The notes under the pieces: model-generated
The model's input: only the letters and a program-made list of their open reading frames with translations
Database searches by the model: none
Told to the model about the DNA's origin: nothing
Shown here: positions 1 through 64,000 of the stretch, piece after piece
How positions within the stretch are numbered: position 1 is the stretch's first letter
Layout of the letters: each line of letters opens with the position of its first letter
DNA from: Sulfurospirillum sp. SCADC
GTDB lineage: Bacteria; Campylobacterota; Campylobacteria; Campylobacterales; Sulfurospirillaceae
Reading direction: 5' to 3'
Length of the DNA stretch: 64,000 nucleotides
Assembly (NCBI RefSeq): GCF_000743525.1
Contig: NZ_JQGK01000003.1
Span: forward strand, 62,001 to 126,000
Translations under genes and position numbers: made by a program

Positions 1-679
1 GGTTTTCATGCTTAATCATGATAGAACCCGTGTGCAAATCGCCGTGGATCAAGCACTCTTTTTCGTTTTGAAACAGGTTTAAAAGCACGTCAATATTCTG
101 CAAAAATGTCGCGCTTTTAGGCGCAGGACTAAAGTGTGAGGGCAGCATTAACGCAGGGTTATTTTCGATGTGTGGAAAGATAAAAATGTACTCTTCGCTG
201 ATGCGCTTTAAGGTTGCGTTTTCATAGTAAGCGGCTTCATGTTGGGATGGCACTTTCGTGTAAAGGGCTGCTAAAAATGTGCCCAGTTTCGCGTACAACG
301 AAAGGGCGATAAACTGATCGAATTGCGCTGTTTGCAAGAGTTTGTAGCCCACCAAATCTTCCATCGCAAAGCAAAAAGAGGCTTCATCGAGGTGGTAAAG
401 CGTTGGAATCAAAGAAGGTGCAATGCTTTTAAAGTAGCCAAGCGTGTGCATCTCGACGCAAATGCGGTTTTGAGGCAGTGGAAAATCCTTGCCCAAAAGC
501 CGAAGAAAGGGCGCTGCGTATTTGAGAATCAGCGAAGTACCACTTTGGTCGCTGATGCGAAAGATAAAGTTTAAATTACCATCGCCTATCTCTTTCACGT
601 TCAGAGGTGGATGTCTGAAAAAAGTATTTAAAGCCGTTGTTCGGTCGATGTACTCTCGTATCTCATTTTCAGTCTGCAC
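1..679 (-). CDS. mtnK: S-methyl-5-thioribose kinase-like protein (partial, C-terminus outside window)
   Basis: I read this reverse-strand frame directly: it opens with GTG at 679 (AAGGAT lies a few bases upstream) and stays open to the window edge. The translation holds ALILKYAAPF-like ATP-lobe sequence near residue 50 and the phosphotransferase loop LIHGDLHTGSIM near residue 210. That loop is typical of methylthioribose kinase in the APH/choline-kinase superfamily. The enzyme phosphorylates 5-methylthioribose in methionine salvage. About 226 codons are present of a usual ~400, so the C-terminal half is missing only because the window ends. Another APH-family kinase is possible, but the GDLHTGSIM form favours MtnK. 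The partner mtnA is not visible. Confidence 0.72.
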   Translation of the reverse strand, partial: MQTENEIREYIDRTTALNTFFRHPPLNVKEIGDGNLNFIFRISDQSGTSLILKYAAPFLRLLGKDFPLPQNRICVEMHTLGYFKSIAPSLIPTLYHLDEASFCFAMEDLVGYKLLQTAQFDQFIALSLYAKLGTFLAALYTKVPSQHEAAYYENATLKRISEEYIFIFPHIENNPALMLPSHFSPAPKSATFLQNIDVLLNLFQNEKECLIHGDLHTGSIMIKHEN

Positions 680-847
680 GATAAATCCTTACATGTCAAA
701 GCGCCATTATAGCAAAATCAGTCAATAAACATTGACCGTGTTAACCTTTTTCTAAGTCACAAAAGCTTATGATAACATCCAAATCATGTAACGGCTTAAG
801 GTTTAAGCGTACATCAAAATGACATGACACTGCTCTTTTTGATATAT

Positions 848-930
848 TAGACTTCTTTCATAACCCATTGAAAAAAGTGATGTGCTATGAGCAAACTCTT
901 TATCTTTTCAAGGGTTATGAAAGAAGTCTA
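848..930. repeat. 83-bp MITE-like element with 19-bp perfect terminal inverted repeats
   Basis: Positions 848-866 (TAGACTTCTTTCATAACCC) and 912-930 are perfect inverted copies separated by 45 bp with no open frame. Both ends terminate in TA, as expected if a TA target were duplicated by an IS630/Tc1-type transposase. The element sits in the 292-bp gap between the divergent kinase and rhodanese genes, so it could also serve as a transcript hairpin. The mobile-element reading is inference; the inverted repeat itself is seen. Confidence 0.55.
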
Positions 931-971
931 TTTCCCAACCCTTACATGTAAATATTTCCTTAGGAGAATCG

Positions 972-1418
972 ATGAAACTCTCTTCATTGTTAGCGTTACC
1001 CCTTGCGGCATTATTGCTTATTGGATGTGGTGGAAAAGTGAAAGAAAATGCTAAGTACAACTACATTACAGCGGATGAAACGGCAAAGTTGATGCGTGAA
1101 GACGCCTCTAAAATCGTCTTGGTGGACATTCAAGAGAAAAAAGATTTTGAGGAAGAGCATTTAAAAGGTGCGCTTGAAACCTATGCGTATCCTGTTAAAA
1201 CCGAGGATGAAAAAGCCCGACTTGCAGCATTGCTTCCAGACATTAAGCCAGATCAAAAAGTGATCATCGTCTGCCCAAGAGGCGGTGGAGGAGCAGATAG
1301 GGCGTATGACTTTTACCTTGAAAAAGGGCTCAAAAAAGAACAACTCTTAACGCTCAAAGACGGTCAATACGGTTGGCCTCGCGATAAAATCAAAGATGTT
1401 TTAGCCGTTAGCAAATAA
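972..1418 (+). CDS. Rhodanese-domain lipoprotein
   Basis: The 148-residue product begins with a lipoprotein signal peptide whose lipobox LIGC places the lipidated cysteine at residue 19, so it should be anchored in the periplasm. Residues ~35-145 form a single rhodanese domain, with the candidate active cysteine at C101 in VIIVCPRGGGG. Rhodaneses carry persulfide sulfur or bind thiol/metalloid substrates. The loop CPRGGGGADR is longer in glycines than classic rhodaneses, so the true substrate is unclear. The start follows AGGAG (961-965). Its TAA stop shares one base with the ATG of the next gene, so it is the first gene of a five-gene operon. Confidence 0.85.
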   Translation: MKLSSLLALPLAALLLIGCGGKVKENAKYNYITADETAKLMREDASKIVLVDIQEKKDFEEEHLKGALETYAYPVKTEDEKARLAALLPDIKPDQKVIIVCPRGGGGADRAYDFYLEKGLKKEQLLTLKDGQYGWPRDKIKDVLAVSK

Positions 1419-2089
1419 TGCTCAAACCTTCCAAAATCGCGATACTGCTTCTTAGCGGTGTCGCGCTTACCCTTTTTTTTATCTGCCCTCAGACACGCCA
1501 TTTCTTTTTTGAGTTGATCGCCCTGTTTCAAAGCTTAGACATCGAAACTATCAAAGCGTACATTCTCTCCTTTGGCATGCTCGCTCCTTTGGTTTCTTTT
1601 GCGTTGATGGTCTTTCAAGCGGTCTTGGCACCACTTCCAGCGTTTCTCATCACCTTTGCGAACGCAGCGCTCTTTGGCTGGGTGTATGGAGCCGCACTTT
1701 CATGGTTTAGCGCGATGGTGGGAGCACTGTTGTGTTTTTACATCGCCAAGTTTTTGGGTCGCGATGTGGTCGAAAAACTCACCAGTAAAATGGCGTTGGA
1801 AAGCGTGGATGCTTTTTTTGAGAAGCATGGCACGTACGCGATTGTGATCGCCAGACTGCTTCCGTTTATCTCCTTTGATGTGGTGAGTTACGCCGCAGGG
1901 TTGACCTCCATGAGGCTGAGCTCTTTTTTGATCGCCACAGGTATGGGGCAACTGCCTGCAACGTTGGTCTATTCGTACGCAGGAGAGATGCTCACAGGCG
2001 GCGCTAAAACGGTCGTTTACGGTCTTTTGATCTTGTTTGCGGTTTCTATTTTGGTCTACCTGATCAAGCGGGTGTATCGTGCAAAGTGA
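1418..2089 (+). CDS. TVP38/TMEM64 (DedA-like) membrane protein
   Basis: A 223-residue integral membrane protein with about six hydrophobic segments. It carries the VTT/SNARE-associated domain, including the re-entrant stretch around FANAALFGWVYGA and the arginine-containing motif IVIARLLPFISFDVVSYAAG that typifies TVP38/TMEM64 proteins. Relatives are implicated in lipid scrambling or in uptake and export of small ions, and they recur beside mercury, selenium and arsenosugar genes. It overlaps the rhodanese gene by one base and the following Fe-S gene by 11 bases, so the three are translationally coupled. The substrate cannot be read from the sequence. Confidence 0.85.
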   Translation: MLKPSKIAILLLSGVALTLFFICPQTRHFFFELIALFQSLDIETIKAYILSFGMLAPLVSFALMVFQAVLAPLPAFLITFANAALFGWVYGAALSWFSAMVGALLCFYIAKFLGRDVVEKLTSKMALESVDAFFEKHGTYAIVIARLLPFISFDVVSYAAGLTSMRLSSFLIATGMGQLPATLVYSYAGEMLTGGAKTVVYGLLILFAVSILVYLIKRVYRAK

Positions 2090-3191
2090 GATTAGCGCGT
2101 ATGAAAAGGCGTGTGTAGACTGTAGGAGCTGTATGAAGGGCTGTCCGATGCTTTACAGCTTCACCATTTCTCCCAAAACATTGCTGAGTAAATTTACCAC
2201 GGAACGTCCTTCGAGCGATATGGCATTTGCCTGTGCCAATTGTGGACTTTGCGCGCATATGTGTCCTCAAGACATCGACTTTGGAAAGGTGTTTACCGCT
2301 TCCAAAGCGCAGTTTGCGGAAGATAAAAACGTGTTGAAAAAGTACGGTTATGGTGCGGTCATCTTCCACCAAAAAAGTAGTTTTTCAAGACTTTTTTCGA
2401 CGACTAAAAGCTTTACGCAAGGAGCGTACACGCATATGGCATTTATGCCCGGATGTGCGCTGAGCTCGTACTCTCCACGCCTTATTCATACGGTTTTTCA
2501 TTACTTACAATCCAAATGCTCAGGCATGGGCATCATTCAGCAGTGCTGTGGCACACCCACACGCATGATGGGCGACATGACGCAGTTTCAAACTTACCAT
2601 TCCAAGCTTGAGCGTGATCTTGAAAAAATGGGCGCAACCACGGTGGTGACTGCGTGTGAGAACTGTTTTATGAGTCTTAAAACCTATGTGCCGCATATCA
2701 AAATCGTCTCGCTTTATTCATTGTTAGCTCAAATCGGACTGCCAGAGCATGCAAAAGAGCGCCATAAAAATGCACCCAAAATGGCACTGCATGACCCGTG
2801 TCCGACGCGGTATGAAAAAGAGATTCACCACGATGTGCGCACGCTTTTAATGCAGATCGGATTGCCTTATGAGGAGTTCAAACAAAACCGTGAAAAAACG
2901 CTCTGCTGTGGCAGTGGGGGCATGTTGGAACTCACCCATTCGGGCTTAGCGCATGAGCAGATGCGTTCTCGTGCCCATCAAACGGAGTGTGAGAGCATTG
3001 TCAGTTACTGCCAAAGTTGCGCGGAGTCGATGAGTAAAGGGGGTAAAAACGGGGTGCATCTGCTCGATCTCATCTTCAATCCTGCGTTTGCGATGAAACA
3101 AGAAGTGCCGGGCACTTTAAAAAAATGGTATAACCGTTTTAGCTCACGCCAGAAAATCAGCGCTTTAAAGGATAACGCATCAAAAAAGTGA
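2079..3191 (+). CDS. CCG-domain (Fe-S)-binding oxidoreductase, GlpC/HdrB-like
   Basis: 370 residues starting at GTG, overlapping the preceding gene. Two N-terminal 4Fe-4S motifs are visible (CVDCRSCMKGCP near residue 13 and CANCGLCAHMCP near 51). They are followed by two CCG domains: CCGTPTRMMG with a later ACENC, and CCGSGGMLEL with a later YCQSCAE. This is the layout of glycolate/lactate oxidase iron-sulfur subunits and heterodisulfide reductase HdrD-like proteins, which move electrons between flavoproteins, quinones and disulfides. No flavin partner gene adjoins it. A soluble cytoplasmic protein handling thiol-disulfide or metalloid redox chemistry in this operon is a reasonable inference. 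Confidence 0.8.
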   Translation: MQSEISAYEKACVDCRSCMKGCPMLYSFTISPKTLLSKFTTERPSSDMAFACANCGLCAHMCPQDIDFGKVFTASKAQFAEDKNVLKKYGYGAVIFHQKSSFSRLFSTTKSFTQGAYTHMAFMPGCALSSYSPRLIHTVFHYLQSKCSGMGIIQQCCGTPTRMMGDMTQFQTYHSKLERDLEKMGATTVVTACENCFMSLKTYVPHIKIVSLYSLLAQIGLPEHAKERHKNAPKMALHDPCPTRYEKEIHHDVRTLLMQIGLPYEEFKQNREKTLCCGSGGMLELTHSGLAHEQMRSRAHQTECESIVSYCQSCAESMSKGGKNGVHLLDLIFNPAFAMKQEVPGTLKKWYNRFSSRQKISALKDNASKK

Positions 3192-3823
3192 TTTTGTTTT
3201 TAGCCTTTGGCATCGTGATGTTCGTCTTTTATAAAATGGGCGTGCTCTCTTATGCGCAAGTCGAATCGATCCAAACCTTTGTGCAAAGCTTTGGCATCTA
3301 CGCACCGCTGATCTTCATCGTCCTTTTCACGCTTGCACCCCTCATCTTTTTTCCCGATGGCATTTTAGCGCTTGCCGGTGGGCTTATCTTTGGGTTTGCG
3401 TGGGGTAGCGTTTATATCATTTTAGGTGCGTTGTGTGGCGGTACTTTGTCGTTTTATCTTGCACGACTGTATGGCAAAAAAATGCGTGAAAAATTGGCGC
3501 ATGAAAAGCTGATTACCTTTCAAAAAAGCGTTCAAAACCATGGATTTGTGGTGATTTTACTCCTTCGTTTAGTGCCACTTGTGCCGTTTAATATCATCAG
3601 TTACAGCGCAGGGTTTTCTACGATTCGCTACCGTGATTTTTTCTTGGCAACGCTTTTGGGCATGCTTCCTGGGGTTTTGGTGTATGCGAACATCGGAGCA
3701 CAATCGCTGAGTTTTGGAAGCAGGGAATTTTACATTTCGGTAGGTTTATTGGGCGTACTTGTCGTGATTTCAATGATTTTAAAACACCGTGTCAAAAAGA
3801 GGTTAGAAGCGTATGAAAAATAG
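3188..3823 (+). CDS. TVP38/TMEM64 family membrane protein (second copy)
   Basis: 211 residues, starting at GTG within the stop region of the upstream gene (GTGA overlap). It has the same VTT-domain pattern as the protein at 1418, with VILLLRLVPLVPFNIISYSAGF as the family motif, but the two paralogues are clearly diverged. Two non-identical TVP38 proteins in one operon is unusual. They could form a heteromer or act on different substrates. The C-terminus is basic (HRVKKRLEAYEK). The last 11 bases overlap the start of the radical SAM gene. Confidence 0.84.
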   Translation: MILFLAFGIVMFVFYKMGVLSYAQVESIQTFVQSFGIYAPLIFIVLFTLAPLIFFPDGILALAGGLIFGFAWGSVYIILGALCGGTLSFYLARLYGKKMREKLAHEKLITFQKSVQNHGFVVILLLRLVPLVPFNIISYSAGFSTIRYRDFFLATLLGMLPGVLVYANIGAQSLSFGSREFYISVGLLGVLVVISMILKHRVKKRLEAYEK

Positions 3824-6794
3824 TTGGCAGAGAATCGTTTTTGAAGAGCGTCCGATTTACGTGCACCGTTTTAGTGCAGACTGGTTTGTGCCAAATGCAA
3901 GTGCAGATGCGCTTTTACAAAGTGCGGAAAAAAGCCTTGCGTATGAGACGTTAAAACACCGCATCTCAGAGCCCAATCCGCTGGTTTACACACCCAAATC
4001 CTCTTCCAAAACAGCTCTTCACGAGTTTTGGATACACCTCACCAACCGTTGCAATCTTAGCTGTACGCACTGCCTTTTTAGCTCTTCACCTAAAGAGAAA
4101 GATACGCTGAATTTCGAGACGATTGCTTTACATGTAAATGAGGCGTACACTCTTGGCTGTCGGCTTTTTATCATCAGCGGTGGTGAGCCGTTGGTGCATC
4201 CTGAACTGTTGGCTTTGGTGGAGATAATTTTAGCGATGAGCGACACCGAAGTGGTCATTTTAACCAATGGCATCTTGCTTGAAAAAGTCTTTACATGTAA
4301 AGACTTCCCAACCTCACGTCTGCACTTCCAAATCAGCCTTGATGGATTGCCTAAAGAGCATGATGCGATTCGAGGCGTTGGGAGTTTTGAGAAACTTGAG
4401 CGCAACATCCTTTGGCTTCAAAAAGCAGGGTATTCGTTCTCGCTTTCGGTCTGTCTGCATCCACTGAATATCCACAGTTTAGATGCGATTGTGACGTTGG
4501 CAAGCGCACTTAAAGCGGGTCATCTGCATTTCTTATGGTACTTTTCGCGTGGACGAGGCGTTGATGAGGGCTTGATAGCGCATGACACGCTCTTTAACGC
4601 GCTCACAAACGCCTATCAAAAAGCGCAAACGTTAGGACTTGTCATCGACAATTTTGAAGCCCTGAAAACACAAATCTTCGCGCCAAAAGGCACGGTGCAT
4701 GACGGCTCAAGTTCAGGGCGCAGTTCCATCGCTTTAGGTTACGATGGGCACTTTTACCCCAGTGCGGCGATGGTCGGCGAGGGCGCACTTTGGATGGAAG
4801 GAGAGAGCATTGCTGAAGCACTTGAAAGCAGAGTGGCTAAAGACATTGCGTCGCATTCCATCACCGCACTCTCTTCACCACTGCGCTTTTTACTTGGTGG
4901 CGGCGACTTAGACCACAGCTTTTCGCATGCCAAAACAGTGATGGGCGATGACCCGTATGAACCGCTGTTGGAAAAGCTCGCATTGTGGCTGATCCTGCAA
5001 GAGGCGAAGCAGTTTGAATCTTTACATGTAAAGCCTGCTTTATGTTTGGAGATGGGCGACATTCTTTACAGTTGTGGGGCAAATGAGGGCGTGGCGCATA
5101 CCCATGCGAACTGTCTGCTTGCCACTGGGGAGAGCGAGTCGTTGCGCTTGGTCAAAGCCTTTTACCATGATGCGGCATTGGAAGATAAGGAAAGCATTCT
5201 CAATCCTGCGTGCTACGAAGAGCAGTACCTTTCGCATATTCCCTCCCATTTGCGCTTTCGAGGCTACGGCTGTGGAAGTCCTATCTTAGATGCGAAACTA
5301 AAGCAGGGTGAGTCGATGCTAGATTTGGGTTCAGGCAGAGGCATTGAGTGTTTTATCGCCTCCAAATTGGTGGGTAAAAATGGGCGTGTGGTGGGGGTTG
5401 ATATGCTCGACTCGATGCTGAAAATCGCGCGAAGTGGGGCAGAAGAGGTGGCTCAAAGTCTGGGGTATAGCAACCTCACGTTTGCCAAAGGCTACCTTGA
5501 AGCATTGCCTGAAAATGAGGGGAGTTTTGATGTCATCACTTCCAACTGCGTGCTCAATCTCTCCAGTCATAAACGCAAACTCTTTGCGGAAATCTTTCGG
5601 GTGCTGAAAAAGGGTGGAAGGCTTGTGGTCTCCGATGTCATCTGCGATGAAGAGGCGAGCGCTATCATCCGCAATGATGCGAAACTGAGTGGCGAGTGCA
5701 TCGGTGGAGCGCTTACGCAAACCCATCTTTTAGGACTGCTTCGTGAGAGTGGGTTTGAGCATATTGCGCTTATCAAACGCTTTTTTTACCGTGAAGTGCA
5801 AGGGCACAATTTTTACTCGCTCACCTTTGAGGCGTACAAATCCAGTGAACAAAAGAGGATCGAAGTCATCTATAAAGGTGTGGGCGAGAGCCTCGCGTTG
5901 GACAACGGTGTTGTGCTGTTTAAAGGCATCAAAACACGTATCGATGAGGCGTTGGCGAAACGGTTGGAAAGCGAGCTGTTTCTACTCGATGAAAAGGGAA
6001 ATGCCACCAACCAAGAGGGGCAAAGCTGTTCGTGTGCGACACCGCCTGAGGCGAAATCAAGCCTTTTAGTGGCACCTACAGCAAAGGTTTCCTTTAGTGT
6101 AGCACCTAAACAAAATCATAACTGCATGGTCTGCTCCTCAGAGCTTGTCTATAAGGCGACGCTTGAAGAAGCCACATGCTCCTACTGCGGAAGTATCAGT
6201 CATCAAAGCGTTACATGTAAAGAGGGGCATTATGTCTGCGATGCGTGTCACTCTAAAGAGGCATTAGCGGTGATAGAGCATCTCTGTGCAACATCCCAAG
6301 AGCGTGATATGCTCAAACTTTTTAGGCAAATCAGAGAACACCCCAGCATCCCAAAACACGGTCCTGAACACCACGCGATGGTGCCTGTCATCATCGTAAC
6401 TGCCTATAAAAACAGTGGTGGAAAACTGCCCGAAAATGCACTTAAAGCCGCCATTTCAAGAGGTTCTAGCGTGATGGGTGGCGCGTGTGGGTTTTTAGGA
6501 ATTTGTGGTGCGGCAAGCGGTGTTGGCATTGGTTTTGCCATTTTGTTAGAGGCTTCACCCGTAGCAAAAAAAGCGCGCTCCACAGCTCAAAAAGTAACGT
6601 ACGCGGTGCTCGGCAAAATCGCCGAATACGAAGCGGCTCGTTGTTGTCACAGGGAAGTCTGGACAGCGCTCAACATCGCCTCATCGTTGTCCGAAACGTT
6701 TTTACATGTAAAGCTTTTGGCTGAGAGAGAAACCAAATGCGATCAGAAGAAATTTAACCAGTATTGTTACGGCAAAGCGTGCCCGATCTTTTAA
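3813..6794 (+). CDS. Radical SAM / SAM-methyltransferase / DUF5714 fusion protein
   Basis: A 993-residue multidomain protein. Residues ~70-260 are a radical SAM domain with the cluster motif CNLSCTHC (C80, C84, C87) and the GGEP motif at ~123. Residues ~465-650 are a class I methyltransferase (LDLGSGRG at 503-510, VVGVDM at ~526) preceded by FRGYGCGSPI, a signature shared with ArsM-like methyltransferases. Residues ~765-993 are cysteine-rich and match the DUF5714 layout (CMVCSSEL, CSYCGS, CDACHS, then GGACGFLGICG). The radical SAM half lacks an obvious cysteine-rich SPASM end. The combination suggests C-S/As/Se bond chemistry plus methylation; the substrate is unknown. Five copies of the TTACATGTAA palindrome are embedded in frame. 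Confidence 0.82.
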   Translation: MKNSWQRIVFEERPIYVHRFSADWFVPNASADALLQSAEKSLAYETLKHRISEPNPLVYTPKSSSKTALHEFWIHLTNRCNLSCTHCLFSSSPKEKDTLNFETIALHVNEAYTLGCRLFIISGGEPLVHPELLALVEIILAMSDTEVVILTNGILLEKVFTCKDFPTSRLHFQISLDGLPKEHDAIRGVGSFEKLERNILWLQKAGYSFSLSVCLHPLNIHSLDAIVTLASALKAGHLHFLWYFSRGRGVDEGLIAHDTLFNALTNAYQKAQTLGLVIDNFEALKTQIFAPKGTVHDGSSSGRSSIALGYDGHFYPSAAMVGEGALWMEGESIAEALESRVAKDIASHSITALSSPLRFLLGGGDLDHSFSHAKTVMGDDPYEPLLEKLALWLILQEAKQFESLHVKPALCLEMGDILYSCGANEGVAHTHANCLLATGESESLRLVKAFYHDAALEDKESILNPACYEEQYLSHIPSHLRFRGYGCGSPILDAKLKQGESMLDLGSGRGIECFIASKLVGKNGRVVGVDMLDSMLKIARSGAEEVAQSLGYSNLTFAKGYLEALPENEGSFDVITSNCVLNLSSHKRKLFAEIFRVLKKGGRLVVSDVICDEEASAIIRNDAKLSGECIGGALTQTHLLGLLRESGFEHIALIKRFFYREVQGHNFYSLTFEAYKSSEQKRIEVIYKGVGESLALDNGVVLFKGIKTRIDEALAKRLESELFLLDEKGNATNQEGQSCSCATPPEAKSSLLVAPTAKVSFSVAPKQNHNCMVCSSELVYKATLEEATCSYCGSISHQSVTCKEGHYVCDACHSKEALAVIEHLCATSQERDMLKLFRQIREHPSIPKHGPEHHAMVPVIIVTAYKNSGGKLPENALKAAISRGSSVMGGACGFLGICGAASGVGIGFAILLEASPVAKKARSTAQKVTYAVLGKIAEYEAARCCHREVWTALNIASSLSETFLHVKLLAERETKCDQKKFNQYCYGKACPIF

Positions 6795-6795
6795 A

Positions 6796-7656
6796 TCAAT
6801 GGGTCTGATACCGCTTCATAAAAAAATGATGCAACCACAATGAAAAGGCGATGACACCGCTTCCCAAAGCGAGCAAGGTGTAATTGGTTGGTGTTCCCCA
6901 AATGAGAAGGTTCATCACTAATCCTGCGGGAACTAAAGCATTGTTCATGATGCCAAGCACGCCTGCATCGACTTCACACACGCCCTTGTTCCATAGAAAA
7001 TACCCAAGCCCTGAGGCTACGACGCCCAGCCACAGTAAAACGCCCCATTGTGTGAAGGTTGGGGAGAGTTTTTCTGTGCTGCCAAACCATCCAAACGCAA
7101 CTAAACTGACGATCAAGGCTCCAAAATGAAAGTACCCAAACACGTCGCGTTGTGAGATGTTTTGATGCGACTCCATCACTTTTTTATAGGCACTTTGCCC
7201 GATGGCAAAACAGATATTGGCCCCTTGTATCATCAAAAAACCGGTAATAAACTGCGATGTCACATCGTGGTAACGGATGATATACGCTCCCAAAACCGCC
7301 ACACCCGTGCTCACAAGATACAGGGGTTTGAACTCTTTTTTTAAAGCATCATAAGCTAACGTCACGTAAATGGGGGTAAAAATGGTGAAAAGAATGACCT
7401 CAGGCACGCTAAGAAACAGAAAGGATTGGTAGAAAAAGAGGTACATCATGCCTATTTGTACACTGCCGATCAGCATGATTTTCAGTTTTAATTCCGTAGC
7501 GATTCCTCGAAATTTTGTGAAGGGTAAAAAGAGAAGTGAGGCAAGGGAAACACGCACTAAGACAGCAAAATAGCTATCGATTTTCCCAGATAAAACTTCG
7601 CCAATAAAACTAAACGAAAACGCCCAGATCAGCGTCATCAGAATCAAATATCGCAT
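6796..7656 (-). CDS. EamA/DMT family transporter
   Basis: 286 residues with ten predicted hydrophobic segments in two EamA repeats of about 140 residues, ending in a basic tail (HHFFMKRYQTH). DMT exporters of this type move amino acids or other metabolites out across the inner membrane. The gene converges on the radical SAM operon, with the two stop codons separated by almost nothing, so the strands probably share termination signals. No neighbouring gene identifies the substrate. Confidence 0.82.
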   Translation of the reverse strand: MRYLILMTLIWAFSFSFIGEVLSGKIDSYFAVLVRVSLASLLFLPFTKFRGIATELKLKIMLIGSVQIGMMYLFFYQSFLFLSVPEVILFTIFTPIYVTLAYDALKKEFKPLYLVSTGVAVLGAYIIRYHDVTSQFITGFLMIQGANICFAIGQSAYKKVMESHQNISQRDVFGYFHFGALIVSLVAFGWFGSTEKLSPTFTQWGVLLWLGVVASGLGYFLWNKGVCEVDAGVLGIMNNALVPAGLVMNLLIWGTPTNYTLLALGSGVIAFSLWLHHFFMKRYQTH

Positions 7657-7767
7657 GGATGTCCTTCTTAAAACGAAGCCATTACTATACCATGCGGATG
7701 ATTATGTTTAACGTAAAAAATTGCAGAAGAGAAGAAGGCAGGTCAAGCCTGCCTTAATGACATGCAA

Positions 7768-7980
7768 TTACGCACCTAAAACAATACAGCCCTCTGTTGG
7801 ACAGGCTTCCATACACGCTGGTGAGCCATGATGATCTACACACTCAACACATTTGTCTGGATAAACATAATAAATATCTGCTCCTGTTGGGTTGTCGCTA
7901 TCATCCACAATAGCCTCCACAGGACACTCATCAATACAGGCGCCACATGAGATACAAATATCTGTAATTTTTACTGCCAT
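7768..7980 (-). CDS. 2[4Fe-4S] ferredoxin
   Basis: A 70-residue soluble ferredoxin. The first cluster motif is CISCGACIDECP near the N-terminus. The second is the extended form CVECVDHHGSPACMEACP, with an insertion between the first two cysteines and the PACMEACP block that is common in Campylobacterota ferredoxins. Such proteins carry electrons for pyruvate and 2-oxoglutarate oxidoreductases. It is monocistronic, with its own upstream region carrying a TTACATGTAA palindrome at 8047. Start: ATG preceded by AAGGA-like sequence. Confidence 0.9.
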   Translation of the reverse strand: MAVKITDICISCGACIDECPVEAIVDDSDNPTGADIYYVYPDKCVECVDHHGSPACMEACPTEGCIVLGA

Positions 7981-8155
7981 AACTTTTCCTTAAATGAGAT
8001 TTTTAATCAAAAAATTTTACTGTAAGATCGTAGCATGAAAATAGCGTTACATGTAAAAGCGGCTAGACGTTAAAAATTTACGATATTTCCTTTTTTCTCA
8101 GCAATTTTATAGCAAAAGGAGACTATAAAGTGAAGATGAAACGACAAGGATCTGC

Positions 8156-9292
8156 ATGCAAAACAGTCACAAATCTGATTCAATCAACATCTCCTCATGG
8201 ACCGATAAATACTTTTCAAACACCAAAGCGATCATCGAACATTTCGGAGACACAGACGTCACGTATGCGTTCTTTTTACGTCGCCCCGTACTTTGCGCAA
8301 CGCGTTTAGCTACGCAGTGGATTCAAGCACAAGCGAAAAAGGACGGCATGAGAGTTACCATCGAAATGCTGCACGAAGAGGGCGAATGGGTCGGTGCAGG
8401 CGAGCCTTTGTTTTATCTCAGCGGTTCGTTTGCTTTTTTGGTGGAACTCGAAACGCTCATCTTACAAAAGCTAGGCTCCGCGTGTGTTGCCGCTTACAAT
8501 GCCTATGAGATGTGCCAAATACTCCCCAATGTCGCTTTTTTAGCGATGGACGCGCGCCATTGTGCAGGTACAGAAATGGCTGAGATGATGGCGTATGGGG
8601 CATCGGTTGGCTCAAACGTGGCACAAAGTAAACTGGGAGCGGTAGGATTTATCGGCAATGCAACCGATGCAACGGCTCATTTTTTCGGACGTGAAAAAGG
8701 GCTGGGCACGGTTCCTCACGCTCTCATCGGTTACTCTGGCTCAACGCTAAAAGCGGCTCAAATGTTCCATGAATGCTTCCCCAAAGAGAATATCCCCATC
8801 TTAGCGGACTATTTTGGTCAAGAAATCACCGATACCTTGGAAGTCTGTAATGCCTTTGCAGGCTTGGCGCACGAGGGAAAGATCGCCGTGCGCCTCGATA
8901 CCCACGGTGGACGCTTTTTGGAAGGACTTGATACGCAAAAAAGTTACCATGTCCTAGAACGCCATGCACCCGATGCCGTGCGCGATTACCGCACGGAAGC
9001 CGAGTTGCACGACCTGATCGGCACAGGTGTTTCAGCCGCGGCACTATGGAGTATGAGGGAATCTCTGGACAACGCAGGATTTCCAAAAGTACGCATCATC
9101 GCCTCTTCAGGCTTCACACCGCAAAAATGCCGCTCAATGGCATGGGCAAAAGCGCCCATCGACATCATCGGTACAGGCTCTTTTCTACCCGATAAATGGA
9201 GTGAAACCAATGCCACAGCCGACATCATCGCTTACGGTGGTGTGCCAAGGGTCAAAGTTGGACGGGAATTTTTACTTAAGAAGAGTCGTTAA
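8156..9292 (+). CDS. Nicotinate phosphoribosyltransferase family protein
   Basis: 378 residues. The N-terminal TDKYFSNTKAIIEHFGDTDVTYAFFLRRP block, the GEPLFYLSG strand and the central GTVPHALIGYSG and late IIASSGFT...IDIIGTGSFLP segments are those of the PncB/NadC phosphoribosyltransferase fold. The expected reaction joins nicotinate and PRPP in NAD salvage, in the cytoplasm. It is shorter than E. coli PncB and could act on a related base. The ATG at 8156 follows AAGGA at 8146-8150; a stronger Shine-Dalgarno (AAAGGAGA) further upstream leads only to an out-of-frame GTG at 8130. The gene stands alone. Confidence 0.75.
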   Translation: MQNSHKSDSINISSWTDKYFSNTKAIIEHFGDTDVTYAFFLRRPVLCATRLATQWIQAQAKKDGMRVTIEMLHEEGEWVGAGEPLFYLSGSFAFLVELETLILQKLGSACVAAYNAYEMCQILPNVAFLAMDARHCAGTEMAEMMAYGASVGSNVAQSKLGAVGFIGNATDATAHFFGREKGLGTVPHALIGYSGSTLKAAQMFHECFPKENIPILADYFGQEITDTLEVCNAFAGLAHEGKIAVRLDTHGGRFLEGLDTQKSYHVLERHAPDAVRDYRTEAELHDLIGTGVSAAALWSMRESLDNAGFPKVRIIASSGFTPQKCRSMAWAKAPIDIIGTGSFLPDKWSETNATADIIAYGGVPRVKVGREFLLKKSR

Positions 9293-9297
9293 ATTGT

Positions 9298-9326
9298 TTG
9301 TAATTGTACTACGTTTGTGGTACAAT
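9298..9326 (+). promoter_or_regulatory. Promoter and operator of the toxin-antitoxin module
   Basis: A -35 box TTGTAA (9298-9303) and -10 box TACAAT (9321-9326) are separated by 17 bp. A perfect inverted repeat ATTGTAC (9303-9309)/GTACAAT (9320-9326) spans the spacer and the -10. This is the arrangement expected for autorepression by a RelB/DinJ-type antitoxin. The operator role is inferred from position. Confidence 0.7.
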
Positions 9327-9346
9327 TTTATAAAAAAGGAGACACC

Positions 9347-9598
9347 ATGAGAACCAGTACCAGTGTTCGCATCGATGAAGAGACAAAGCTGATTGCCTCG
9401 GAAGTATTAAAACAGTATGGTATGAGCCTGAGTGAGGGAATTAACCTTTTTTGTAAGCAAGTCGTTATGACGTATTCCATCCCTTTTGAGTTAAAAGTGC
9501 CAACGGAGAGAATGAAAAAAGCACTCAAAGAGCTAGAGAAGAGAGAAGGAAAATCATTTGATTCCATCGAAGCATTAAAAGCTGATCTTGAGTCATGA
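9347..9598 (+). CDS. RelB/DinJ family antitoxin
   Basis: 83 residues when started at ATG 9347, which has a good Shine-Dalgarno (AAAAAGGAGA). An upstream GTG in frame would lie inside the promoter. The sequence MRTSTSVRIDEETKLIASEVLKQYGMSLSEGINLFCKQV is a ribbon-helix-helix DNA-binding domain of the RelB/DinJ family. The C-terminal half (ERMKKALKELEKREGKSF) should wrap the toxin. Its stop overlaps the toxin start (ATGA), the classic coupling of these modules. Confidence 0.85.
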   Translation: MRTSTSVRIDEETKLIASEVLKQYGMSLSEGINLFCKQVVMTYSIPFELKVPTERMKKALKELEKREGKSFDSIEALKADLES

Positions 9599-9852
9599 AA
9601 TACTCCATCTTTCGTACATCTTCTTTCAAAAAAGCCTATAAAAAGCTCTCTTCATCTGAGCAAGAACTTGTTTTAACGATTGTTGTTAAACTTGCTCAGG
9701 GTGAAAGTTTGGATGAAAAATACAAAGATCATTTTCTGATAGGCAACTATAAAGGATGTCGGGAGTGTCACATTAAACCCGATTTACTGCTCATCTACAA
9801 AATCAATAACGATGAAGTGGAATTGGTTTTGGTAGAAGTTGGTAAATCGTGA
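9595..9852 (+). CDS. YafQ/RelE-type mRNA interferase toxin, probably C-terminally truncated
   Basis: 85 residues. The start YSIFRTSSFKKAYKKL and the core GNYKGCRECHIKPDLLLIYK match YafQ-type ribosome-dependent mRNA interferases, with the conserved histidine and aspartate of HIKPD. Members normally end in a strand followed by RxGSHSELF-like residues that complete the active site. Here the product stops after LVEVGKS, so the last catalytic arginine/histidine/phenylalanine are absent. Moving one base at the run AAA (9842-9844) would give NREALPDF and a stop, so a single-base slip is possible. DNA immediately downstream belongs to another gene remnant, so a recombination join is an alternative. 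The toxin may be inactive. Confidence 0.75.
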   Translation: MKYSIFRTSSFKKAYKKLSSSEQELVLTIVVKLAQGESLDEKYKDHFLIGNYKGCRECHIKPDLLLIYKINNDEVELVLVEVGKS

Positions 9853-10017
9853 AGCATTGCCCGACTTTTGAATATATATTTGGTTTATAATACCCGCATT
9901 ATGTACAAGAATGTCTCTAGATGCTTTCGCCTCGGCGATTTGCTCAAGTTCATCTTTTGAAACGTGAGGAATAGAAACAATTTTATATAAATCACCCAAA
10001 CTGCTAGTTGCGAAGAA
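9853..10017 (-). pseudogene. Remnant of a HEPN-like hypothetical protein gene
   Basis: On the reverse strand about 55 codons read SLGDLYKIVSIPHVSKDELE, then IAEAKASRDILVHNAGIINQ and IYIQKSGNAS, bounded upstream by a stop. The RDILVHNAGIINQxYIxKSG segment is typical of HEPN-like abortive-infection proteins (the conserved R-x4-6-H region). There is no start codon with a ribosome site, and similarity ends exactly where the toxin gene begins on the other strand, so I read this as a 3'- and 5'-truncated fragment. The rest of the 393-bp gap to napA holds the nap control region and one TTTACATGTAAA. Confidence 0.5.
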
Positions 10018-10173
10018 GGGTCTAAAAATTTAGAAATTTATAATGAAAAGTAGAAAGGGAGAGGCTACTTTTTATCTGCCACAAACTCATAGAATTCTGG
10101 TAAATAACGTTACATCTCTTTTTTACATGTAAACCCAAAATCCCCACAAAATTAAATTTACAAAACTAAAATA

Positions 10174-10215
10174 TTGACTTAAGTCATAGATTGGATTTTT
10201 GCTAAGTGATAGAAT
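10174..10215 (+). promoter_or_regulatory. FNR/NssR-like activator site and -10 box of the nap operon
   Basis: TTGACTTAAGTCAT at 10174-10187 has the TTGAC-N4-GTCAa form of CRP/FNR-family operators. A -10 box TAGAAT lies at 10210-10215, so the site is centred close to -41.5 of a start near 10222, the classic class II activator position. Campylobacter NssR recognises a similar TTAAC-N4-GTTAA. Control of nap by an anaerobic or nitrosative-stress regulator is inferred. Confidence 0.6.
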
Positions 10216-10246
10216 GACCTCGTAACTCAAATCAGGAGGTTTCAAC

Positions 10247-13036
10247 ATGTCGCTTTCAAGAAGAGACTTTTTAAAAACATCTGCCGCTGTGAGCGCTGCT
10301 GCTGCGGTGGGCATTAGCGTGCCTTCCGAGCTTAAGGCCGCAGGGGAACACGCCGAAAAAGATTGGCGTTGGGACAAATCCGTTTGCCGATTCTGTGGTA
10401 CCGGTTGTGGTATTATGGTTGCGACCAAAGAGGGTAAAATCGTCGCAGTCAAAGGTGATCCAGCAGCTCCCGTCAATCGCGGACTGAACTGCATCAAGGG
10501 CTATTTTAATGCCAAAATTATGTACGGAGCGGATCGTCTTAAAGAGCCACTTCTTCGGATGAACGACAAAGGCGAATTTGACAAAAAAGGTCAATTCAAA
10601 CCTGTTTCATGGAAACGTGCGTTTGACGAGATGGAAAAACACATCAAAGCCGCTTTTAAAGTCGGAGGTCCTGAAGCCATTGGTGTTTTTGGTTCCGGTC
10701 AATACACGATTCAAGAAGGCTATGCCGCGGCGAAGCTTATGAAAGCGGGATTTCGTGCCAATGGAATTGATCCTAATGCCCGTCACTGTATGGCATCAGC
10801 GGTTGCTGGTTTTATGCAAACCTTTGGCATCGATGAGCCAGCAGGCTGTTACGATGACATCGAACTCACCGACACGATTGTGACGTGGGGCGCCAATATG
10901 GCAGAGATGCACCCGATTTTGTGGTCACGGGTGAGCGATCGTAAATTAACAGATCCCGATAAAGTCAAAGTGGTCAATATTTCGACCTATACGCACCGCT
11001 GTTCTGACTTAGCCGATCTTGAGATTATCTTCTCTCCAAGTACCGACCTTGCGATGTGGAATTATATTGCGCGTGAAATTGTGTACAACCATCCCGAATC
11101 TATTGATTGGGATTTTGTTAAAAAACATACTATTTTTGCAACAGGTTTTGCCAATATTGGGTATGGAATGCGCACAGAAGCCGAAGCAAAGAAGCTAGGG
11201 TATTCTGCAAAAGAGCTTGAAATCATTAAAAAAGAAGATGCCAAAGTCATTAGTGAAAAAGAGGCTCCCGGTCTTGCTCACTTAGGTGTCAAAGTGGGCG
11301 ATACCATGAAAATGGACAAAGCAGGCGCTGCTGGGGCTCACTGGGAAATTACCTTTGAAGATTTCAAAAAAGCGTTGGAGCCTTACACCTTAGACTACGT
11401 TGCGAAAATTTCTAAAGGCAATCCCGATGAGAGCCTTGAGGATTTCAAAGCAAAACTGCAAACACTTGCCAATCTGTATATCGATAAAAATCGTAAAGTT
11501 GTCAGCTTTTGGACGATGGGCTTTAACCAACATCAACGTGGTACGTGGGTCAATGAGCAATCGTATATGGTTCACTTTTTATTGGGAAAACAAGCCAAAC
11601 CAGGTTCAGGTGCGTTCTCATTGACAGGACAACCGAGTGCGTGTGGAACGGCACGAGAAGTGGGAACATTCACCCACAGACTTCCAGCCGATATGGACGT
11701 TTCTATCCCTGCCCACAGAGCGGTCAGTGAAAAAATTTGGAAACTCCCTGCGGGCACACTCAACCCCATGGGGTATCAACATATTATGAATATTCACCGT
11801 CAAATCGAGAGTGGAAAAATAAAATTTGCATGGGTCAATGTGTGCAATCCTTACCAAGACACCGCCAATGCGGAACACTGGATCAAAGCGGCTCGTAATT
11901 TGGACAATTTTATCGTCTGTTCGGATGCGTATCCTGGCATTTCGGCTAAAGTGTCTGATCTTATCTTGCCTTCTGCGATGATTTATGAAAAATGGGGATC
12001 ATACGGCAATGCAGAGCGTCGTACACAACACTGGAGACAGCAAGTCCTCCCCGTTGGTGATGCGATGAGTGACACATGGCAGTGGGTTGAGCTTTCCAAA
12101 CGCTTTACGATTAAAGAGGTTTGGGGTGAGCAACCGATCAAAGATGGCAAGCTTCCAAATGTCATCGAAGCTGCAAAAGCGATGGGGTACAAAGAAACTG
12201 ACACCCTTTATGATGTTCTCTTTGCCAATGAATTTTTCAAATCATTCAAAGCAAAAGACCCGATTGGGGAAGGGTTTGATAACTCTGAAGTGTTCGGGGA
12301 TAAGCGTGGCGTAATGGGCAGCGATGGCAAAGCGTGGAAGGGCTATGGTTTCTTCTTGCAAAAAGCTTTATGGGAAGAGTATCGCCAATTTGGACTAGGT
12401 CATGGACATGACTTGGCGGATTTTGACACGTATCATAAAGTCAGAGGTCTTAAATGGCCCGTCGTCGATGGCAAAGAGACCCAATGGCGCTTTAATGCGA
12501 AGTACGACCCGTATGCGGCAAAAGCCAATAACGGTGAGTTTGCATTTTACGGTAGCGCAGCAAAAGCACTCAAACGTGGCAATCTTGTAAAACCAACCAC
12601 CGAAGAGACCTTCTCTTTGAAAAACAAAGCAAAAATTTTCTTTAGACCCTATATGGATCCATGCGAAATGCCAGATGCCCAGTACGATACATGGTTGTGT
12701 ACAGGACGTGTGTTAGAGCACTGGCACAGTGGCACGATGACAATGAGGGTTCCTGAGCTTTACCGCGCTGTTCCTGAAGCATTGTGTTATATGCACCCTG
12801 AAGATGCAAAAATGAAAGGCTTTAAACAAGGCGAATTGATTTGGATGGAGAGTCGAAGAGGGTCGTGTAAAGCACGTGTCGAGACGCGTGGACGTAACCG
12901 AACCCCACGAGGGCTTGTGTTTGTGCCTTGGTTTGATGAAAAAGTGTTTATCAACAAAGTGTGCCTCGATGCAACATGTCCGATCTCAAAACAGACAGAC
13001 TATAAAAAATGTGCGGTTAAGCTTTATAAAGCCTAA
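10247..13036 (+). CDS. napA: Periplasmic nitrate reductase catalytic subunit NapA
   Basis: 929 residues. A Tat signal (SRRDFLK, residues 4-10) directs export of the folded molybdoprotein. The 4Fe-4S site is C47-x2-C50-x3-C54 with C82 (NCIKG). The molybdenum-ligand cysteine is expected at C181 in [10 protein letters not shown]. The bis-MGD domains run to the C-terminus. NapA reduces nitrate to nitrite in the periplasm using electrons from NapB. AGGAGG precedes the ATG. It heads the operon napAGHBFLD, an order characteristic of Campylobacterota, and its length matches that group. An FNR-like site lies upstream. Confidence 0.97.
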
Positions 13037-13044
13037 TCATAACG

Positions 13045-13860
13045 ATGAAAACAACCGACAAAATCGCAATCTCAGACCGTCGTAAATTCCTTGCTTTGAT
13101 GGCTCAAGGCGGTGGACTGATGGCTCTGGGTGGCATGGTGTGGACAGGGTATTTGGAAGAGGCGAAGGGCACTCCTTTGATTTTAAGACCGCCTGGGGCA
13201 GCTCTTGAGGCAGACTTTATGCGCTTGTGTATCAAGTGTGGGCAGTGCGTTACTGCGTGTCCGTACGATACGCTCATCCTTGCCAAACCCGGAGATACAA
13301 AGCCACTGGGAACGCCTTTTTATATTCCGAGAGAGGTTCCGTGTTATATGTGCCCTGACATACCCTGTGTGCCTGTGTGCCCAAGTGGAGCATTGGAAGC
13401 AAAACGTGTTTCTAAGATCACAGAGGGTGTGAATGAACTTGACATCACTCAAGCACGTATGGGGCTTGCCGTCGTTGACGTGGAGTCGTGCATTGCATTT
13501 TGGGGGATTCAGTGTGATGCGTGTTATCGAGCGTGTCCGATTATGGACAGTGCGATTAAGTTAGAGTACAAACGCAATGAGCGAACCGGCAAACATGCCT
13601 ATTTGACACCCGTGGTCAATAGCCTGACCTGTACAGGGTGTGGCTTGTGCGAGAGGGCATGTGTTACTGAAAAAGCGGCGATTCATGTGCTTCCTTTGGA
13701 AATTGCCAAAGGAAGTATCGGCTCTCACTACATTAAAGGCTGGGAGCAAGGGGATGAGAAACGCTTAGAAAAAGAGCAGGGCGATGTCACGACGCATACC
13801 AAACGGAGCGAGAAGTCTGCGACAGACTATTTAAACGCGAATGAGGAGATGTTCAAATGA
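13045..13860 (+). CDS. napG: Quinol dehydrogenase ferredoxin subunit NapG
   Basis: 271 residues with an N-terminal DRRKFLALMAQGGG Tat-type leader and four cysteine clusters for 4Fe-4S centres: CIKCGQCVTACP, CYMCPDIPCVPVCP, CDACYRACP and CTGCGLCERAC. NapG and the membrane protein NapH form the menaquinol dehydrogenase that passes electrons to NapB/NapA. This explains the absence of a NapC-type tetraheme cytochrome in this operon. It starts eight bases after napA and overlaps napH by ATGA. Confidence 0.95.
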   Translation: MKTTDKIAISDRRKFLALMAQGGGLMALGGMVWTGYLEEAKGTPLILRPPGAALEADFMRLCIKCGQCVTACPYDTLILAKPGDTKPLGTPFYIPREVPCYMCPDIPCVPVCPSGALEAKRVSKITEGVNELDITQARMGLAVVDVESCIAFWGIQCDACYRACPIMDSAIKLEYKRNERTGKHAYLTPVVNSLTCTGCGLCERACVTEKAAIHVLPLEIAKGSIGSHYIKGWEQGDEKRLEKEQGDVTTHTKRSEKSATDYLNANEEMFK

Positions 13861-14690
13861 GAGAATGGATACGAAGCCACCGTTTTATGATGGCACGACG
13901 TTTGACTCAGCTGGGCATTCTTGGCTTATTTGTCGCTGCCAATAGCTATGGTTTTATGCTCTTAAGTGGTACGTTGAGTGCCTCTTTGGTGTTTCATAAA
14001 CTTCCCTTAGCCGATCCGTTTGCCCTGTTGCAGATGTTAACAGCTGGAGCACTTTTAGGCGTAGATGTCCTTGTGGGTGGCGCTTTAATCCTGCTATTTT
14101 ACATTGTTGTCGGAGGTCGTGCCTTTTGTTCATGGGTCTGCCCGATCAACATGGTAACGGACGCAGCCAATGCAACACGCAGGGGTCTTTTACTCGATAA
14201 AACGATTGAAAAAAAACTTTGGCTCAGTCGCAGTGTTCGGTACTGGGTTTTAGCTCTGAGCCTGATACTCTCGTTTATCACAGGGGTTGCAGCATTTGAG
14301 ATGGTCAGTCCTATCGGGATTTTAAGCCGAGGCATCATCTTTGGTATGGGGCTTAGTATGGCGCCCATACTGTGCATCTATCTGTTCGACCTGTTTGCGG
14401 TGAAAAATGGCTGGTGTGGACACATCTGTCCTTTGGGTGGATTTTACGCTCTGGTGGGGAGGCTTAGTTTGATTCGTGTAAAGCACGATCATACGAAGTG
14501 TACCTTGTGCATGAAATGTAAAGAGATTTGCCCTGAAAAACAGGTGCTTGGCATCATTTCGAAGCAAAGTGGCGCGATCACATCAGGTGAGTGTACCAAC
14601 TGTGGTAGATGCGTTGAGGTGTGTGAGAGTGATGCACTCTCTTTTGGCGTGAGGAATTACATTAACACAAATGTAGGAGAAAAAGAATGA
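13857..14690 (+). CDS. napH: Quinol dehydrogenase membrane subunit NapH
   Basis: 277 residues with four transmembrane segments. The two polyferredoxin-type cytoplasmic motifs CSWVCP (near residue 93) and CGHICP (near 186) mark the quinol-oxidising NapH family. Two 4Fe-4S motifs (CTLCMKCKEICP, CTNCGRCVEVCE) close the C-terminus. The protein sits in the inner membrane, oxidises menaquinol and hands electrons to NapG. Start and stop overlap the adjacent genes by four bases each, showing tight translational coupling. Confidence 0.95.
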   Translation: MREWIRSHRFMMARRLTQLGILGLFVAANSYGFMLLSGTLSASLVFHKLPLADPFALLQMLTAGALLGVDVLVGGALILLFYIVVGGRAFCSWVCPINMVTDAANATRRGLLLDKTIEKKLWLSRSVRYWVLALSLILSFITGVAAFEMVSPIGILSRGIIFGMGLSMAPILCIYLFDLFAVKNGWCGHICPLGGFYALVGRLSLIRVKHDHTKCTLCMKCKEICPEKQVLGIISKQSGAITSGECTNCGRCVEVCESDALSFGVRNYINTNVGEKE

Positions 14691-15211
14691 TCAATACAAA
14701 AACATTAATAATGGGTTCTTTGTTAGGTATGATGATAGCAACGGGATGTGCTGTGTCTCAGTCGTACAACGAAGAGGAATTAGGGCTTAGAAAGGTGGAT
14801 CTCTACAGCGAAAAGAGCGTTGTAAGTGAGCCAACATCGTACTCGACGGTGAGTGCAGGTGAATCTAAAGTGATTCAACGTTCGTTTGAAAACGCGCCTC
14901 CTATGATTCCGCATGATGTTGAGGGTATGATGGAGATCAGCAAAGAGAGCAATGCGTGTACAGGATGCCATATGCCAGAAGTGGCAGAGGCAGTGAAAGC
15001 GACGCCGATTCCAAAGTCGCACTTTTTTGATATGCGAACGCAAAAGGTGCTCACGGAGATGAGTCAAGCTCGTTACAACTGTACCGCATGCCATGCGCCA
15101 CAATCGGCAAACGAGCCTTTGGTTAAAAATGAATTTAAACCAGAGTATCGTAAAGCAAATGGTGCACAACGTTCAAACCTTCTTGATACACTCAATGACG
15201 GCGTGAAATAA
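14687..15211 (+). CDS. napB: Di-heme cytochrome subunit NapB
   Basis: 174 residues. An export signal ends near MIATGC21, where the cysteine could also serve as a lipid attachment site. Two c-type heme motifs, C90TGCH and C131TACH, are present, as in NapB. Further histidines (HDVEGM near 75, KSHFF near 110) can act as distal ligands. NapB delivers electrons to NapA in the periplasm. The protein follows napH with an ATGA overlap, and napF starts two bases after its stop. Confidence 0.95.
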   Translation: MINTKTLIMGSLLGMMIATGCAVSQSYNEEELGLRKVDLYSEKSVVSEPTSYSTVSAGESKVIQRSFENAPPMIPHDVEGMMEISKESNACTGCHMPEVAEAVKATPIPKSHFFDMRTQKVLTEMSQARYNCTACHAPQSANEPLVKNEFKPEYRKANGAQRSNLLDTLNDGVK

Positions 15212-15213
15212 GC

Positions 15214-15732
15214 ATGCAAAATAGCAGCAGAAGAGGGGTTTTTACCTCTCTTTTTGGTAGGAAAAGCGCACAAAAAATTCAAAAAGAGCCCAGTGTGGTG
15301 CGCCCACCGTATCATCAAGAGGGGTATGATTTTTTAGATCATTGCGTTACATGTAACGAGTCACCGTGCATGAACGCCTGTGAAGAAAAGATCATCTTCC
15401 TAGGTGCCGACCATACGCCTTGCTTAGACTTTACCAAAGGTGGATGTACCTTTTGTGAAGCGTGCGCAAGTGCGTGTCCGAGTGATGTTTTGAGTCTTAC
15501 ATGTAAAGATCAAAAAGCTTTACATGTAAAAGCGCAAATCGACATCTTGAGCTGTATGGCATGGCATCAAAGTTTGTGCAACAGCTGTTTGGATGCGTGT
15601 GAGCCTAGGGCTATTTTATTTTTAGGATTGTTTCGCCCACATGTCGAGATGGATGTCTGCACTGGCTGTGGCATGTGTGTAAGCATCTGCCCAAGCAGTG
15701 CGATTCTCATCAAAGAGGAGGTAAAGGTATGA
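15214..15732 (+). CDS. napF: Ferredoxin-type protein NapF
   Basis: 172 residues, no signal peptide, so cytoplasmic. Cysteine groups for 4Fe-4S centres are seen: CVTCNESPCMNAC, CTFCEACASACP, CMAWHQSLCNSCLDACE and CTGCGMCVSICP. NapF is thought to help mature or energise NapA before export. Three copies of the TTACATGTAA palindrome occur in frame (15347, 15497, 15520), producing VTCN, LTCK and LHVK. One falls directly at the first cluster motif, so its cysteine is part of the cluster. Stop overlaps the napL start. Confidence 0.93.
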   Translation: MQNSSRRGVFTSLFGRKSAQKIQKEPSVVRPPYHQEGYDFLDHCVTCNESPCMNACEEKIIFLGADHTPCLDFTKGGCTFCEACASACPSDVLSLTCKDQKALHVKAQIDILSCMAWHQSLCNSCLDACEPRAILFLGLFRPHVEMDVCTGCGMCVSICPSSAILIKEEVKV

Positions 15733-16676
15733 GGTATTTTTTGATCATGAGCCTGTGTGTGAGCGTACTTTTCAGTGCCGAACTGAGCCCTCGAAGCATT
15801 ATTCAAGCACGTGGAAATGTACAACACATAGCGCTTTCCGAGGGTAAAATCATCGCAGGAACGAGTGTGGGTACGGTTGAGATTTTTAAGATGGAGGATG
15901 CTTCAAAACTTGCTCAGATTGTTCTCCCCACGATTAAAGACTTTACCGGCGATGAGGTCGCTCCCAAAGTTTTTTCGGTCGATATGTTAGGTAACACGCT
16001 TTTAGCAGTCGTTCAAGCCAGCAGTGGAGCACGTGAGCTTTACCTTATAGAGGAGGGCAAACCCAAAGTGCTCATCGATGCGCATGCCAATCTTTTCATC
16101 TCCAAAGCGAAATTTGTCGATAAAAACCGCATTTTAGTCGCTCTTTTGAGCAATGAATTTTTACTCTGGGACATTGGCGCACACAAAGAGATCTACCGCG
16201 TTCAGCCTTCCTCTTCGCACTTTAGCGATTTTGCGTTGAATGAAACCAAAACCATGGTGGCAAGTTCGTGCGAATCGGGTGAGATAACCGTCTTTGATGC
16301 GCTCAGTGGTAACATCATCAAAGTGCTCAAAGGTGGCAATGTGGACAATGTCTACAACGTTGACTTTAAAAAAGAGAAAATTCTCTGTGCAGGGCAAGAT
16401 CGACGTGGCATTATTTACGATCTTAAAAGTAGGGCGTATGATCGCTTTGATGGCTCGTTTCTGATCTATGCAGGCGCTCTGAGTCCTAGCCTAAAATTTG
16501 GCGCGTTTGCCTTGAATGAACAAAACGATATTGTCCTGTTTGACCTTGCCACGAAAACCAAAGTCCATACGCTCAAAGGGCAGAAAAGTACGCTCAATAC
16601 CATCGTTTTTGCTACGGATAAAGAGCTGGTCAGTAGCAGCGACGATCAATTTATTATGATTTGGAGACTCCCATGA
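15729..16676 (+). CDS. napL: NapL beta-propeller protein
   Basis: The in-frame start is ATG 15729, overlapping the napF stop; upstream starts in this frame would run through napF. The 315-residue product has an export signal (MRYFLIMSLCVSVLFSA) and repeated blades such as GKIIAGTSVGTVEIFKM, KTMVASSCESGEITVFDA and KELVSSSDDQFIMIW, so it is a WD40-like propeller in the periplasm. NapL is found only in Campylobacterota nap operons. Its role is unknown; it is non-essential for nitrate reduction in the few species studied. Confidence 0.9.
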   Translation: MRYFLIMSLCVSVLFSAELSPRSIIQARGNVQHIALSEGKIIAGTSVGTVEIFKMEDASKLAQIVLPTIKDFTGDEVAPKVFSVDMLGNTLLAVVQASSGARELYLIEEGKPKVLIDAHANLFISKAKFVDKNRILVALLSNEFLLWDIGAHKEIYRVQPSSSHFSDFALNETKTMVASSCESGEITVFDALSGNIIKVLKGGNVDNVYNVDFKKEKILCAGQDRRGIIYDLKSRAYDRFDGSFLIYAGALSPSLKFGAFALNEQNDIVLFDLATKTKVHTLKGQKSTLNTIVFATDKELVSSSDDQFIMIWRLP

Positions 16677-17026
16677 ATATTTCAAGTATTGTGATACAAA
16701 CCAAGCCTTTACATGTAAAAGAGATCATCGCGATTTGCGAGGCGAGCGATTTTTGTGATTACCATTTTTGCGATGAGCAAACGGGCAAAATTGTCGTGAC
16801 GATTGAGGGTGAAAACCTTGATGAAGAGATGGCAAAAATGAAGCAAATCGAGAAGATTCCGCATGTCATCTGCGCCGATATGATGATGGCATACAGCGAA
16901 GATGAACTCGACGAACAACGCGAAATGCTAGCGCACGCGCCCAGTGTTCCAGAGATACTCAATGATGAAACGATTGCGCTTAAAGACATCGTCTATAAGG
17001 GTGATTTGAAAAAGAAAATAGACTAA
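16673..17026 (+). CDS. napD: NapD, NapA signal-peptide chaperone
   Basis: 117 residues from ATG 16673, which overlaps the napL stop (ATGA). The N-terminal MNISSIVIQTKPLHVKEIIA strand-helix and the later GKIVVTIEG strand form the ferredoxin-like fold of NapD. NapD binds the Tat leader of NapA and holds back export until the cofactor is inserted. A TTTACATGTAAA copy at 16708 encodes the LHVK of the first helix region. Last gene of the nap operon. Confidence 0.92.
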   Translation: MNISSIVIQTKPLHVKEIIAICEASDFCDYHFCDEQTGKIVVTIEGENLDEEMAKMKQIEKIPHVICADMMMAYSEDELDEQREMLAHAPSVPEILNDETIALKDIVYKGDLKKKID

Positions 17027-17036
17027 AGGAGCTGCC

Positions 17037-17573
17037 ATGCAAACGACCTATCAGATGTTTGTTGAAACGTGTGTGCCCAGTGATGAACTCATCGTTTCGC
17101 GTACGGATTTACAGGGGAACATAACCTACGCCAATGAGACATTTGCGCAGATTTCAGGCTATGAAGTGGATGAACTCATCGGAAAACCGCATAACATCGT
17201 GCGCCATCCCGATATGCCTCGTTCGATCTTTCAAACCCTTTGGCAGAGTTTGAGCTATGGTCAAATGTGGAGAGGTTATGTCAAAAACTTACGTAAAGAT
17301 GGCGGTTATTATTGGGTCTATGCCGAAGTCTCAGGCGTCTACAAAGAGGGCGTGTTAGTGGAGTACAAATCCCTTCGTGCTCCGATTGATGACGCGACAA
17401 AAGTCATCATGCAAAAAGCATACGATGAGCGCAAAACACAGGAAGAGAAGATCAGCAGAGCGGTTATCTATTTGCAAAGCGATTTGGTTGAAAAACTCGA
17501 AAAATTGGCACAGGAACAGAAACGTTCCGCCGATGAGATCGCGAATGAGATATTAAGCGACACACTCTTTTAG
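17037..17573 (+). CDS. PAS-domain protein with a ribbon-helix-helix-like C-terminus
   Basis: 178 residues, preceded by AAAGGAG. Residues ~15-120 form an Aer/CetB-type PAS domain (IVSRTDLQGNITYANETFAQ, then RHPDMP and WRGYVKNLRKDGGYYWV), which in this phylum usually binds FAD for redox or energy taxis. The last ~40 residues, AVIYLQSDLVEKLEKLAQEQ then KRSADEIANEILSD, read like a CopG/RHH beta-strand plus two helices rather than a transmembrane or signalling module. If real, this would be a redox-sensing DNA-binding protein; otherwise it is a CetB-like partner of a chemoreceptor. It lies 10 bases after napD and may be co-transcribed. Confidence 0.82.
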   Translation: MQTTYQMFVETCVPSDELIVSRTDLQGNITYANETFAQISGYEVDELIGKPHNIVRHPDMPRSIFQTLWQSLSYGQMWRGYVKNLRKDGGYYWVYAEVSGVYKEGVLVEYKSLRAPIDDATKVIMQKAYDERKTQEEKISRAVIYLQSDLVEKLEKLAQEQKRSADEIANEILSDTLF

Positions 17574-17630
17574 AGGAGCCTTAAGCGCATACGCGGTACA
17601 ATACCTTTAAAAAATATAAAGGCAATATCC

Positions 17631-18731
17631 ATGGGTTTAGGTGTCGGTATCGTAGGACTCCCCAATGTCGGAAAATCAACCACGTTTAATGCGCTCACCA
17701 AAGCGCAAAATGCAGAATCTGCAAACTATCCTTTTTGTACAATAGAACCCAATAAGGCTGTTGTTCCAGTACCTGATCCAAGACTCGAAGAGCTTGCAAA
17801 GATCGTCAATCCTGAGCGCATTCAGCACTCAACGGTCGATTTTGTCGACATCGCGGGTTTGGTTAAAGGTGCAAGTGCAGGCGAGGGGCTTGGCAATCAA
17901 TTTTTGTCCAACATTCGCGAAGTCGAAGTCATTTTACACATGGTACGTTGTTTTGAAGATGAGAACATCACGCACGTTGAAAACAGCATCAACCCGCTTC
18001 GTGACATCGAGATTATCGAGAGCGAGCTTATTTTTGCGGACGTTCAACAACTCGATAAAAAGCTAGACCGTCTCAAACGTCAAGCCAAACTTGAAAAGGG
18101 CGCACAAGCGATGGCAGAAGTTGCTACGGAGCTTCGTGCACACCTTGATGACATCAAACCGGTGAGTACCTTTCCTCGCAAAGACGATGAAAACTTCCAA
18201 GCGCTTGATAAAGAGCTACGTTTTCTCTCTAACAAAACGATCATTTACGGCGCAAACGTTGATGAAGCAGGGCTGTTAGAAGAGAACGAACACGTCAAAG
18301 CGGTGAAAGCACACGCCAAAGAGGTCGGTGCGGACGTGGTTGTGTTGTGTGCGAAAGTCGAAGAAGAGATGATCGCCCTTGAAGAGGAAGAAGCCGAAGA
18401 GTTCTTAAAAGAGCTTGGCATCGAAGAATCAGGTCTGAAGCAGATCATTCGTCTAGCATTTGACAAATTAGGTCTTGCATCGTACTTCACCGCAGGCGTT
18501 AAAGAGGTTCGCGCGTGGACGATTGAAAAAGGCTGGAAAGCCCCAAAAGCGGCGGCGGTGATTCACAACGATTTTGAAAAAGGATTTATCCGCGCAGAAG
18601 TCATTGGTTACAACGATTTTATCGCCTACAAAGGCGAAGCTGGCTCAAAAGAGGCAGGCAAAATGCGACTAGAAGGCAAAGAGTACATCGTTCAAGATGG
18701 CGATGTGATGCACTTTAGATTTAACGTTTAA
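17631..18731 (+). CDS. ychF: Redox-regulated ATPase YchF (Obg-family)
   Basis: 366 residues, the family's normal length. The P-loop GLPNVGKST, the switch DIAGLVKGASAGEGLGNQFL and the C-terminal TGS domain (residues ~280-366, ending DVMHFRFNV) are clear. YchF hydrolyses ATP in preference to GTP and associates with ribosomes in the cytoplasm. The gene is followed by a perfect hairpin made of two TTACATGTAA copies. Confidence 0.97.
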   Translation: MGLGVGIVGLPNVGKSTTFNALTKAQNAESANYPFCTIEPNKAVVPVPDPRLEELAKIVNPERIQHSTVDFVDIAGLVKGASAGEGLGNQFLSNIREVEVILHMVRCFEDENITHVENSINPLRDIEIIESELIFADVQQLDKKLDRLKRQAKLEKGAQAMAEVATELRAHLDDIKPVSTFPRKDDENFQALDKELRFLSNKTIIYGANVDEAGLLEENEHVKAVKAHAKEVGADVVVLCAKVEEEMIALEEEEAEEFLKELGIEESGLKQIIRLAFDKLGLASYFTAGVKEVRAWTIEKGWKAPKAAAVIHNDFEKGFIRAEVIGYNDFIAYKGEAGSKEAGKMRLEGKEYIVQDGDVMHFRFNV

Positions 18732-18736
18732 CTTTC

Positions 18737-18774
18737 AACCACGTTTACATGTAAGCTTACATGTAAACGTGGTT
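18737..18774. terminator. 38-bp perfect palindrome, probable bidirectional terminator
   Basis: The arms (18737-18755 and 18756-18774) are perfect reverse complements with no loop, built from two TTTACATGTAA units flanked by AACCACG/CGTGGTT. It lies between the end of ychF and the converging truncated gene at 18790, so it can stop transcription from both sides. T-rich sequence follows. Confidence 0.75.
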
Positions 18775-18789
18775 TACTTCACTATATTT

Positions 18790-19209
18790 TCAATTTTGCT
18801 TCATCTGCAAAAGAAGCAGCCGTGTGTTTCGTGAGCTAAAATAAAGCGTCAAAGCAAACAAAAGCACAGCGATGGAAAACATCGTAACGGTTGCCATATC
18901 CCACTCGCCATTGCCATTTTGGGCTCGCGAAAGTTTTCCACCCGTGGTTGCTTTCGTTTGTACATCTGCAGGAAATCCTCCCAAAGGCGCGATGCCTTCT
19001 TTAACCACACTGTGCCCAGGACCGCCATCGAGTACGACTTGGTAGGGCTCTTTGGGAATGGCGATGACGAGTTCACTCGATTCTGGCAAGCGTTGTTGAA
19101 ACAATACATTTCCACTGAGGAGTGACTCCACCTTAATGAGTGCGCCCGAAGCGAGCTCTCCTGTACTAAACTCGCCACGAACGGTGATGGTGTCATCATC
19201 GTTGTTCAT
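18790..19209 (-). pseudogene. 5'-truncated NikL/CbiL-like nickel/cobalt transport accessory protein
   Basis: The 139-codon frame starts MNNDDDTITVRGEFSTG and contains VVLDGGPGHSVV, a pattern I associate with periplasmic accessory proteins of nickel/cobalt ECF transporters. It ends with one transmembrane helix (ATVTMFSIAVLLFALTLYF) and a short basic tail. Such proteins need a signal peptide, but none is present: a stop codon lies two codons upstream of the first ATG, so the 5' end has been lost. The break coincides with the break of a plus-strand gene fragment at ~19210. Family assignment is moderate. Confidence 0.5.
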
Positions 19210-19429
19210 AAGTCAAGAAGCTATCGCACTTTTTGAAGCTAAAACGAAACATTACAACGATATGAGTTTTTATGTATCGCAATTAGAAAGTGCCATTGAA
19301 AGCATCGTCGGTAAAAAAGAAGAAGTGGGCTTAGACTCTTTATTTGTGCGTGGTGGCACAAACATCACCGCACACAGTTTTGCAGCCAAAGAGGAGTTTG
19401 AACTTATCTCTTACTTGGTGATTGAATGA
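19210..19429 (+). pseudogene. 3' fragment of a helicase-like gene of the defence island
   Basis: From 19210 the plus strand encodes SQEAIALFEAKTKHYNDMSF and continues to FELISYLVIE, overlapping the DUF4391 gene start by four bases. Sequence upstream in this frame is antisense to the NikL-like fragment and is not coding. The ending FELISYLVI and the following DUF4391 gene resemble the C-terminus of SNF2-like helicases that precede DUF4391 in defence islands. I see no start codon or ribosome site, so this is a 5'-deleted remnant. The helicase identity is inference. Confidence 0.45.
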
Positions 19430-20160
19430 GCAAAAGTGTTTTAGAGTATTTTGCTTTACCTAAGAGCTGTTATATCGATAAAAAGCTTTACAAAAAGCAA
19501 TTCATCGAAAACTTCTCTTTAAACATTCATGAGCGAAAGGTACTAAGTGAGTATGTGCAAAGCATCACCTTAGACTGCCTTCTCAATCAAAATACTATCA
19601 ACATTCCACCCTTTTCAAACGAAGAAATAGACTATACCGAAGTAGCTTTTGTAAGTGTCGAAATCACCTCGCAAGACAAGCTCAAAACTCTCTCCAAAAT
19701 CATCCAATACATTCCATACCCACTGATCGTTATCTTTACATGTAAAGAGTCTTGCTGCCTAAGCCTTTCCAACAAGCGCATCAACAAATCAGATAGCACA
19801 AAACTCTTTGTGGAAGAGGAATATTTTACCCCTTGGCTCAATCTTGAAAGTCTTTCATCCATTGAAAAAGAGTTTTTAGAAAGCTTACATGTAAAAGAAC
19901 ACCCTTTTACAGATTTGTATGCGTTTTATAAGAGCTATTTAGATAAACTTTTAGCGCTCAATGCCTCAAAATTTAGCGGTAATTTACATGTAAAAGAGAC
20001 AACCGAAGCATCACTCAAAGAGATACAAGCCTTACATGTAAAGATAAATGAACTCAAAAGCAAACTCAAAAAAGAGACCGCTTTCAATGCCAAAGTAGCG
20101 TTAAACATTGAGATAAAAAAAATGAACGACAAAATAGAAAAATTAAAAGAGAGTTTATAA
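19426..20160 (+). CDS. DUF4391 domain protein
   Basis: 244 residues. The N-terminal ~150 residues (LEYFALPKSCYIDKKLYKKQ onward, with IPYPLIVIFTCKE in the middle and EYFTPWLN later) match the DUF4391 layout. The C-terminus is a lysine-rich coiled coil (KSKLKKETAFNAKVALNIEI onward). DUF4391 proteins accompany helicases and type III-like methylases in bacterial defence islands; their biochemical role is unknown. Four TTACATGTAA palindromes lie in this one gene (19737-20041), giving FTCK once and LHVK three times. It follows the truncated helicase fragment with a four-base overlap. Confidence 0.65.
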   Translation: MSKSVLEYFALPKSCYIDKKLYKKQFIENFSLNIHERKVLSEYVQSITLDCLLNQNTINIPPFSNEEIDYTEVAFVSVEITSQDKLKTLSKIIQYIPYPLIVIFTCKESCCLSLSNKRINKSDSTKLFVEEEYFTPWLNLESLSSIEKEFLESLHVKEHPFTDLYAFYKSYLDKLLALNASKFSGNLHVKETTEASLKEIQALHVKINELKSKLKKETAFNAKVALNIEIKKMNDKIEKLKESL

Positions 20161-20161
20161 G

Positions 20162-20548
20162 ATGAAAAGATTTGATGAGTGGAATGACCTTAAAAAAGAC
20201 CTTGATGAGAAAGAAGAGTTTGTCATTCCCAAAGAAAGAGAAGTGTACTGGGCAAGTATAGGTGAAAATATTGGCTATGAGCAAAATGGCAAAGGTGGGT
20301 CATTTTCCAGACCCGTACTCATCGTTAAAAAATATTCAAAAAATATGTTTTTTGGAGTGCCCCTATCTACACAAATCAAAGAGGGAAGTTTCTTTTATAA
20401 TTTTACTTTTTTAGATGAAACAAGCAACGCCTTGATTGTTCAAAGTAGGTTATTTGACGCAAAGAGACTTGAAAATAGGTTAGGAATGATAAGTGAAGAA
20501 GATTTTGAAAATATCAAGGGAAAGATAAAAGTTTTATTAGGAATGTAG
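20162..20548 (+). CDS. PemK/MazF-family endoribonuclease toxin
   Basis: 128 residues, starting one base after the preceding stop. The core reads REVYWASIGENIGYEQNGKG, GSFSRPVLIVKKY and NALIVQSRLFDAKRL, the typical PemK/MazF beta-barrel with the arginine-containing SRPVLIV strand. MazF enzymes cut mRNA. An N-terminal extension of ~30 charged residues is unlike standalone MazF, and no antitoxin gene adjoins it. The DUF4391 protein directly upstream, with its basic coiled-coil tail, could be the neutralising partner, or regulation may be by the island's other proteins. The gene is AT-rich like its downstream neighbours. Confidence 0.78.
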   Translation: MKRFDEWNDLKKDLDEKEEFVIPKEREVYWASIGENIGYEQNGKGGSFSRPVLIVKKYSKNMFFGVPLSTQIKEGSFFYNFTFLDETSNALIVQSRLFDAKRLENRLGMISEEDFENIKGKIKVLLGM

Positions 20549-20555
20549 ATTTTCT

Positions 20556-20690
20556 CCCCTTAGAGTTACTAAGGGGCGTCCCGAAGGAAATTATGTTGAC
20601 ATTATAACAAAAAAAATTGAAAAAGATATAAAAGATAAAATAACACAAAGTAACTCCCACCAAAAGATGGGAGAGCCCCTAAGGGATAGA
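20556..20690 (+). terminator. Terminator and alternative hairpins between toxin and mod
   Basis: CCCCTTAG (20556-20563) pairs with CTAAGGGG (20569-20576), a strong hairpin just after the toxin gene. Further on, CTCCCA (20654-20659) pairs with TGGGAG (20668-20673). The strand CCCTTAGAGTTACT (20557-20570) can instead pair with AGTAACT (20649-20655) and CTAAGGG (20679-20685), enclosing the second hairpin. So the 190-base gap before mod can adopt two exclusive folds. No gene is visible in it. Confidence 0.5.
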
Positions 20691-20737
20691 AAGCGTATTG
20701 TATCAAAAAGAAAGACAAATAAAAAAGGACACGACCT

Positions 20738-22639
20738 ATGCAACAACTAAATGGCACATCAAAAGACATTCTCGCTGAAAACATAGAAAAACTAAAAGAG
20801 CTATTCCCAGAAGTTTTCAGTGAAGGCAAGATAGATTTTAAAAAGCTTGAAGAGGAACTTGGAACCTTTACATGTAATGATGCTGAGCGCTACAACTTCA
20901 CATGGGCGGGTAAAAGTGAAGCTAAAAAGATAGCCCAAACACCAAGCACGGGAACACTAAGACCATGTCGTGAAGAGAGCAAAAAATGGGATACCACGCA
21001 AAATCTCTACATCGAGGGCGACAATCTTGAAGTCTTAAAGCTTCTTCAAAAGTCCTACTACAAACAAGTCAAGATGATCTACATCGACCCACCATACAAC
21101 ACAGGCAAAGACTTTGTCTATAAAGATAACTTTCACGACAATATCAAAAACTACCTCGAAATCACAGGGCAAGTCGATAGCGAAGGCAACAAACTCTCGA
21201 CCAATAGCGACACAAATGGACGCTACCACAGTGACTGGCTCTCTATGATGTATCCACGCCTTAAACTCGCTCGCAATCTTTTGAAAGACGATGGCGTTAT
21301 TTTTATCTCAATTGATGATAATGAAGTGGCAAATTTGAGAAAAGTGTGTGATGAAATTTTTGGAGAAGACAACTTTGTAGCTGAAATTTCTGTAGCGTCA
21401 AACTCTTCAAAAAATAACGCTAAACTTTTTTCCATATCCCATGAGTATATGTTATGTTATGCAAAAAGTAAAATATGCATAAACGAAGAATGGAAAGTGA
21501 AGAAAAATAATGTCGATGAATATTATAGTAGAGCTATGCAATTGGTTAAAAGAGGTCTTACAGAAGAAGAAATTCATAATGAATTATTAGAATTGGTTAA
21601 ATATCCAAGATTTTACGATTTAGATCACTATACTTTTGCTGATGAGAATGGTATTTATCAAACAGATAATCCAGGAGGCGTTTCAAATGGCAATATGATA
21701 ACTGAAATATATCATCCCGTAACAAATAAAAAATGCACGAAACCAAATGGAGGATGGCGTTATAAAGACGAAGAAATTCAAAGAATGCTAAATGAAGGTC
21801 TGTTTTCCTTTGGAGAAGATGAAACAGGAATACCACGACCAAAGAGATATTTAAAAGATTATATGTCTCAACTTCCAAAATCGACAATGTTTTTTGACTC
21901 ACAATCTTCAACAAAATGGTTAAAATCAAATAAAATACCATTTGATTTTGCAAAGTCTATTGAGTTAATTAAGCATATATTGTCAATTTTTCCCAATGAT
22001 GTTGTTCTTGACTTTTTTAGTGGCTCTGCAACAACAGCTCATGCAGTGATGCAACTTAATTCAGAAGATGAAGGCAATCGCAAATTTATCATGGTGCAAT
22101 TACCCGAAACGACAGACAATAAAGAATATTCAACAATTTGCGAAATAGGTAAAGAACGCATACGAAGAGCGGGAGAAAAAATCATCGCTGAAAATTGCAA
22201 TAAAGATTTGTCAAACCTCGATATAGGCTTTAAAGTCCTTAAACTCGATAGCTCAAATATCAAAGCATGGGATAGCAACTTTAAAAATGTCGAAGGAAGC
22301 CTTCTTGATGCAGTCGAAAACATCAAAAGCGATAGAAGCAGTGAAGATTTACTCTACGAAATCCTTTTAAAATACGGACTTGACCTAACACTCCCTATCG
22401 AAGAAAAAGAAATGAATGACAAAAAAGTATTTATCATAGGCTATGGTGCCTTGGTTGCTTGCTTAGACAATGACATCACCATCCCAACCGTCGAAGCCAT
22501 AGCCAAACTAAAAGAACACTACCAAAGCGAAATTATGCGAGTAGTCTTCAAAGATGCAAGCTTCAAAGATGCGGTGGTTAAAACCAACGCTTATCAAATT
22601 TTGAAACAATTCGGCATTGACGAAGTTGTGAGTGTGTGA
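20738..22639 (+). CDS. mod: Type III restriction-modification methyltransferase (Mod)
   Basis: 633 residues. Catalytic motif IV DPPYNTG at 117-123 precedes the AdoMet motif I FFSGSATTAHAVMQL at ~425, the beta-class order of type III N6-adenine methyltransferases. The variable region between (residues ~210-390) is more AT-rich and is the target-recognition domain. It contains no simple repeat, so no obvious phase-variation tract. Mod both protects host DNA and specifies cleavage by Res. One TTTACATGTAA is near the 5' end. Its partner Res gene lies downstream but is separated by an unrelated ATP-binding gene. Confidence 0.93.
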   Translation: MQQLNGTSKDILAENIEKLKELFPEVFSEGKIDFKKLEEELGTFTCNDAERYNFTWAGKSEAKKIAQTPSTGTLRPCREESKKWDTTQNLYIEGDNLEVLKLLQKSYYKQVKMIYIDPPYNTGKDFVYKDNFHDNIKNYLEITGQVDSEGNKLSTNSDTNGRYHSDWLSMMYPRLKLARNLLKDDGVIFISIDDNEVANLRKVCDEIFGEDNFVAEISVASNSSKNNAKLFSISHEYMLCYAKSKICINEEWKVKKNNVDEYYSRAMQLVKRGLTEEEIHNELLELVKYPRFYDLDHYTFADENGIYQTDNPGGVSNGNMITEIYHPVTNKKCTKPNGGWRYKDEEIQRMLNEGLFSFGEDETGIPRPKRYLKDYMSQLPKSTMFFDSQSSTKWLKSNKIPFDFAKSIELIKHILSIFPNDVVLDFFSGSATTAHAVMQLNSEDEGNRKFIMVQLPETTDNKEYSTICEIGKERIRRAGEKIIAENCNKDLSNLDIGFKVLKLDSSNIKAWDSNFKNVEGSLLDAVENIKSDRSSEDLLYEILLKYGLDLTLPIEEKEMNDKKVFIIGYGALVACLDNDITIPTVEAIAKLKEHYQSEIMRVVFKDASFKDAVVKTNAYQILKQFGIDEVVSV

Positions 22640-22733
22640 TGGGTATGAAACTTTGGTGAGTTAGTTTTTTTCAAAGTTGCATTGATGGCAAAACAGAAAA
22701 GATACAAGAAAATAATAATGAAGAGAATAAAAA

Positions 22734-24077
22734 ATGAATTTACACATTAACGAATCCCAAAACATAGAATTTAAACAATCTTGGAGAGATGAATATATCA
22801 AATGGATCAGTGCATTTGGTAATAGCGATGGTGGAAAACTTTATATTGGGGTCAATGATGAGGGTGAAATTATTGGTATAGAAAATGCAAAAAAACTTCT
22901 CGAAGATATACCAAATAAGATAAAAGATATTTTGGGCATCATGGCAGATGTCAACTTACATGTAAAAGAAGACAAAGAGTATCTTGAAATCATCACAGAT
23001 AAATATCCATACCCTATAAGCTATAAAGGCTCATACTACTACAGAAGTGGAAGTAGCACGCAAGAGCTAAAAGGTGCCGCACTTGATAAATTTTTGCTCT
23101 CTCGTCAAGGCAAAAAGTGGGATGGCGTACCCGTGCCTTATTTTGGTTATGATGATTTAGATCCATTTGCATTTAAACTTTTTCGCCAAAAAGCAGAGAA
23201 AAAGAAGCGAATCGATGCTGAACTTTTAAACGTGAGCGATGAAGTGCTTGTCGATAAACTACATCTCAAAGAAGGTGATTATCTGAAGCGTGCCACAACA
23301 CTTCTTTTTGCTAAAGTTCCTCAAAAATATGTCACTGGAAGCATCATAAAGATAGGCTATTTTAAGTCAGACAGCGATTTGGTCTATCAAGATGTAATCG
23401 AAGGCAATCTGTTTGAGCAAGTCGATAAAACTATGGAGCTTATCTTTACAAAATACCTGAAAGCACTCATAACTTATGAAGGTGTTCAAAGAGTTGAGAG
23501 TTTCCCAGTATCTGAACAGGCTTTTAGAGAAGCGCTTATTAATGCAGTGGTACATAAAGATTACGGCTCGGGGCATACCATACAGATAAGTGTTTATGAT
23601 GATAAATTACTAATCTGGAATGCTGGAGATTTACCACCACACTGGACTGTAGAGACACTTTTGCAAAAGCATTCTTCTGAGCCACATAATCCTGCTATTG
23701 CGTATCCTTTTTTCTTAGCTGGTTATATCGAATCATGGGGAAGAGGCATAGAGAAAATTATCGATGAATCTAAAAAATTCAATGGCATTACTCCACAGTT
23801 TAAGTGGCAAAATGGCTTATGGGTTGAGTTTTATTTTAATAAAGCGAAAAGATCATCTGATGGGTTGGGTGATGGGTTGGGTGATGGGTTGGGTGATACA
23901 CAACAAAATATAATACTTCTCATACAAAATAATCCAAGAATTTCCACAACAGCCCTTGCCTCTAAACTTAATATCAGTACAACTGCTATTGAAAAACATA
24001 TTAAAACATTAAAAGCACAAAACGTAATCCAAAGAGTAGGAAGTGCTAAAGGTGGACATTGGGAGATGATAAAATGA
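22734..24077 (+). CDS. AlbA_2 (Schlafen-like) ATP-binding protein with C-terminal winged helix
   Basis: 447 residues. The N-terminus (ESQNIEFKQSW, then KWISAFGNSDGGKLYIGVND) is an AlbA_2/Schlafen-type domain. Residues ~255-370 resemble the HATPase_c_4 domain (FREALINAVVHKDYGSG, IWNAGDLPPHW, GRGIEKII). The last ~60 residues are a winged helix (STTALASKLNISTTAIEKHI). A linker of three DGLG repeats lies before it. Family members are usually called transcriptional regulators or ATP-dependent helicases, and occur in defence islands. Here the gene sits between mod and res and overlaps res by four bases, so it is translated with the restriction genes. Confidence 0.82.
   Translation: MNLHINESQNIEFKQSWRDEYIKWISAFGNSDGGKLYIGVNDEGEIIGIENAKKLLEDIPNKIKDILGIMADVNLHVKEDKEYLEIITDKYPYPISYKGSYYYRSGSSTQELKGAALDKFLLSRQGKKWDGVPVPYFGYDDLDPFAFKLFRQKAEKKKRIDAELLNVSDEVLVDKLHLKEGDYLKRATTLLFAKVPQKYVTGSIIKIGYFKSDSDLVYQDVIEGNLFEQVDKTMELIFTKYLKALITYEGVQRVESFPVSEQAFREALINAVVHKDYGSGHTIQISVYDDKLLIWNAGDLPPHWTVETLLQKHSSEPHNPAIAYPFFLAGYIESWGRGIEKIIDESKKFNGITPQFKWQNGLWVEFYFNKAKRSSDGLGDGLGDGLGDTQQNIILLIQNNPRISTTALASKLNISTTAIEKHIKTLKAQNVIQRVGSAKGGHWEMIK
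23859..23894 (+). repeat. 12-bp in-frame tandem repeat (GATGGGTTGGGT x3)
   Basis: Three perfect copies start at 23859, 23871 and 23883, followed by a partial GAT. They encode Asp-Gly-Leu-Gly three times in the hinge between the ATPase and winged-helix parts of the AlbA_2 protein. Unit gain or loss would change linker length without shifting frame. Confidence 0.9.
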
Positions 24078-27037
24078 AAATACAATTTGAAAGTAATTTA
24101 GAATACCAAGACCAAGCCATAAGTGCTATTGTCGATATTTTTGAGGGGCAAGAGGTGTGTCAAAGCAATTTTTCTGTTTCAAAAATGACCGATAATATTT
24201 TACACAGCATTCACAATGAACTAGGAATTGGTAATAGACTTGAACTCCTTGATGAAGAACTTTTGGAAAACATCCAAAAAATTCAACTACGCAATGGGCT
24301 TGGGGCTTCTAAAAAACTTGAAAGTATGGACTTTTCAGTGGAGATGGAGACAGGAACGGGTAAAACCTATGTTTATCTCAAAACCATTTTTGAACTCAAT
24401 CGCAAGTATGGTTTTACTAAATTTATCATCGTTGTGCCTTCTATCGCCATCAAAGAAGGTACAAAAAAGACCCTTGATATTACCAATGAGCATTTTAAAG
24501 CCATCTTTGATAATGTCAATTATGACTATTTTATCTATGATAGCTCCAATTTAGAGCAAGTAAGAGACTTTGCTACCAGTAACGATATACGCATTATGGT
24601 CATCAACATTGATGCGTTCAGAAAAAGTTTCACCGATCCAAGCAAGGACACCAAAGCCAATATTATTCATAGAAATAACGATAGACTAAGTGGCTTAAAG
24701 CCCATAGAATTTATCTCTTCGACCAATCCTATCGTTATCATTGATGAGCCTCAAAGTGTTGATAACACACCCAAAGCTCAAGAAGCGATTAAAACCCTTA
24801 ATCCTTTGTGTAGGTTACGATACAGCGCAACACATATCAACGCTTACAATTTGATGTACAAGCTTGATAGCATTGATGCGTATGATAAAAAATTGGTCAA
24901 ACAAATCGAAGTTGCTAATGTCAGGCTAAGTGAATCAGCCAATAATGCTTATGTCAAACTTTTGAGTGTTAAAGCAAGCCCAAGAAGTGCGCAAATTGAG
25001 ATTGATGTCAATCAAAGTGGAAAAACTGTTCGTAAAGTTGTTACTGTAAAAAATGGTCAAGACTTGTATGAACTTTCTAATGGAAGAGGACTTTATAATA
25101 ATTTTACGGTAAATGACATTTACATCGAAAAAGGTAAGGAATCTATAAAATTTTTGAATGGAGCGATTGTTCATATGGGTGAATCCCTTGGTGAACTTGA
25201 TGGCGATAGCATTAAGCGACTTCAAATACAAAAAACCATTAAAGAGCATTTTGAAAAAGAAAAATTTCTCAACCCTCAAGGCATCAAAGTTCTTTCACTC
25301 TTTTTTATTGATAGAGTGGCAAATTACCGTGAATATGACAGCGAAGGCAATCCTCAAAAAGGTAAATATGCCCAATGGTTTGAAGAAGAATATAAGCAGA
25401 TTATAAAACAAAAAGATTATGCAGACGTGTTTAATAGTATTAAGGATTTAGATACAGAAGTAGAAAAAATCCACAATGGTTATTTTTCAAAAGATAAAAA
25501 AGGTATTTTAAAAGAGAGTACTGGCAATAATGCCGATGATGAAGATACTTTCAATCTTATTATGAAAGATAAAGAGAAGTTACTCTCTTTTGAAAGTTCA
25601 CTTCGTTTTATCTTTTCACATAGTGCGCTCAAAGAGGGATGGGATAACCCAAATGTCTTTCAAATCTGTACACTTAATGAAACCAATTCAGCAATGAAAA
25701 AACGACAAGAAATAGGACGAGGGCTGAGGATTTGTGTTAATCAAGAGGGTGAACGTGTCTATGGATTTGAGAATAATACACTTACGGTTATGGCAAATGA
25801 AAGTTATGAAGAGTTTGCTAAAAGCCTACAATCAGAGATTGAAAGCGAAGAGGGCATCAAATTTGGTGTCATTCAAGAACATTTCTTTGCCAACTTATCT
25901 ACCAAAAATGATGTCGGAGAAATTCACTATTTAGGCTTTGAAAAAAGTGAAGCATTGCTTCACTTTTTGCTTGATAAAGGCTATATTAATACCCAAGGTA
26001 AAATCCAAGATACACTCAAAATTGCATTAAAAGAGAATACTTTCAAAGTACCAGAAGAATTTGCTTCTATACAAGAAAATATCATCCAATCCATCAAAAA
26101 AGTGGCTGGTGGTCTTAATATCAAAGATGCTTCTGATAAAAAATTGGTCACGCTTCATAAACAAATTTTATTGGGTGAAGATTTTCAAGCACTTTGGAAT
26201 GAAATCAAATACAAAACGACCTATCGAGTTGATTTTGATGTGGAAGCATTAGTCGATACATGTGCGAAAAAGATAGCTAATGAGCTCACGTGTGGTAAAA
26301 TCAAATATATCTATTCAAAAGCCAAAAATAAAATCACGCGTGTGGGTATTGAAGTTGATGAAAATAGTATTAGCATAACTCCCCATGATGTAAAAGTCAT
26401 TCAATATCAATTGCCAGATATTGTCACCTATCTTCAGAATGAAACCAAACTCACACGTAAAAATATTGTCGATATTCTTATTCAAAGTGAAAAGATAGAG
26501 AGTTTCAAAAACAACCCACAAAAGTTCATTGATGGGGTTATCGCGATTATTCGCAAAACTATGAGCATTTTTATCGTAGATGGTATCAAATACCATAAAA
26601 TTGGTGATGCCTTCTACTATGCACAAGAGTGCTTTGAAGATAAAGAGCTTTATGGCTATTTATCTTCTAACATGTATAAAAATAGAGAAAATAAATCCAT
26701 TTATGACTACACAGTTTATGATTCTGACATTGAAAAAAGTTTTGCCAAATCTTTCAATGAAAATGAAAATGTCAAACTCTTTACAAAACTGCCCTCATGG
26801 TTTAAAATCAATACCCCTCTTGGAGGCTACAACCCAGATTGGGCGGTGCTTATAGAAAAAGACAATGAAGAAAAACTTTACTTTGTAGTGGAGAGTAAAG
26901 GAAGCTTATTTAGCGATGATTTGAGAGATACAGAAGAAGCAAAAATCCATTGCGCTAAAAAGCATTTTAATGAAATATCGTCGAAGGCAACACTGGTTGT
27001 ATCCAATACATTTCAAAATTTTTCTGAGAATTTTTAG
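24074..27037 (+). CDS. res: Type III restriction enzyme subunit (Res)
   Basis: 987 residues from ATG 24074, which overlaps the previous stop; a TTG start 15 bases earlier lacks support. It has the superfamily 2 helicase motifs: motif I METGTGKT near residue 95, motif II DEPQ, then SATH and the late QEIGRGLRI. The C-terminal nuclease motif is PDWAVLIEK followed by FVVESKG (PD...ExK). With Mod it forms the ATP-dependent restriction complex that cuts downstream of unmethylated sites. Length is normal, and no frameshift is visible, so the system looks intact. No TTACATGTAA palindrome occurs in the gene. Confidence 0.93.
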   Translation: MKIQFESNLEYQDQAISAIVDIFEGQEVCQSNFSVSKMTDNILHSIHNELGIGNRLELLDEELLENIQKIQLRNGLGASKKLESMDFSVEMETGTGKTYVYLKTIFELNRKYGFTKFIIVVPSIAIKEGTKKTLDITNEHFKAIFDNVNYDYFIYDSSNLEQVRDFATSNDIRIMVINIDAFRKSFTDPSKDTKANIIHRNNDRLSGLKPIEFISSTNPIVIIDEPQSVDNTPKAQEAIKTLNPLCRLRYSATHINAYNLMYKLDSIDAYDKKLVKQIEVANVRLSESANNAYVKLLSVKASPRSAQIEIDVNQSGKTVRKVVTVKNGQDLYELSNGRGLYNNFTVNDIYIEKGKESIKFLNGAIVHMGESLGELDGDSIKRLQIQKTIKEHFEKEKFLNPQGIKVLSLFFIDRVANYREYDSEGNPQKGKYAQWFEEEYKQIIKQKDYADVFNSIKDLDTEVEKIHNGYFSKDKKGILKESTGNNADDEDTFNLIMKDKEKLLSFESSLRFIFSHSALKEGWDNPNVFQICTLNETNSAMKKRQEIGRGLRICVNQEGERVYGFENNTLTVMANESYEEFAKSLQSEIESEEGIKFGVIQEHFFANLSTKNDVGEIHYLGFEKSEALLHFLLDKGYINTQGKIQDTLKIALKENTFKVPEEFASIQENIIQSIKKVAGGLNIKDASDKKLVTLHKQILLGEDFQALWNEIKYKTTYRVDFDVEALVDTCAKKIANELTCGKIKYIYSKAKNKITRVGIEVDENSISITPHDVKVIQYQLPDIVTYLQNETKLTRKNIVDILIQSEKIESFKNNPQKFIDGVIAIIRKTMSIFIVDGIKYHKIGDAFYYAQECFEDKELYGYLSSNMYKNRENKSIYDYTVYDSDIEKSFAKSFNENENVKLFTKLPSWFKINTPLGGYNPDWAVLIEKDNEEKLYFVVESKGSLFSDDLRDTEEAKIHCAKKHFNEISSKATLVVSNTFQNFSENF

Positions 27038-27072
27038 TTAACAAAAAAATATTAAAACCTTTAAACCTTCAC

Positions 27073-27816
27073 TTACTCTCCGCTCTCGCATTCTCCATCG
27101 TACGCCATAATGCCATATTCCAAATTGAGGACGGTTTTGTAGCCCATGTGTTTTAAAATGCGTTGACAGTAGGCACTTCTGCTTCCGCTGTAGCAGTACA
27201 AGATGGCAGGAATATGCTCTTGTCCGCTCAGTTGGGAGAGGGCGGTGTGAAAACTGGTTGTGGGGATCAAAAAGTCGGTGCCTTTGATACGGTTGCTGAT
27301 CCACTCCATCCATTCGCGTGTGTCGACAAGGTTGAATGTCACGCAGCCTTGTGCTCTGGCGTCTAAAAGCGCTTCAAGTTCACTGCCATCGAGTTGGTCT
27401 TTTTTCATCAACACTTCGCACTCTTCTTTGCTTAAGCCTCTTGAATGGGTATGGGCGGCTTCTTCCATGCTCTCTTCTTGGGCAAGTTCGCGCGCATGTT
27501 CAGGGGTGCAGAAGATCGTGCAATGGCATTGGCCTTTTTGGGGAATTTCGATGGTGAGGGCAGGTGTACAGGGGCATAAACGGTTGCCTGCTTTGGCTTG
27601 CTCTTCAGGCGTGTTTCCGATGACCATAAAACAGGGACAGTAGCGTTTGCCATAGATCAGTTTATTGCGTGTTAAGCCTTGCTGTATGGACTCTTTGACT
27701 TCGGTGAGTGGGGTATAATCAAAGCCAAATTGTGCACAGACTTTATCGGTAAATGCTTCTGTTTTCTCTAGTTCTGCTCTAAATTCGGGTGAGTTCATAT
27801 CTATTTTAGTTATCAA
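27073..27816 (-). CDS. Ferredoxin:thioredoxin reductase catalytic domain fused to rhodanese
   Basis: 247 residues. A TTG start at 27816 is preferred because GAGGA lies seven bases upstream; an ATG 18 bases later has no ribosome site. The N-terminal ~110 residues carry the CPC-CPC-CHC pattern of the FTR beta subunit (C60/C62, C81/C83, C97/C99), which holds a 4Fe-4S cluster and redox disulfide for reducing thioredoxins. Residues ~155-240 are a rhodanese domain with active-site loop YCYSGSRS (C208). Fusing the two couples ferredoxin electrons with persulfide chemistry. It is unlinked in function to the flanking restriction genes. Confidence 0.88.
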   Translation of the reverse strand: MITKIDMNSPEFRAELEKTEAFTDKVCAQFGFDYTPLTEVKESIQQGLTRNKLIYGKRYCPCFMVIGNTPEEQAKAGNRLCPCTPALTIEIPQKGQCHCTIFCTPEHARELAQEESMEEAAHTHSRGLSKEECEVLMKKDQLDGSELEALLDARAQGCVTFNLVDTREWMEWISNRIKGTDFLIPTTSFHTALSQLSGQEHIPAILYCYSGSRSAYCQRILKHMGYKTVLNLEYGIMAYDGECESGE

Positions 27817-27888
27817 ATCTATATCCTCTATTTATTATTTTATGCCGTATTATAGAGAATTTGCATTGGAAGAAAATTAAAAGAACGC

Positions 27889-27938
27889 TTTACATGTAAA
27901 GCCTCAAGAAAAGAGGGTGGTTATTTTTACATGTAAAA
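27889..27938. repeat. Pair of TTTACATGTAAA palindromes between divergent genes
   Basis: Copies at 27889-27900 and 27927-27938 lie in the 205-bp gap between the divergent FTR-rhodanese and torD-like genes. The remaining gap is T-rich and shows no gene. Position upstream of both genes fits a regulatory or spacer role better than termination. Confidence 0.6.
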
Positions 27939-28021
27939 CCCCTTTTGCGATTTTTTTGCTCTTTTTTTGCTTTACCATTTCTCTAGTTGGTTAAAAAATT
28001 AAATTAAAAAAAGAGTTTAAG

Positions 28022-28567
28022 ATGCAAACAACTTCAAGACTAGACGACGTTAAACACCTTCGGGACATCTTTAATGCTCAAAATTCCAAAGAGCTTAAAG
28101 CTGCGTTTGATGCACTGAATGCTTCCATTGAAATTTCGGAAGAGGATTTGGAAGTACAGTTCAATCGTTATTTTGTAGGCCCCATGGAGCCCATCGCCGA
28201 TCCGTTTGCTTCCATTTACATCGACGATCCTGATGTGGTGATGTCAAAAAGTACCTTACATGTAAGGGAATTGTACGAAACGATGGGCTTTACAAATCCG
28301 CTTAAAAACATCATTCCCGATGATCATTTGGGTGTTGAGTTAGATGCGTATTACCAACTACTCTATCTTGAAGAGGCTAAAGAGATCGCTTACTTACGTG
28401 AGCTTCGTCACTATTTTTTACATGAACACTTGAGTCTTTGGGTGCCACGCTTCATTGAACGCGCCTTAGAGCAAAGTGAGCATGACTCCAAGGCCATGAT
28501 TTTTATTTTATTACAGCTCAAATCGTTATTGATAAGAGAAACTACTACACAAGGAGTTACCGCATGA
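28022..28567 (+). CDS. TorD/DmsD-family molybdoenzyme chaperone
   Basis: 181 residues, all-helical by composition. It carries the family signature region EEDLEVQFNRYFVGPMEPIA (residues ~40-60) and the later HYFLHEHLSLWVPRFIERAL (the HxxLxxWxPxF-like motif near residue 137). Such chaperones bind the Tat leader of a molybdenum enzyme and assist cofactor insertion in the cytoplasm. The next gene, four bases overlapping, encodes exactly such an enzyme with a Tat leader, so the pairing is clear. One TTACATGTAA copy is inside (28256). Confidence 0.85.
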   Translation: MQTTSRLDDVKHLRDIFNAQNSKELKAAFDALNASIEISEEDLEVQFNRYFVGPMEPIADPFASIYIDDPDVVMSKSTLHVRELYETMGFTNPLKNIIPDDHLGVELDAYYQLLYLEEAKEIAYLRELRHYFLHEHLSLWVPRFIERALEQSEHDSKAMIFILLQLKSLLIRETTTQGVTA

Positions 28568-30840
28568 GTTACTCAAAGGAAAACGTTGAGTCCATTGTGA
28601 ACAATGGCATCAGCCGAAGAAGTTTTTTAAAAGGGCTTGCAGCCAGTGGTGTGTTGTCTTCATTCCCCGGAGGCATTCTCCAAGCCAATGAAGATCTTAA
28701 TACTAAAATACCGTACCTAGGCGAGAAAAGTTACCAAACGTTCCGCAACGCCTGTCCTAGAAACTGTTATGACACCTGTAGCATCAAAACCTACGTTAAA
28801 GATGGCGTGATGCAGTTTATCGAGGGCGCAACGGAATCGACATACACCAGAGGTGGCTGTTGTGTTAAGGGCAATTCGTACGTTAAGCGTGTTTACTCAG
28901 CACGTCGTCTAAAATACCCGATGATGCAAGTGGGTGGCAAAGGCTCAGGTAACTGGAAACGCATCTCTTGGGACACCGCGATGGATATTATCGCTAAAAA
29001 ATTACTGGAGATAAAAAAAGAGGATGGCACGCTTTTAGGGGCAGCGCTGACAAAATACTCAGGTAATTTTGGCATCACGCACTATGGCATTGAGGGGATG
29101 TTTAACTCGATTGGCTATACAACAAGGCTTGCAGGCACACCGTGTTGGCCAGCAGGCATTGACGCGCAAAATCTCGATATGGGCGATATGTGGTGTAACG
29201 ATCCTGAAGAGATGAAAGACAGTAAATTTATCATTCTCTGGGGTGTCAATCCTGCGAGTAACTCCATTCACTCGATGAAATACATCTATGAAGCGAAGAA
29301 AAAAGGGGCAAAAGTTGTTGTCATCGATCCTGTTTTCACGGAAGCCGCTTCCAAAGCGAGTCAATACATTCAGATCAAAACGGGAACGGATGGTCTTTTG
29401 GCCCTTGGTATGGCGAAGATCATCATTGATGCAGGATTGCACGATCAAAAATGGCTTGATGCCAACTCAAAAGGGTACAAAGAGTACAAAGCGTATCTTG
29501 ATAAAGAGATCAAATTAGATAACGTTTCCAAAATCACAGGCATTCCTTTAGCGATGATCAAAGAGTTGGCTTTATCGTTTGCCAAAGCGAAACCTGCGAC
29601 GATTTGGATGGGGTATGGCATGCAACGTCACACCAATGGCGGTTCAATGATCCGCGCGATTGACGCCTTCGTAGCTGTGTCTGGAAACATCGGCAAATAC
29701 GCAGGTGGGGCTCGTTATGGACACCTTAACACATGGGGCTTTAACTACGCTGCGCTGAGCCAGCCAAAACCAGAAGGCAGTGTCGGTTACACGGGTCCTG
29801 AAGGTGCTAAGGGTGAGTTTGCACAAGTAGGTGGTGAAAAAGCGGCGTATACGGATCGTTTCTTGAACATCAACAAAACCGCGCGTGAACTGATTAACGC
29901 GAAAGAGCCAAAAGTAAGACTTCTTTGGGTGGCATGCAAAAATCCTTTTGCACAAGATTTTGACCGCAATCAACTGATTCGTGCTTTCCAACAACTGGAT
30001 CTTGTGGTGGTCGCTGACCAGTTCTTTAATGAAACAGCGAAATGGGCAGACATCGTGCTTCCTGTGACGACTCAGTTTGAAGAGTACGATGTGAACGTTT
30101 CGTACTGGCATTATTGGTTAACCCTGAATGAGCAAGCGATCAAACCACTTTTTGAAGTCAAATCAGACCTTGAAATCGCAGCGATGCTTTCCAAACGGAT
30201 GAATCAACTTCAAGCTGGTTCATGTACCTTCCCTCAAAGTGTCGATACCAAAGCGATGATGGTCAAAGAGTTTAATCCTGGTATTTACGAGCAATTTGGA
30301 ATCAAGTCATGGGAAGAGCTTAAACATGGACCGGTCAAAGCCAAAGCGGTCATTCCGTTTGCCGATGGCAAGTTTAAAACACCAAGTGGTAAGTTTGAGT
30401 TCTATTCGGACAAAGCGTTGGAGCTTTTCGGAAGCGCATTACCGACGTACCTTGAAGTGCGCAAACCCTACGATAAATTCCGTATGACTTCGCCTCACAC
30501 CAGATGGAGTTTGCACTCACAGTTCCAAAACTTGGAGTGGATGGAAGACGTGCATCCTGAACCTTACGTGTACATCAACCCTGAAGATGCGGAAGCCAAA
30601 ATGGTCAAAGAGGGCGACACAGTAGCGGTCTTTAACAAACAAGGACTCTTAAGGCTCAAAGCCAAACTCACCGACAATGTTCAATCTGGAACCGTTTTGA
30701 TGTACGAACAGTGGTATAACAACAACATTTACAATGTCAATGAATTGGTCGATGACACGAGTTCCGACATGGGTGCGTTTAAGACAGGTGCGCCGGGTGT
30801 TGCACTGCACGATACCTTTGTCAACTTTAGAAAACTATAA
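28564..30840 (+). CDS. Tat-exported DMSO reductase-family molybdopterin oxidoreductase
   Basis: 758 residues. The Tat signal is SRRSFLKGLAASG (residues ~17-29). The iron-sulfur motif is CPRNCYDTC with a fourth cysteine in GGCCVKGNSY. Bis-MGD binding segments follow, including WGVNPASNS and VDPVF, and the C-terminal MopB domain ends near GVALHDTFVNF. The Mo-ligand region reads LAGTPCWPAG, so cysteine may be the ligand, unlike the serine of DmsA/TorA. The enzyme should act in the periplasm on an S- or N-oxide, polysulfide or similar acceptor; the exact substrate is not readable. It is encoded with a TorD chaperone and a ferredoxin subunit but without a membrane anchor gene. Confidence 0.85.
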   Translation: MSYSKENVESIVNNGISRRSFLKGLAASGVLSSFPGGILQANEDLNTKIPYLGEKSYQTFRNACPRNCYDTCSIKTYVKDGVMQFIEGATESTYTRGGCCVKGNSYVKRVYSARRLKYPMMQVGGKGSGNWKRISWDTAMDIIAKKLLEIKKEDGTLLGAALTKYSGNFGITHYGIEGMFNSIGYTTRLAGTPCWPAGIDAQNLDMGDMWCNDPEEMKDSKFIILWGVNPASNSIHSMKYIYEAKKKGAKVVVIDPVFTEAASKASQYIQIKTGTDGLLALGMAKIIIDAGLHDQKWLDANSKGYKEYKAYLDKEIKLDNVSKITGIPLAMIKELALSFAKAKPATIWMGYGMQRHTNGGSMIRAIDAFVAVSGNIGKYAGGARYGHLNTWGFNYAALSQPKPEGSVGYTGPEGAKGEFAQVGGEKAAYTDRFLNINKTARELINAKEPKVRLLWVACKNPFAQDFDRNQLIRAFQQLDLVVVADQFFNETAKWADIVLPVTTQFEEYDVNVSYWHYWLTLNEQAIKPLFEVKSDLEIAAMLSKRMNQLQAGSCTFPQSVDTKAMMVKEFNPGIYEQFGIKSWEELKHGPVKAKAVIPFADGKFKTPSGKFEFYSDKALELFGSALPTYLEVRKPYDKFRMTSPHTRWSLHSQFQNLEWMEDVHPEPYVYINPEDAEAKMVKEGDTVAVFNKQGLLRLKAKLTDNVQSGTVLMYEQWYNNNIYNVNELVDDTSSDMGAFKTGAPGVALHDTFVNFRKL

Positions 30841-30852
30841 CAGGAGATTGTG

Positions 30853-31491
30853 ATGCAAAAAGCTTTTTTAGTCGATGGCAGTATCTGTCTAGGATGTAAT
30901 ACGTGTGCAATGGCCTGTAAAAATCAGTATCATCAAGATAAAGGGATTTTGTGGCGCAAGGTGCGTGAGATCGGGGCAGAGGAGTATCATATCGATAATA
31001 ACAATATCTTGCCCACCTTAGTTTCGTACCAAAAAGCACCCAAGGCTGAGATGCCGATGGAGCGATTCTACTTTTCATTGGCATGTAACCATTGTGAAAA
31101 CCCAGCCTGTGTGGCGATTTGTCCTGTGGGCGCACATACGAAAGACCCTGAAACAGGTATTTGTAAACATGACCAAACGATCTGTATTGGGTGTGGAGGA
31201 TGCGTTAAAGCGTGCCCGTTTGGCGCTTCAAAGTTCAATGAAAAGATGGGACAAGCCGAGAAATGCAGTATGTGTTGGGAAAGGCAAGCCGATGGTAAAA
31301 CAACGGCGTGTGTTCAGTCTTGCCCTGTAGGCGCTATTGCTATCATTGATCTTCACGATCCAAAGTATAAAGAGTATGCGAATGCTTCACCCATTGGCAT
31401 TGACTATGCGATCAACGCGGAGACGAAACCGACAACACGGTTTATTCATCCATCCATGCCCAAAGAGGTTTACAGACTTCCAAAAGGATAA
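30853..31491 (+). CDS. DmsB-like four-cluster ferredoxin subunit
   Basis: 212 residues from ATG 30853 (GGAG upstream; a GTG directly before it would add one residue). Four cysteine groups are visible: CLGCNTCAMACKNQ, CNHCENPACVAICP, CIGCGGCVKACP and CSMCWERQADG...CVQSCP. This is the electron-transfer subunit of DmsABC/PsrABC-type enzymes and would link the preceding catalytic subunit to a quinol-side donor. The usual membrane subunit (DmsC/NrfD) is absent here, so anchoring must be provided from elsewhere. Confidence 0.88.
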   Translation: MQKAFLVDGSICLGCNTCAMACKNQYHQDKGILWRKVREIGAEEYHIDNNNILPTLVSYQKAPKAEMPMERFYFSLACNHCENPACVAICPVGAHTKDPETGICKHDQTICIGCGGCVKACPFGASKFNEKMGQAEKCSMCWERQADGKTTACVQSCPVGAIAIIDLHDPKYKEYANASPIGIDYAINAETKPTTRFIHPSMPKEVYRLPKG

Positions 31492-31495
31492 TCAT

Positions 31496-31924
31496 ATGAA
31501 AACAACACTACGATGGATTGTAAGTCTTTGTGGTGTTTTTCTTTCACTCGCTTGGGGGCAGCCTGCCCCAAGCACCTGTAGTTTTGGAGATCCGCGTTTT
31601 GAAGAGCTTTCCCATCAAAACGTTGTCATTATCGAGCCCAAAAACTACGTGGTGGGCGAAGAAAACTTCGTTATAATACAGCTCGAAAAGCCAGAACTTC
31701 CCTCCGGCTACATGGTGAGTGTCTTTATCGATACGCTCACATCACCCCAAAGTGAACCTGAAGTGCAAGGATGGTACCCCAAAACGAGCATTAAGCCCTT
31801 ACGTGAGGGAGTCTATGAGCTGTCGGTTCGTGTGAACCTGATGTATAAGGGAAGCTGAGGCGGTATTTTGGTTGCAAGTCTTGCAAATACAAAGATTCGT
31901 TTTACCGCAAAGAAACCGAAATGA
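31496..31924 (+). CDS. Small exported protein, candidate selenoprotein (Sec at UGA 31856)
   Basis: The ATG at 31496 opens a frame with a signal peptide (SLCGVFLSLAWGQ). The first in-frame UGA (codon 121, 31856-31858) would end it at 120 residues. Beyond it the frame stays open for 21 codons, reading GGILVASLANTKIRFTAKKP, then K and UGA at 31922. The extension looks like a further strand of the same beta-rich fold, right up to the next gene. A SECIS-like hairpin follows the first UGA at the same spacing as in fdhA of this window. So the product is probably 142 residues with Sec121, in SUGG. I do not recognise the family; it follows the molybdoenzyme genes with a four-base gap. Confidence 0.6.
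31856..31890 (+). promoter_or_regulatory. Candidate bacterial SECIS element
   Basis: After UGA 31856-31858, 18 bases run to the apical region. GTATTT (31863-31868) pairs with AAATAC (31885-31890), a five-base bulge follows, then GCAA pairs with TTGC around a loop containing GU. The stretch GGTTGCAAGTCTTGCA closely resembles GGTTGCAGGTCTGCA of the E. coli fdhF element (from memory), which has the same 18-base spacing. Confidence 0.6.
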
Positions 31925-31939
31925 TAAGGAGCATCAAAC

Positions 31940-32632
31940 GTGGATAAACTTTTTTTGGAACGATTGAAGACGCTCACCATTCTCTATGCCGAAGATGAAG
32001 AGGGTATCCGTAAAAACATTGCGGCATCGCTTCGCTACTACACCAAAGAGGTCATCGAAGCGGAGAATGGCAAAATTGCTTTAGAGCTCTATAAAAGCGA
32101 AAAACCCGACATTGTCCTGACCGATATTTTAATGCCCGTGATGAACGGCGTGGATCTGGTACGAGAGATTCGTAAAACCGATGAAGAGACGCCACTGGTC
32201 ATCATCTCGGCACATACCGATAGAGAGTATCTGCTCAAAGTGGTTGATCTGCACTTAGAGCAGTACATCATCAAACCGGTCAATCTCAACGGTCTTTTAG
32301 AAGCCCTCGCACGCTGTTTAAAACGCATTTCCCAAACGCATACAATTGTCTATGAACTTCCCTGTGGCTACTCGTACGATGTCGATCATAAGCTGTTGAC
32401 GTATGAAGGCGAGACGATACATCTCAATAAAAAAGAGGCGGGATTTTTGGAATTACTGCTGCACAATAAACAGCGCATCGTCACCTACGATGAGTTGCAA
32501 GCCCATGTTTGGCAAGATGACGTGATGACCGATAGTGCGCTTCGCTCATTGGTGCGAAATTTACGCAAGAAGTTACCGAAAGATTTTATTACCAATTTAT
32601 CAGGGGTTGGATACCGATTTGAAATGTGCTAG
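31940..32632 (+). CDS. OmpR-family response regulator
   Basis: 230 residues starting at GTG with AAGGAG upstream. The receiver domain (residues 1-125) has the acidic pair ED (18-19) and the phosphoacceptor D62 in VLTDILMP. The C-terminal winged helix (EKR-like YELPCGYSYDVDHKLLTYEG through SGVGYRFEM) binds DNA. It overlaps a periplasmic binding protein gene and is followed by a histidine kinase, giving a three-part sensory set. Position after the molybdoenzyme operon suggests it controls those genes; that is inferred. Confidence 0.92.
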   Translation: MDKLFLERLKTLTILYAEDEEGIRKNIAASLRYYTKEVIEAENGKIALELYKSEKPDIVLTDILMPVMNGVDLVREIRKTDEETPLVIISAHTDREYLLKVVDLHLEQYIIKPVNLNGLLEALARCLKRISQTHTIVYELPCGYSYDVDHKLLTYEGETIHLNKKEAGFLELLLHNKQRIVTYDELQAHVWQDDVMTDSALRSLVRNLRKKLPKDFITNLSGVGYRFEMC

Positions 32633-34289
32633 ACTCGTTTTTTTACTGCTTTTTTGGGTAAGCTTTAGCAATGCACAGGAGTGGAAAAACCCCTTTTACT
32701 ACCGCAGTGACGATACCGCTTCCGTGCTCATCAACGAGCGTGTGGCAGGCTCTCACATCAAAGTTTTTTTACCCACCATGCCTTATTTGTACGTCTCAAA
32801 ACTGGTCAATGGCACACTGGTTCGCTCCAGTGGCAACCATGAAGGGTGGGAGTATATGATGGCAACATCGTATGCGAAGATAGACGATCTTACCTATGAA
32901 TTTTCCTTGCGAAAAGGGGTTCTATTTCAAGATGGAACACCGTTTAATGCGGACTCTGTGGTGGAAAACTTTGCCTATTTTATGAAAGACCCCGTGGTCT
33001 ATTCGGACATTCATAAACGACTCAAGGACGTAACCAAGGTCGATGAGCATACCATTCGCATTCATCTGCACAAACCCTACGGACTGCTTTTTAGCGACCT
33101 CACTTCTATCAATCTTTACACATCTGCCTACCTCAAACGCTACGGCTGGAGTACGAAAGAGGGTTCTACATGTAATAGTATGCAAGCCCCTGGTCCGTAT
33201 GGTTTGGGACCGTATATTTTAAAGCAAGGGTACGCGACAGGGCGGTTTCAAACGCCTATTTTAGAGCTCAAAGCCAATCCGAATTATTATGAAGCGGGCT
33301 TGCCGTATATTGAAAATGTGACGATTTATACCGAACTAACCTCCAATCAATCAGTCTCAATGGCGTTGGAGGAGGAGCGTTTAGACATTACGCCCATTCC
33401 GTTCAACAAAAAAGTAGAAACCGTGCTTTCCAAATACGCAAGGCTCTACACCAAACCTTCAACGCATAGCATTTCGATCTATTTTAATATGCTCAAACCT
33501 AACAGCAAACTCCAAGATCAAAACGTACGCATCGCGCTCAATAAAGCGCTCAACCAAGCCAACTTACTCAATTTTGTCTATAAAAAAGAGGGCGAACTTG
33601 CTCCCACCGAAGCTTCAGTCAATTATCGCTCCGTTAAACGAGCAACGAAGAGTCTTCCAACATGGGGTGAGCGTGCGCGCCAAAACCCTGAAGAGGAAAA
33701 GGAACTTAAAAAGATTTTAAATGGATTGGAACTTGATGTTATCACGATGGATCGTTTTATGTTTTTGTGGCGAGGCATCGAGTATCAGCTTAAAAGGTAC
33801 GGTGTAACCCTGCATTACACGACCACGCCCAATGAAAAAGAGATCTACGAGCAGCTGCTCACCAATAGAGAATCGCCTAAAAAATGGGATATTTTGACAT
33901 GGGGCAATGATGATTGGAGCAGTCATAACCCTTGGACAGCCTTTTTTGCGTATCGCATCTCCGATAAATGGTCGGCGATTGATAAAGACGATCTGATGCA
34001 AGAGTACATCGAGCATTTTTTCGATGTCGAATTTCAAAGTCCTGCCTTTGATGAGGTGGTTTCAAAAATTGTCAAACGGGCGTATGAGAAGGCGTATATG
34101 CTCTTTGTTCCCTCTCCAAACATTGTTTTAGCGGTCAATAAAGAGGTTTCTTATGAGCCCTCATCGGTTTTACTGATGCCTCTGTGGAAGGCAAAATTGA
34201 CCAAATATCACTGGTCGATCAGAGGCAATGCCACGTATCCAAAAGAGCGCGAAGCGCCCATGTTACCATTAAGGTTTGAATATGATTAA
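32619..34289 (+). CDS. Periplasmic solute-binding protein, SBP_bac_5 (peptide/nickel) family, probable sensory partner
   Basis: 556 residues if started at TTG 32619, which gives a clean signal peptide (LKCARLVFLLLFWVSFSNA). Upstream starts would lie inside the regulator gene without a leader. The body has the DppA/NikA/OppA layout (FSLRKGVLFQDGTPFNADSV near 90, then later GPYGLGPY). No ABC permease or ATPase genes are nearby. Instead it is sandwiched between a response regulator and a histidine kinase, overlapping both. It therefore probably presents a ligand (metal, peptide or an electron acceptor-related molecule) to the kinase. No lipobox is seen. Confidence 0.82.
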   Translation: MKCARLVFLLLFWVSFSNAQEWKNPFYYRSDDTASVLINERVAGSHIKVFLPTMPYLYVSKLVNGTLVRSSGNHEGWEYMMATSYAKIDDLTYEFSLRKGVLFQDGTPFNADSVVENFAYFMKDPVVYSDIHKRLKDVTKVDEHTIRIHLHKPYGLLFSDLTSINLYTSAYLKRYGWSTKEGSTCNSMQAPGPYGLGPYILKQGYATGRFQTPILELKANPNYYEAGLPYIENVTIYTELTSNQSVSMALEEERLDITPIPFNKKVETVLSKYARLYTKPSTHSISIYFNMLKPNSKLQDQNVRIALNKALNQANLLNFVYKKEGELAPTEASVNYRSVKRATKSLPTWGERARQNPEEEKELKKILNGLELDVITMDRFMFLWRGIEYQLKRYGVTLHYTTTPNEKEIYEQLLTNRESPKKWDILTWGNDDWSSHNPWTAFFAYRISDKWSAIDKDDLMQEYIEHFFDVEFQSPAFDEVVSKIVKRAYEKAYMLFVPSPNIVLAVNKEVSYEPSSVLLMPLWKAKLTKYHWSIRGNATYPKEREAPMLPLRFEYD

Positions 34290-35946
34290 GTATCTTTCCA
34301 TGCGCTATAAATTTTTTCTGATGGCATCTTTGGGCATTTGTGCGATTGTCACGCTCTCCTTTTTAGCCTTTGACATTACCAACAAAGGTGTGGTCAATGT
34401 CAACAATGTCTTTGAAGGCTCCAAGCGGGTTCAGACGATTCAGCAGAGTTACATTTTGCCGCTGTTTAAGCTTCGCGAACAATCGCTCTCACTCATTATG
34501 GCGCCCAATGAAGACTTGCGCAAAGACATTCTTCAAAAAATCAATGAGATGCACCTTCAAATGGAAACACCGTTTAGCAAGCTTCCAGCACAAGTGTATT
34601 CCCAATGGAAAAACTACGTCGGATTGATCTTAGCCAATCAAGCTTATCTCAAAGAGGATTTTGAAGAGGGCGCGTTTATCAATGCTAACACAGCGGAGCG
34701 TGACCAGTTTTACACGCTTATGGATTCGCTTGAAGTGTTGCAACAAAACGAGCTCACCCATTCGTCTGAAACGTATTCTAAAGCCAATCGTGAAGCGATC
34801 AATTCGCGCTATTTTATTGCCATTTGGTTGATTATTATTGTGCTGTTGACCTTTATGTTTGGCTTTTTTATTGCTAAAAATATTGTCGATTCGATTTTAC
34901 ATGTAAGACGAGGTCTTCGAGAATTTTTTGACTACTTGAAGTCGCCCTCCACCGAAGAGGCGACGCGCATTCACATTCCGCTGACCAACAAAGATGAACT
35001 AGGCGACATGGCACGCCAGATCAATCAGAACATTGAGATCATTCAAGCCAATCTTGAACAAGATAGCAAACTCATCGAAGATGCGACCAATGTCGTCGAA
35101 GATCTCAAACTGGGCAATTTGGATCGCAGACTCGTGGCTTCGGGCAATTCTGATCAGCTCAATCTGCTCAAAGCCGTAATGAATGAGATGCTTAATAATT
35201 TGGAGCTACGCATTCAGCAAGAGATCAATGAGCGCACCCGTCAAGAACAGCTACTGATTCAGCAAAGCAAACTCGCCGCCATGGGCAATATGATCGGCAA
35301 TATCGCGCATCAATGGAGACAACCTCTAGGCGAAATCAACGCGCTTTTGATGATCATCCAAGTCAGACAGCATTTTGATGACTTTAATGAAGCCTTTTTA
35401 ACGGAGAAGATCGAAGAGTGCAACCGCATCACCGCGTACATGTCTAATACGATCAGTGACTTTCAAAACTTTTTCAAACCCTCCAAAGACAAAGAGATTT
35501 TTGAGATCAATGATGCGTGCGAGCGTGCAAGCTCCATCATCCAAGCCTCCTTACGTTACCACTCCATTGAGTTTTTGTTTGAGGCAACTGAATCGATCAA
35601 AGTGTTGGGTTATCCCAATGAATTTGCCCAAGCACTTTTGAATATTCTCTCCAATGCCAAAGATGTTCTCACTGATAGGCAGATTGAAAATCCGTTCATT
35701 CACATGAGCGTAAAAAATGGTGAAAAGTATACGCTGATCAAGATCGAAGACAACGGTGGCGGCATTTCAAAAGAGCATTTGGAGCGCATTTTTGAGCCGT
35801 ATTTTACGACCAAACACGCTAAGCAAGGTACGGGCATCGGGCTTTATATGACCAAGATGATCATCGAAAACAATATGAACGGCATCGTAACGGTTAAAAA
35901 TACAGAGCATGGTGCACTCTTTACGATCAAAATCAAACATCATTAA
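34282..35946 (+). CDS. Sensor histidine kinase
   Basis: 554 residues from ATG 34282, overlapping the binding-protein stop. A transmembrane helix near 15-35, a ~130-residue helical periplasmic domain and a second helix (FIAIWLIIIVLLTFMFGFFI near 180) are followed by HAMP-like sequence. A dimerisation domain carries the phospho-histidine box IAHQWRQPLGEIN, characteristic of Campylobacterota kinases. The ATPase domain has N (LNILSNAKDVL), DNGGG and GTGIGLYM motifs. It is expected to phosphorylate the regulator at 31940 in response to the co-encoded binding protein. One TTTACATGTAAG lies just after the second helix. Confidence 0.93.
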   Translation: MIKYLSMRYKFFLMASLGICAIVTLSFLAFDITNKGVVNVNNVFEGSKRVQTIQQSYILPLFKLREQSLSLIMAPNEDLRKDILQKINEMHLQMETPFSKLPAQVYSQWKNYVGLILANQAYLKEDFEEGAFINANTAERDQFYTLMDSLEVLQQNELTHSSETYSKANREAINSRYFIAIWLIIIVLLTFMFGFFIAKNIVDSILHVRRGLREFFDYLKSPSTEEATRIHIPLTNKDELGDMARQINQNIEIIQANLEQDSKLIEDATNVVEDLKLGNLDRRLVASGNSDQLNLLKAVMNEMLNNLELRIQQEINERTRQEQLLIQQSKLAAMGNMIGNIAHQWRQPLGEINALLMIIQVRQHFDDFNEAFLTEKIEECNRITAYMSNTISDFQNFFKPSKDKEIFEINDACERASSIIQASLRYHSIEFLFEATESIKVLGYPNEFAQALLNILSNAKDVLTDRQIENPFIHMSVKNGEKYTLIKIEDNGGGISKEHLERIFEPYFTTKHAKQGTGIGLYMTKMIIENNMNGIVTVKNTEHGALFTIKIKHH

Positions 35947-36143
35947 CCTATTGAACTCTTGACACGTCTTTAAAGTAAAGCTCTAAAGACTACGTTAACA
36001 CTAGGTACACTTGGGCAGAGTGCCCACGCACTTTTGGTGCTCTATTAACTTAAAAAGAAGAATTAATTTCTCTTTTTCATCTCAGCCACATTTTTTTGCC
36101 ACTTTTTTTCACTACTATTCTCGAAACATTCAAGGAGTCGTAG

Positions 36144-36434
36144 ATGAAAATTATCTCAAAATCACTTATTATTGCCACCACATTGGCGATTAGCGCGCAT
36201 GCAACGCCACTTTACACTAAATGTATTGCGTGTCATGGCGCGTCTGGGGAGAAAGCTGCGTTAAACAAAAGTTTGATCATCAAAGATATGAGCAAGGCTG
36301 ATTTTATAAGCGCGATGAAGGGCTATAAAGATGGTAGTTACGGCAAAGAGCAAAAAGCGTTGATGAAAGCGCAAGTAGCAACACTTAGTGATGCTCAAAT
36401 CGAAGAGATTGCCTCTTTTATCGTAAAAAAATAG
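36144..36434 (+). CDS. Small class I cytochrome c (c553-like)
   Basis: 96 residues with a signal peptide (ISKSLIIATTLAISAHA) and one heme motif CIACHG at ~32-37. A methionine ligand is likely in MKAQVATLSDAQ or the earlier MKGYKDG segment. It resembles the cytochrome c553 that carries electrons from the bc1 complex to cytochrome cbb3 oxidase or peroxidase in this phylum. It starts AAGGAG-proximal at 36144 and lies 13 bases before petA, so it is probably the first gene of the bc1 operon. Confidence 0.87.
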   Translation: MKIISKSLIIATTLAISAHATPLYTKCIACHGASGEKAALNKSLIIKDMSKADFISAMKGYKDGSYGKEQKALMKAQVATLSDAQIEEIASFIVKK

Positions 36435-36447
36435 TTGGTTTTCAAAC

Positions 36448-36954
36448 ATGGAAACCTGTCAAAAAAGACGTGATTTTATAGGCATGGCACTCGCAGGCGT
36501 TAGCGCTGTGGGTGGCGTGTGTGCGCTTGGAGCGATGAAAAAGAGTTGGGATCCTCTCCCGAGTGTCCAATCAGCTGGCTTCGTCACCGTCGATGTTTCC
36601 ACGATAGAAGAGGGCGAAGCGCGCAGTTTTGTGTGGCGTGGAAAGCCTATTTTTGTTCTTCGTAAAAGTGCCGATACCCCTAAAAATGCGAAACGCGATG
36701 TGGTCATTGGCGAGAAAGTCTTTACGCTTGTCATCGGACTGTGTACCCATCTTGGTTGTATCCCTTCGTATGATGCAAAGCAAAAAAGTTTTATCTGCGC
36801 CTGTCACGGTGGCGTTTTTGATGCGAGTGGTATCAACACCTTTGGTCCGCCACCTCGTCCACTGGACATTCCTCCCTTTAAAATTGCCGGTGAAACGCTT
36901 GTTTTGGGTGAAGAGGGAGAAGAGTACAAAAAATTAACCGCGAAAAAAGCGTAG
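36448..36954 (+). CDS. petA: Ubiquinol-cytochrome c reductase Rieske iron-sulfur subunit
   Basis: 168 residues. The N-terminus (CQKRRDFIGMALAG) is a Tat-type leader that remains as the membrane anchor. The 2Fe-2S ligands are in CTHLGC (~94) and CACHGG (~114). The Rieske protein takes the first electron from menaquinol and passes it to the cytochrome c subunit. It is followed ten bases later by the cytochrome b gene. Length and gene order match Campylobacterota bc1 operons. Confidence 0.95.
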   Translation: METCQKRRDFIGMALAGVSAVGGVCALGAMKKSWDPLPSVQSAGFVTVDVSTIEEGEARSFVWRGKPIFVLRKSADTPKNAKRDVVIGEKVFTLVIGLCTHLGCIPSYDAKQKSFICACHGGVFDASGINTFGPPPRPLDIPPFKIAGETLVLGEEGEEYKKLTAKKA

Positions 36955-36963
36955 GAGTAGGGC

Positions 36964-38214
36964 ATGGCAGAAATACGAAAAAGCGAAGGCTTTATAGACT
37001 GGCTCGATCAACGTCTCGCGGTGAAAGCCTTTATGCGTGTGATGATGACCGAATATTGGATACCCAAAAACATCAATTTCCTCTGGGCAATGGGTGTCGT
37101 TTTGGTCGTTCTTTTTGGAGTGTTATTGGTGACGGGACTGCTTTTATTGATGTACTACAAACCTGACATTAATCTCGCGTTTGATAGTGTCAACTATACC
37201 ATCATGCAAGAAGTAGAGTATGGCTGGTTGTGGCGACATATGCACGGTGTGGCTGCTTCTGCGACGTTTCTGATCATCTATATTCACCTTTTTACGGGTA
37301 TTTACTACGGTTCCTACAAAAAAGGGCGTGAGATGATCTGGATAACAGGAATGGTGCTTTTTATCGCCTTTTCCGCCGAAGCGTTTAGTGGTTATATGCT
37401 TCCGTGGGGGCAGATGAGTTACTGGGCGGCGCAAGTGATTACCAATCTTTTCAGTGGTATTCCCGTCATTGGCGATGATGTGGTCATCTGGATACGCGGT
37501 GATTACGTGGTGGCGGATGCAACGTTGACACGTTTTTTCATGCTTCATGTTGTGTTGCTTCCTTTGGTGATTATCGTGGTGATTGCGGTGCATTTTTACT
37601 CACTTCGTTTTTCCCATGTCAATAATCAAGAATCCGAAGTCTTTAACTTTGATGTAGAATCGAAAAAGTTTTTAGAAGGGCGCAAAAAAGAGTCAAAGGT
37701 CGTTCCTTTTTGGCCTGTTTTCCTTTCAAAAGATTTCTTTGTCGTCGGTTTTTTTATGACGATTTTCTTTGCATTGGTCTGTTATCAGTTTGATTTTGCG
37801 ATGGATCCGATCAACTTTGAGCCTGCTAATTCGATGAAAACGCCGGCACATATCTATCCTGAGTGGTATTTTTTGTGGAACTACGAAGTGCTTCGAGGCT
37901 TTTTCTTTGACATCGGTGGCATGGCGGCGATGGACATTGGGTTGATCGCGTTTGTGATCGCCAACATCGTCTTTATGATCTTGCCTTTTTTAGATCGCAA
38001 TCCAATGAACACCGCCCCTGCGCACAAACGACCTGTCTTTAAATACTGGTTTTGGCTTTTGGTGATCGACATGATCGTACTCACCGTCTATGGCAAACTT
38101 CCTCCCACTGGTATGAATGCGTGGGTGGGTTTTGTGGCTGCTGTTATTTTCCTAGGACTGTTTATCGCCCTTCCATTCATTACCAAATACGAAGCAAAAG
38201 GAAATGTCCAATGA
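36964..38214 (+). CDS. petB: Cytochrome b of the bc1 complex
   Basis: 416 residues with about eight to nine transmembrane helices. Heme-binding histidines are in WRHMHGVAAS and HVVLLPLVII...HFYSLRF. The quinol-oxidation site PEWY is present as YPEWYFLWNYEVL (residues ~300). A full-length cytochrome b rather than split b6/IV is encoded. Its stop overlaps the ATG of the cytochrome c subunit. Inner membrane. Confidence 0.96.
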   Translation: MAEIRKSEGFIDWLDQRLAVKAFMRVMMTEYWIPKNINFLWAMGVVLVVLFGVLLVTGLLLLMYYKPDINLAFDSVNYTIMQEVEYGWLWRHMHGVAASATFLIIYIHLFTGIYYGSYKKGREMIWITGMVLFIAFSAEAFSGYMLPWGQMSYWAAQVITNLFSGIPVIGDDVVIWIRGDYVVADATLTRFFMLHVVLLPLVIIVVIAVHFYSLRFSHVNNQESEVFNFDVESKKFLEGRKKESKVVPFWPVFLSKDFFVVGFFMTIFFALVCYQFDFAMDPINFEPANSMKTPAHIYPEWYFLWNYEVLRGFFFDIGGMAAMDIGLIAFVIANIVFMILPFLDRNPMNTAPAHKRPVFKYWFWLLVIDMIVLTVYGKLPPTGMNAWVGFVAAVIFLGLFIALPFITKYEAKGNVQ

Positions 38215-39065
38215 GAGAGATCAAGATTTTGGCCATTGTGCTCTTTTTTACGGCGGTGACCTATTGGGGCGTGGAGCCTTATGCGCATTCGCAAATGCAC
38301 CCACATGTGGCACCTGCAGATTTTGGTTTTAAAGACTTAGAACCTTTACATGTAAACGGAAATGTGGAAAACGGTCAAGTGTTGGTCGAAGCCAATTGCA
38401 TTGCATGTCATAGCATTAAAAGTTTAGGTCTAGAAGCGCCTATGAGCATCGAAGATGCGGCGAATGCGTATGGTGTCGTGCCTCCAGATCTGAGTCATGC
38501 AGGGGTAATTTACGATAAAAATTACCTTGCAGGCTTTTTAAAAGACCCTGTGGGTGCGACCAAACTTTCGCATAAATTTGGCGAGGCTAAACCGTACGCG
38601 ATGCCGAGTTACAGTTTTTTAAGCGAGCAAGAGATCGCTGATATTGTGGCGTATCTTAAAAATATTGTCGCTACAAAGGTGTCCGATAAAACGGTCTTTG
38701 AAGAGGCGTGTGGCAGATGCCATAGTATGAAGTACGACGCACTTAAAGCGCAAACACCGAACGCTTTTATCAAAAGCTATCTAGGTGCTGAAGCACCTGA
38801 TGTGTCGATGATGATTCGCTCTAAAAAAGCGGAGTATCTGAGCACGTTTATGAATGAGCCGACAAAGATGGTTGAGGGCATTGCGATGCCTCGTGTGGGG
38901 CTCACAGAGGCGTCTCAAGATCAAGTGATCAACTACATGGAAAGTGTGGGAGATCGCAAAAAGGCGGAGCGTGAAAGCCTTGGCTTAAAGCTCATTGGAT
39001 TTATGGCTATTTTTACCCTAATAGCGTATTTGTGGAAAGTTCAAATTTGGAAAGAGGTGGAGTAA
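38211..39065 (+). CDS. petC: Di-heme cytochrome c subunit of the bc1 complex
   Basis: 284 residues from ATG 38211 (ATGA overlap with petB). The frame could be extended upstream, but only inside petB. An N-terminal transmembrane helix (residues 5-22), heme motif C63IACH, second motif C167GRCH, and a C-terminal transmembrane helix (~262-280) give the di-heme arrangement found in epsilon-type bc1 complexes. These replace the single-heme c1. One TTTACATGTAAA at 38345 encodes LHVN just before the first heme domain. Confidence 0.94.
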
Positions 39066-39100
39066 TCCGCCTCTTTTTCTCGTGTCAACTTAAAGGTAAG

Positions 39101-40699
39101 ATGATGTTAAAAACAATCAAATCAAAAACTATTTTTACGCTCTTTGTTGCAACGCTTGGTACGCTTGGTATTTTATTTTTTTTAATATCGTATGACTTTG
39201 AAAAATTGGCTAAAAGTCAATTTAAAACCTCTTCAACCATGCTCTCTTCCGCCATTTTTCAAACCATCAAAGAGAGTATGAACTCTGGCGATCCACAAGT
39301 AATCGCTACTACCATTCAAAATGCTGCAACTATTTTGGGTGTAACGCAACTGAAAGTGTATAAAAGTCCATCGGTTAAAGAGCTTTTTGGAAGCCCGAAA
39401 GATGAGCAGATTCCTGCAAAATTAGAGCCGCTTTTACACCAACACACAGAATTTTTTGAAGAGTTTAAAGAAAAAGATCAAGAGTACATACGCATAGCAC
39501 TTCCTCTCAAAGCTGAAGTATCGTGTCTTAGCTGCCATGCCAATGCGAAAGAAAATGATGTTTTAGGTGTGAGCGAACTGATTATCTCGACACAAACATC
39601 TAAAGAGAGTATCTTTCGTGCCAAAATGCGTATTATCTTCTTTATGGCGTTAGCGGTAGCCCTTATCTTGATAAGTTTTTCGCTCTTTTTTAAAAAAGAG
39701 ATTTTTGGTGTCATTGAAACGTTGCGGTTGATGGTTTATAACGTGGCAAAAGGTGATTGTGATTTAACAAAACGCCTTGAGATTAAGCAGTACGATGAAC
39801 TAGGGGTTGTTTCATCGCTTATCAATGAGTTCTTATCCAAAATACAAACGACACTTCACGATGTTAAAATAAGCTCCTCTCTCAATCAAGAGTCTGCCCA
39901 AGCTTTAAGAACGATTGCTGCTTCTGTTGTTGAAAAGATTGCTTCGCAAATTGATGCGATTGCTCAAGTTCACCGTTCCATCATGGCAATACGCAGTGAA
40001 ACAAATGAGTCGTATTCCCTCTCTCAAATAAGCTCTACGAATCTACAAGAAGCACGAAAATCGCTCGGTCAGCTCTTTTGTGAGCTTGAAGCTTCCGTTG
40101 TAGCTATACAGTATGATAGTGAGCACGAAAGTGCATTAGCCGACAAAATGACACAATTAACCACGCATGCTACACAGATCAAAACGGTTTTAGAGACGAT
40201 TGAAGAGATTGCGTCGCAAACCAATCTGCTCTCTTTAAATGCGGCGATTGAAGCAGCACGTGCGGGTGAGCATGGAAGAGGATTTGCCGTGGTGGCAGAT
40301 GAAGTACGTAAGTTGGCAGAGAAGACGCAAAAAAGCCTTGAAGAGATCAGTCTTGTCGTGCATGCTATTACCACAGGGATTTTGGAGATTAGCGCTGAAA
40401 TTCAAAAGAGCTCTGAAAATGCCACAGCTATCTCGCTAAACTCTCAAACGTTGATTGATGAGGCAAAGAAGTCTGATGCAAAGCTTCTGTTGGCAACCCA
40501 TAATGCAGACGAGACCATGCAAAAAAATAGCCAAACACTGCATCATATTGAAGCCTTGGTTGATGTGGCACACACCATGGTTCACCTCGCAGAGGAGACT
40601 CAAGAGACAACGCTTGGTTTACAAACCATTTGCACGGAGCAAGCAAAAAAGAGTGATGATTTAAAAAGCATGCTTCAAGCCTTTCGTACCCAAAAATAA
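39101..40699 (+). CDS. Methyl-accepting chemotaxis protein with a periplasmic c-type heme motif
   Basis: 532 residues. The frame extends upstream, but ATG 39101 (or 39104) is followed by a proper transmembrane helix ([20 protein letters not shown]). The periplasmic domain (~35-175) contains C142LSCH146, so it can bind a covalent heme as in redox or gas-sensing MCPs. A second helix ([20 protein letters not shown]) leads to HAMP and a signalling domain with hairpin tip [20 protein letters not shown]. It follows the bc1 genes by 35 bases, so it likely senses respiratory redox state or a gaseous ligand such as oxygen or NO. Confidence 0.92.
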
Positions 40700-40703
40700 T
40701 CTC

Positions 40704-40734
40704 AACTCTCTTCCTTGTTTAGCCGAAGAGAGTT
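40704..40734 (+). terminator. Rho-independent terminator after the chemoreceptor gene
   Basis: AACTCTCTT (40704-40712) pairs with AAGAGAGTT (40726-40734) around a 13-base loop and is followed by a T/C-rich run. It directly follows the stop codon. The rest of the 289-bp gap before the porin is AT-rich, contains the 12-bp palindrome TTGAAGCTTCAA at 40817 and one TTTACATGTAAA at 40951. Confidence 0.75.
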
Positions 40735-40988
40735 CTCTTTCTCTTTCCTATTATTTCGTCAAAAAAACTCTTTTTACCTGCGATTATTTTGCTCTTTTTT
40801 TTATTTAAAATTTTCCTTGAAGCTTCAAATTAATTATAAAAATAACGGGCATATTAAAGGTTTAGATGGATGGGTTTATGCGTCTGTCTGGATGCGTTTG
40901 AATGTAAAACGTAGCGCATCGTTTTTGGCATAAATTAACGTCATAACGGCTTTACATGTAAAGTCGTTTTATCTTCAAGGAGAAACGT

Positions 40989-42188
40989 ATGAAATTGGCA
41001 AATCTTAGTGTGGCAGCGCTGTGTCTTGCAGGGCTTAGTACCTGTTCTTTGGGTGCCGATACATTGGCGGATGCTTTCAAAGAGGGCAAAATCAGTGGTG
41101 AACTCAAAGCATTTTACTGGGATCGCGACCGTAATCCCTCTATCAATTCGGCTTCCATCTTCAACACGGGTGTCGTTCTTGGCTACACCACAGGCTCTTA
41201 CAATGGCTTTAGTCTTGGCTTAACAGGGCAAGCCAATAGCGCGCCATTTGCAAGTTCCAACGCTAAAACACAATTCGGGTGGGATGAGTACGGCTCAGGT
41301 GCACAACTTTCCGAAGCCTATTTGGCGTATAGCGCAGGTAAAACTACCGTTCAAGTCGGACGAATGTTTTTAAATACGCCACTCATCGCCTCTATAAGTA
41401 ACCGTATGGTCAAAGAGGCATTTGAAGGTGCAAGCATCGTCAATACCGATCTCCCCAACACAACTTTGACCGCAGCCTACGTGCAAAAATTCCAAGCACA
41501 AACCGATGGGGCTGGCAACATCGGTAAATTTACCACCTATAATAATCCTTACGGCGTCTCACCACTCTTGGAAGATGGTGCCTATACCCTTGTTGCGGTC
41601 AATAAAAGTATCACAGGCTTAACCCTAACCGCGGCGTATGCAGAAGACTTGGAAACCAACGGAGCGATGGCGTACGCAGAAGCGGCGTACAGTATTGCCG
41701 TGAACGCCTTTACCTACGGCTTGAGCGCACAATACTACTACAGCGACAAAGAAGTCACGGGGAGCAAAGATGCCGATCTTTACGGGCTTAAAGCAAGCCT
41801 CGGTTATGGCGCACTCAGTGGTTATGTGGCTTACACAACCGTGAGCAAAGATGCCACCGTGACACCGGGCATTGGTTGGGGGGCTGATCTTGCGTACACC
41901 GGAACCATCATTCTCTCTAGCAGTTACCCTGCTAACACCGATGCGTATGCCATCGGTCTTGGTTACGCATTTACCCCAACCACAACGCTTGGGGCAAGTT
42001 ACACGATAACCGACGATGATGACCTCGCGTACGGCAAAGCTTCGTACGTTTCACTCACGGGCAATTACGCCTTTGATGGCGCCCTCAAGGGACTCAGTTT
42101 CCTTGTGATGTACGATAAAGAGTATCGCGATTTAGCAGGGGCTCAAGATAAAGACGAGTTTAGATTTAGCGCCAGTTATAAGTTCTAA
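40989..42188 (+). CDS. Outer-membrane porin (OprD-like, Campylobacterota type)
   Basis: 399 residues with a signal peptide ending near CSLGA-DTLADAF. The mature part begins with DAFKEGKISGELKAFYWDRD, a pattern shared by major Campylobacterota porins. It alternates amphipathic strands of short aromatic/glycine-rich character and ends in the beta-barrel C-terminal phenylalanine (FRFSASYKF). It forms a diffusion channel in the outer membrane. It has AAGGAGAAA before the ATG and a long upstream leader, in keeping with a highly expressed gene. Confidence 0.87.
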   Translation: MKLANLSVAALCLAGLSTCSLGADTLADAFKEGKISGELKAFYWDRDRNPSINSASIFNTGVVLGYTTGSYNGFSLGLTGQANSAPFASSNAKTQFGWDEYGSGAQLSEAYLAYSAGKTTVQVGRMFLNTPLIASISNRMVKEAFEGASIVNTDLPNTTLTAAYVQKFQAQTDGAGNIGKFTTYNNPYGVSPLLEDGAYTLVAVNKSITGLTLTAAYAEDLETNGAMAYAEAAYSIAVNAFTYGLSAQYYYSDKEVTGSKDADLYGLKASLGYGALSGYVAYTTVSKDATVTPGIGWGADLAYTGTIILSSSYPANTDAYAIGLGYAFTPTTTLGASYTITDDDDLAYGKASYVSLTGNYAFDGALKGLSFLVMYDKEYRDLAGAQDKDEFRFSASYKF

Positions 42189-42198
42189 AATGTCTCAG

Positions 42199-42231
42199 CG
42201 CTTTTACATGTAAAGTTTACATGTAAAAGCG
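42199..42231. terminator. Palindromic bidirectional terminator from two TTTACATGTAAA units
   Basis: Arms 42199-42214 and 42216-42231 are perfect 16-bp inverted copies around a single G. They lie in the 45-bp gap between the porin stop and the stop of the converging signalling gene, with T-rich sequence on the plus side and A-rich on the other. The two arms are two TTTACATGTAAA units plus flanking CGCTT/AAGCG. Confidence 0.8.
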
Positions 42232-42233
42232 TT

Positions 42234-44222
42234 TTAAAACATCTCAGGTCTTCCAAAATGGTAGCCTTGGGAGTAATCAATGCCCATATCGCGTACCATC
42301 TCGTAAATGGCTTCGCTCTCGACAAACTCTGCGACGGTGGTGAGATTTTGCTTTTTGGCAAACAGAACGATGGTCTCAACAATGTGCTGACTGGCGGTGT
42401 TGTGTTTAATATTTTTAATCAAACTTCCATCAATTTTAAGAATGTCAGGCTCATACGAGAGCAGTCGCTCAAAGTTGGAATACCCCGTTCCAAAGTCATC
42501 AATGGCGATCTTAACACCCCGTGCTTTCACTTTTTGGATAAATTGCCTAATGAGTAAAAAGTCTTTAATATCTTCACTCTCCAACAGCTCAAAAATGACG
42601 CGATGTGCCTGTTCTTCATGCGCAATCAAAAGGTGCTCAATGTAGTCGGTGATCTCATCGCGCTCGATGTCATGCACGGAGAGGTTGATGGAGATAGAAA
42701 CGTCGGGTACTTTCAGCAGTGCAGCAAAGGAGTTTTCCAAAACGATCTTGGTGATTTTGGAGTAGTAGCGCCCTTTTTTGGCGATTTCTAAGAAATAAAA
42801 CGGTGTTAAAAGCTGTCCCTCTTCGGTCACAAGGCGTACTAAGGATTCGTATTTTTCTACTTCTTGTGTGATGTTGTTGACGATGGGCTGGAAGCACGAG
42901 ATGATTTTGTGATTGTCAATCGCTGTTTTAATCATATGAATCGTCTCAATATTTTTAAGCGCATTTTCATACTCAATGCCAGAGAGTCCATCCGCGTAGA
43001 CGATGGATTGCTTATGTTCAATCGCATTTTGTATGCCAATTTTGGCGTCTTCAAAGATTTTGAAAATGCCATACGTAAAGCTACAGATCACAGAGATGTC
43101 GTACTCAAGGGAATCGACTTTAACGATATACTCTTTGACATTGGCTAAAAATTGCTCTAAAACAGTGTGGATCTCCTCTTTGCTTGCTTTACAGTTACGG
43201 CGGTCAATCGCAAAGGCATACAAGCCATTCTCAAGGTGATAGACTCTTTGAAATCCCCAACGATTGGGCATCAGATAGAGCATATTTTTACCAAACGCCA
43301 TTTCGATTTTTTCGACACTGGCTTTGTCATAAAACTTCTCTAAGATGGTGTAGTCTTCGATTTGCACCAAGATCAGCACCGAAAGACGATTTGCTTCTAA
43401 AAAATCAAAAAGTTGCTTTTTATCGCTCATAATCGCGGTAATGTCATGGCGCAACGAGATGTACTCTTCCACCTCACCGTTAGGATTTAAAATGGGCTGG
43501 ATGGTCGTTTTGACATAGTAGGTATCGCCGTTTTTTGCACGGTTTTTCACGATGCCTTGCCATGTTTTTTTCTCATCCTTAATCGTTTTCCACAGATCCC
43601 TAAAAGCGGTTTTAGGCATATCAGGATGGCGAATGATATTGTGCGATTTTCCAAGAAGCTCCTCTTTGGTGTACCCAGAAATTTGGCAAAATTTATCATT
43701 GACAAACGTGATGATCCCTTTTGGGTCGGTTTTTGAGATGATGGAGCTTAGATTGGTGATGTTTTCATACTGTTTGAGTAAGAGCACATTTTTGGTATTT
43801 TGATACCGAAGGTGAATTTTTTCGATCACTTTGTGCAATGTTCGGATCAGCTGCGAGATATTGAGTGGTTTGAGCAGATACCCATCCACGCCAGCTTCTA
43901 TGGTCTGAGTGAGAAAGTTTGACTCATGGTGCGCTGAGAGAACGATGATCGCCACATCAGCGCTGATCGTTCGGATGCGCTGTATCAGCTCGATGCCATT
44001 CATGCGTGGCATCGTAATGTCGGTAATGACAAGGTCGATCTTTGCGTGCGAATCGGCATACAGACGCGCACCATCCTCGCCGTCTTCGCCTACAATGATC
44101 GTGTCGAAAAATTCTGAAAAAAGACTGGTGGCGGCATGCCTTGCTTGTGGATCATCTTCAATGTAAAGAAGCGTCATTCCCCGACTCATCTGCTTCAACG
44201 ATGCTATTTGCTTGCGCTCCAT
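42234..44222 (-). CDS. Response regulator with PAS, degenerate GGDEF and EAL domains
   Basis: Up to 662 residues. Receiver domain (YIEDDP; phosphoacceptor in DLVITDITMP), PAS/PAC (~155-270, with GKSHNIIRHPDMPKTAFRDL), a GGDEF-like region without a GGDEF motif, and an EAL domain (CFQPIVNNITQEVEKYESLVR, IDDFGTGYSN) that should hydrolyse cyclic di-GMP. The EAL signature is ESL here. The start is uncertain: ATG 44222 overlaps the upstream gene by 65 bases, while ATGs about 45-60 bases further in would remove the unneeded leader. It is coupled to the psd gene. Confidence 0.9.
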   Translation of the reverse strand: MERKQIASLKQMSRGMTLLYIEDDPQARHAATSLFSEFFDTIIVGEDGEDGARLYADSHAKIDLVITDITMPRMNGIELIQRIRTISADVAIIVLSAHHESNFLTQTIEAGVDGYLLKPLNISQLIRTLHKVIEKIHLRYQNTKNVLLLKQYENITNLSSIISKTDPKGIITFVNDKFCQISGYTKEELLGKSHNIIRHPDMPKTAFRDLWKTIKDEKKTWQGIVKNRAKNGDTYYVKTTIQPILNPNGEVEEYISLRHDITAIMSDKKQLFDFLEANRLSVLILVQIEDYTILEKFYDKASVEKIEMAFGKNMLYLMPNRWGFQRVYHLENGLYAFAIDRRNCKASKEEIHTVLEQFLANVKEYIVKVDSLEYDISVICSFTYGIFKIFEDAKIGIQNAIEHKQSIVYADGLSGIEYENALKNIETIHMIKTAIDNHKIISCFQPIVNNITQEVEKYESLVRLVTEEGQLLTPFYFLEIAKKGRYYSKITKIVLENSFAALLKVPDVSISINLSVHDIERDEITDYIEHLLIAHEEQAHRVIFELLESEDIKDFLLIRQFIQKVKARGVKIAIDDFGTGYSNFERLLSYEPDILKIDGSLIKNIKHNTASQHIVETIVLFAKKQNLTTVAEFVESEAIYEMVRDMGIDYSQGYHFGRPEMF

Positions 44223-45048
44223 AGCGTATTCCCCCTATTGGTTGCCCGAATTTGACATGACCTATGTTGCCAAGGTTAAGATCGATAGACTCTTTTTCAA
44301 ACAGCATGACAATGGTTGATCCCATTTCAAAATGACCCAATTCATCGCCTTTTGAGAGCGAAAGATCGTCATACTGATAACATTGTTGAAGGCTAGATTT
44401 GGCATTTGTCTGAATGTTGGCATCAAAAGTAAATGCCATTTTACCCACATTTAAAGCGCCAACAAAGACCATGTAAAAGAGTCTATTTTCTTTAGTGTAA
44501 CATTCTAGCACAACACGCTCGTTTTCGATGAAAAGTCCCTCAATTTTACGAAGCCATGTGAAATTTACGGGATAAAGTTTCCCTGGAAGGTGCACCGCTT
44601 TGGCAATGCGCATATCAATCGGTGCATGATACCGATGATAATCACGCGGCGAGAGGTAAAAGTTGACAAACATTCCACCCTCCAACCGCGCTTTTTTCTC
44701 TTTGGCGATGTAATCGCCCAAAAGGCGTCTCACATCGTAGCTAAATCCTTTTATCTGTAACGCAAGCTGCGCTTCAATGATGCCAAAAGCGCTTATAAAA
44801 CTATCGCAAGGCGAGATCACGGTTGTATCGTTGATGTTAAAAAGACGGCGCGTTTTAAAACGCCTTGTAAAAAAGGCATTCAGACTTTTGTAAGAAGAAG
44901 CTTCTTCAAATTCCGTCAAATCAACCTTCATCATCGCCGTATACGATTGGTTGATGATGCGTTGTAGAGCGCTTGGGAACTCTTTGGACGCAAAAACACC
45001 AAAAAGACGAGACGCAATAGAACTTTTAAAGTTAGGGTAACGTTGCAT
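44158..45048 (-). CDS. psd: Phosphatidylserine decarboxylase
   Basis: 296 residues. The SPRDYHRYHAPID segment (residues ~130-143) is the conserved block of the family. The self-cleavage site is MGSTIV (residues ~245), where serine becomes the pyruvoyl cofactor. The product converts phosphatidylserine to phosphatidylethanolamine at the inner membrane. The C-terminal ~40 residues extend past the usual end of the alpha chain and overlap the start of the signalling gene, so the tail may be poorly conserved. Confidence 0.92.
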   Translation of the reverse strand: MQRYPNFKSSIASRLFGVFASKEFPSALQRIINQSYTAMMKVDLTEFEEASSYKSLNAFFTRRFKTRRLFNINDTTVISPCDSFISAFGIIEAQLALQIKGFSYDVRRLLGDYIAKEKKARLEGGMFVNFYLSPRDYHRYHAPIDMRIAKAVHLPGKLYPVNFTWLRKIEGLFIENERVVLECYTKENRLFYMVFVGALNVGKMAFTFDANIQTNAKSSLQQCYQYDDLSLSKGDELGHFEMGSTIVMLFEKESIDLNLGNIGHVKFGQPIGGIRYGAQANSIVEADESGNDASLH

Positions 45049-45136
45049 GAGACTCTTTCGATTGATAAATTTCTTTGGAAGATTTGATTATAGCGAATCA
45101 ATACGCTTCTTGCAAAAAATGTGATATATTTGCGCC

Positions 45137-46528
45137 ATGAAAACAACACAAACCCACTCTTTTGAGCAACTCATCACCAATGCGGACATGTTAGCCAACC
45201 TCACACAACTTGGCTACACCACCATGACGCCCATCCAAGAAGCATCGTTAGTGTACATCATCGAAGGGCGCGACATCGTCGCCAAAGCGAAAACCGGCAG
45301 TGGCAAGACCGCCGCGTTTGGTTTGCCGCTTCTTTTAGCTTTACATGTAAACTCCATGCGCATTCAGTCTGTCGTACTCTGCCCAACGCGCGAACTTGCC
45401 GAACAAGTCAGCGCGGAGCTTAGACGACTCGCCAGATTTGCGCATAACATTAAAATCGTCACGCTGTGTGGTGGAACGCGTTTTGTACCGCAGTGCATCA
45501 ACCTAGAGCATGGCGCGCACATCGTGGTCGGAACGCCGGGGCGCATTTTGCAACATTTGCAAGAGAAAACCATTAACTTTGAGCAGATTAAAACGCTCGT
45601 CCTCGATGAAGCAGACCGTATGCTCGACATGGGTTTTTACGAAGACATCGAGAAGATCATCGCCAAAATGCCTGCAAAACGTCAAACCTTGCTTTTTTCC
45701 GCCACCTTTCCCAAAGAGATCGAGCGCATGTGCAACGAAGTGCAAAACGATGCTTTACATGTAAGCATCGAAGAAGAGGCAACCACCTCACCCAACATCA
45801 CCCAAATCTGCTACACCGTCGAACCACGCGAAAAAGAGGCCGCACTCAAAGGCGTTTTGTTAGAGAGCGATGCCAAGTCAGTCATCATCTTTTGTAAAAC
45901 CAAAGTGGGCGTCGCCGAGCTTCAAGGTTACCTGTTAGATGAAGGCTTTGATGCACTTAGTTTGCATGGTGATTTAGAACAGATCGACCGCGACGAGCAC
46001 CTGCTACTTTTCGCCAACGGCAGTGCCCAAATCCTCGTAGCCACCGACCTTGCCTCACGCGGACTGGACGTCAAAGATGTCGAGATGGTCATCAACTACG
46101 AACTCCCTCAAACGATGGAAATCTACACCCACCGAATCGGTCGAACAGGGCGCATGGAAAAAGAAGGCATGGCAGTCAGCTTCGTCACGCCAAGAGAAGA
46201 GGGCTTCTTTGAAGAGCTCACAGAGGCAAATTTTGCCTTTACATGTAAACGCATCAGCGACCTAAATCCAACCCTCTCAAAGCCCAAAAAAGCCCTGTGC
46301 ATCACGCTCTGCATCGACGCAGGCAAAAAACACAAAATGCGCGCAGGCGACATCTTGGGAACGCTCACCAAAGACTTGGGTCTGGAGGCTGGGATCATTG
46401 GAAAAATTGACATCTTAGAGAAGTTTTCTTACGTCGCCATAGCGCGCGAATATGCCGATAAAGCGTTTGATGGGCTGTGTGCTACGACGATTAAAAATAG
46501 ACGGTTTAAGATTTGGAAGTTGGGGTAA
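45137..46528 (+). CDS. dbpA: ATP-dependent RNA helicase DbpA
   Basis: 463 residues. The DEAD-box motifs are all present: Q motif (TTMTPIQEASL), AKTGSGKT, PTRELAEQ, DEAD, SAT, and RIGRTGR. The C-terminal ~70 residues (KKHKMRAGDILGTLTKDLGL through FKIWKLG) are the DbpA RNA-binding domain that recognises 23S rRNA hairpin 92. It aids large-subunit assembly. Three TTACATGTAA copies lie in frame (LHVN, LHVS, FTCK), two between and one within conserved motif regions. Confidence 0.94.
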   Translation: MKTTQTHSFEQLITNADMLANLTQLGYTTMTPIQEASLVYIIEGRDIVAKAKTGSGKTAAFGLPLLLALHVNSMRIQSVVLCPTRELAEQVSAELRRLARFAHNIKIVTLCGGTRFVPQCINLEHGAHIVVGTPGRILQHLQEKTINFEQIKTLVLDEADRMLDMGFYEDIEKIIAKMPAKRQTLLFSATFPKEIERMCNEVQNDALHVSIEEEATTSPNITQICYTVEPREKEAALKGVLLESDAKSVIIFCKTKVGVAELQGYLLDEGFDALSLHGDLEQIDRDEHLLLFANGSAQILVATDLASRGLDVKDVEMVINYELPQTMEIYTHRIGRTGRMEKEGMAVSFVTPREEGFFEELTEANFAFTCKRISDLNPTLSKPKKALCITLCIDAGKKHKMRAGDILGTLTKDLGLEAGIIGKIDILEKFSYVAIAREYADKAFDGLCATTIKNRRFKIWKLG

Positions 46529-46636
46529 GAATAGTGTTTTTTAAAATATATATAAAATTTGTTAAAAATTTACAAAAATAAGCTTTATTTTGTTTTTATA
46601 GTGATATTATATAGGTAATAAAACGAGGAGTTACTC

Positions 46637-47908
46637 ATGTTAGTACAATTTAGTGTTGATAATTATCGCTCGATTAAAGACAAAGTCACTTTGAGTATGA
46701 TGACCGCCACTAAAGATAAAGAACGATGCTTTAAAATTCGGAATTATGAGCTATTAAATAGTGCTGTTATTTACGGAGCAAATGCAAGCGGGAAAAGCAA
46801 TCTTTTACGGGCTATGTCATTTATGAAGAATATCGTTCTTAATAAAATGAAAGTCATTCAATCAACAGATACACTTCCACATGATCCTTTTAAGCTTAAT
46901 ACTACAACACAAGATGCATCCAGTACATTTGAAATCATTTTTTTTATTGATACGGTTAAATACCGCTATGGTTTTGAAATTGATGATACAACCGTCTATA
47001 CTGAATGGTTATACGCTGATGAAAAAGGCAAAGAAGCCAAACTTTTTTATCGTGAAATGGGTGAGGAAGAGTATGTTAACCTTTCTTTTAAAGAAGGGTA
47101 TCAATTTTTTGACAAAAAAAATACAAAAATTACTATCTCTAAAAACCAACTTTTTCTTTGGAAGTGCGATCAGAATGATGGTGAAATTTCTAAAAGTATT
47201 TTAAACTGGTTCAAACATTTTAATATTATCAATGGTGTTGAACATGATGGATATATTAATTACACGATGCAAAAAATGGAAGATGTGAATTTTAGAAAAG
47301 AAATTATCAAGTTTGTCAAGACAGCGGATATTGGAATTGAAGATATTATCTTAGAAGAAAATGATATTCCTAAAGAGATGCTAGAGAAAATACCTTTGCC
47401 TGATGAATTAAGGCAGAAATTTTTAGAAGATGGCGGTTTGAAACAAGTAGATATAAATACCTATCATGCAAAATATGATGAAAAAAATAGTGTAGTAGGT
47501 AAAGAAGTTTTTGAGTTAGATGATGAAGAATCATTAGGTACACGTAAATTTTTCAAAATGTCAGCACCGATTTTAAATACCTTACAAGAAGGCAAAATTT
47601 TAGCGATTGATGAACTTGATGCAAGTTTGCATCCAATGCTCACCATGCACCTCATTAAACTTTTTCATGACCCAAAAGTGAACACAAAGAATGCCCAATT
47701 GATTTTCACAACGCATGATACCAACCTTTTAAAGCCACATTTGTTTAGACGAGATCAAATTTGGTTTACGGAAAAAGACGTGTATGGTTCTACTCATCTG
47801 AATGCGTTAGCAGAGTTTAAAGATGTACGAAAAGACGCAGATTTTGAGAAAGAGTATATTCAAGGAAAATACGGAGCCATCCCGTATCTTGGAAAGTTTG
47901 AGTTTTAG
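46637..47908 (+). CDS. RloA-like AAA ATPase (AAA_15/AAA_21 family)
   Basis: 423 residues. An ABC/SMC-type ATPase: MLVQFSVDNYRSIKDKVTLS at the N-terminus, Walker A GANASGKSNLL near 50, Walker B LAIDELDASLHPML near 335 and the H-loop IFTTHDTNLL. Such proteins with an RloB partner are found beside restriction systems in Campylobacter and in abortive-infection (AbiL-type) modules. GAGGAG precedes the ATG. The region is AT-rich compared with its neighbours, which suggests acquisition. RloB follows two bases after the stop. Confidence 0.85.
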   Translation: MLVQFSVDNYRSIKDKVTLSMMTATKDKERCFKIRNYELLNSAVIYGANASGKSNLLRAMSFMKNIVLNKMKVIQSTDTLPHDPFKLNTTTQDASSTFEIIFFIDTVKYRYGFEIDDTTVYTEWLYADEKGKEAKLFYREMGEEEYVNLSFKEGYQFFDKKNTKITISKNQLFLWKCDQNDGEISKSILNWFKHFNIINGVEHDGYINYTMQKMEDVNFRKEIIKFVKTADIGIEDIILEENDIPKEMLEKIPLPDELRQKFLEDGGLKQVDINTYHAKYDEKNSVVGKEVFELDDEESLGTRKFFKMSAPILNTLQEGKILAIDELDASLHPMLTMHLIKLFHDPKVNTKNAQLIFTTHDTNLLKPHLFRRDQIWFTEKDVYGSTHLNALAEFKDVRKDADFEKEYIQGKYGAIPYLGKFEF

Positions 47909-47910
47909 CT

Positions 47911-48639
47911 ATGAGAAGAAAAGATAAAGAGGCTGAACAAGCACGAAAAAGAGAGCAAACCAAACAGGAATTAAAACGTACAATTGCAACGAAAGAGCAA
48001 ATTCCTGACATTATCATAGCTTGTGAAGATGAGGCTTCTGCGCCTACTTATTTTAAAGCACTTATTGGACAGTTAAGAGAGTCACGAAAAATTACACCAG
48101 ACTCTTTTGTCATTGCAAAACATACTAATACCCATCCTACAGGAATTTTGGAAGACTTAAAAAAGCATCGATGTAAATTTAGTGGTAAAAGCTATAAAGA
48201 TTTTAAACACAAATGGATTGTGATCGATAGAGATAAAGAACACGTAAATGGCGGAGGACATAGTCCCGAAGATTTTAACAGTGCGTTAGCCCAAGCTAAA
48301 AGTTTAAAAGTTGATGTGGCTTATTCTAACGATGCGTTTGAATTGTGGTATTTACTTCATTTTAACCCTCGTGAAACAGCCATTTTAAGAGATGAACTTT
48401 TAACACAAGTGATAGAAAAATTGCAAGCTCGTAATGAGTCTAAATTTGGACAACTTGATAAAGATACCATTAAACAAGCTACTTTTACAAAACTTATTTT
48501 TGATGAACTTCAGGCTTTGCAAGAAACTGCCATTAAAAATGCAGAAAGATTAATGGCATCTTATGAAGTAGCTCATAATCCAGAAAATGACAATCCCTCA
48601 ACGACAGACAGTACATGTATTAGTGAAATTGTTAAATAG
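47911..48639 (+). CDS. RloB-family protein
   Basis: 242 residues. The sequence starts with a charged helix (RRKDKEAEQARKREQTKQ) and contains IIIACEDEASAPTYFKALIG, HKWIVIDRDKEHV and NDAFELWYLLHF, the pattern of RloB domains, which resemble Toprim nucleases (E...DxD). It partners RloA, predicted to be an ATP-dependent nuclease system acting in phage defence. The strength of the assignment is family-level; no target is known. Confidence 0.82.
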   Translation: MRRKDKEAEQARKREQTKQELKRTIATKEQIPDIIIACEDEASAPTYFKALIGQLRESRKITPDSFVIAKHTNTHPTGILEDLKKHRCKFSGKSYKDFKHKWIVIDRDKEHVNGGGHSPEDFNSALAQAKSLKVDVAYSNDAFELWYLLHFNPRETAILRDELLTQVIEKLQARNESKFGQLDKDTIKQATFTKLIFDELQALQETAIKNAERLMASYEVAHNPENDNPSTTDSTCISEIVK

Positions 48640-48670
48640 TTTATGGATAGAATAAATTGCGGATATATTT

Positions 48671-48699
48671 AATGCCTAAAAAGGCTATATTTAGGCATT
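48671..48699 (+). terminator. Terminator after the RloA/RloB genes
   Basis: AATGCCTAAA (48671-48680) pairs with TTTAGGCATT (48690-48699), followed by T-rich sequence. The two 12-bp direct repeats AATTGCGGATAT (48655 and 48721) flank it. Confidence 0.75.
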
Positions 48700-48750
48700 T
48701 TTACACTTTTTATCCTCAATAATTGCGGATATTTTTGCGCATCTTTTAGC

Positions 48751-49362
48751 TTAACCTCTCACCGCTTTCAACCAGTTATAAATCGTAGCCTTCGAGACAT
48801 TTAAAACCGAGCAGATATACCCCACAACATTGCGAATGGCGAAGATGCCTTCACTCTCTAAAAAAACCACCAACTCTTTTTTGTCATCACTCGAAAGACC
48901 TGAGAGGGCGATGTTTTTAATACTCAAATATTTCTCTATCGTCTCATCGGTGTGTTCTCTCCAACTTTGGGAAAAAAGCACGGAGGGTTTGGGTGCGGAG
49001 TCGTTTACATGTAAAAAGCCTTTGAGCGACTCAAACAGCGATTCTATCGGTTCTGTGTTGTAGTTAATGCAGATCATCCCGATGGGTTTTTCCTCCGCGT
49101 CTCGCACGATGATGCTCACCGCTTTGAGGCGTTTGCCTTCACTGCTGGTTTTATCGTACGGGCCGACCCAATTTTCTTTGATGCTGTTTAGGTCTTTGAG
49201 CTCGCTTATCATCGCATCGCCGACGCGACGTTTGGAGAAGGCATTGACGATGTGGACGAGTTTTTTGGCTTCAAGATCGTGCATGACGACTTCGACATTG
49301 GGGTAAAACAGTTTTGCTATGGCATCGCACAAGGCGACATAAGGTTTGAGCTCTTTTTTCAT
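48751..49362 (-). CDS. DauR/YheO-like transcriptional regulator
   Basis: 203 residues from ATG 49362; a TTG nine codons earlier is possible but unlikely. The N-terminal half is a YheO-like PAS domain (YVALCDAIAKLFYPNVEVVM, IGMICINYNTEPIESLF). The C-terminal 60 residues are a DauR-type helix-turn-helix (IRNVVGYICSVLNVSKATIY). Proteins of this family sense amino acid derivatives, for example D-arginine, and control adjacent dehydrogenases. It is transcribed divergently from the dehydrogenase gene at 49452, with an operator-like palindrome between. One TTTACATGTAAA lies within. Confidence 0.85.
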   Translation of the reverse strand: MKKELKPYVALCDAIAKLFYPNVEVVMHDLEAKKLVHIVNAFSKRRVGDAMISELKDLNSIKENWVGPYDKTSSEGKRLKAVSIIVRDAEEKPIGMICINYNTEPIESLFESLKGFLHVNDSAPKPSVLFSQSWREHTDETIEKYLSIKNIALSGLSSDDKKELVVFLESEGIFAIRNVVGYICSVLNVSKATIYNWLKAVRG

Positions 49363-49396
49363 TCGGAAATCATAACACAACTTTTGCAAAATTATC

Positions 49397-49425
49397 TTGA
49401 TAAAGTGTCTAATTTAGACTATAAT
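49397..49425 (+). promoter_or_regulatory. Promoter with operator palindrome in its spacer
   Basis: TTGATA (49397-49402) and TATAAT (49420-49425) are spaced exactly 17 bp, a near-consensus sigma70 promoter for the dehydrogenase gene. The spacer contains GTCTAATTTAGAC (49407-49419), a perfect palindrome with central T. A repressor there would block the promoter. The divergent DauR-like regulator is the obvious candidate. Confidence 0.7.
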
Positions 49426-49451
49426 TCTAAAAATTATCCCAAGGAATGAAC

Positions 49452-50303
49452 ATGGCAATTGGTTTTATCGGACTAGGCAATTTAGGAACGGCTATTGCAA
49501 AACGGTTAGCAAGCATGGGCGAAGAGGTTTTGGTATGGAACCGAACAAAGGCGAAAGCGGAAGCCAAAGGGTTTGTGTGTGAAAGCTCACCCAAAGCGCT
49601 CTTGGAGAAATGCGACACAGTACTCATGTGTCTGTTTGACTCGGATGGCGTACGCAATGTCTTAACAATGGAGAACGGACTTTTAAGCGCCAATCTCAAA
49701 GACAAAACCATCATCGATCTTTCGACCAACCATTTCAATGACGTGGTTGAGTTTCACGCGATGGTTGAAAAGCAGGGTGGCAGTTACCTTGAGTCGCCTG
49801 TTTTAGGCAGTGTTGTCCCTGCAAGTAAAGGTGAGTTGACCGCTGTTTGCGCTGGGCGTGAGAGTGTTTTTCTTACGTGTAAACCTCTTTTAGAGAAATT
49901 TGCTTCGACGATTTTTCATCTCAAAGAGGCAGGATTTGCAGCGAAGATGAAGCTGATCAATAACCTCTGTTTGGGTTCATTTATGGCAACGATTGCCGAG
50001 TGTGCGGCACTGGGTGAAGCGTGTGGCATCGATAAAAAAGAGCTTTTAGAGATTTTGGGCGCAGGTGGGGGAAAGTCATTGGTGTTGGCGGCTAAAACGC
50101 AAAAGCTCATCGATGAAGATTTTAGTCCGCATTTTAGCACCGCTGCGATCACCAAAGATTTGCATTGTCTGCAAGACTTGGCGTATAGCCTGAACCGTCC
50201 GCTTTACACCGCAAGTGTCACCAAAGAGCTGTTTTCCAAAATGAAAATGAGCGGTTACGGTGACGAAGACTTCAGTTCTATTTACCGACTTTTTAAGGCG
50301 TGA
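49452..50303 (+). CDS. NAD(P)-dependent beta-hydroxyacid dehydrogenase (3-hydroxyisobutyrate/glyoxylate reductase type)
   Basis: 283 residues. AAGGA lies six bases before ATG 49452; an ATG six bases earlier overlaps it and is less likely. The N-terminal Rossmann motif GFIGLGNLGTAIAKRL, the substrate loop SPVLGSVVPASKGELT and the catalytic K in AAKMKLINNLCLGS identify the beta-hydroxyacid dehydrogenase family. It reduces or oxidises short hydroxyacids such as succinic semialdehyde or glyoxylate. The flanking DauR-like regulator suggests substrate-induced expression. The exact substrate is open. Confidence 0.88.
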   Translation: MAIGFIGLGNLGTAIAKRLASMGEEVLVWNRTKAKAEAKGFVCESSPKALLEKCDTVLMCLFDSDGVRNVLTMENGLLSANLKDKTIIDLSTNHFNDVVEFHAMVEKQGGSYLESPVLGSVVPASKGELTAVCAGRESVFLTCKPLLEKFASTIFHLKEAGFAAKMKLINNLCLGSFMATIAECAALGEACGIDKKELLEILGAGGGKSLVLAAKTQKLIDEDFSPHFSTAAITKDLHCLQDLAYSLNRPLYTASVTKELFSKMKMSGYGDEDFSSIYRLFKA

Positions 50304-50308
50304 CAAAA

Positions 50309-50338
50309 AAAGGGCATTTTAATGGTAAAGTGCCCTTT
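50309..50338 (+). terminator. Terminator after the dehydrogenase gene
   Basis: AAAGGGCA (50309-50316) pairs with TGCCCTTT (50331-50338) around a 14-base loop. A further hairpin GATCTCTT...AAAGAGATC lies at ~50504-50530, before the fdh leader gene. The rest of this 250-bp gap is AT-rich with no gene seen. Confidence 0.65.
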
Positions 50339-50552
50339 ACATTTTTCAAAAAACTCTCCCCCTTTTTTCCCTCTTTTTACTGGTACTATCTGCGCACGAT
50401 TTAAATAATATAAAATTTATCTTACTTTAACTATTTAATTTGTAATCTTTCAGTTTTTTAAAATTATTGAAGAGATTATCCGAAAGAATGCCCTTTCTTT
50501 GGGGTGATCTCTTGAAAAATCAAAGAGATCAAAATGACTAAGGAGGTGCAAT

Positions 50553-50750
50553 ATGAACGAAAGTAGACGTGGCTTTGTCAAAAAAGCTGCACTTGTAAGT
50601 GCGGTCGCAACCGTAGGTGTTGTGGGTGTACACGCAAGTTCTGCGGGTTCAAAAAGTACAAGTGGCGTGGTAAAAGGAACGTCTCCAAAAAAAGAGATCA
50701 CCTATACTAAAACTGGAGCATGGGAAGATTATTACAAATCTGCTATGTAA
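50553..50750 (+). CDS. Small Tat-signal protein preceding formate dehydrogenase
   Basis: 65 residues with a strong AGGAGG before ATG. The N-terminus ESRRGFVKKAALVSAVAT is a Tat leader and the mature part is only ~35 residues (KKEITYTKTGAWEDYYKSAM). Such small Tat proteins sit just upstream of fdhA in Campylobacterota. They are proposed to assist FdhA export or maturation. It is not a truncated fdhA: it has its own start and stop and the usual size. Confidence 0.8.
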   Translation: MNESRRGFVKKAALVSAVATVGVVGVHASSAGSKSTSGVVKGTSPKKEITYTKTGAWEDYYKSAM

Positions 50751-50772
50751 ATAAACAAAAGGATAACGCGTT

Positions 50773-53634
50773 ATGGAAAGCACAACAACGCGTGCTCTAA
50801 CAACGACCGTAGGTCGAAGATCATTTTTGAAAATGGCAGCCTTGGGAAGCGTTTTTGGCGCAACATCAAGCTTTGCTAGTGAGAAAGTGACAAGAGCCGC
50901 AACAGAGGAAGAGATCAAAGATCCATTTCCTGGAAGTAAAAAAGTAAAAACCATCTGTACATCGTGTTCAGTTGGATGTGGTGTGATCGCAGAAGTTCAC
51001 AACGGTGTTTGGGTTCGTCAAGAAGTTGCTCAAGACCACCCAATCAGCCTTGGCGGACACTGCTGTAAGGGTGCCGATATGATCGATATGGTCAGATCAG
51101 AAGTACGCCTTAAGTACCCCATGGAAAAAGTCAATGGTCAATGGAAACGCCTCTCTTGGGATGAAGCATTAACGAAGATTGCTACTAAATTAGCAGACCT
51201 TAAGAAAAAAGATGGTCCCGATGCGGTTCAATTCTTAGGCTCCGCCAAAATGAGCAATGAACAAGCATACTACTTTAGAAAGTTTGCCGCGTTTTTTGGA
51301 ACCAACAATATAGATCATCAAGCAAGAATCTGACACAGCTCCTCAGTCGCCGGTGTGGCGAATACATTAGGATATGGGTCAATGACAAACTCGTTTGGAG
51401 ACATCCAAAATGCAAAATCTATCTTTATTATCGGTTGTAATCCTGCCGTTAATCACCCTGTAGGTTTTGGTCATATATTAAAAGCAAAAGAGCGCAATAA
51501 CGCGAAAATTATTGTTATCGATCCACGCTTTACGAAAAGTGCTGCAAAAGCAGACTACTTTGCACAAATTCGCCCTGGTACGGACATCCCGTTTGTCTAT
51601 GGTATGCTGCATATCATCTTCAAAAACGGTTGGGAAGATAAAAAATACATCGAAGATCGCGTGTATGGTATGGATGAAATCCGTGCGGAAGCTGCCAAAT
51701 GGACACCACAAGTTGTTGCGGATGTTACAGGCGTTAGTGCAGAGACACTCATTGAAATTACAACTATTTATGCTAAAAACTCTCCCGGTACGCTCCTTTG
51801 GGCGATGGGTCTAACTCAACATACCGTTGGTACAGGCAATACGCGTATTGCTCCCATTCTTCAAATGGCGTTAGGTTATATGGGAAAAGCGGGTGGCGGT
51901 ACTAACATTCTAAGAGGGCATGACAACGTTCAAGGTGCTACGGATATGGGATGTTTATCGGACACGCTTCCTGGTTATTATGGCTTGGTGGAAGGCTCGT
52001 GGAAATATTACGCACGCATGTGGGGCGTAGAGTACGACTACATCAAATCACACTTTAAAGACGCTTCATGGATGGGCAAACCAGGCTTTACCTTAGCTCG
52101 TTGGTGGGCAGGCGTTCTCGCTGGTAAACCAGGTGAAGATGCCATTGAAAATGCAGGCACAAACCTCAAAGCGCTTGTCGTTATGGGTTGTGGTATTACA
52201 TCAACATCGCAAAACCTCAAAATCCAACAAGGTCTTGATAACTTAGAGCTTTTGGTGATCGCTGATCCATTTGTCAATGAAGCGGCTATTTTAACCAATC
52301 GAAAAGACAATCTCTTTATCTTGCCAAGTGCAACACAGTTTGAGAGCAGCGGAACCGTTTCTGCGACCAACCGAAGTGCGCAGTGGCGTTATAAAGTCGT
52401 TGAGCCTCTTTATGAGAGTAAAGCCGATCAAGACATTATGTTTGAACTTGCGAAGCGTTTAGGCTTCTACGAAGAGTATACCCGTTCCATGATGATGCAC
52501 CTTAAAAGTGATGGCTATCTTGAAATGACACCGGGTAAAAAAACCTTCCAATGGCCTGAAGATGCGACTATTGAGATTTCTCGCACCCTTAGAACCATCG
52601 GTATGATGGGCTGGACACCAGAGCGTATCAAAAAACATACCGACAATTGGCATATGTTTGATGAAATCACTGGAGCGGGCAAAGGTGAGATGAAAGGCGA
52701 ATACTACGGACTTCCTTGGCCATGTTGGAGCGTCAAACACGGCGGTACACCAAACCTTTACAATGTGGATGTTCCTATCTCTGAGGGCGGTATGGGCTTT
52801 AGAAATAACTTTGGTTTGGAAAAAGATGGCGTTAGCTTGCTTGCAGGTCAAGGTTCGGCTCCCGTAAACTCAAAAGTCGATGGTGGATACCCTGAGATCA
52901 CCAAAGAAAATATCGAAAAACTTATCGGAAGAACGCTGAGTGCCTCTGAAAAAGATCTTTGTGGTGCGAACTGGAAAACATGTACGAGTGGTAAATTGGT
53001 TGACTTGGCGCTGGAAGCAGGTTTGACACCGTATGGTAACGCGAAAGCGCGCGCCGTTGTGTGGACATTCCCTGATCGTATTCCATTGCACAGAGAACCT
53101 CTTTATTCTTCACGTCCTGATTTGGTTGAAAAATACCCAACGTATGCGGATAAAGCAAACCATTTCCGTGTGACAACCAAGTATGCGTCAATTCAAAAAG
53201 AGAAAGACTACACCAAAGAGTTCCCTATTATCATGACGACAGGTCGTTTGGTAACGATGATGGGTGCAGGTTTGGAAAACAGAGCCTCTAAATATATTTG
53301 TGCGCTCACTCCTGAGATGTTCTGCGATATTCACCCTGATTTAGCCAGTCAACATGGCATTAAAAACGGTCAGATGATGTGGGTACACTCTCCTGCAGGC
53401 ACGAAAATCAAAGTGAAAGCGAAGTACTCGCATACGGTTTTACCGCATATGGTCTTTTTACCGTTCCACTTTGGCGGATATATGCAAGGTGTGGATATGA
53501 CGGGTAATTTCCCAGCAGGCACGAAGCCTTATGCGAGTGGTGAATGTGCCAATACGGTTGTCAGTTACGGTTATGACATCATGACGCAGATTCCTGCATC
53601 TAAAGCGGGTTTATGCCGCGTAGAGAAAGCGTAG
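50773..53634 (+). CDS. fdhA: Formate dehydrogenase major subunit, selenocysteine-containing
   Basis: 953 residues. The Tat signal is GRRSFLK (14-20). A 4Fe-4S site is CTSCSVGCG with a fourth cysteine at GGHCCKG. UGA codon 187 (51331-51333) follows DHQARI and is followed by HSSSVAGVANTLG, the exact place of the selenocysteine that ligates molybdenum or tungsten in formate dehydrogenases. A SECIS hairpin follows. Simple translation splits it into two frames, but it is one gene. The product oxidises formate in the periplasm and feeds the quinone pool through FdhB and FdhC. The C-terminal MopB domain ends at MTQIPASKAGLCRVEKA. Confidence 0.96.
51331..51361 (+). promoter_or_regulatory. SECIS element of fdhA
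   Basis: Eighteen bases after UGA begins the apical loop GGTGT (51352-51356), flanked by TCGCC (51347-51351) and GGCGA (51357-51361), a five-bp stem with the GGU loop typical of bacterial SECIS elements. It recruits SelB for selenocysteine insertion. Confidence 0.85.
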
Positions 53635-53641
53635 GGGGTGG

Positions 53642-54247
53642 ATGATGGAAAACGCTAGAATGAAATTTTACTGCGATGAGAGCCGATGTATCGAGTGTGA
53701 CGGTTGTACGATCGCATGTGCGGAAGCGCATGAACTTCCTGTAGGCATTGCACGACGAAAAGTTATTACCATCCATGAAGGCATTCCAGGTAAAGAGGTT
53801 TCGACTTCGGTTGCGTGTATGCACTGTACGGACGCTCCGTGTGAGCAGGTTTGCCCCGTAGATTGTTTCTACATCCGCGAAGACGGTGTGGTGCTTCACG
53901 ATAAAAACAAATGTATCGGTTGTGGATACTGCTTATACGCGTGTCCGTTTGGTGCGCCACAGTTCCCAAGAGAGGGCATTTTTGGCTCTAAAGGTGCAAT
54001 GGATAAATGTACCATGTGTGCAGGAGGTCCGCTTACGACCAATTCACATCATGAATTTGAACTCTATGGTCAAAACCGTATCGCCGAGGGTAAAGTGCCT
54101 GTGTGTGCAGCGATGTGTTCAACCAAAGCATTGCTTGTAGGAGACGCAGAATCTGTGTCCAATGTCATTAGAGCACGTGTCACCGCTCGTGGCGGAAAAG
54201 GCGTGAACTCATCGTACGGATGGGACAAAGCCTATAAAAACCAATGA
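53642..54247 (+). CDS. fdhB: Formate dehydrogenase iron-sulfur subunit FdhB
   Basis: 201 residues. Two adjacent ATG codons (53642, 53645) could serve as start. Cysteine groups are CIECDGCTIACAE, CMHCTDAPCEQVCP, CIGCGYCLYACP and CTMCAGG...CAAMCS, giving four 4Fe-4S clusters for electron transfer from FdhA to the cytochrome b subunit. The C-terminus lacks a transmembrane helix, as usual in Campylobacterota. The gene starts seven bases after the fdhA stop. Confidence 0.94.
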   Translation: MMENARMKFYCDESRCIECDGCTIACAEAHELPVGIARRKVITIHEGIPGKEVSTSVACMHCTDAPCEQVCPVDCFYIREDGVVLHDKNKCIGCGYCLYACPFGAPQFPREGIFGSKGAMDKCTMCAGGPLTTNSHHEFELYGQNRIAEGKVPVCAAMCSTKALLVGDAESVSNVIRARVTARGGKGVNSSYGWDKAYKNQ

Positions 54248-54258
54248 AAGGAATAGCA

Positions 54259-55158
54259 ATGAGAAAGTATATTTACGCACTCATTGCGCTCCTAAGTTTG
54301 GCTACGGTGGCATTGGCTACCGATAGTCAAATCTGGGGTGAAATGCGTATACAAAATATCTTAGGATACGGACAAGAAGAGAGTTTAAAACTAGGCGTTT
54401 GGTTTACCTTTTTGCAGAGTAAATACTTTGCATGGGTATTTTTAGGTGTTTTAATAGGCGTTCCAACGGTCTTTTTCTTACACTATAAAATTGTAGGACA
54501 AAAAGTATTTCCACACAGCCATAAGAAACATTATGCTTTTAACCTGTTCCATAGAACCATTCACCAAGTAGCAGCGGTAAGCTTTATGGTGATTATTCCT
54601 ACAGGATTTATCATCGTATTTGGTGACTTTTTTGGAGGCGGTACGTTGGTGAGAGCGGCGAAAAACCTTCATGGTATTTTTACCATTCCTTTTGCCATTG
54701 TCATTATTCCTATGGCGCTGATGTGGATTAAAGAGGCGATTTTTAATCTGGAAGATATTAAATGGTTTATGATTTTAGGCGGTTATCTCTCCAAAGAGAA
54801 GCAGATCATTAATGCAACCCAATTTAACGCAGGTCAAAAAATGTGGTATTGGGTCTGTGTTCTTGGTGGTTTAGTGATGATCCTCAGTGGCGCCATGATG
54901 TTCTTCATGGATTTTAAAATTGAGATGTTGCATAATCTCACAGGCTTAAGCCACATTGATATGTTAAGGGCTTCTGCGATTATTCATAACGTGATGGGCT
55001 TTATCTTGGTTGCTGTTTTCTTTACCCATATTTATATGGCAGCAGTGGCGATTAAAGGGGCAATTCATAGCATTATTACAGGCTACGTGGAAGAAGAGGA
55101 AGTCAAATTCCTTCACAACGCGTGGTATAAAAAACTCAAAGAAAAAGGCAAGTTTTAG
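54259..55158 (+). CDS. fdhC: Formate dehydrogenase cytochrome b subunit FdhC
   Basis: 299 residues from ATG 54259, for which AAAGGA lies at the right spacing; the ATG 15 bases earlier overlaps fdhB. There is an N-terminal signal-like helix (RKYIYALIALLSLATVALA). Membrane helices then follow with heme b histidines in HRTIHQVAAVSF, LHGIFTIPF and HIYMAAVAIKGAIHSI, the FdnI-like pattern. It anchors the complex in the inner membrane and passes electrons to menaquinone. Confidence 0.93.
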   Translation: MRKYIYALIALLSLATVALATDSQIWGEMRIQNILGYGQEESLKLGVWFTFLQSKYFAWVFLGVLIGVPTVFFLHYKIVGQKVFPHSHKKHYAFNLFHRTIHQVAAVSFMVIIPTGFIIVFGDFFGGGTLVRAAKNLHGIFTIPFAIVIIPMALMWIKEAIFNLEDIKWFMILGGYLSKEKQIINATQFNAGQKMWYWVCVLGGLVMILSGAMMFFMDFKIEMLHNLTGLSHIDMLRASAIIHNVMGFILVAVFFTHIYMAAVAIKGAIHSIITGYVEEEEVKFLHNAWYKKLKEKGKF

Positions 55159-55164
55159 TCTTTA

Positions 55165-55192
55165 CATGTAAGGAGAAATCTCTCCTTACATG
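55165..55192 (+). terminator. Hairpin after the fdh operon, from a TTACATGTAA half-pair
   Basis: CATGTAAGGAGA (55165-55176) pairs perfectly with TCTCCTTACATG (55181-55192) around a four-base loop. The right arm keeps only part of the second palindrome (TTACATGA), so one unit has decayed. There is no strong T run after it. Confidence 0.6.
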
Positions 55193-55279
55193 ACCTCAAA
55201 CGTTTTACATGTAAAACCTCTTTTGCGATTTTCAAACTTCTGTGCTATACTTTTGTCAAATTTTCTTAAAGGAGACCCG

Positions 55280-55381
55280 ATGGCAACTTTTATATCCCAT
55301 CAAACCATACACCAACCTCAGAGCATTGCGCAATTTTCTAACGCATCACTCGTCGTCGTCCTCCTCCTGAAGCTCCGTTAA
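55280..55381 (+). CDS. leuL: Branched-chain amino acid leader peptide (leuL-like)
   Basis: A 33-codon frame preceded by AAAGGAG (55268-55274) at good spacing. The peptide starts MATFISHQTIHQP and ends SLVVVLLLKLR. Its final ten sense codons include three Val and four Leu (CTC GTC GTC GTC CTC CTC CTG AAG CTC CGT), a sensor of leucyl- and valyl-tRNA charging. It ends 137 bases before leuA. This matches attenuation leaders of leu/ilv operons. Downstream hairpins are modest: GGCTTTTTAGCC (~55427-55438) and AAATTG/CAATTT followed by a T run. The terminator is therefore less certain than the leader. Confidence 0.75.
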   Translation: MATFISHQTIHQPQSIAQFSNASLVVVLLLKLR

Positions 55382-55518
55382 CACTTCACACTCACCCCTT
55401 TTATTTTTCATTGTTCATTGTTTAAATTGGCTTTTTAGCCCTGAGGATACTTCTCTCTAAATTGCACAATTTTTTATTAATTTTTTACATCTATCATGAT
55501 GTCCATAAGGATATTTCT

Positions 55519-56835
55519 ATGCAAAGTACACAAACATTTAAAAAATACAAACCGTACCCGTTGGTACCTTTAGCACACCGTGAGTGGGCAAGTAACATTA
55601 TAACCAAGGCGCCCATTTGGGTTAGTACCGATCTTCGAGATGGCAACCAAGCCCTTGTAGAGCCGATGAATGCGACTAAAAAATTGGCGTATTTTCAAAA
55701 ATTGGTGGAGATGGGATTTAAAGAGATCGAGATCGCATACCCGAGCGCTTCGCAAACGGACTTTGACTTTTGTCGTATGTTGATCGAGCAAGATTTAATC
55801 CCTGAAGATGTTAGGGTTGCAGTTTTGATGCCTTCCATTGATAAACACATCAAAAGAACCTTTCAAGCGTTAAAAGGGGCTAAAAAAGTCACGATGCACC
55901 TTTACAACCCAACGGCAGACAATCAGCGCAAAATTGTGTTTGACAAAAGCAAAGCGGAGATTATCGCTTTAGCGGTTGAGGGCACGCGCATCATTAAAGA
56001 AGAGGCGGCAAAATTCAAAGGCGATGTGATGTTTCAGTACTCGCCTGAGAGCTTTTCGCAAACCGAGTTGGAGTTTGCACGCGATGTGGTGAATGCGGTT
56101 ATCAGCGAATGGATGCCAAGTAAAAATGCACCGATGGTGATTAATTTGCCCAACACCTTAGAAGCCTGTACACCCAACATCTATGCCGATAGAATCGAGT
56201 GGATGAGCAAACAGATGTTGGAGAGAGACGCGGTAATATTGAGCGTTCATCCACACAATGACAGAGGCACAGCGGTTGCGAGTGCGGAGATGGCGATCTT
56301 GGCAGGGGCGCAAAGGGTTGAAGGAACGCTTTTGGGCAATGGCGAGCGAGCGGGCAATGTTGACTTGGTTACGATGGCGTTTAACCTTTACTCTCAAGGG
56401 ATTGACCCGATGTTGGACATTTATAACATCGATACGATTTTGCAGGAGATCATCACGTTAACGCACAGCACGATTCCTCCCCGTCACCCCTATGTGGGCT
56501 CTATGATCTACACGGCTTTTTCTGGGACGCATCAAGACGCTATAAAGAAGGGTATGGAGTTTCAAAAGGTGAGCTTAGATGGCTATTGGCACGTGCCGTA
56601 CCTTGTGATCGACCCAAAGGACATTAAGAGAGATTATAAAGATGTGGTGCGCATCAATTCGCAGTCGGGCAAAAGCGGCGTGGCGTATGTTCTCAAAGAG
56701 TTTTATGGCATTGAGACGACCAAAGCGATGCAAACTGAAATTGCTTTGGAAGTACAAAAGTTATGTGATGAGAAAGGAATCGAGGTGAATGCGGAGGAGA
56801 TTTTCAAAGTCTTTCGCCAAATGTGCAAGCTTTAG
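55519..56835 (+). CDS. leuA: 2-isopropylmalate synthase, LeuA2 type, without the regulatory domain
   Basis: 438 residues from ATG 55519 (AAGGAT upstream); earlier starts fall inside the leader. The catalytic barrel has VSTDLRDGNQALVEPM (metal and 2-oxoisovalerate site) and HPHNDRGTAVASAE with the HxH metal ligands. This is the DLRDGNQALVEP form of the long LeuA class, which usually has ~550-640 residues with a C-terminal leucine-binding domain. Here the protein stops after VFRQMCKL, so that domain is absent. It condenses acetyl-CoA with 2-oxoisovalerate in leucine synthesis. The leader peptide at 55280 probably supplies leucine control. Confidence 0.93.
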   Translation: MQSTQTFKKYKPYPLVPLAHREWASNIITKAPIWVSTDLRDGNQALVEPMNATKKLAYFQKLVEMGFKEIEIAYPSASQTDFDFCRMLIEQDLIPEDVRVAVLMPSIDKHIKRTFQALKGAKKVTMHLYNPTADNQRKIVFDKSKAEIIALAVEGTRIIKEEAAKFKGDVMFQYSPESFSQTELEFARDVVNAVISEWMPSKNAPMVINLPNTLEACTPNIYADRIEWMSKQMLERDAVILSVHPHNDRGTAVASAEMAILAGAQRVEGTLLGNGERAGNVDLVTMAFNLYSQGIDPMLDIYNIDTILQEIITLTHSTIPPRHPYVGSMIYTAFSGTHQDAIKKGMEFQKVSLDGYWHVPYLVIDPKDIKRDYKDVVRINSQSGKSGVAYVLKEFYGIETTKAMQTEIALEVQKLCDEKGIEVNAEEIFKVFRQMCKL

Positions 56836-56918
56836 TGCTTTACATGTAAAGATTTTGAGGTAAAGAAAATAGGTCTTGTGGTACACTAAATCAATCATTT
56901 TAAGCAGGAGTTACCGTT

Positions 56919-57536
56919 ATGATAAGCATTGAATTTCTGATCACCTCTTTGATTGTGGTGCTGATTCCTGGTACGAGTGTGCTGTTTACCATCTCGACAG
57001 GATTGGCACAAGGTCGAAAAGCCAGTGTGTATGCCGCGCTTGGGTGTACCTCAGGGATTGTGCCACATCTTTTAGCGACGATTTTTGGGCTTGCTGCCAT
57101 TATGCACACGAGTGCGCTGGCGTTTGAAGTCTTAAAAATTGCAGGGGTTGTGTATCTGTTTTATCTGGCACTCATGACATGGAGAGACAAAAGTGGGTTT
57201 GAAACTCAAGCAATCTCTTCGCGATCAACGGCGCTCTCTTTGGCGACCAAAGCGTTTTTGCTCAACATCCTCAACCCCAAATTGACCATCTTCTTTTTGG
57301 CGTTTTTACCGCAATTTGTCTTGCCTGAAACGACGTCGCCGCTGGGCGATATGGTAGTTTTAAGTGCGGTATTTATGTTGATGACGTTTGTGGTGTTTGT
57401 CTTGTATGGTCTTTTGGCACATGGTTTTCGCCATCGTGTTATGGACTCACAGCGTGTTCAAACATGGCTGAAACGTGGTTTTGCGCTAAGCTTTGCAGGA
57501 CTTGGAATAGAGTTGGCTTCTTCAACGCAGAAGTAA
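56919..57536 (+). CDS. LysE/RhtB family amino-acid exporter
   Basis: 205 residues, six transmembrane segments. The start MISIEFLITSLIVVLIPGTS with the family P-G motif (VVLIPGTSVLFTIS), then ATKAFLLNILNPKLTIFFLA and the LPQFV segment, match the LysE/RhtB family. It exports amino acids such as threonine or homoserine lactone. GGAG precedes the ATG. Position next to leuA gives no proof of substrate; export of branched-chain amino acids is a possibility only. Confidence 0.85.
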   Translation: MISIEFLITSLIVVLIPGTSVLFTISTGLAQGRKASVYAALGCTSGIVPHLLATIFGLAAIMHTSALAFEVLKIAGVVYLFYLALMTWRDKSGFETQAISSRSTALSLATKAFLLNILNPKLTIFFLAFLPQFVLPETTSPLGDMVVLSAVFMLMTFVVFVLYGLLAHGFRHRVMDSQRVQTWLKRGFALSFAGLGIELASSTQK

Positions 57537-57540
57537 CCCC

Positions 57541-59745
57541 TTAGATCGCGTAGTTGATGGAGTCTTTTAGGCTATCGCGAATGGCTAAAAAGTCCTCTTT
57601 CGCGCTGAGGAAAAGATCGACGATTTGCGGGTCAAAGTGTTTCCCACGCTCGTGTTCAAAAAATTCAAAAACAGCTGCATCTTCCCAAGCTTTTTTGTAA
57701 CAACGATCATGACTCAGCGCATCAAAAACATCGGCGACGGCGACGATGCGCGCGTAGAGATGAATGTCTCTTCCTTTAAGATTGAGCGGATAGCCCGTTC
57801 CATCGTACTTTTCATGATGCTCTTTGGCGATGATGGCTGCGGCTTGAAGCAGTGGGCGTGTTGAGTTTTGCAAAATCGTGTAGCCCAGCATCGCGTGGGT
57901 GCGCATGATCTCCCACTCTTCATCGCTCAAAGGTCCTGGCTTTTGCAAAATCGAATCAGGAATGCCCACTTTGCCGATGTCGTGCATTGGAGAAGCAGAG
58001 CCTATGAGGTCGGACTCTTTTTTATCCAGTCCGTATTTTAAAGCTAAAAGGCGCGAGTAGGCGGCGACGCGTCTGACGTGATTGCCGGTCTCTTTGCTAC
58101 GACTCTCCGCAATCTCGCCCATGCGGTAAATAACCTCTTGTTGGGTTGCTTCAAGCTCTTCATGCAGGTTGATAATTTCCGTGATGTCGCGACGAATTGC
58201 CATGTATTCAAGGGGAATATTGTGCTTATTGCAAATGGGCAAAATCGTGGAGTAAACCCATGAAGCATTGCCATCTTTGCGTTGGTTTTTAAAGACGCCT
58301 CTCCAAACATTTCCCTCTTTGAGCGTTCGCCACAAATCGGCAAAAACTTCGTTGGGCGTGTCTTTATGGCGAATAATGTTGTGATTTTTACCGATGACTT
58401 CGTCTTCGCTAAAGCCGGTTGTTTTATAAAAATTTTCATTGGCAAAGGTGATGTTACCCTCTAAATCGGTACGGGTTAGGATGGTGCTTTCATTGATGGC
58501 GTGTTCGTATTGTTTAAACATGTGGTACGCATCTTCAAAGTTTTTCTCAGAAATTTTGAGTTGATTTTGCAGCGAATCATGAATCTCATGCACACTGCTA
58601 ATGTCGGTTCGGATGCTGATAAATTCGATAATAGTGCCATCATTATCAATGATGGGATTGATCACGGCATTGACCCAATAAGCTGAGCCATCTTTGCGTC
58701 TGTTTTTAACGACACCTTCCCATCTTTCACCCTTTAAGATCGTTTCCCACATCTGTTTGAAAATCTCTTTTGGCATACTGGGATGGCGGACAATGCTATG
58801 CGGTCGCCCAATGAGCTCTTCATAACGATACCCTGAGATGTGGCAAAATTTGTCATTGGCATAGGTGATGATGCCTTCTTTGTTGGTTTTTGAGACAATC
58901 GTACTGCGATCGATTGCATTTTTATACTCGTGCAACACGGTTCTTTGATAGCTGTTTTCTTTGGTTTTACGCCCAAAATCGATCCAAAAATTGACTTTTA
59001 AGAGCAGCTCTTCTTCAATAAACGGCTTATGGAAAAACTCATTTGCCCCTTGTTGGATGTGCTTTCTAATCGTGTGGGCATCGTAATGCTCGGTGAGCAT
59101 AAAAATAGGGATGTGCATGCTCTGTTTCATGTTTCGAAACTGCACCAACAATGACGCTCCTAGGCTATTTAAAGCAGACGCATCTACGATAATAAGATCA
59201 AATGCGGTGATGCAGAGGAGTTTTTGAGCAGTCGCCTGATCGTAAGCAATCTCAACATCGTAATGATGTGGACGCAAAATGGTCTGAAGGTACTGCGCAC
59301 TGATGGGCGAATCATCCACCACTAAAATAGAATAAAGGGTGTTGTACAACAGTGTTTTCATCGTTTTATGAATCTCTTTCATCACAACAGGCAACGCAGA
59401 AGTTTTACACAAAGAGCCCAAAACGCCATACTCTGACCACGTCTCATGCAGGGTTGCTGTGGCATCGGAAGTGTAAATAAAAATTTTAGGATTTCCAAAA
59501 ATATGCAGATTTTGCAGAATCATCTCCCCTTCACCATCCGGAAGGCTCAGATCTACAATGATAAGGTCAAACGAAAAAAATGTGAGCAGTTCGATGGCAG
59601 CATGCAGTGTGCTTACATGCCGCACAGGATACCCTAGCGCTTTGAGCTCTCTTTGAAGCATTTTTGAAAACATTTGAGAGCAATCGATAAGAAGAATTGA
59701 GCCGATCCTTGGCTCTCCCAAAGTAGTATTTAGGGCGACAGTCAT
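57541..59745 (-). CDS. Response regulator with two receiver, two PAS and HD-GYP domains
   Basis: 734 residues from ATG 59745 (GAGGA at good spacing; an ATG two codons earlier is too close to it). Receiver 1 (DLIIVDLSLP), receiver 2 (SILVVDDSP, DLIIVDAS), two PAS/PAC modules (RHPSMPKEIFKQMW; RHKDTPNEVFADLW) and an HD-GYP domain with HDIGKVGIPD and HHEKYDGTGYP. HD-GYP domains cleave cyclic di-GMP. It is monocistronic and convergent with the LysE gene. Confidence 0.93.
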   Translation of the reverse strand: MTVALNTTLGEPRIGSILLIDCSQMFSKMLQRELKALGYPVRHVSTLHAAIELLTFFSFDLIIVDLSLPDGEGEMILQNLHIFGNPKIFIYTSDATATLHETWSEYGVLGSLCKTSALPVVMKEIHKTMKTLLYNTLYSILVVDDSPISAQYLQTILRPHHYDVEIAYDQATAQKLLCITAFDLIIVDASALNSLGASLLVQFRNMKQSMHIPIFMLTEHYDAHTIRKHIQQGANEFFHKPFIEEELLLKVNFWIDFGRKTKENSYQRTVLHEYKNAIDRSTIVSKTNKEGIITYANDKFCHISGYRYEELIGRPHSIVRHPSMPKEIFKQMWETILKGERWEGVVKNRRKDGSAYWVNAVINPIIDNDGTIIEFISIRTDISSVHEIHDSLQNQLKISEKNFEDAYHMFKQYEHAINESTILTRTDLEGNITFANENFYKTTGFSEDEVIGKNHNIIRHKDTPNEVFADLWRTLKEGNVWRGVFKNQRKDGNASWVYSTILPICNKHNIPLEYMAIRRDITEIINLHEELEATQQEVIYRMGEIAESRSKETGNHVRRVAAYSRLLALKYGLDKKESDLIGSASPMHDIGKVGIPDSILQKPGPLSDEEWEIMRTHAMLGYTILQNSTRPLLQAAAIIAKEHHEKYDGTGYPLNLKGRDIHLYARIVAVADVFDALSHDRCYKKAWEDAAVFEFFEHERGKHFDPQIVDLFLSAKEDFLAIRDSLKDSINYAI

Positions 59746-59813
59746 GCACATTCCTCATAAAGCGTTAAATAAAGGGTTAATTATACAGAATTGAAAATTT
59801 ATTCGGCTGATAT

Positions 59814-59852
59814 TTTACATGTAAAGAGAGATTTTCCTCCTTTACATGTAAA
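59814..59852. terminator. Inverted pair of TTTACATGTAAA between two minus-strand genes
   Basis: Copies at 59814-59825 and 59841-59852 with GAGAG/CTCC inner bases form a 13-bp or longer stem around ~13 bases. It lies directly downstream of the chemoreceptor gene (stop at 59865 on the reverse strand), so it is placed as that gene's terminator. Confidence 0.6.
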
Positions 59853-59864
59853 GATTTTATCTTT

Positions 59865-61472
59865 TTACTGAAATTGCCCTAACTTCACATTGAGATTTTC
59901 CGCTAGCTTCGAGAGATGATCCGCCGCAGAGGCGATCTCTTCCACACTTCTAGCATTCTCAGAGGTAATGGAGTTGATATTGGTCACAAGATCGACGATC
60001 TTATCGGTATCTTTTGCGATCTTATTGGAGTTATTCGCACTAATGGTGACCGATTTTACACTTTCATCCATCACCGATGTGGTACTGATGATGGTCTCTT
60101 CGACTGTCGTTGAAACTCCTGCTAAACGTCTAATGTTTTGAGCATTTTTGGTCATCTTATCGGAAGAGTTCACAATGGATTGAACAATGATATTAATCGT
60201 TGCATTAATCTCGGTTAAAGAAGTTTGGGTACGTTCTGCTAACTTTCGTACTTCATCCGCAACCACCGCAAAGCCACGTCCATGATCTCCTGCTCTGGCT
60301 GCTTCAATCGCAGCATTTAATGCTAGTAAATTGGTTTGATCGGCAATATCAGAGATCACAGTCAAGATTTGTTTAACTTGTTCGGCATCTCTACTCATCT
60401 GTTCTAATTGCTGTGCTAGTGCGGTTTCAGCTTCACTTGCCAGTTCGACTTCATCTTTAAGCATGATGACCTCTTTCTTAGCCGATTCTAGTTTATCACC
60501 TGCTAGGGCAATGCTCTTTTTCATCTCTTCGGAGAGAATAGCGGTCTCTTGCACAAACTTCTTAATCGTCACGATCTCTTCAATCGTGTTGTTCACGATG
60601 ACCGTACTGTTTTCAGCATTACGTCCAATTTGCATACTCGTGGTAGAGAGTTCATGCGAAACCGAAGCATTTTCACTGGAAGAGCGCTTCACATCATCAA
60701 TGATGACCTCTAAGGTATCCACCAAGCTATTAAAGCTATTGACGATCTCTTGAATCTCATTGTTTTTACCGTATTTGATTCTAAATTTGAGCTCTTTGTT
60801 TTGCACGAAACCACTGATGCCATCACGGATCAGTGAGACACCTTGCATGATGTTATTGCGGATCATGATGCCTATGATGATCATCACAAGGGCAATGAGC
60901 AAGGAGAGTCCTATCATCATGGTGCTGGCATTACTTTTTTCTACTCCAGCTTCTTGTGCACCTTTAAAAGCTCTCTCTTTCTTCACATCTATATACTCGT
61001 AAAGTGTTTTGGTTGCAGCTGTAACCGTAGCACGGTTTTCATAAATCAGTGCTATCGCCTCTTCTTGTTTTCCCTCATACGAAAATTTAAATACTTTTTC
61101 CGATAACGCCGTGTACGAAGCAAAAAGATCTTGAATCTTTTTAAAGTACTCTTTTCCCACTTGTGTGAGAAGATAAGGCTCGTATTTTTTAGAGCTCTCT
61201 TCAAAGAGACGTTTATTGTCATAAAATTGTTTTTCGATGGCTTTCATCTTCTCTTTATCGGAATTGGCAACGTGCTCCCATACACGAACCCTCATAGAAT
61301 AAAAATTTTCTTGCATATCATTCAAAATCAAAATACTCGGTAGTGAATCGATATTACATCGATTGGTCTCTTCGTACACATTATCCATTTTACTTAGCCC
61401 GATTGTAAAAACGGCAATAATTCCTAAAATGGCAATGGAAAGCATTGTCATCAACTGTTTGGATAGACTCAT
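59865..61472 (-). CDS. Methyl-accepting chemotaxis protein (four-helix-bundle sensor)
   Basis: 535 residues. N-terminal helix [20 protein letters not shown], a ~150-residue helical periplasmic domain of 4HB_MCP type ([20 protein letters not shown]), second helix ([20 protein letters not shown]), HAMP, and a signalling domain with tip [20 protein letters not shown]. It senses an unknown small molecule and controls CheA. A structured upstream region lies at 61603-61647. Confidence 0.92.
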
Positions 61473-61602
61473 ATGAACTCCTTTTAAATTTTTAACTAAA
61501 ATTAATGTGTGGGAGTGACGTTAAAATTACAATTTTGCCCCCATTGTATTTAACCTGAAGATATTTTCAATGCACTAAAATAATAAACCTAATAATTTGA
61601 TA

Positions 61603-61647
61603 GAATACGAGAGTTAGACGGCTTTTCCTTCCGTAACTTGGCTATTC
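61603..61647 (-). other. Structured hairpin in the leader of the chemoreceptor gene
   Basis: On either strand GAATA (61603-61607) pairs with TATTC (61643-61647), GTTA (61613-61616) with TAAC (61634-61637) and CGG (61619-61621) with CCG (61631-61633), with symmetrical internal loops. On the minus strand it lies about 130 bases before the chemoreceptor ATG, so it may be a 5'-UTR structure. Within the same 335-bp gap a 12-bp palindrome GTCCTATAGGAC is at 61718-61729, near the start of the XRE gene. I see no gene there. Confidence 0.4.
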
Positions 61648-61807
61648 GTTTATGCACAACTAATAATAAAAAATTAATATTTTGAGCATTGTAAGCCAAT
61701 ACAAAAAATACTGCAAAGTCCTATAGGACATTGAAGCAAACGCGTTATCAAAGTAAACTCACCCAAAAATCACCTATGCAGGTGTTGTTTTGAAAGAGCA
61801 GAGGATT

Positions 61808-62050
61808 ATGTGTCAATATGATGTTGAAGAAATACATGCTCAAATACGCCATAATGTAAAGCTATTGAGGGAAAAGAGAGGAAAGAGTCAGCTTGAAATG
61901 GCGCTTGCTATCGGACACTCATCGGCAGCATTTTACGCCAAAGCAGAACTCGGAATTCAGCGCAAAAAATTCAATGTTGAACATTTGTGTAAAATTGCAA
62001 ATGTTTTAGAAGTGGATATTCGGGATTTTTTCGATCATTTAAAGGAGTAG
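61808..62050 (+). CDS. XRE-family HTH regulator
   Basis: 80 residues from ATG 61808 (AGAGG close upstream; a TTG 18 bases earlier is less likely). The Cro/C1-type helix-turn-helix is IRHNVKLLREKRGKSQLEMA followed by IGHSSAAFYAKAELG. The C-terminal half (FNVEHLCKIANVLEVDIRDF) is the usual family end. A single-domain protein, so it likely represses itself or a neighbouring gene. The palindrome GTCCTATAGGAC 80 bases upstream is a possible operator. Confidence 0.85.
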   Translation: MCQYDVEEIHAQIRHNVKLLREKRGKSQLEMALAIGHSSAAFYAKAELGIQRKKFNVEHLCKIANVLEVDIRDFFDHLKE

Positions 62051-62069
62051 GGCTTTACATGTAAAGCCC
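62050..62069. terminator. 20-bp palindrome GGGCTTTACATGTAAAGCCC between convergent genes
   Basis: The palindrome is perfect, starts at the last base of the XRE stop and ends eight bases before the yebC stop. A TTTACATGTAAA unit forms its centre. It can act as a terminator for either gene, with A/T tracts weak on both sides. Confidence 0.65.
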
Positions 62070-62076
62070 AAAAGTG

Positions 62077-62787
62077 TTAACCAATATTCGTGTAAACTGC
62101 CTGTACGTCGTCATCGTCTTCGATTTTTTCGATGATCTTTTCAACATCCACCATCTGCTCTTCGCTAAAGCTGACCGGCGTGTTAGCGATGCGCTCCAAG
62201 TTGGCTTTGGTAAGGCTAATGCCAAGGCGATCAAACGCGGCGTTGAGTGTTCCAAAGTTGGTGTAGTCAGCATACACCAAGACCACGCCATCTTCTTCCT
62301 CAATCTCTTCAAGTCCAGCGTCGATCAGCTCAAGCTCTAGCTCTTCGATGTCCATCTCAGAAGTCTTCGCGAACTCAAAAACCGCTTTGCGTGAGAACAT
62401 AAATTCGAGTGAGCCATTATTGACCATCTCTCCGCCTGCTTTTTTAAACGCGCTTTTGATGTTCGCAACCGTTCGTGTGTTATTGTCCGTTGCGCATTCC
62501 ACAAAAAAAAGTGAACCGTGCGGTCCTTTGCCTTCAAAGGTGACTTCGCTAAGGGTTTGTGCATCTTTGCCAAGGGCTCGTTTAATCGCCGCATCGATGT
62601 TGTCTTTGGGCATATTTTCCGCTTTAGCGTTGAGGATCGCTGTTCTGAGTTTTGCATTGCTCTCAGGGTCTCCGCCGCCTTCTTTGGCCGCCATCATAAT
62701 GGTTCGGCCCAGTCTTGGAAATACGCGTGACATATTTCCCCATCGTTTCATTTTTGATGCTTTTCGGTATTCAAACGCTCTTCCCAT
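62077..62787 (-). CDS. yebC: YebC/PmpR-family protein
   Basis: 236 residues from ATG 62787, giving the standard start [16 protein letters not shown]; the longer frame uses a TTG. Conserved blocks [16 protein letters not shown]-like (residues ~65-85: [20 protein letters not shown]) and the [20 protein letters not shown] segment are clear. YebC proteins resolve ribosome stalling at polyproline or act as DNA-binding regulators. Convergent with the XRE gene. Confidence 0.95.
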
Positions 62788-62909
62788 AGGGGTCAATTCC
62801 TTGTTATGATGTTCTTAATAGTGCATTATTATAGCTTGTTTAACCCTTGTTTAAAATAAGAGTTTCTTCTATAATAGTTCAACAGTTCACACATTCAAAG
62901 GATGATACG

Positions 62910-63506
62910 ATGGAAAATTTAAAAAAAATCTATAAAAAACATGGCTTCGAGCTCATTTGTGTTCCCACGCAAGAAGAAGCGCTGAGTGTCGCGATGAGTT
63001 TTATTAAGCCGCACATGAGCATAGGATTTGGCGGATCGACGACGGTTAAAGAAATTGGGCTGTATGACTATGTTACTTCTCGTAAAGACATCACACTTTT
63101 TAATCAATATGAAGTGGGCATCAGCATGGAAGAAAACAGTGAGCGAAGGCACAAAGGCATTCTCGCAGATCTTTACATCACGAGTACCAATGCGCTGACG
63201 AAAAATGGAGAACTGATCAATGCCGATGGTAGTGGAAATCGGGTCGCTGCACAGATCTTTGGACCTAAAAAGGTGCTGATTATTGCAGGCATCAATAAGT
63301 TGGTTGCAAACGTGGAAGAGGGCTTTGCGCGCATTCGCGATGTGGCAAGTCCCAAGAACATTGAGCGTATGAATAACCTTGCCATCAGTATGGGAAAAGA
63401 GCCACGCCATAACATGGGTAACATCGGTCGAAAATTTGCCTACATCAACGGCGATGACGAAGGGCGCACGACGATTATTTTGGTTGATGCGGTGCTTGGC
63501 TATTAA
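62910..63506 (+). CDS. LUD-domain (LutC-like, DUF162) protein
   Basis: 198 residues from ATG 62910 (AAAGGATG upstream); the longer frame lacks a ribosome site. The sequence FIKPHMSIGFGGSTTVKEIG, ADLYITSTNALTKNGELINA and GPKKVLIIAGINKLVANVEE is the LUD fold. LUD proteins act with Fe-S subunits in L-lactate oxidation, but standalone copies of unknown role are common. No lutA or lutB adjoins it. Confidence 0.88.
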   Translation: MENLKKIYKKHGFELICVPTQEEALSVAMSFIKPHMSIGFGGSTTVKEIGLYDYVTSRKDITLFNQYEVGISMEENSERRHKGILADLYITSTNALTKNGELINADGSGNRVAAQIFGPKKVLIIAGINKLVANVEEGFARIRDVASPKNIERMNNLAISMGKEPRHNMGNIGRKFAYINGDDEGRTTIILVDAVLGY

Positions 63507-63605
63507 AATGCTTCGCAGGGAAACACTTTACATGTAAATTTGTTATGGTGTGACTTATTTAGATTTTCCAAGGAAATTTGCATTAAAGTAAAATTATAAG
63601 AAGTT

Positions 63606-63648
63606 TATGGAGCCTTGGTCGTTAGAATAAGACTAACGGGGCTTCATA
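63606..63648 (+). other. Hairpin upstream of the TAXI-TRAP gene
   Basis: TATGGAGCC (63606-63614) pairs with GGCTTCATA (63640-63648) with one G-T pair, and CGTTAG (63620-63625) with CTAACG (63633-63638), separated by an asymmetric bulge TTGGT. It ends 39 bases before the ATG at 63688, so it lies in the leader or terminates the preceding gene. A TTTACATGTAAA is at 63527. Confidence 0.45.
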
Positions 63649-63687
63649 AGCCTTTGGTGTAATATCAAATTTCATAAGGAGCAATGG

Positions 63688-64000
63688 ATGAAAAAATCAC
63701 TTTTAGTAGGTGCATTAGCCGTATGTTTGAGTGTTTCCGTGTATGCGGCAGAGTTTATCAACGTTTTGACGGGTGGAACGAGTGGGATTTATTATCCTCT
63801 AGGTGTCGCACTTTCGCAGATGTATGCCAAAGCACTTCCTGATTCTAAAACAGCGGTTCAAGCAACTAAGGCAAGTGTCGAAAACCTCAATCTTCTCCAA
63901 GCAGGAAGAGGCGAGGCAGGTATCTCTTTGGGTGATTCGTTTTCTGATGCGTACAAAGGCGATGCCGATGCTGGCTTTAAAGCGCCACTCGATAAGCTTC
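63688..64000 (+). CDS. TAXI-family TRAP transporter substrate-binding protein (partial)
   Basis: Starts at ATG 63688, preceded by AAGGAG (63676-63681), and runs off the window after 104 codons. A signal peptide KKSLLVGALAVCLSVSVYAA is followed by EFINVLTGGTSGIYYPLGVA and AVQATKASVENLNLLQAGRG, the TAXI solute-binding signature. It captures substrates such as glutamate for a TRAP transporter whose membrane genes would be expected downstream. Confidence 0.9.
   Translation, partial: MKKSLLVGALAVCLSVSVYAAEFINVLTGGTSGIYYPLGVALSQMYAKALPDSKTAVQATKASVENLNLLQAGRGEAGISLGDSFSDAYKGDADAGFKAPLDKL

What the first reader, a model, noticed from the sequence alone, without database searches (positions are those of the whole stretch)
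942..63537. A highly iterated palindrome, TTACATGTAA, saturates this genome segment
By direct reading there are 39 exact copies in 64 kb, against about 0.2 expected for this base composition. Most extend to TTTACATGTAAA. Twenty-two are inside genes of unrelated function and 17 lie in the small intergenic fraction, so it is enriched between genes yet tolerated in coding sequence. It resembles highly iterated palindromes such as HIP1 of cyanobacteria and the uptake signals of Neisseria and Pasteurellaceae. I know of no description of this particular palindrome in the phylum. It may be a DNA-uptake, methylation, nucleoid-protein or recombination signal.
Basis: partly seen in the sequence, partly recalled or inferred. 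Interest (0 to 1): 0.92.

Follow-up and report, generated by a model that had tools for sequence, protein, structure and literature searches.

The report
Genome-wide palindrome centred in phased DNA
A ten-letter DNA palindrome is repeated about 1,300 times across this Sulfurospirillum-type genome, is almost never allowed to mutate, and sits at the centre of about 270 bases of helically phased, probably curved DNA; it behaves like a self-recognition tag for DNA uptake of a kind not found described for this group of bacteria.

Summary
The window holds exactly 39 TTACATGTAA and the whole genome 1,309 (control string: 1). The motif is patchy in the phylum: about 900-1,500 copies in most congeners, 49-600 in some, hundreds in a few other genera, background elsewhere. 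In congeners at 83-90% identity, 87-100% of sites keep their exact position (random 10-mers 20-42%). In two congeners that lost the motif, sites decayed to the neutral level or below. Sites favour gene ends, above all gaps between convergent genes, often as hairpin-forming pairs; 64% are still in genes. One-mismatch copies are nearly absent.

The new finding is in the flanks. A+T content oscillates with an 11.2-bp period, locked to the palindrome's dyad, symmetrically to about ±135 bp. It occurs in genes (at third codon positions) and between them, and in no control.

This fingerprint matches Haemophilus/Neisseria DNA uptake sequences point by point, except for the palindromic core and the long symmetric flanks. 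Methyltransferase-driven (HIP-like) maintenance is disfavoured: a 340-copy genome lacks all four methylase families tested. Best explanation: a palindromic DNA uptake sequence (about 0.5). Main rival: a DNA-wrapping or chromosome-architecture site. The reader protein is unidentified.

The parts
942..951 (.). TTACATGTAA site, intergenic upstream of ORF 972-1418
4128..4137 (.). site in ORF 3813-6794 (Leu-His-Val frame)
4291..4300 (.). site in ORF 3813-6794 (Thr-Cys frame)
5022..5031 (.). site in ORF 3813-6794
6211..6220 (.). site in ORF 3813-6794
6702..6711 (.). site in ORF 3813-6794
8047..8056 (.). site, divergent intergenic
10123..10132 (.). site, intergenic upstream of ORF 10247; conserved in G006, G007, G001
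15347..15356 (.). site in ferredoxin-like ORF 15214-15732; conserved in 5/5 motif-bearing congeners
15497..15506 (.). site in ORF 15214-15732, 23 bp from the next; conserved 5/5
15520..15529 (.). site in ORF 15214-15732; conserved 5/5
16709..16718 (.). site in ORF 16661-17026; conserved 4/5
18745..18766 (.). two sites 12 bp apart in a convergent gap (18731/18790); arms of a 16-bp perfect hairpin; both conserved 5/5
   Evidence: (fold -24.4 kcal/mol)
19736..19745 (.). site in DUF4391 ORF 19426-20160 of a strain-specific island
19885..19894 (.). site in ORF 19426-20160 (island)
19984..19993 (.). site in ORF 19426-20160 (island)
20032..20041 (.). site in ORF 19426-20160 (island)
20868..20877 (.). 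site in type III Mod-like ORF 20738-22639 (island)
22956..22965 (.). site in Schlafen/AlbA-like ORF 22734-24077 (island)
27890..27899 (.). site, divergent intergenic, 37 bp from the next; conserved 5/5
27927..27936 (.). site, divergent intergenic; conserved 4/5
28256..28265 (.). site in nitrate-reductase-delta-like ORF 28022-28567; conserved 4/5
34897..34906 (.). site in ORF 34276-35946; conserved 5/5
38346..38355 (.). site in cytochrome-c-like ORF ending 39065; conserved 5/5
40952..40961 (.). site, intergenic upstream of ORF 40989; conserved 5/5
42204..42226 (.). two sites 13 bp apart in a convergent gap (42188/42234); hairpin arms
   Evidence: (-21.7 kcal/mol)
45341..45350 (.). site in RNA-helicase-like ORF 45137-46528; conserved 5/5
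45755..45764 (.). site in ORF 45137-46528; conserved 3/5
46239..46248 (.). site in ORF 45137-46528; conserved 5/5
49005..49014 (.). site in ORF 48751-49389 (- strand); conserved 5/5
55162..55171 (.). site a few bp past the stop of ORF 54244-55158
55205..55214 (.). site, intergenic, 43 bp after the previous one
56840..56849 (.). site 4 bp past the stop of ORF 55462-56835; conserved 5/5
59815..59851 (.). two sites 27 bp apart, between - strand ORFs; hairpin arms
   Evidence: (-20.4 kcal/mol)
62055..62064 (.). site in the convergent gap 62050/62077; conserved 5/5
63528..63537 (.). site just past the stop of ORF 62847-63506; conserved 4/5

Best explanation
TTACATGTAA (core TACATGTA, weak extension to CTTTACATGTAAAG) is a genome-wide DNA uptake sequence. 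A receptor on the competence pilus / type II-like machine binds the palindrome in extracellular DNA. The helically phased A/T-rich flanks (period 11.2 bp, about 135 bp each side) pre-bend the DNA so that a doubled-back loop with the palindrome at its apex can enter the secretin. Fragments carrying the motif are taken up and recombine preferentially, so intact sites keep replacing mutated ones; this drive would explain copy number, sharp consensus and positional conservation. Close pairs have been co-opted as hairpins between convergent genes. SHOWN: abundance, sharpness, positional conservation, decay in lineages that lost it, gene-end preference, pairs, phased flanks acting at DNA level, and an intact competence cluster in the same genome. 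INFERRED: that DNA is taken up, that the motif is recognised in uptake, that the flanks are actually bent, and the drive itself. UNKNOWN: the receptor.
For: The features that define known uptake sequences (PMC1626085: about one per kb, more regular than random, closely spaced opposed pairs, preference for non-coding DNA with 65% of USS still in coding, far more perfect than one-off copies, AT-rich flank segments about one helical turn apart) are mirrored: 0.49/kb; variance/mean 0.5-0.7 in 10-20 kb bins, P 0.04-0.08; 12 close pairs against 2.2 expected, folding into perfect hairpins; 64% genic but intergenic density 2.6 against 0.36/kb, 10/kb in convergent gaps. Representation falls 125-fold from 0 to 1 mismatch (319x to 2.55x), against 92- and 82-fold for H. 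influenzae and N. gonorrhoeae (PMC1939737). Site positions conserved 87-100% against 20-42% for random 10-mers; core mismatch about 0-1% against about 6-34% in intergenic flanks. AT flanks phased at 11.2 bp, z = 13.5, strongest at codon position 3 (z = 12.2). ComEC, secretin, ATPase and T2SSF genes present and open. A strain-specific island carries 6 sites (0.66/kb), as expected of DNA imported from motif-bearing donors. In C. jejuni DNA uptake is already known to depend on a methylated motif (PMC8468864).
Against: No known uptake sequence is palindromic (own knowledge plus the papers read), and none is reported with phased flanks of nine turns on both sides. The competence cluster is also intact in G009 and G017, which lost the motif, and ComEC is in all 40 genomes tested whatever their count; competence genes therefore do not predict the motif, and a specificity change must be assumed. 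G011 has stops or frameshifts in two competence genes yet 1,245 well-conserved sites, which requires a recent loss or a sequencing error. No receptor was found: five pilin genes were examined and none separates motif-bearing from motif-free species. I found no report of natural transformation in Sulfurospirillum in the held papers.
Confidence: 0.5

Rival explanations
1. Chromosome-architecture site: a dimeric DNA-bending or wrapping factor (a nucleoid protein, or gyrase guided by one) binds the palindrome and wraps or loops about 270 bp whose A/T tracts face inward. The 11.2-bp repeat would place the palindrome at the apex of plectonemic supercoil loops, preferentially past gene ends where transcription-driven supercoils collect.
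For: Phased A/T tracts in register with the dyad out to about ±135 bp, absent from all controls; enrichment past stop codons and in convergent gaps. E. coli gyrase sites show a 130-bp element with 10-bp phased G/C content and lie downstream of transcribed units (PMC6379681). The same phase is seen in f8 and g3/g4 genomes.
Against: It would need about 1,300 sites each under selection strong enough to be almost invariant in several species; a copying drive explains this more easily. The motif is wholly lost in close congeners that remain viable. The gyrase element is half as long, degenerate and without an invariant 10-mer. No origin-terminus trend in a subset of 56 sites of one complete genome.
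Confidence: 0.27
2. HIP-like element kept by a cognate DNA methyltransferase and a methylation-dependent repair or recombination bias, as proposed for HIP1.
For: Short, highly iterated palindrome with alternate states between lineages; deviations concentrate at the outer bases, as described for HIP1 (PMC4390886).
Against: G149 (340 copies) lacks D12, N6_N4, C5 and EcoRI-type methylases; G001, G006, G007 and G011 lack N6_N4; G005 and G011 lack C5; G184 and G021 lack D12; EcoRI-type is in 7 of 53 genomes. It does not predict phased flanks or gene-end pairs. Type I, type IIG and other methylase families were not tested.
Confidence: 0.08
3. Transcription terminators or a global regulator's operators: the repeats act at gene ends (hairpins) or promoters, and the genic copies are by-products.
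For: 20 of 38 convergent gaps of at least 10 bp contain a site, 8 of them two; pairs form strong hairpins.
Against: 64% of sites are inside genes and equally conserved; single sites form weak hairpins and have no T-run downstream (T 0.32, A 0.31); divergent (promoter) gaps have the lowest intergenic density. Termination looks like a secondary use.
Confidence: 0.05

Closest known systems
Haemophilus influenzae / Pasteurellaceae uptake signal sequence (USS, AAGTGCGGT)
   Same: Copy density within about twofold, same coding share (64% v 65%), close pairs, gene-end preference, very few one-mismatch copies, A/T-rich flank segments spaced about one helical turn, lineage-specific presence (PMC1626085, PMC1939737, PMC7811141).
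   Different: Core here is a perfect palindrome without direction; A/T phasing is symmetric and about nine turns per side rather than two segments on one side; different phylum and machine; uptake untested; receptor unknown.
Neisseria DNA uptake sequence (DUS, GCCGTCTGAA)
   Same: Copy-number class, sharp consensus, close pairs, family-wide but variable.
   Different: DUS is not palindromic and has no phased flanks (PMC1626085).
HIP1 (GCGATCGC) of cyanobacteria
   Same: Highly iterated perfect palindrome, lineage-variable.
   Different: HIP1 and alternate HIPs track cognate methyltransferases (PMC4390886); here none of four families does.
E. coli DNA gyrase cleavage element / BIME-2
   Same: Helically phased base composition around a dyad; location past gene ends (PMC6379681).
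   Different: 130 bp with 10-bp phasing and a degenerate core, against about 270 bp with 11.2-bp phasing and an invariant 10-mer.
Campylobacter jejuni CtsM-methylated uptake motif
   Same: Short symmetric motif deciding DNA uptake in the same phylum through the Cts machine (PMC8468864).
   Different: There the discriminator is methylation of a very frequent site; here a rare palindrome is hugely over-represented and no common methylase was found.

Membership tests
DNA uptake sequence (USS/DUS) | Over-representation of order one copy per kb across the whole genome | tested here: met
   1,309 in 2.66 Mb (0.49/kb), control 1
DNA uptake sequence (USS/DUS) | Far more perfect than one-mismatch copies | tested here: met
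   319x v 2.55x over expectation
DNA uptake sequence (USS/DUS) | Prefers non-coding DNA but most copies in coding; close opposed pairs | tested here: met
DNA uptake sequence (USS/DUS) | Spacing somewhat more regular than random | tested here: inconclusive
   variance/mean 0.5-0.7, P 0.04-0.08 in 10-20 kb bins; none at 5 kb
DNA uptake sequence (USS/DUS) | Host carries a DNA-uptake machine | tested here: met
   ComEC, secretin, ATPase, T2SSF, pilins; present also in motif-free relatives
DNA uptake sequence (USS/DUS) | Motif-bearing DNA is preferentially taken up by competent cells | not testable with these tools
   needs an uptake assay; this is the defining feature
DNA uptake sequence (USS/DUS) | Known receptor (ComP in Neisseria) | tested here: inconclusive
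   five pilin genes found, none tracks the motif; structure search of one gave nothing
HIP1-type highly iterated palindrome | Cognate methyltransferase present wherever the palindrome is frequent | tested here: not met
   G149 and others lack the families tested; not every methylase family was tested
HIP1-type highly iterated palindrome | Perfect short palindrome at high genomic frequency | tested here: met
Gyrase strong site | 130-bp element with about 10-bp phased base composition and degenerate core | tested here: not met
   11.2-bp phasing to about ±135 bp and an invariant 10-mer
CtsM (EcoRI-type) methylated uptake motif | CtsM-type methylase in motif-rich genomes | tested here: not met
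   PF13651 in 7 of 53 genomes, not in G000; placing CtsM in this family is from memory

The most novel reading that the evidence does not exclude
The palindrome is the dyad of about 1,300 positioned nucleoprotein units: each about 270 bp of DNA with 11.2-bp phased A/T tracts is wrapped or held as an apical supercoil loop by a still unknown factor, giving a bacterial chromosome with sequence-positioned wrapping sites that are nearly invariant between species and can be lost within a genus.
Probability: 0.25. Interest if true: 0.93.

Novelty: new variant of a known kind. Interest (0 to 1): 0.8.

Why it matters
If it is an uptake sequence, it would be a third, independently evolved system in a phylum where none of the papers searched describes one, in cultivable non-pathogens, and its symmetric core with long phased flanks would bear on the open question of how stiff double-stranded DNA is folded into the uptake pore. 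If it is instead an architectural site, it would be a rare case of sequence-positioned DNA wrapping across a bacterial chromosome. The natural gain and loss of the motif within one genus makes both readings testable by comparing gene content.

Tried and rejected
(1) Local anomaly or base-composition effect: rejected. (2) Methyltransferase-linked HIP: four methylase families searched in up to 53 genomes, none tracks the motif. (3) 'Dialects' in motif-free relatives: ATCATGAT in G083 looked promising but is mostly genic, only 3.7-fold enriched and not clearly phased, rejected; G009 shows no replacement motif; AGATGCT in G343 is not palindromic and not phased. (4) Loss of competence machinery as the cause of motif loss: rejected, the cluster is intact in G009 and G017. 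(5) Receptor search among pilins: no gene separates the groups; AlphaFold model of one minor pilin (pLDDT 71.5) found no structural neighbour. (6) A/T phasing as a protein-level or generic A-tract effect: rejected by third-codon-position signal, matched controls and a scan of 13,885 8-mers. (7) Rho-independent terminators as primary role: no T-run bias.
Full report
OBSERVATION. The window has exactly 39 TTACATGTAA; 24 extend to TTTACATGTAAA and 8 to CTTTACATGTAAAG, and the next commonest 10-bp palindrome has 4. The genome it comes from has 1,309 in 2.66 Mb; the reversed control string has 1. In 456 kb sampled (window plus two contigs) there are 237 against 0.55 expected from a third-order Markov model. 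The core is TACATGTA; the next outward bases are A 0.69 and G 0.50 per half-site. Over-representation is 319-fold for exact copies and 2.55-fold for one-mismatch copies.

DISTRIBUTION IN RELATIVES. All 24 genomes of the genus have it, but unevenly: most hold about 840-1,496 copies, others 605-608, 411-412, 238, 168 and 49. Across 397 genomes of the phylum, most sit at background (0-10); exceptions are two genera of the same family (107-657), a genus in f3 (1,059), and several genomes in f8 (48-380), while a third genus of the same family has 7-15. Named records show it in S. diekertiae, S. cavolei and S. arcachonense, and not in the Campylobacter, Sulfurimonas or Hydrogenimonas loci retrieved. 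The motif is therefore gained and lost.

POSITIONAL CONSERVATION. In syntenic 60-kb stretches, sites present in the window are found at the same position in 23/26 (G007), 24/24 (G006), 22/23 (G011), 20/23 (G001) and 22/23 (G004) aligned cases, while random 10-mers are conserved 20-42% at 83-90% identity. In G017 (238 copies) 3/15 survive and in G009 (49 copies) 0/18, against 23% and 15% for random 10-mers; the remnants show scattered substitutions. Core bases differ in about 0-1% of intergenic comparisons against about 6-34% in the flanks. These comparisons share ancestry and are not independent, but the contrast is very large.

WHERE SITES LIE. By crude gene calls, 152 of 237 sites (64%) are in genes: 96 read Leu-His-Val, 51 Thr-Cys, 5 form a Tyr-Met-stop gene end. 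Density is 0.36/kb in genes, 1.3/kb in divergent, 2.3/kb in tandem and 10.2/kb in convergent gaps; many tandem sites lie 8-18 bp past a stop codon. Of 38 convergent gaps of at least 10 bp, 20 contain a site and 8 contain two. Pairs 12-27 bp apart number 12 against 2.2 expected and fold into perfect hairpins, e.g. 18745/18757 and 42204/42217. Single gene-end sites show no T-run bias. Spacing on the 10-20 kb scale is slightly more regular than Poisson. A subset of 56 sites in the complete genome G007 shows no significant departure from uniformity.

PHASED FLANKS. Around the sites A+T content rises and falls with period 11.2 bp, in phase with the dyad and symmetric, with peaks at about 6.5, 17.5, 29, 40.5, 52, 62, 74, 85 and 96 bp outside the 10-mer; amplitude is 0.072 at 3-47 bp, 0.043 at 47-92, 0.021 at 92-137, and mostly noise beyond. 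Genic and intergenic sites share period and phase. In genes the effect is at codon position 3 (0.615 on-phase v 0.489 off-phase, z = 12.2), weak at position 1 (z = 3.8) and absent at position 2 (z = 1.2); random positions in the same genes give z = 1.7. Matched-flank controls and other motifs do not show it, and among 13,885 8-mers only those overlapping the palindrome stand out. Five congeners show it; g3/g4 and f8 genomes show it weakly with the same phase. That phased A/T tracts bend DNA is established knowledge; that this DNA is bent is an inference.

MECHANISM. Published hallmarks of uptake sequences (PMC1626085; PMC1939737; PMC7811141) match: density, regularity, close opposed pairs, 65% in coding, few one-off copies, A/T-rich flank segments about a turn apart, variation between subclades. 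A drive by biased uptake also explains why about 1,300 separate positions are nearly invariant, which selection on each site separately would hardly do. The genome has ComEC and a cluster of pilM-like, pilN-like, secretin, ATPase and T2SSF genes (Cts names are by resemblance) plus five pilin genes. A low-G+C type III restriction island (about 19.2-27.07 kb), absent at this place from five congeners, carries six sites at normal density, as expected if foreign DNA is preferentially accepted from motif-bearing donors.

WHAT DOES NOT FIT. The competence cluster is intact in the two congeners that lost the motif and broken in one that kept it, and ComEC is universal, so a change of specificity in an unidentified receptor must be assumed. 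Known uptake sequences are not palindromic. Nine phased turns on each side resemble wrapping sites: the E. coli gyrase element has 10-bp phased composition over 130 bp (PMC6379681), but a degenerate core and half the length. An architecture role is therefore kept as a serious rival at about 0.27.

METHYLATION. HIP1 and its alternates track cognate methyltransferases (PMC4390886). Here D12, N6_N4, C5 and EcoRI-type families were searched. G149, with 340 copies, has none of the four; other high-count genomes lack one or more. Type I, IIG and other families were not tested.

LITERATURE. None of the 18 held papers containing the 10-mer concerns this phylum; targeted searches found no report of an iterated palindrome or uptake sequence in these bacteria and no report of natural transformation in Sulfurospirillum. 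The library is partial.

LIMITS. Gene calls are crude. Whole genomes could not be loaded, so gene-content profiling against motif count, the most promising way to the reader protein, was not possible. Other-family phasing rests on 25-42 sites each. Genome identities other than those are inferred.

Noticed in passing
window 19210-27070: Strain-specific low-G+C (36%) island: DUF4391, PemK-like toxin, type III Mod and Res, Schlafen/AlbA protein; absent at this place in five congeners yet carrying six TTACATGTAA, four of them within 300 bp of one gene.
   Followed up: partly
window 46637-48639: AAA_21 ATPase plus RloB-like pair, a probable defence module; this stretch holds no palindrome and does not align to most congeners.
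   Followed up: partly
window 9317-9852: RelB antitoxin / YafQ toxin pair.
   Followed up: no
L237 (G011 C1:1465001-1485000): Competence genes pilM/ctsX-like (two stops) and pilN-like (stop and frameshift) are broken in a genome with 1,245 conserved sites; recent loss or sequencing error.
   Followed up: partly
L276 and L278 (minor pilins of G001 and G003): A minor pilin with conserved N-terminal half and hypervariable rest; the variable part is nearly identical in two distant species, suggesting exchange. Own genome has two different copies (L271, L277).
   Followed up: partly
L319:1598-3495: Uncultured Campylobacter contig with nine CAAATTTG in 1.9 kb, several in AATTCAAATTTGAATT-like contexts.
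   Followed up: no
L321, L322: Campylobacter gastrosuis and C. majalis show 10-fold or more excess of GAAATTTC, which contains the RAATTY-type core linked to CtsM uptake in C. jejuni.
   Followed up: no
L064, L065, L082-L087 (G343): Genome in f8 g12 with excess AGATGCT/AGCATCT 7-mers, non-palindromic and not phased.
   Followed up: partly
L314: Campylobacterales MAG with TTCATGAA nine times in 13.7 kb (0.36 expected), mostly in coding sequence.
   Followed up: partly
L252, L259 (G017 C23): High-G+C contig with general secretion genes in the G017 assembly, probably contamination.
   Followed up: no

Follow-up and report, generated by a model that had tools for sequence, protein, structure and literature searches.

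A Conserved Sulfurospirillum Operon Encoding a Radical SAM/ArsM-Type Methyltransferase/DUF5714 Fusion: A Probable Variant of the Arsenosugar-Type Pathway

Organization of the Locus

The window, the stretch of 64,000 nucleotides of Sulfurospirillum sp. SCADC that was analysed (NZ_JQGK01000003.1:62001-126000), belongs to a Sulfurospirillum-like genome of 2.66 Mb and carries at 972-6794, on the plus strand, five genes in single file whose open reading frames overlap by 1, 11, 4, and 11 nt (Table 1). The presence of five overlapping genes, including two TVP38 proteins and a triple fusion of 993 residues, had been proposed in a preliminary description and is confirmed by the ORFs and by domain profiles; the bounds given there hold for the genes but not for the extent of the unit, which reaches leftwards into a divergent kinase and a glycosyltransferase. 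Where exactly gene 4 starts is uncertain, its orthologues being about 9 residues shorter. The EamA gene at 6796-7656 was excluded as an operon member because its adjacency is not consistent among relatives, and neither a regulator nor an efflux gene specific to arsenic was seen next to the operon.

Table 1. Features of the locus, numbered from the first letter of the window; negative positions lie to its left.
Feature	Position	Strand	Description and basis
TIGR04282-TIGR04283 glycosyltransferase fusion	~ -1713..-394 (G000:C3:60287-61606)		439 aa; beyond the kinase, left of the window
S-methyl-5-thioribose-kinase-like gene	1..679 (5' part; runs on to -412)	-	363 aa; APH fold; TIGR01767, 2olc
Conserved 31-bp dyad	785..815	.	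CATGTAACGGCTTAAGGTTTAAGCGTACATC; divergent promoter shared by kinase and gene 1; candidate operator
Gene 1	972..1418	+	Rhodanese-domain lipoprotein, 148 aa; PF00581 36 bits; kept within the operon
Gene 2	1418..2089	+	VTT/TVP38 membrane protein, YdjZ subtype, 223 aa
Gene 3	2079..3191	+	4Fe-4S dicluster and CCG domain protein, 370 aa
Gene 4	3188..3823	+	Second VTT/TVP38 membrane protein, nearer YdjX, 211 aa; VTT 101 bits
Gene 5	3813..6794	+	Radical SAM/ArsM-type methyltransferase/DUF5714 fusion, 993 aa
CX3CX2C of gene 5 (C80, C84, C87)	4050..4073	+	[4Fe-4S] site of the radical SAM domain; 16/16 orthologues
ArsM-like methyltransferase, residues ~459-660	5187..5792	+	NF008823; ArsM structures
Cys487	5271..5273	+	Equivalent to CmArsM Cys72; structure alignment
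Cys579	5547..5549	+	Equivalent to CmArsM Cys174; structure alignment
Cys629	5697..5699	+	Equivalent to CmArsM Cys224; structure alignment
Zinc-ribbon-like cysteines, C771-C812	6123..6248	+	Also in stand-alone DUF5714 proteins
DUF5714, residues 821-992	6273..6788	+	Related to the first half of MbdU

The five-gene order is retained in nearly all Sulfurospirillum genomes compared, while in the genome G164 gene 5 and the four-gene core form two separate loci. Each of the 13 complete Sulfurospirillum loci compared has the kinase/glycosyltransferase pair next to the operon, and two related genera have it next to gene 5. Over the complete loci, kinase and TIGR04282-TIGR04283 genes nearly always adjoin the operon or gene 5. 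The kinase matches the methylthioribose kinase structure 2olc (3e-32) and reaches 223 bits against TIGR01767, below the cut-off of 275 for S-methyl-5-thioribose kinase; the kinase adjoining TIGR04283 in G166 reaches 303 bits against the same cut-off. The two halves of the glycosyltransferase exceed the thresholds of their families (TIGR04282, 172 bits, cut-off 134; TIGR04283, 227 bits, cut-off 182), whose "arsenosugar" names at NCBI presumably derive from gene context. The kinase gene is overlapped by that of the TIGR04282 protein. The dyad between kinase and gene 1 is present in 14 Sulfurospirillum loci, and its core is the sole exact match in the host genome.

Domains of the Fusion Protein

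Gene 5 is a single open frame in which 389 of 993 positions are invariant among 16 orthologues; an apparent natural fission in the locus L045 was dismissed as a frameshift, the DNA having small indels. The N-terminal region contains a radical SAM domain (residues 75-229) that clearly belongs to the superfamily (PF04055, 77.6 bits, cut-off 29.5) but falls outside ArsS, since against TIGR04167 it scores 50.7 bits, with a cut-off of 300, and in the core only. Profile comparison with ArsS likewise gives an alignment mostly confined to the radical SAM core, and DUF3641 (PF12345), which occurs in the ArsS of G194 and G166, was not found in gene 5 by domain search. The nearest relatives of this domain are NirJ/MftC/SPASM-type enzymes.

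The central domain resembles the ArsM structures 4kw7/4fr0 (4e-39), and its C487, C579, and C629, which correspond to the three As(III)-binding cysteines characteristic of ArsM, are found in 16 of 16 orthologues. Its NF008823 score of 203-206 bits lies below the cut-off of 263, the other ArsM proteins of Campylobacterota reaching at most 193 bits. In a small tree with long branches, the domain does not group with the ArsM part of ArsS-ArsM fusions. Neither the radical SAM nor the methyltransferase domain of gene 5 is orthologous to ArsS or ArsM.

The C-terminal ~220 residues correspond to an entire stand-alone DUF5714 protein, and the domain itself scores 194 bits against PF18978 (gathering cut-off 26.2). 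The zinc-ribbon and DUF5714 module is shared with the double selenoprotein MbdU (NF045648), whose membership requires 600 bits and two selenocysteines; gene 5 reaches 130 bits, has Cys codons and no in-frame TGA, and is devoid of the second half of MbdU. A homology test between DUF5714 and C_GCAxxG_C_C proteins gave a probability of 20%, and a relationship to the ATP synthase c-subunit was rejected, the PDB matches being at chance level. Structure predictions were of too low confidence to support fold comparison (pLDDT 49.9 for gene 5 and 49.5 for the DUF5714 part).

Stand-alone DUF5714 genes adjoin arsM, together with arsR, on Paraclostridium plasmids, one of which also carries ACR3, and in Lachnospira such a gene lies between arsR and a low-MW phosphatase; no ars genes were found among the neighbours of the Acetoanaerobium stand-alone DUF5714.

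The VTT/CCG/Rhodanese Module

The VTT domain of gene 2 scores 98 bits (cut-off 33.9) and the protein is 52% identical to E. coli YdjZ over 215 aa, which places it in the YdjZ subtype. It is also 58% identical to a homologue of Acetoanaerobium, encoded in a cluster with an ABC transporter, a CDP-alcohol phosphatidyltransferase, and a YdjY-like protein, and is weakly similar to the undecaprenyl-phosphate transporter UptA; speculatively, the lipid flavour of these relatives could indicate a role with a lipid carrier or an arsenolipid. Gene 3 combines Fer4_17 and CCG domains, with 250 bits to the second half for NF045663, and is a candidate electron carrier.

Fusobacteriota and Clostridia have VTT, CCG, and rhodanese genes related to those of the operon, accompanied by an ABC transporter and a CDP-alcohol phosphatidyltransferase. 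In E. coli, the ydjXYZ-ynjABCDEF neighbourhood likewise holds YdjZ-type and YdjX-type VTT proteins and a rhodanese but, unlike the Sulfurospirillum locus, has an ABC transporter, YdjY, YnjA, and YnjF, and no ArsM, ArsS, or glycosyltransferase. No arsenic genes were seen near the modules of E. coli, Fusobacteriota, and Clostridia; since such modules exist, as in E. coli ydjXYZ-ynj, the module is not generally arsenic-specific. It is a redox/membrane module of a general kind, linked within Campylobacterota to the arsenosugar genes. The preliminary description had regarded consistent company of unrelated transport or lipid genes as an argument against its proposal; such company is found for VTT/CCG/rhodanese in Fusobacteriota, Clostridia, and E. 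coli but not in Campylobacterota.

Distribution in Campylobacterota

TIGR04283, ArsS, and DUF5714 were searched in the same 298 Campylobacterota genomes; outside this phylum, the sampling covered plasmid records and E. coli. Strong TIGR04283 matches occur in 23 genomes, weak ones (74-108 bits) being counted as paralogues. ArsS is present in 12 of the 298 genomes and gene 5 in 11, nearly always with the same five-gene order, as the search for the triple fusion suggested earlier has revealed. The union of the two sets is exactly the 23 genomes with strong TIGR04283, with no genome of the 298 having ArsS and gene 5 together and neither occurring outside the 23. DUF5714 exceeds its cut-off in 11 of the 298, all Sulfurospirillum or a nearby genus. 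The Fisher P of the association is 8e-35 and that of the zero overlap 7e-7, both raw values that ignore shared ancestry. The YdjZ-type VTT of gene 2 is found in 22 genomes, all inside the 23.

Three Sulfurospirillum genomes that have no intact gene 5 (G122, G264, and G271, which has a remnant) show no strong TIGR04283 match, and canonical ArsS is absent in the host genome G000, where gene 5 occupies its place. In at least two genera the exchange is seen within the genus, with gene 5 in G324 and an ArsS-ArsM fusion in G194, and likewise gene 5 in G164 and an ArsS-ArsM fusion in G320. The exceptions are fragmented draft bins, namely G318 with gene 5 and no glycosyltransferase, G303 with the glycosyltransferase only, and the mixed bin G313 with both; a match in G181:C23 was set aside as likely high-GC contamination.

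Comparison with ArsS Clusters and Other Known Systems

The Campylobacter-type ArsS operon (L139-L142, L146-L149) comprises, with small variations, a rhodanese lipoprotein, a YdjY-like protein, TIGR04282 fused to an APH kinase, a YdjZ-type VTT, a second VTT, TIGR04283, a CCG protein, ArsS, and a C_GCAxxG_C_C protein. Rhodanese, two VTT, CCG, TIGR04282, and TIGR04283 are thus common to both systems, while gene 5 is replaced by ArsS and the C_GCAxxG_C_C protein and the kinase is fused to TIGR04282. The preliminary description noted that TVP38 proteins and SAM enzymes co-occur in arsenosugar and mercury clusters; two VTT genes lie within these operons, and in Campylobacterota a YdjZ-type VTT sits within most ArsS operons. 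In contrast to the gene 5 locus, ArsM is usually not found in the Campylobacter-type operon; in fact, at a threshold of 1e-30, 10 of the 12 ArsS genomes have no recognisable ArsM, so that ArsS clusters may differ in substrate or use pre-methylated arsenic.

The Sulfurospirillaceae ArsS-ArsM fusions (G194, G302, G320) resemble gene 5 in having radical SAM followed by ArsM in one chain, but their ArsS part is genuine, with DUF3641 verified in G194, DUF5714 is missing, and their domains are not orthologous to those of gene 5; in G194 the fusion adjoins a rhodanese-VTT-CCG-VTT core. The cyanobacterial ArsS and ArsM pathway (TIGR04167, TIGR04282, TIGR04283) shares with the locus a radical SAM enzyme with ArsM, the glycosyltransferase families, and the phyletic slot. 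The locus differs in that the radical SAM domain of gene 5 is not ArsS, its methyltransferase is a separate lineage, a single chain unites both with DUF5714, and a methylthioribose-kinase-like gene is involved. A Burkholderia plasmid has TIGR04282, TIGR04283, and a methylthioadenosine phosphorylase in the vicinity of ArsS. The arsinothricin cluster arsQML also makes an organoarsenical by radical SAM and ArsM enzymes, but with separate genes, another radical SAM type, and no glycosyltransferases or VTT.

Proposed Pathway and Alternatives

The locus probably serves arsenosugar-type (arsenic-ribose) biosynthesis, gene 5 replacing ArsM plus ArsS. This arsenic reading is due to the ArsM cysteines, the adjoining arsenosugar glycosyltransferases, the one-for-one complementarity with ArsS, and the presence of the same module in true ArsS operons. 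In the proposed mechanism, the methyltransferase domain would convert As(III) to a dimethylarsinous species and the radical SAM domain would transfer the 5'-deoxyadenosyl group of SAM to arsenic with the generation of 5'-deoxy-5'-dimethylarsinoyl-adenosine, while the DUF5714/zinc-ribbon tail may act in metalloid binding or hand-over, or in thiol supply. After removal of adenine by a housekeeping nucleosidase, the methylthioribose-kinase-like protein would form arsenoribose-1-phosphate, which the nucleotidyltransferase-like TIGR04282 half would activate and the TIGR04283 half would transfer to an acceptor. Electrons or thiol/persulfide chemistry could come from the CCG Fe-S protein and the rhodanese lipoprotein, and the two VTT proteins could transport or flip either the product or a lipid carrier.

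ArsS has been reported to adenosylate arsenic (PMC12159101), and methylthioribose kinase homologues accept 5-deoxyribose besides 5-methylthioribose, two routes being described for 5-deoxyribose salvage (PMC6079011). A phosphorylase, as on the Burkholderia plasmid, or a nucleosidase with a kinase, as proposed here, would lead to a 5-substituted ribose-1-phosphate, and the pathway is proposed because this choice parallels the two salvage routes (PMC6079011). The locus is likely to be a real and coherent variant of the arsenosugar-type pathway, in its mechanism as well. With chances a little short of even, gene 5 would be a second, independently assembled synthase in which arsenic methylation is followed by adenosylation by a radical SAM enzyme outside the ArsS subfamily; it would feed a complete kinase/nucleotidyltransferase/glycosyltransferase route that would account for the late part of arsenosugar (or arsenosugar-lipid) synthesis, the VTT proteins moving the product or its lipid carrier.

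As its radical SAM domain is not orthologous to ArsS, gene 5 need not catalyse the ArsS reaction, and an organoarsenical could be made by a different radical SAM reaction, with an ArsL-like group or a C-C bond step, the glycosyltransferases decorating the product. The affinity of the domain to NirJ/MftC/SPASM-type enzymes fits this, as does ArsL, whose 3-amino-3-carboxypropyl transfer shows that arsenic radical SAM chemistry varies; it is nonetheless unlikely, because ArsS and gene 5 have the kinase, TIGR04282, and TIGR04283 partners in common, which argues for a shared intermediate. Rather improbable is also that the kinase salvages 5-deoxyribose, a radical SAM by-product, and not arsenoribose: although kinases of this type act in such salvage (PMC6079011), the isomerase and aldolase of that pathway do not adjoin the gene, and the kinase is overlapped by the TIGR04282 protein or, in Campylobacter-type clusters, fused to it.

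The YdjZ and Acetoanaerobium relatives of gene 2, the latter in a transporter/phosphatidyltransferase cluster, and the separation of gene 5 from the four-gene core in G164 would suit sulfur or lipid trafficking of the YdjXYZ-YnjABCDEF type, gene 5 and the glycosyltransferase being merely co-located. There is little chance of this, given that the YdjZ-type VTT occurs in Campylobacterota only with the arsenosugar glycosyltransferase (22 of 22 genomes) and within most ArsS operons. Respiration of selenium and sulfur is known from Sulfurospirillum, and the likeness of DUF5714 to the selenoprotein MbdU could point to selenium, tellurium, antimony, or sulfur as the element; this is the least probable of the alternatives, the ArsM cysteine triad, the complementarity with ArsS, and arsM/arsR beside DUF5714 all indicating arsenic. 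Of the arsenic, selenium, or sulfur handling initially suggested, the arsenic part is therefore strongly supported and the others have no specific support. The initial view of an undescribed pathway holds in part: the locus is a variant form of the known ArsS-type arsenosugar cluster with a fused, non-orthologous synthase, and no description of it was found in the literature searched.

Significance

Arsenosugars are major biological arsenic compounds and, to our knowledge, enzymes have been assigned only for the first steps of their synthesis (ArsM and ArsS). The locus supplies candidates for the subsequent ones, connects methylthioribose-type kinases and VTT membrane proteins with the pathway, and indicates that ArsS plus ArsM can be exchanged for an unrelated fusion. 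Arsenosugar-type compounds are predicted in anaerobic Sulfurospirillum and in Campylobacter relatives, no report of them in these organisms being found in the literature searched, and the late part of arsenosugar synthesis in bacteria is made accessible to direct testing.

Regulatory and Repeated Elements

The divergent promoter, located between the gene of the rhodanese lipoprotein (gene 1) and the kinase gene, contains a conserved dyad and a longer inverted repeat (Table). The dyad is probably an operator private to the operon locus, where no regulator gene lies adjacent to it. The inverted repeat is strain-dependent in the loci compared, being present in L049 and L003, with a single arm in L042, and since it occurs only in some strains it is probably an inserted hairpin element.

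The palindrome TTACATGTAA occurs at 39 sites over the whole 64 kb window, versus 0.10 expected, and is similar in kind to HIP1, the highly iterated palindrome of cyanobacteria. It is comparably dense in many Sulfurospirillum loci, with few or zero copies in others of the genus, and counts made in Campylobacter-type and E. coli loci gave none.

Table. Coordinates of the features described.
Feature	Position	Location	Remarks
Dyad	785-815	divergent promoter	31 bp, conserved
Inverted repeat	848-930	divergent promoter	arms of 26 nt
TTACATGTAA	942, 4128, 4291, 5022, 6211, 6702	window	6 of the 39 sites
Cluster with gene 3 paralogue (L083)	about 5952-17848	G000:C2:103000-122000	same genome as the operon

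Related Clusters and Disrupted Copies

The L083 cluster, in which the paralogue of the Fe-S protein (gene 3) is fused to an oxidoreductase, also includes a methyltransferase, a C_GCAxxG_C_C-like protein, a radical SAM protein, a ligase, and a molybdenum hydroxylase; it is similar to the DVU_1551-1559 genes and is a different pathway built from the same kinds of parts as the operon. Disrupted copies of the operon also occur: gene 3 is frameshifted in G308 (L095), the fusion gene (gene 5) is frameshifted in G056 (L045), and in G271 (L050) the operon is almost wholly lost, leaving a 66-aa remnant of gene 5.

A search at 1e-30 gave no match to ArsM in 10 genomes encoding ArsS (G020, G052, G079, G112, G117, G151, G166, G168, G182, and G256). 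In several Campylobacter-type genomes (L139-L141, L146-L149), genes resembling a sodium/solute symporter and a metallophosphoesterase repeatedly adjoin the ArsS operons.

The ydjXYZ-ynjABCDEF operon of E. coli K-12 is activated by FNR (PMC3688515). This operon (L087) carries the VTT/rhodanese module and close relatives of gene 2. The Sulfurospirillum operon locus may shed light on its function.
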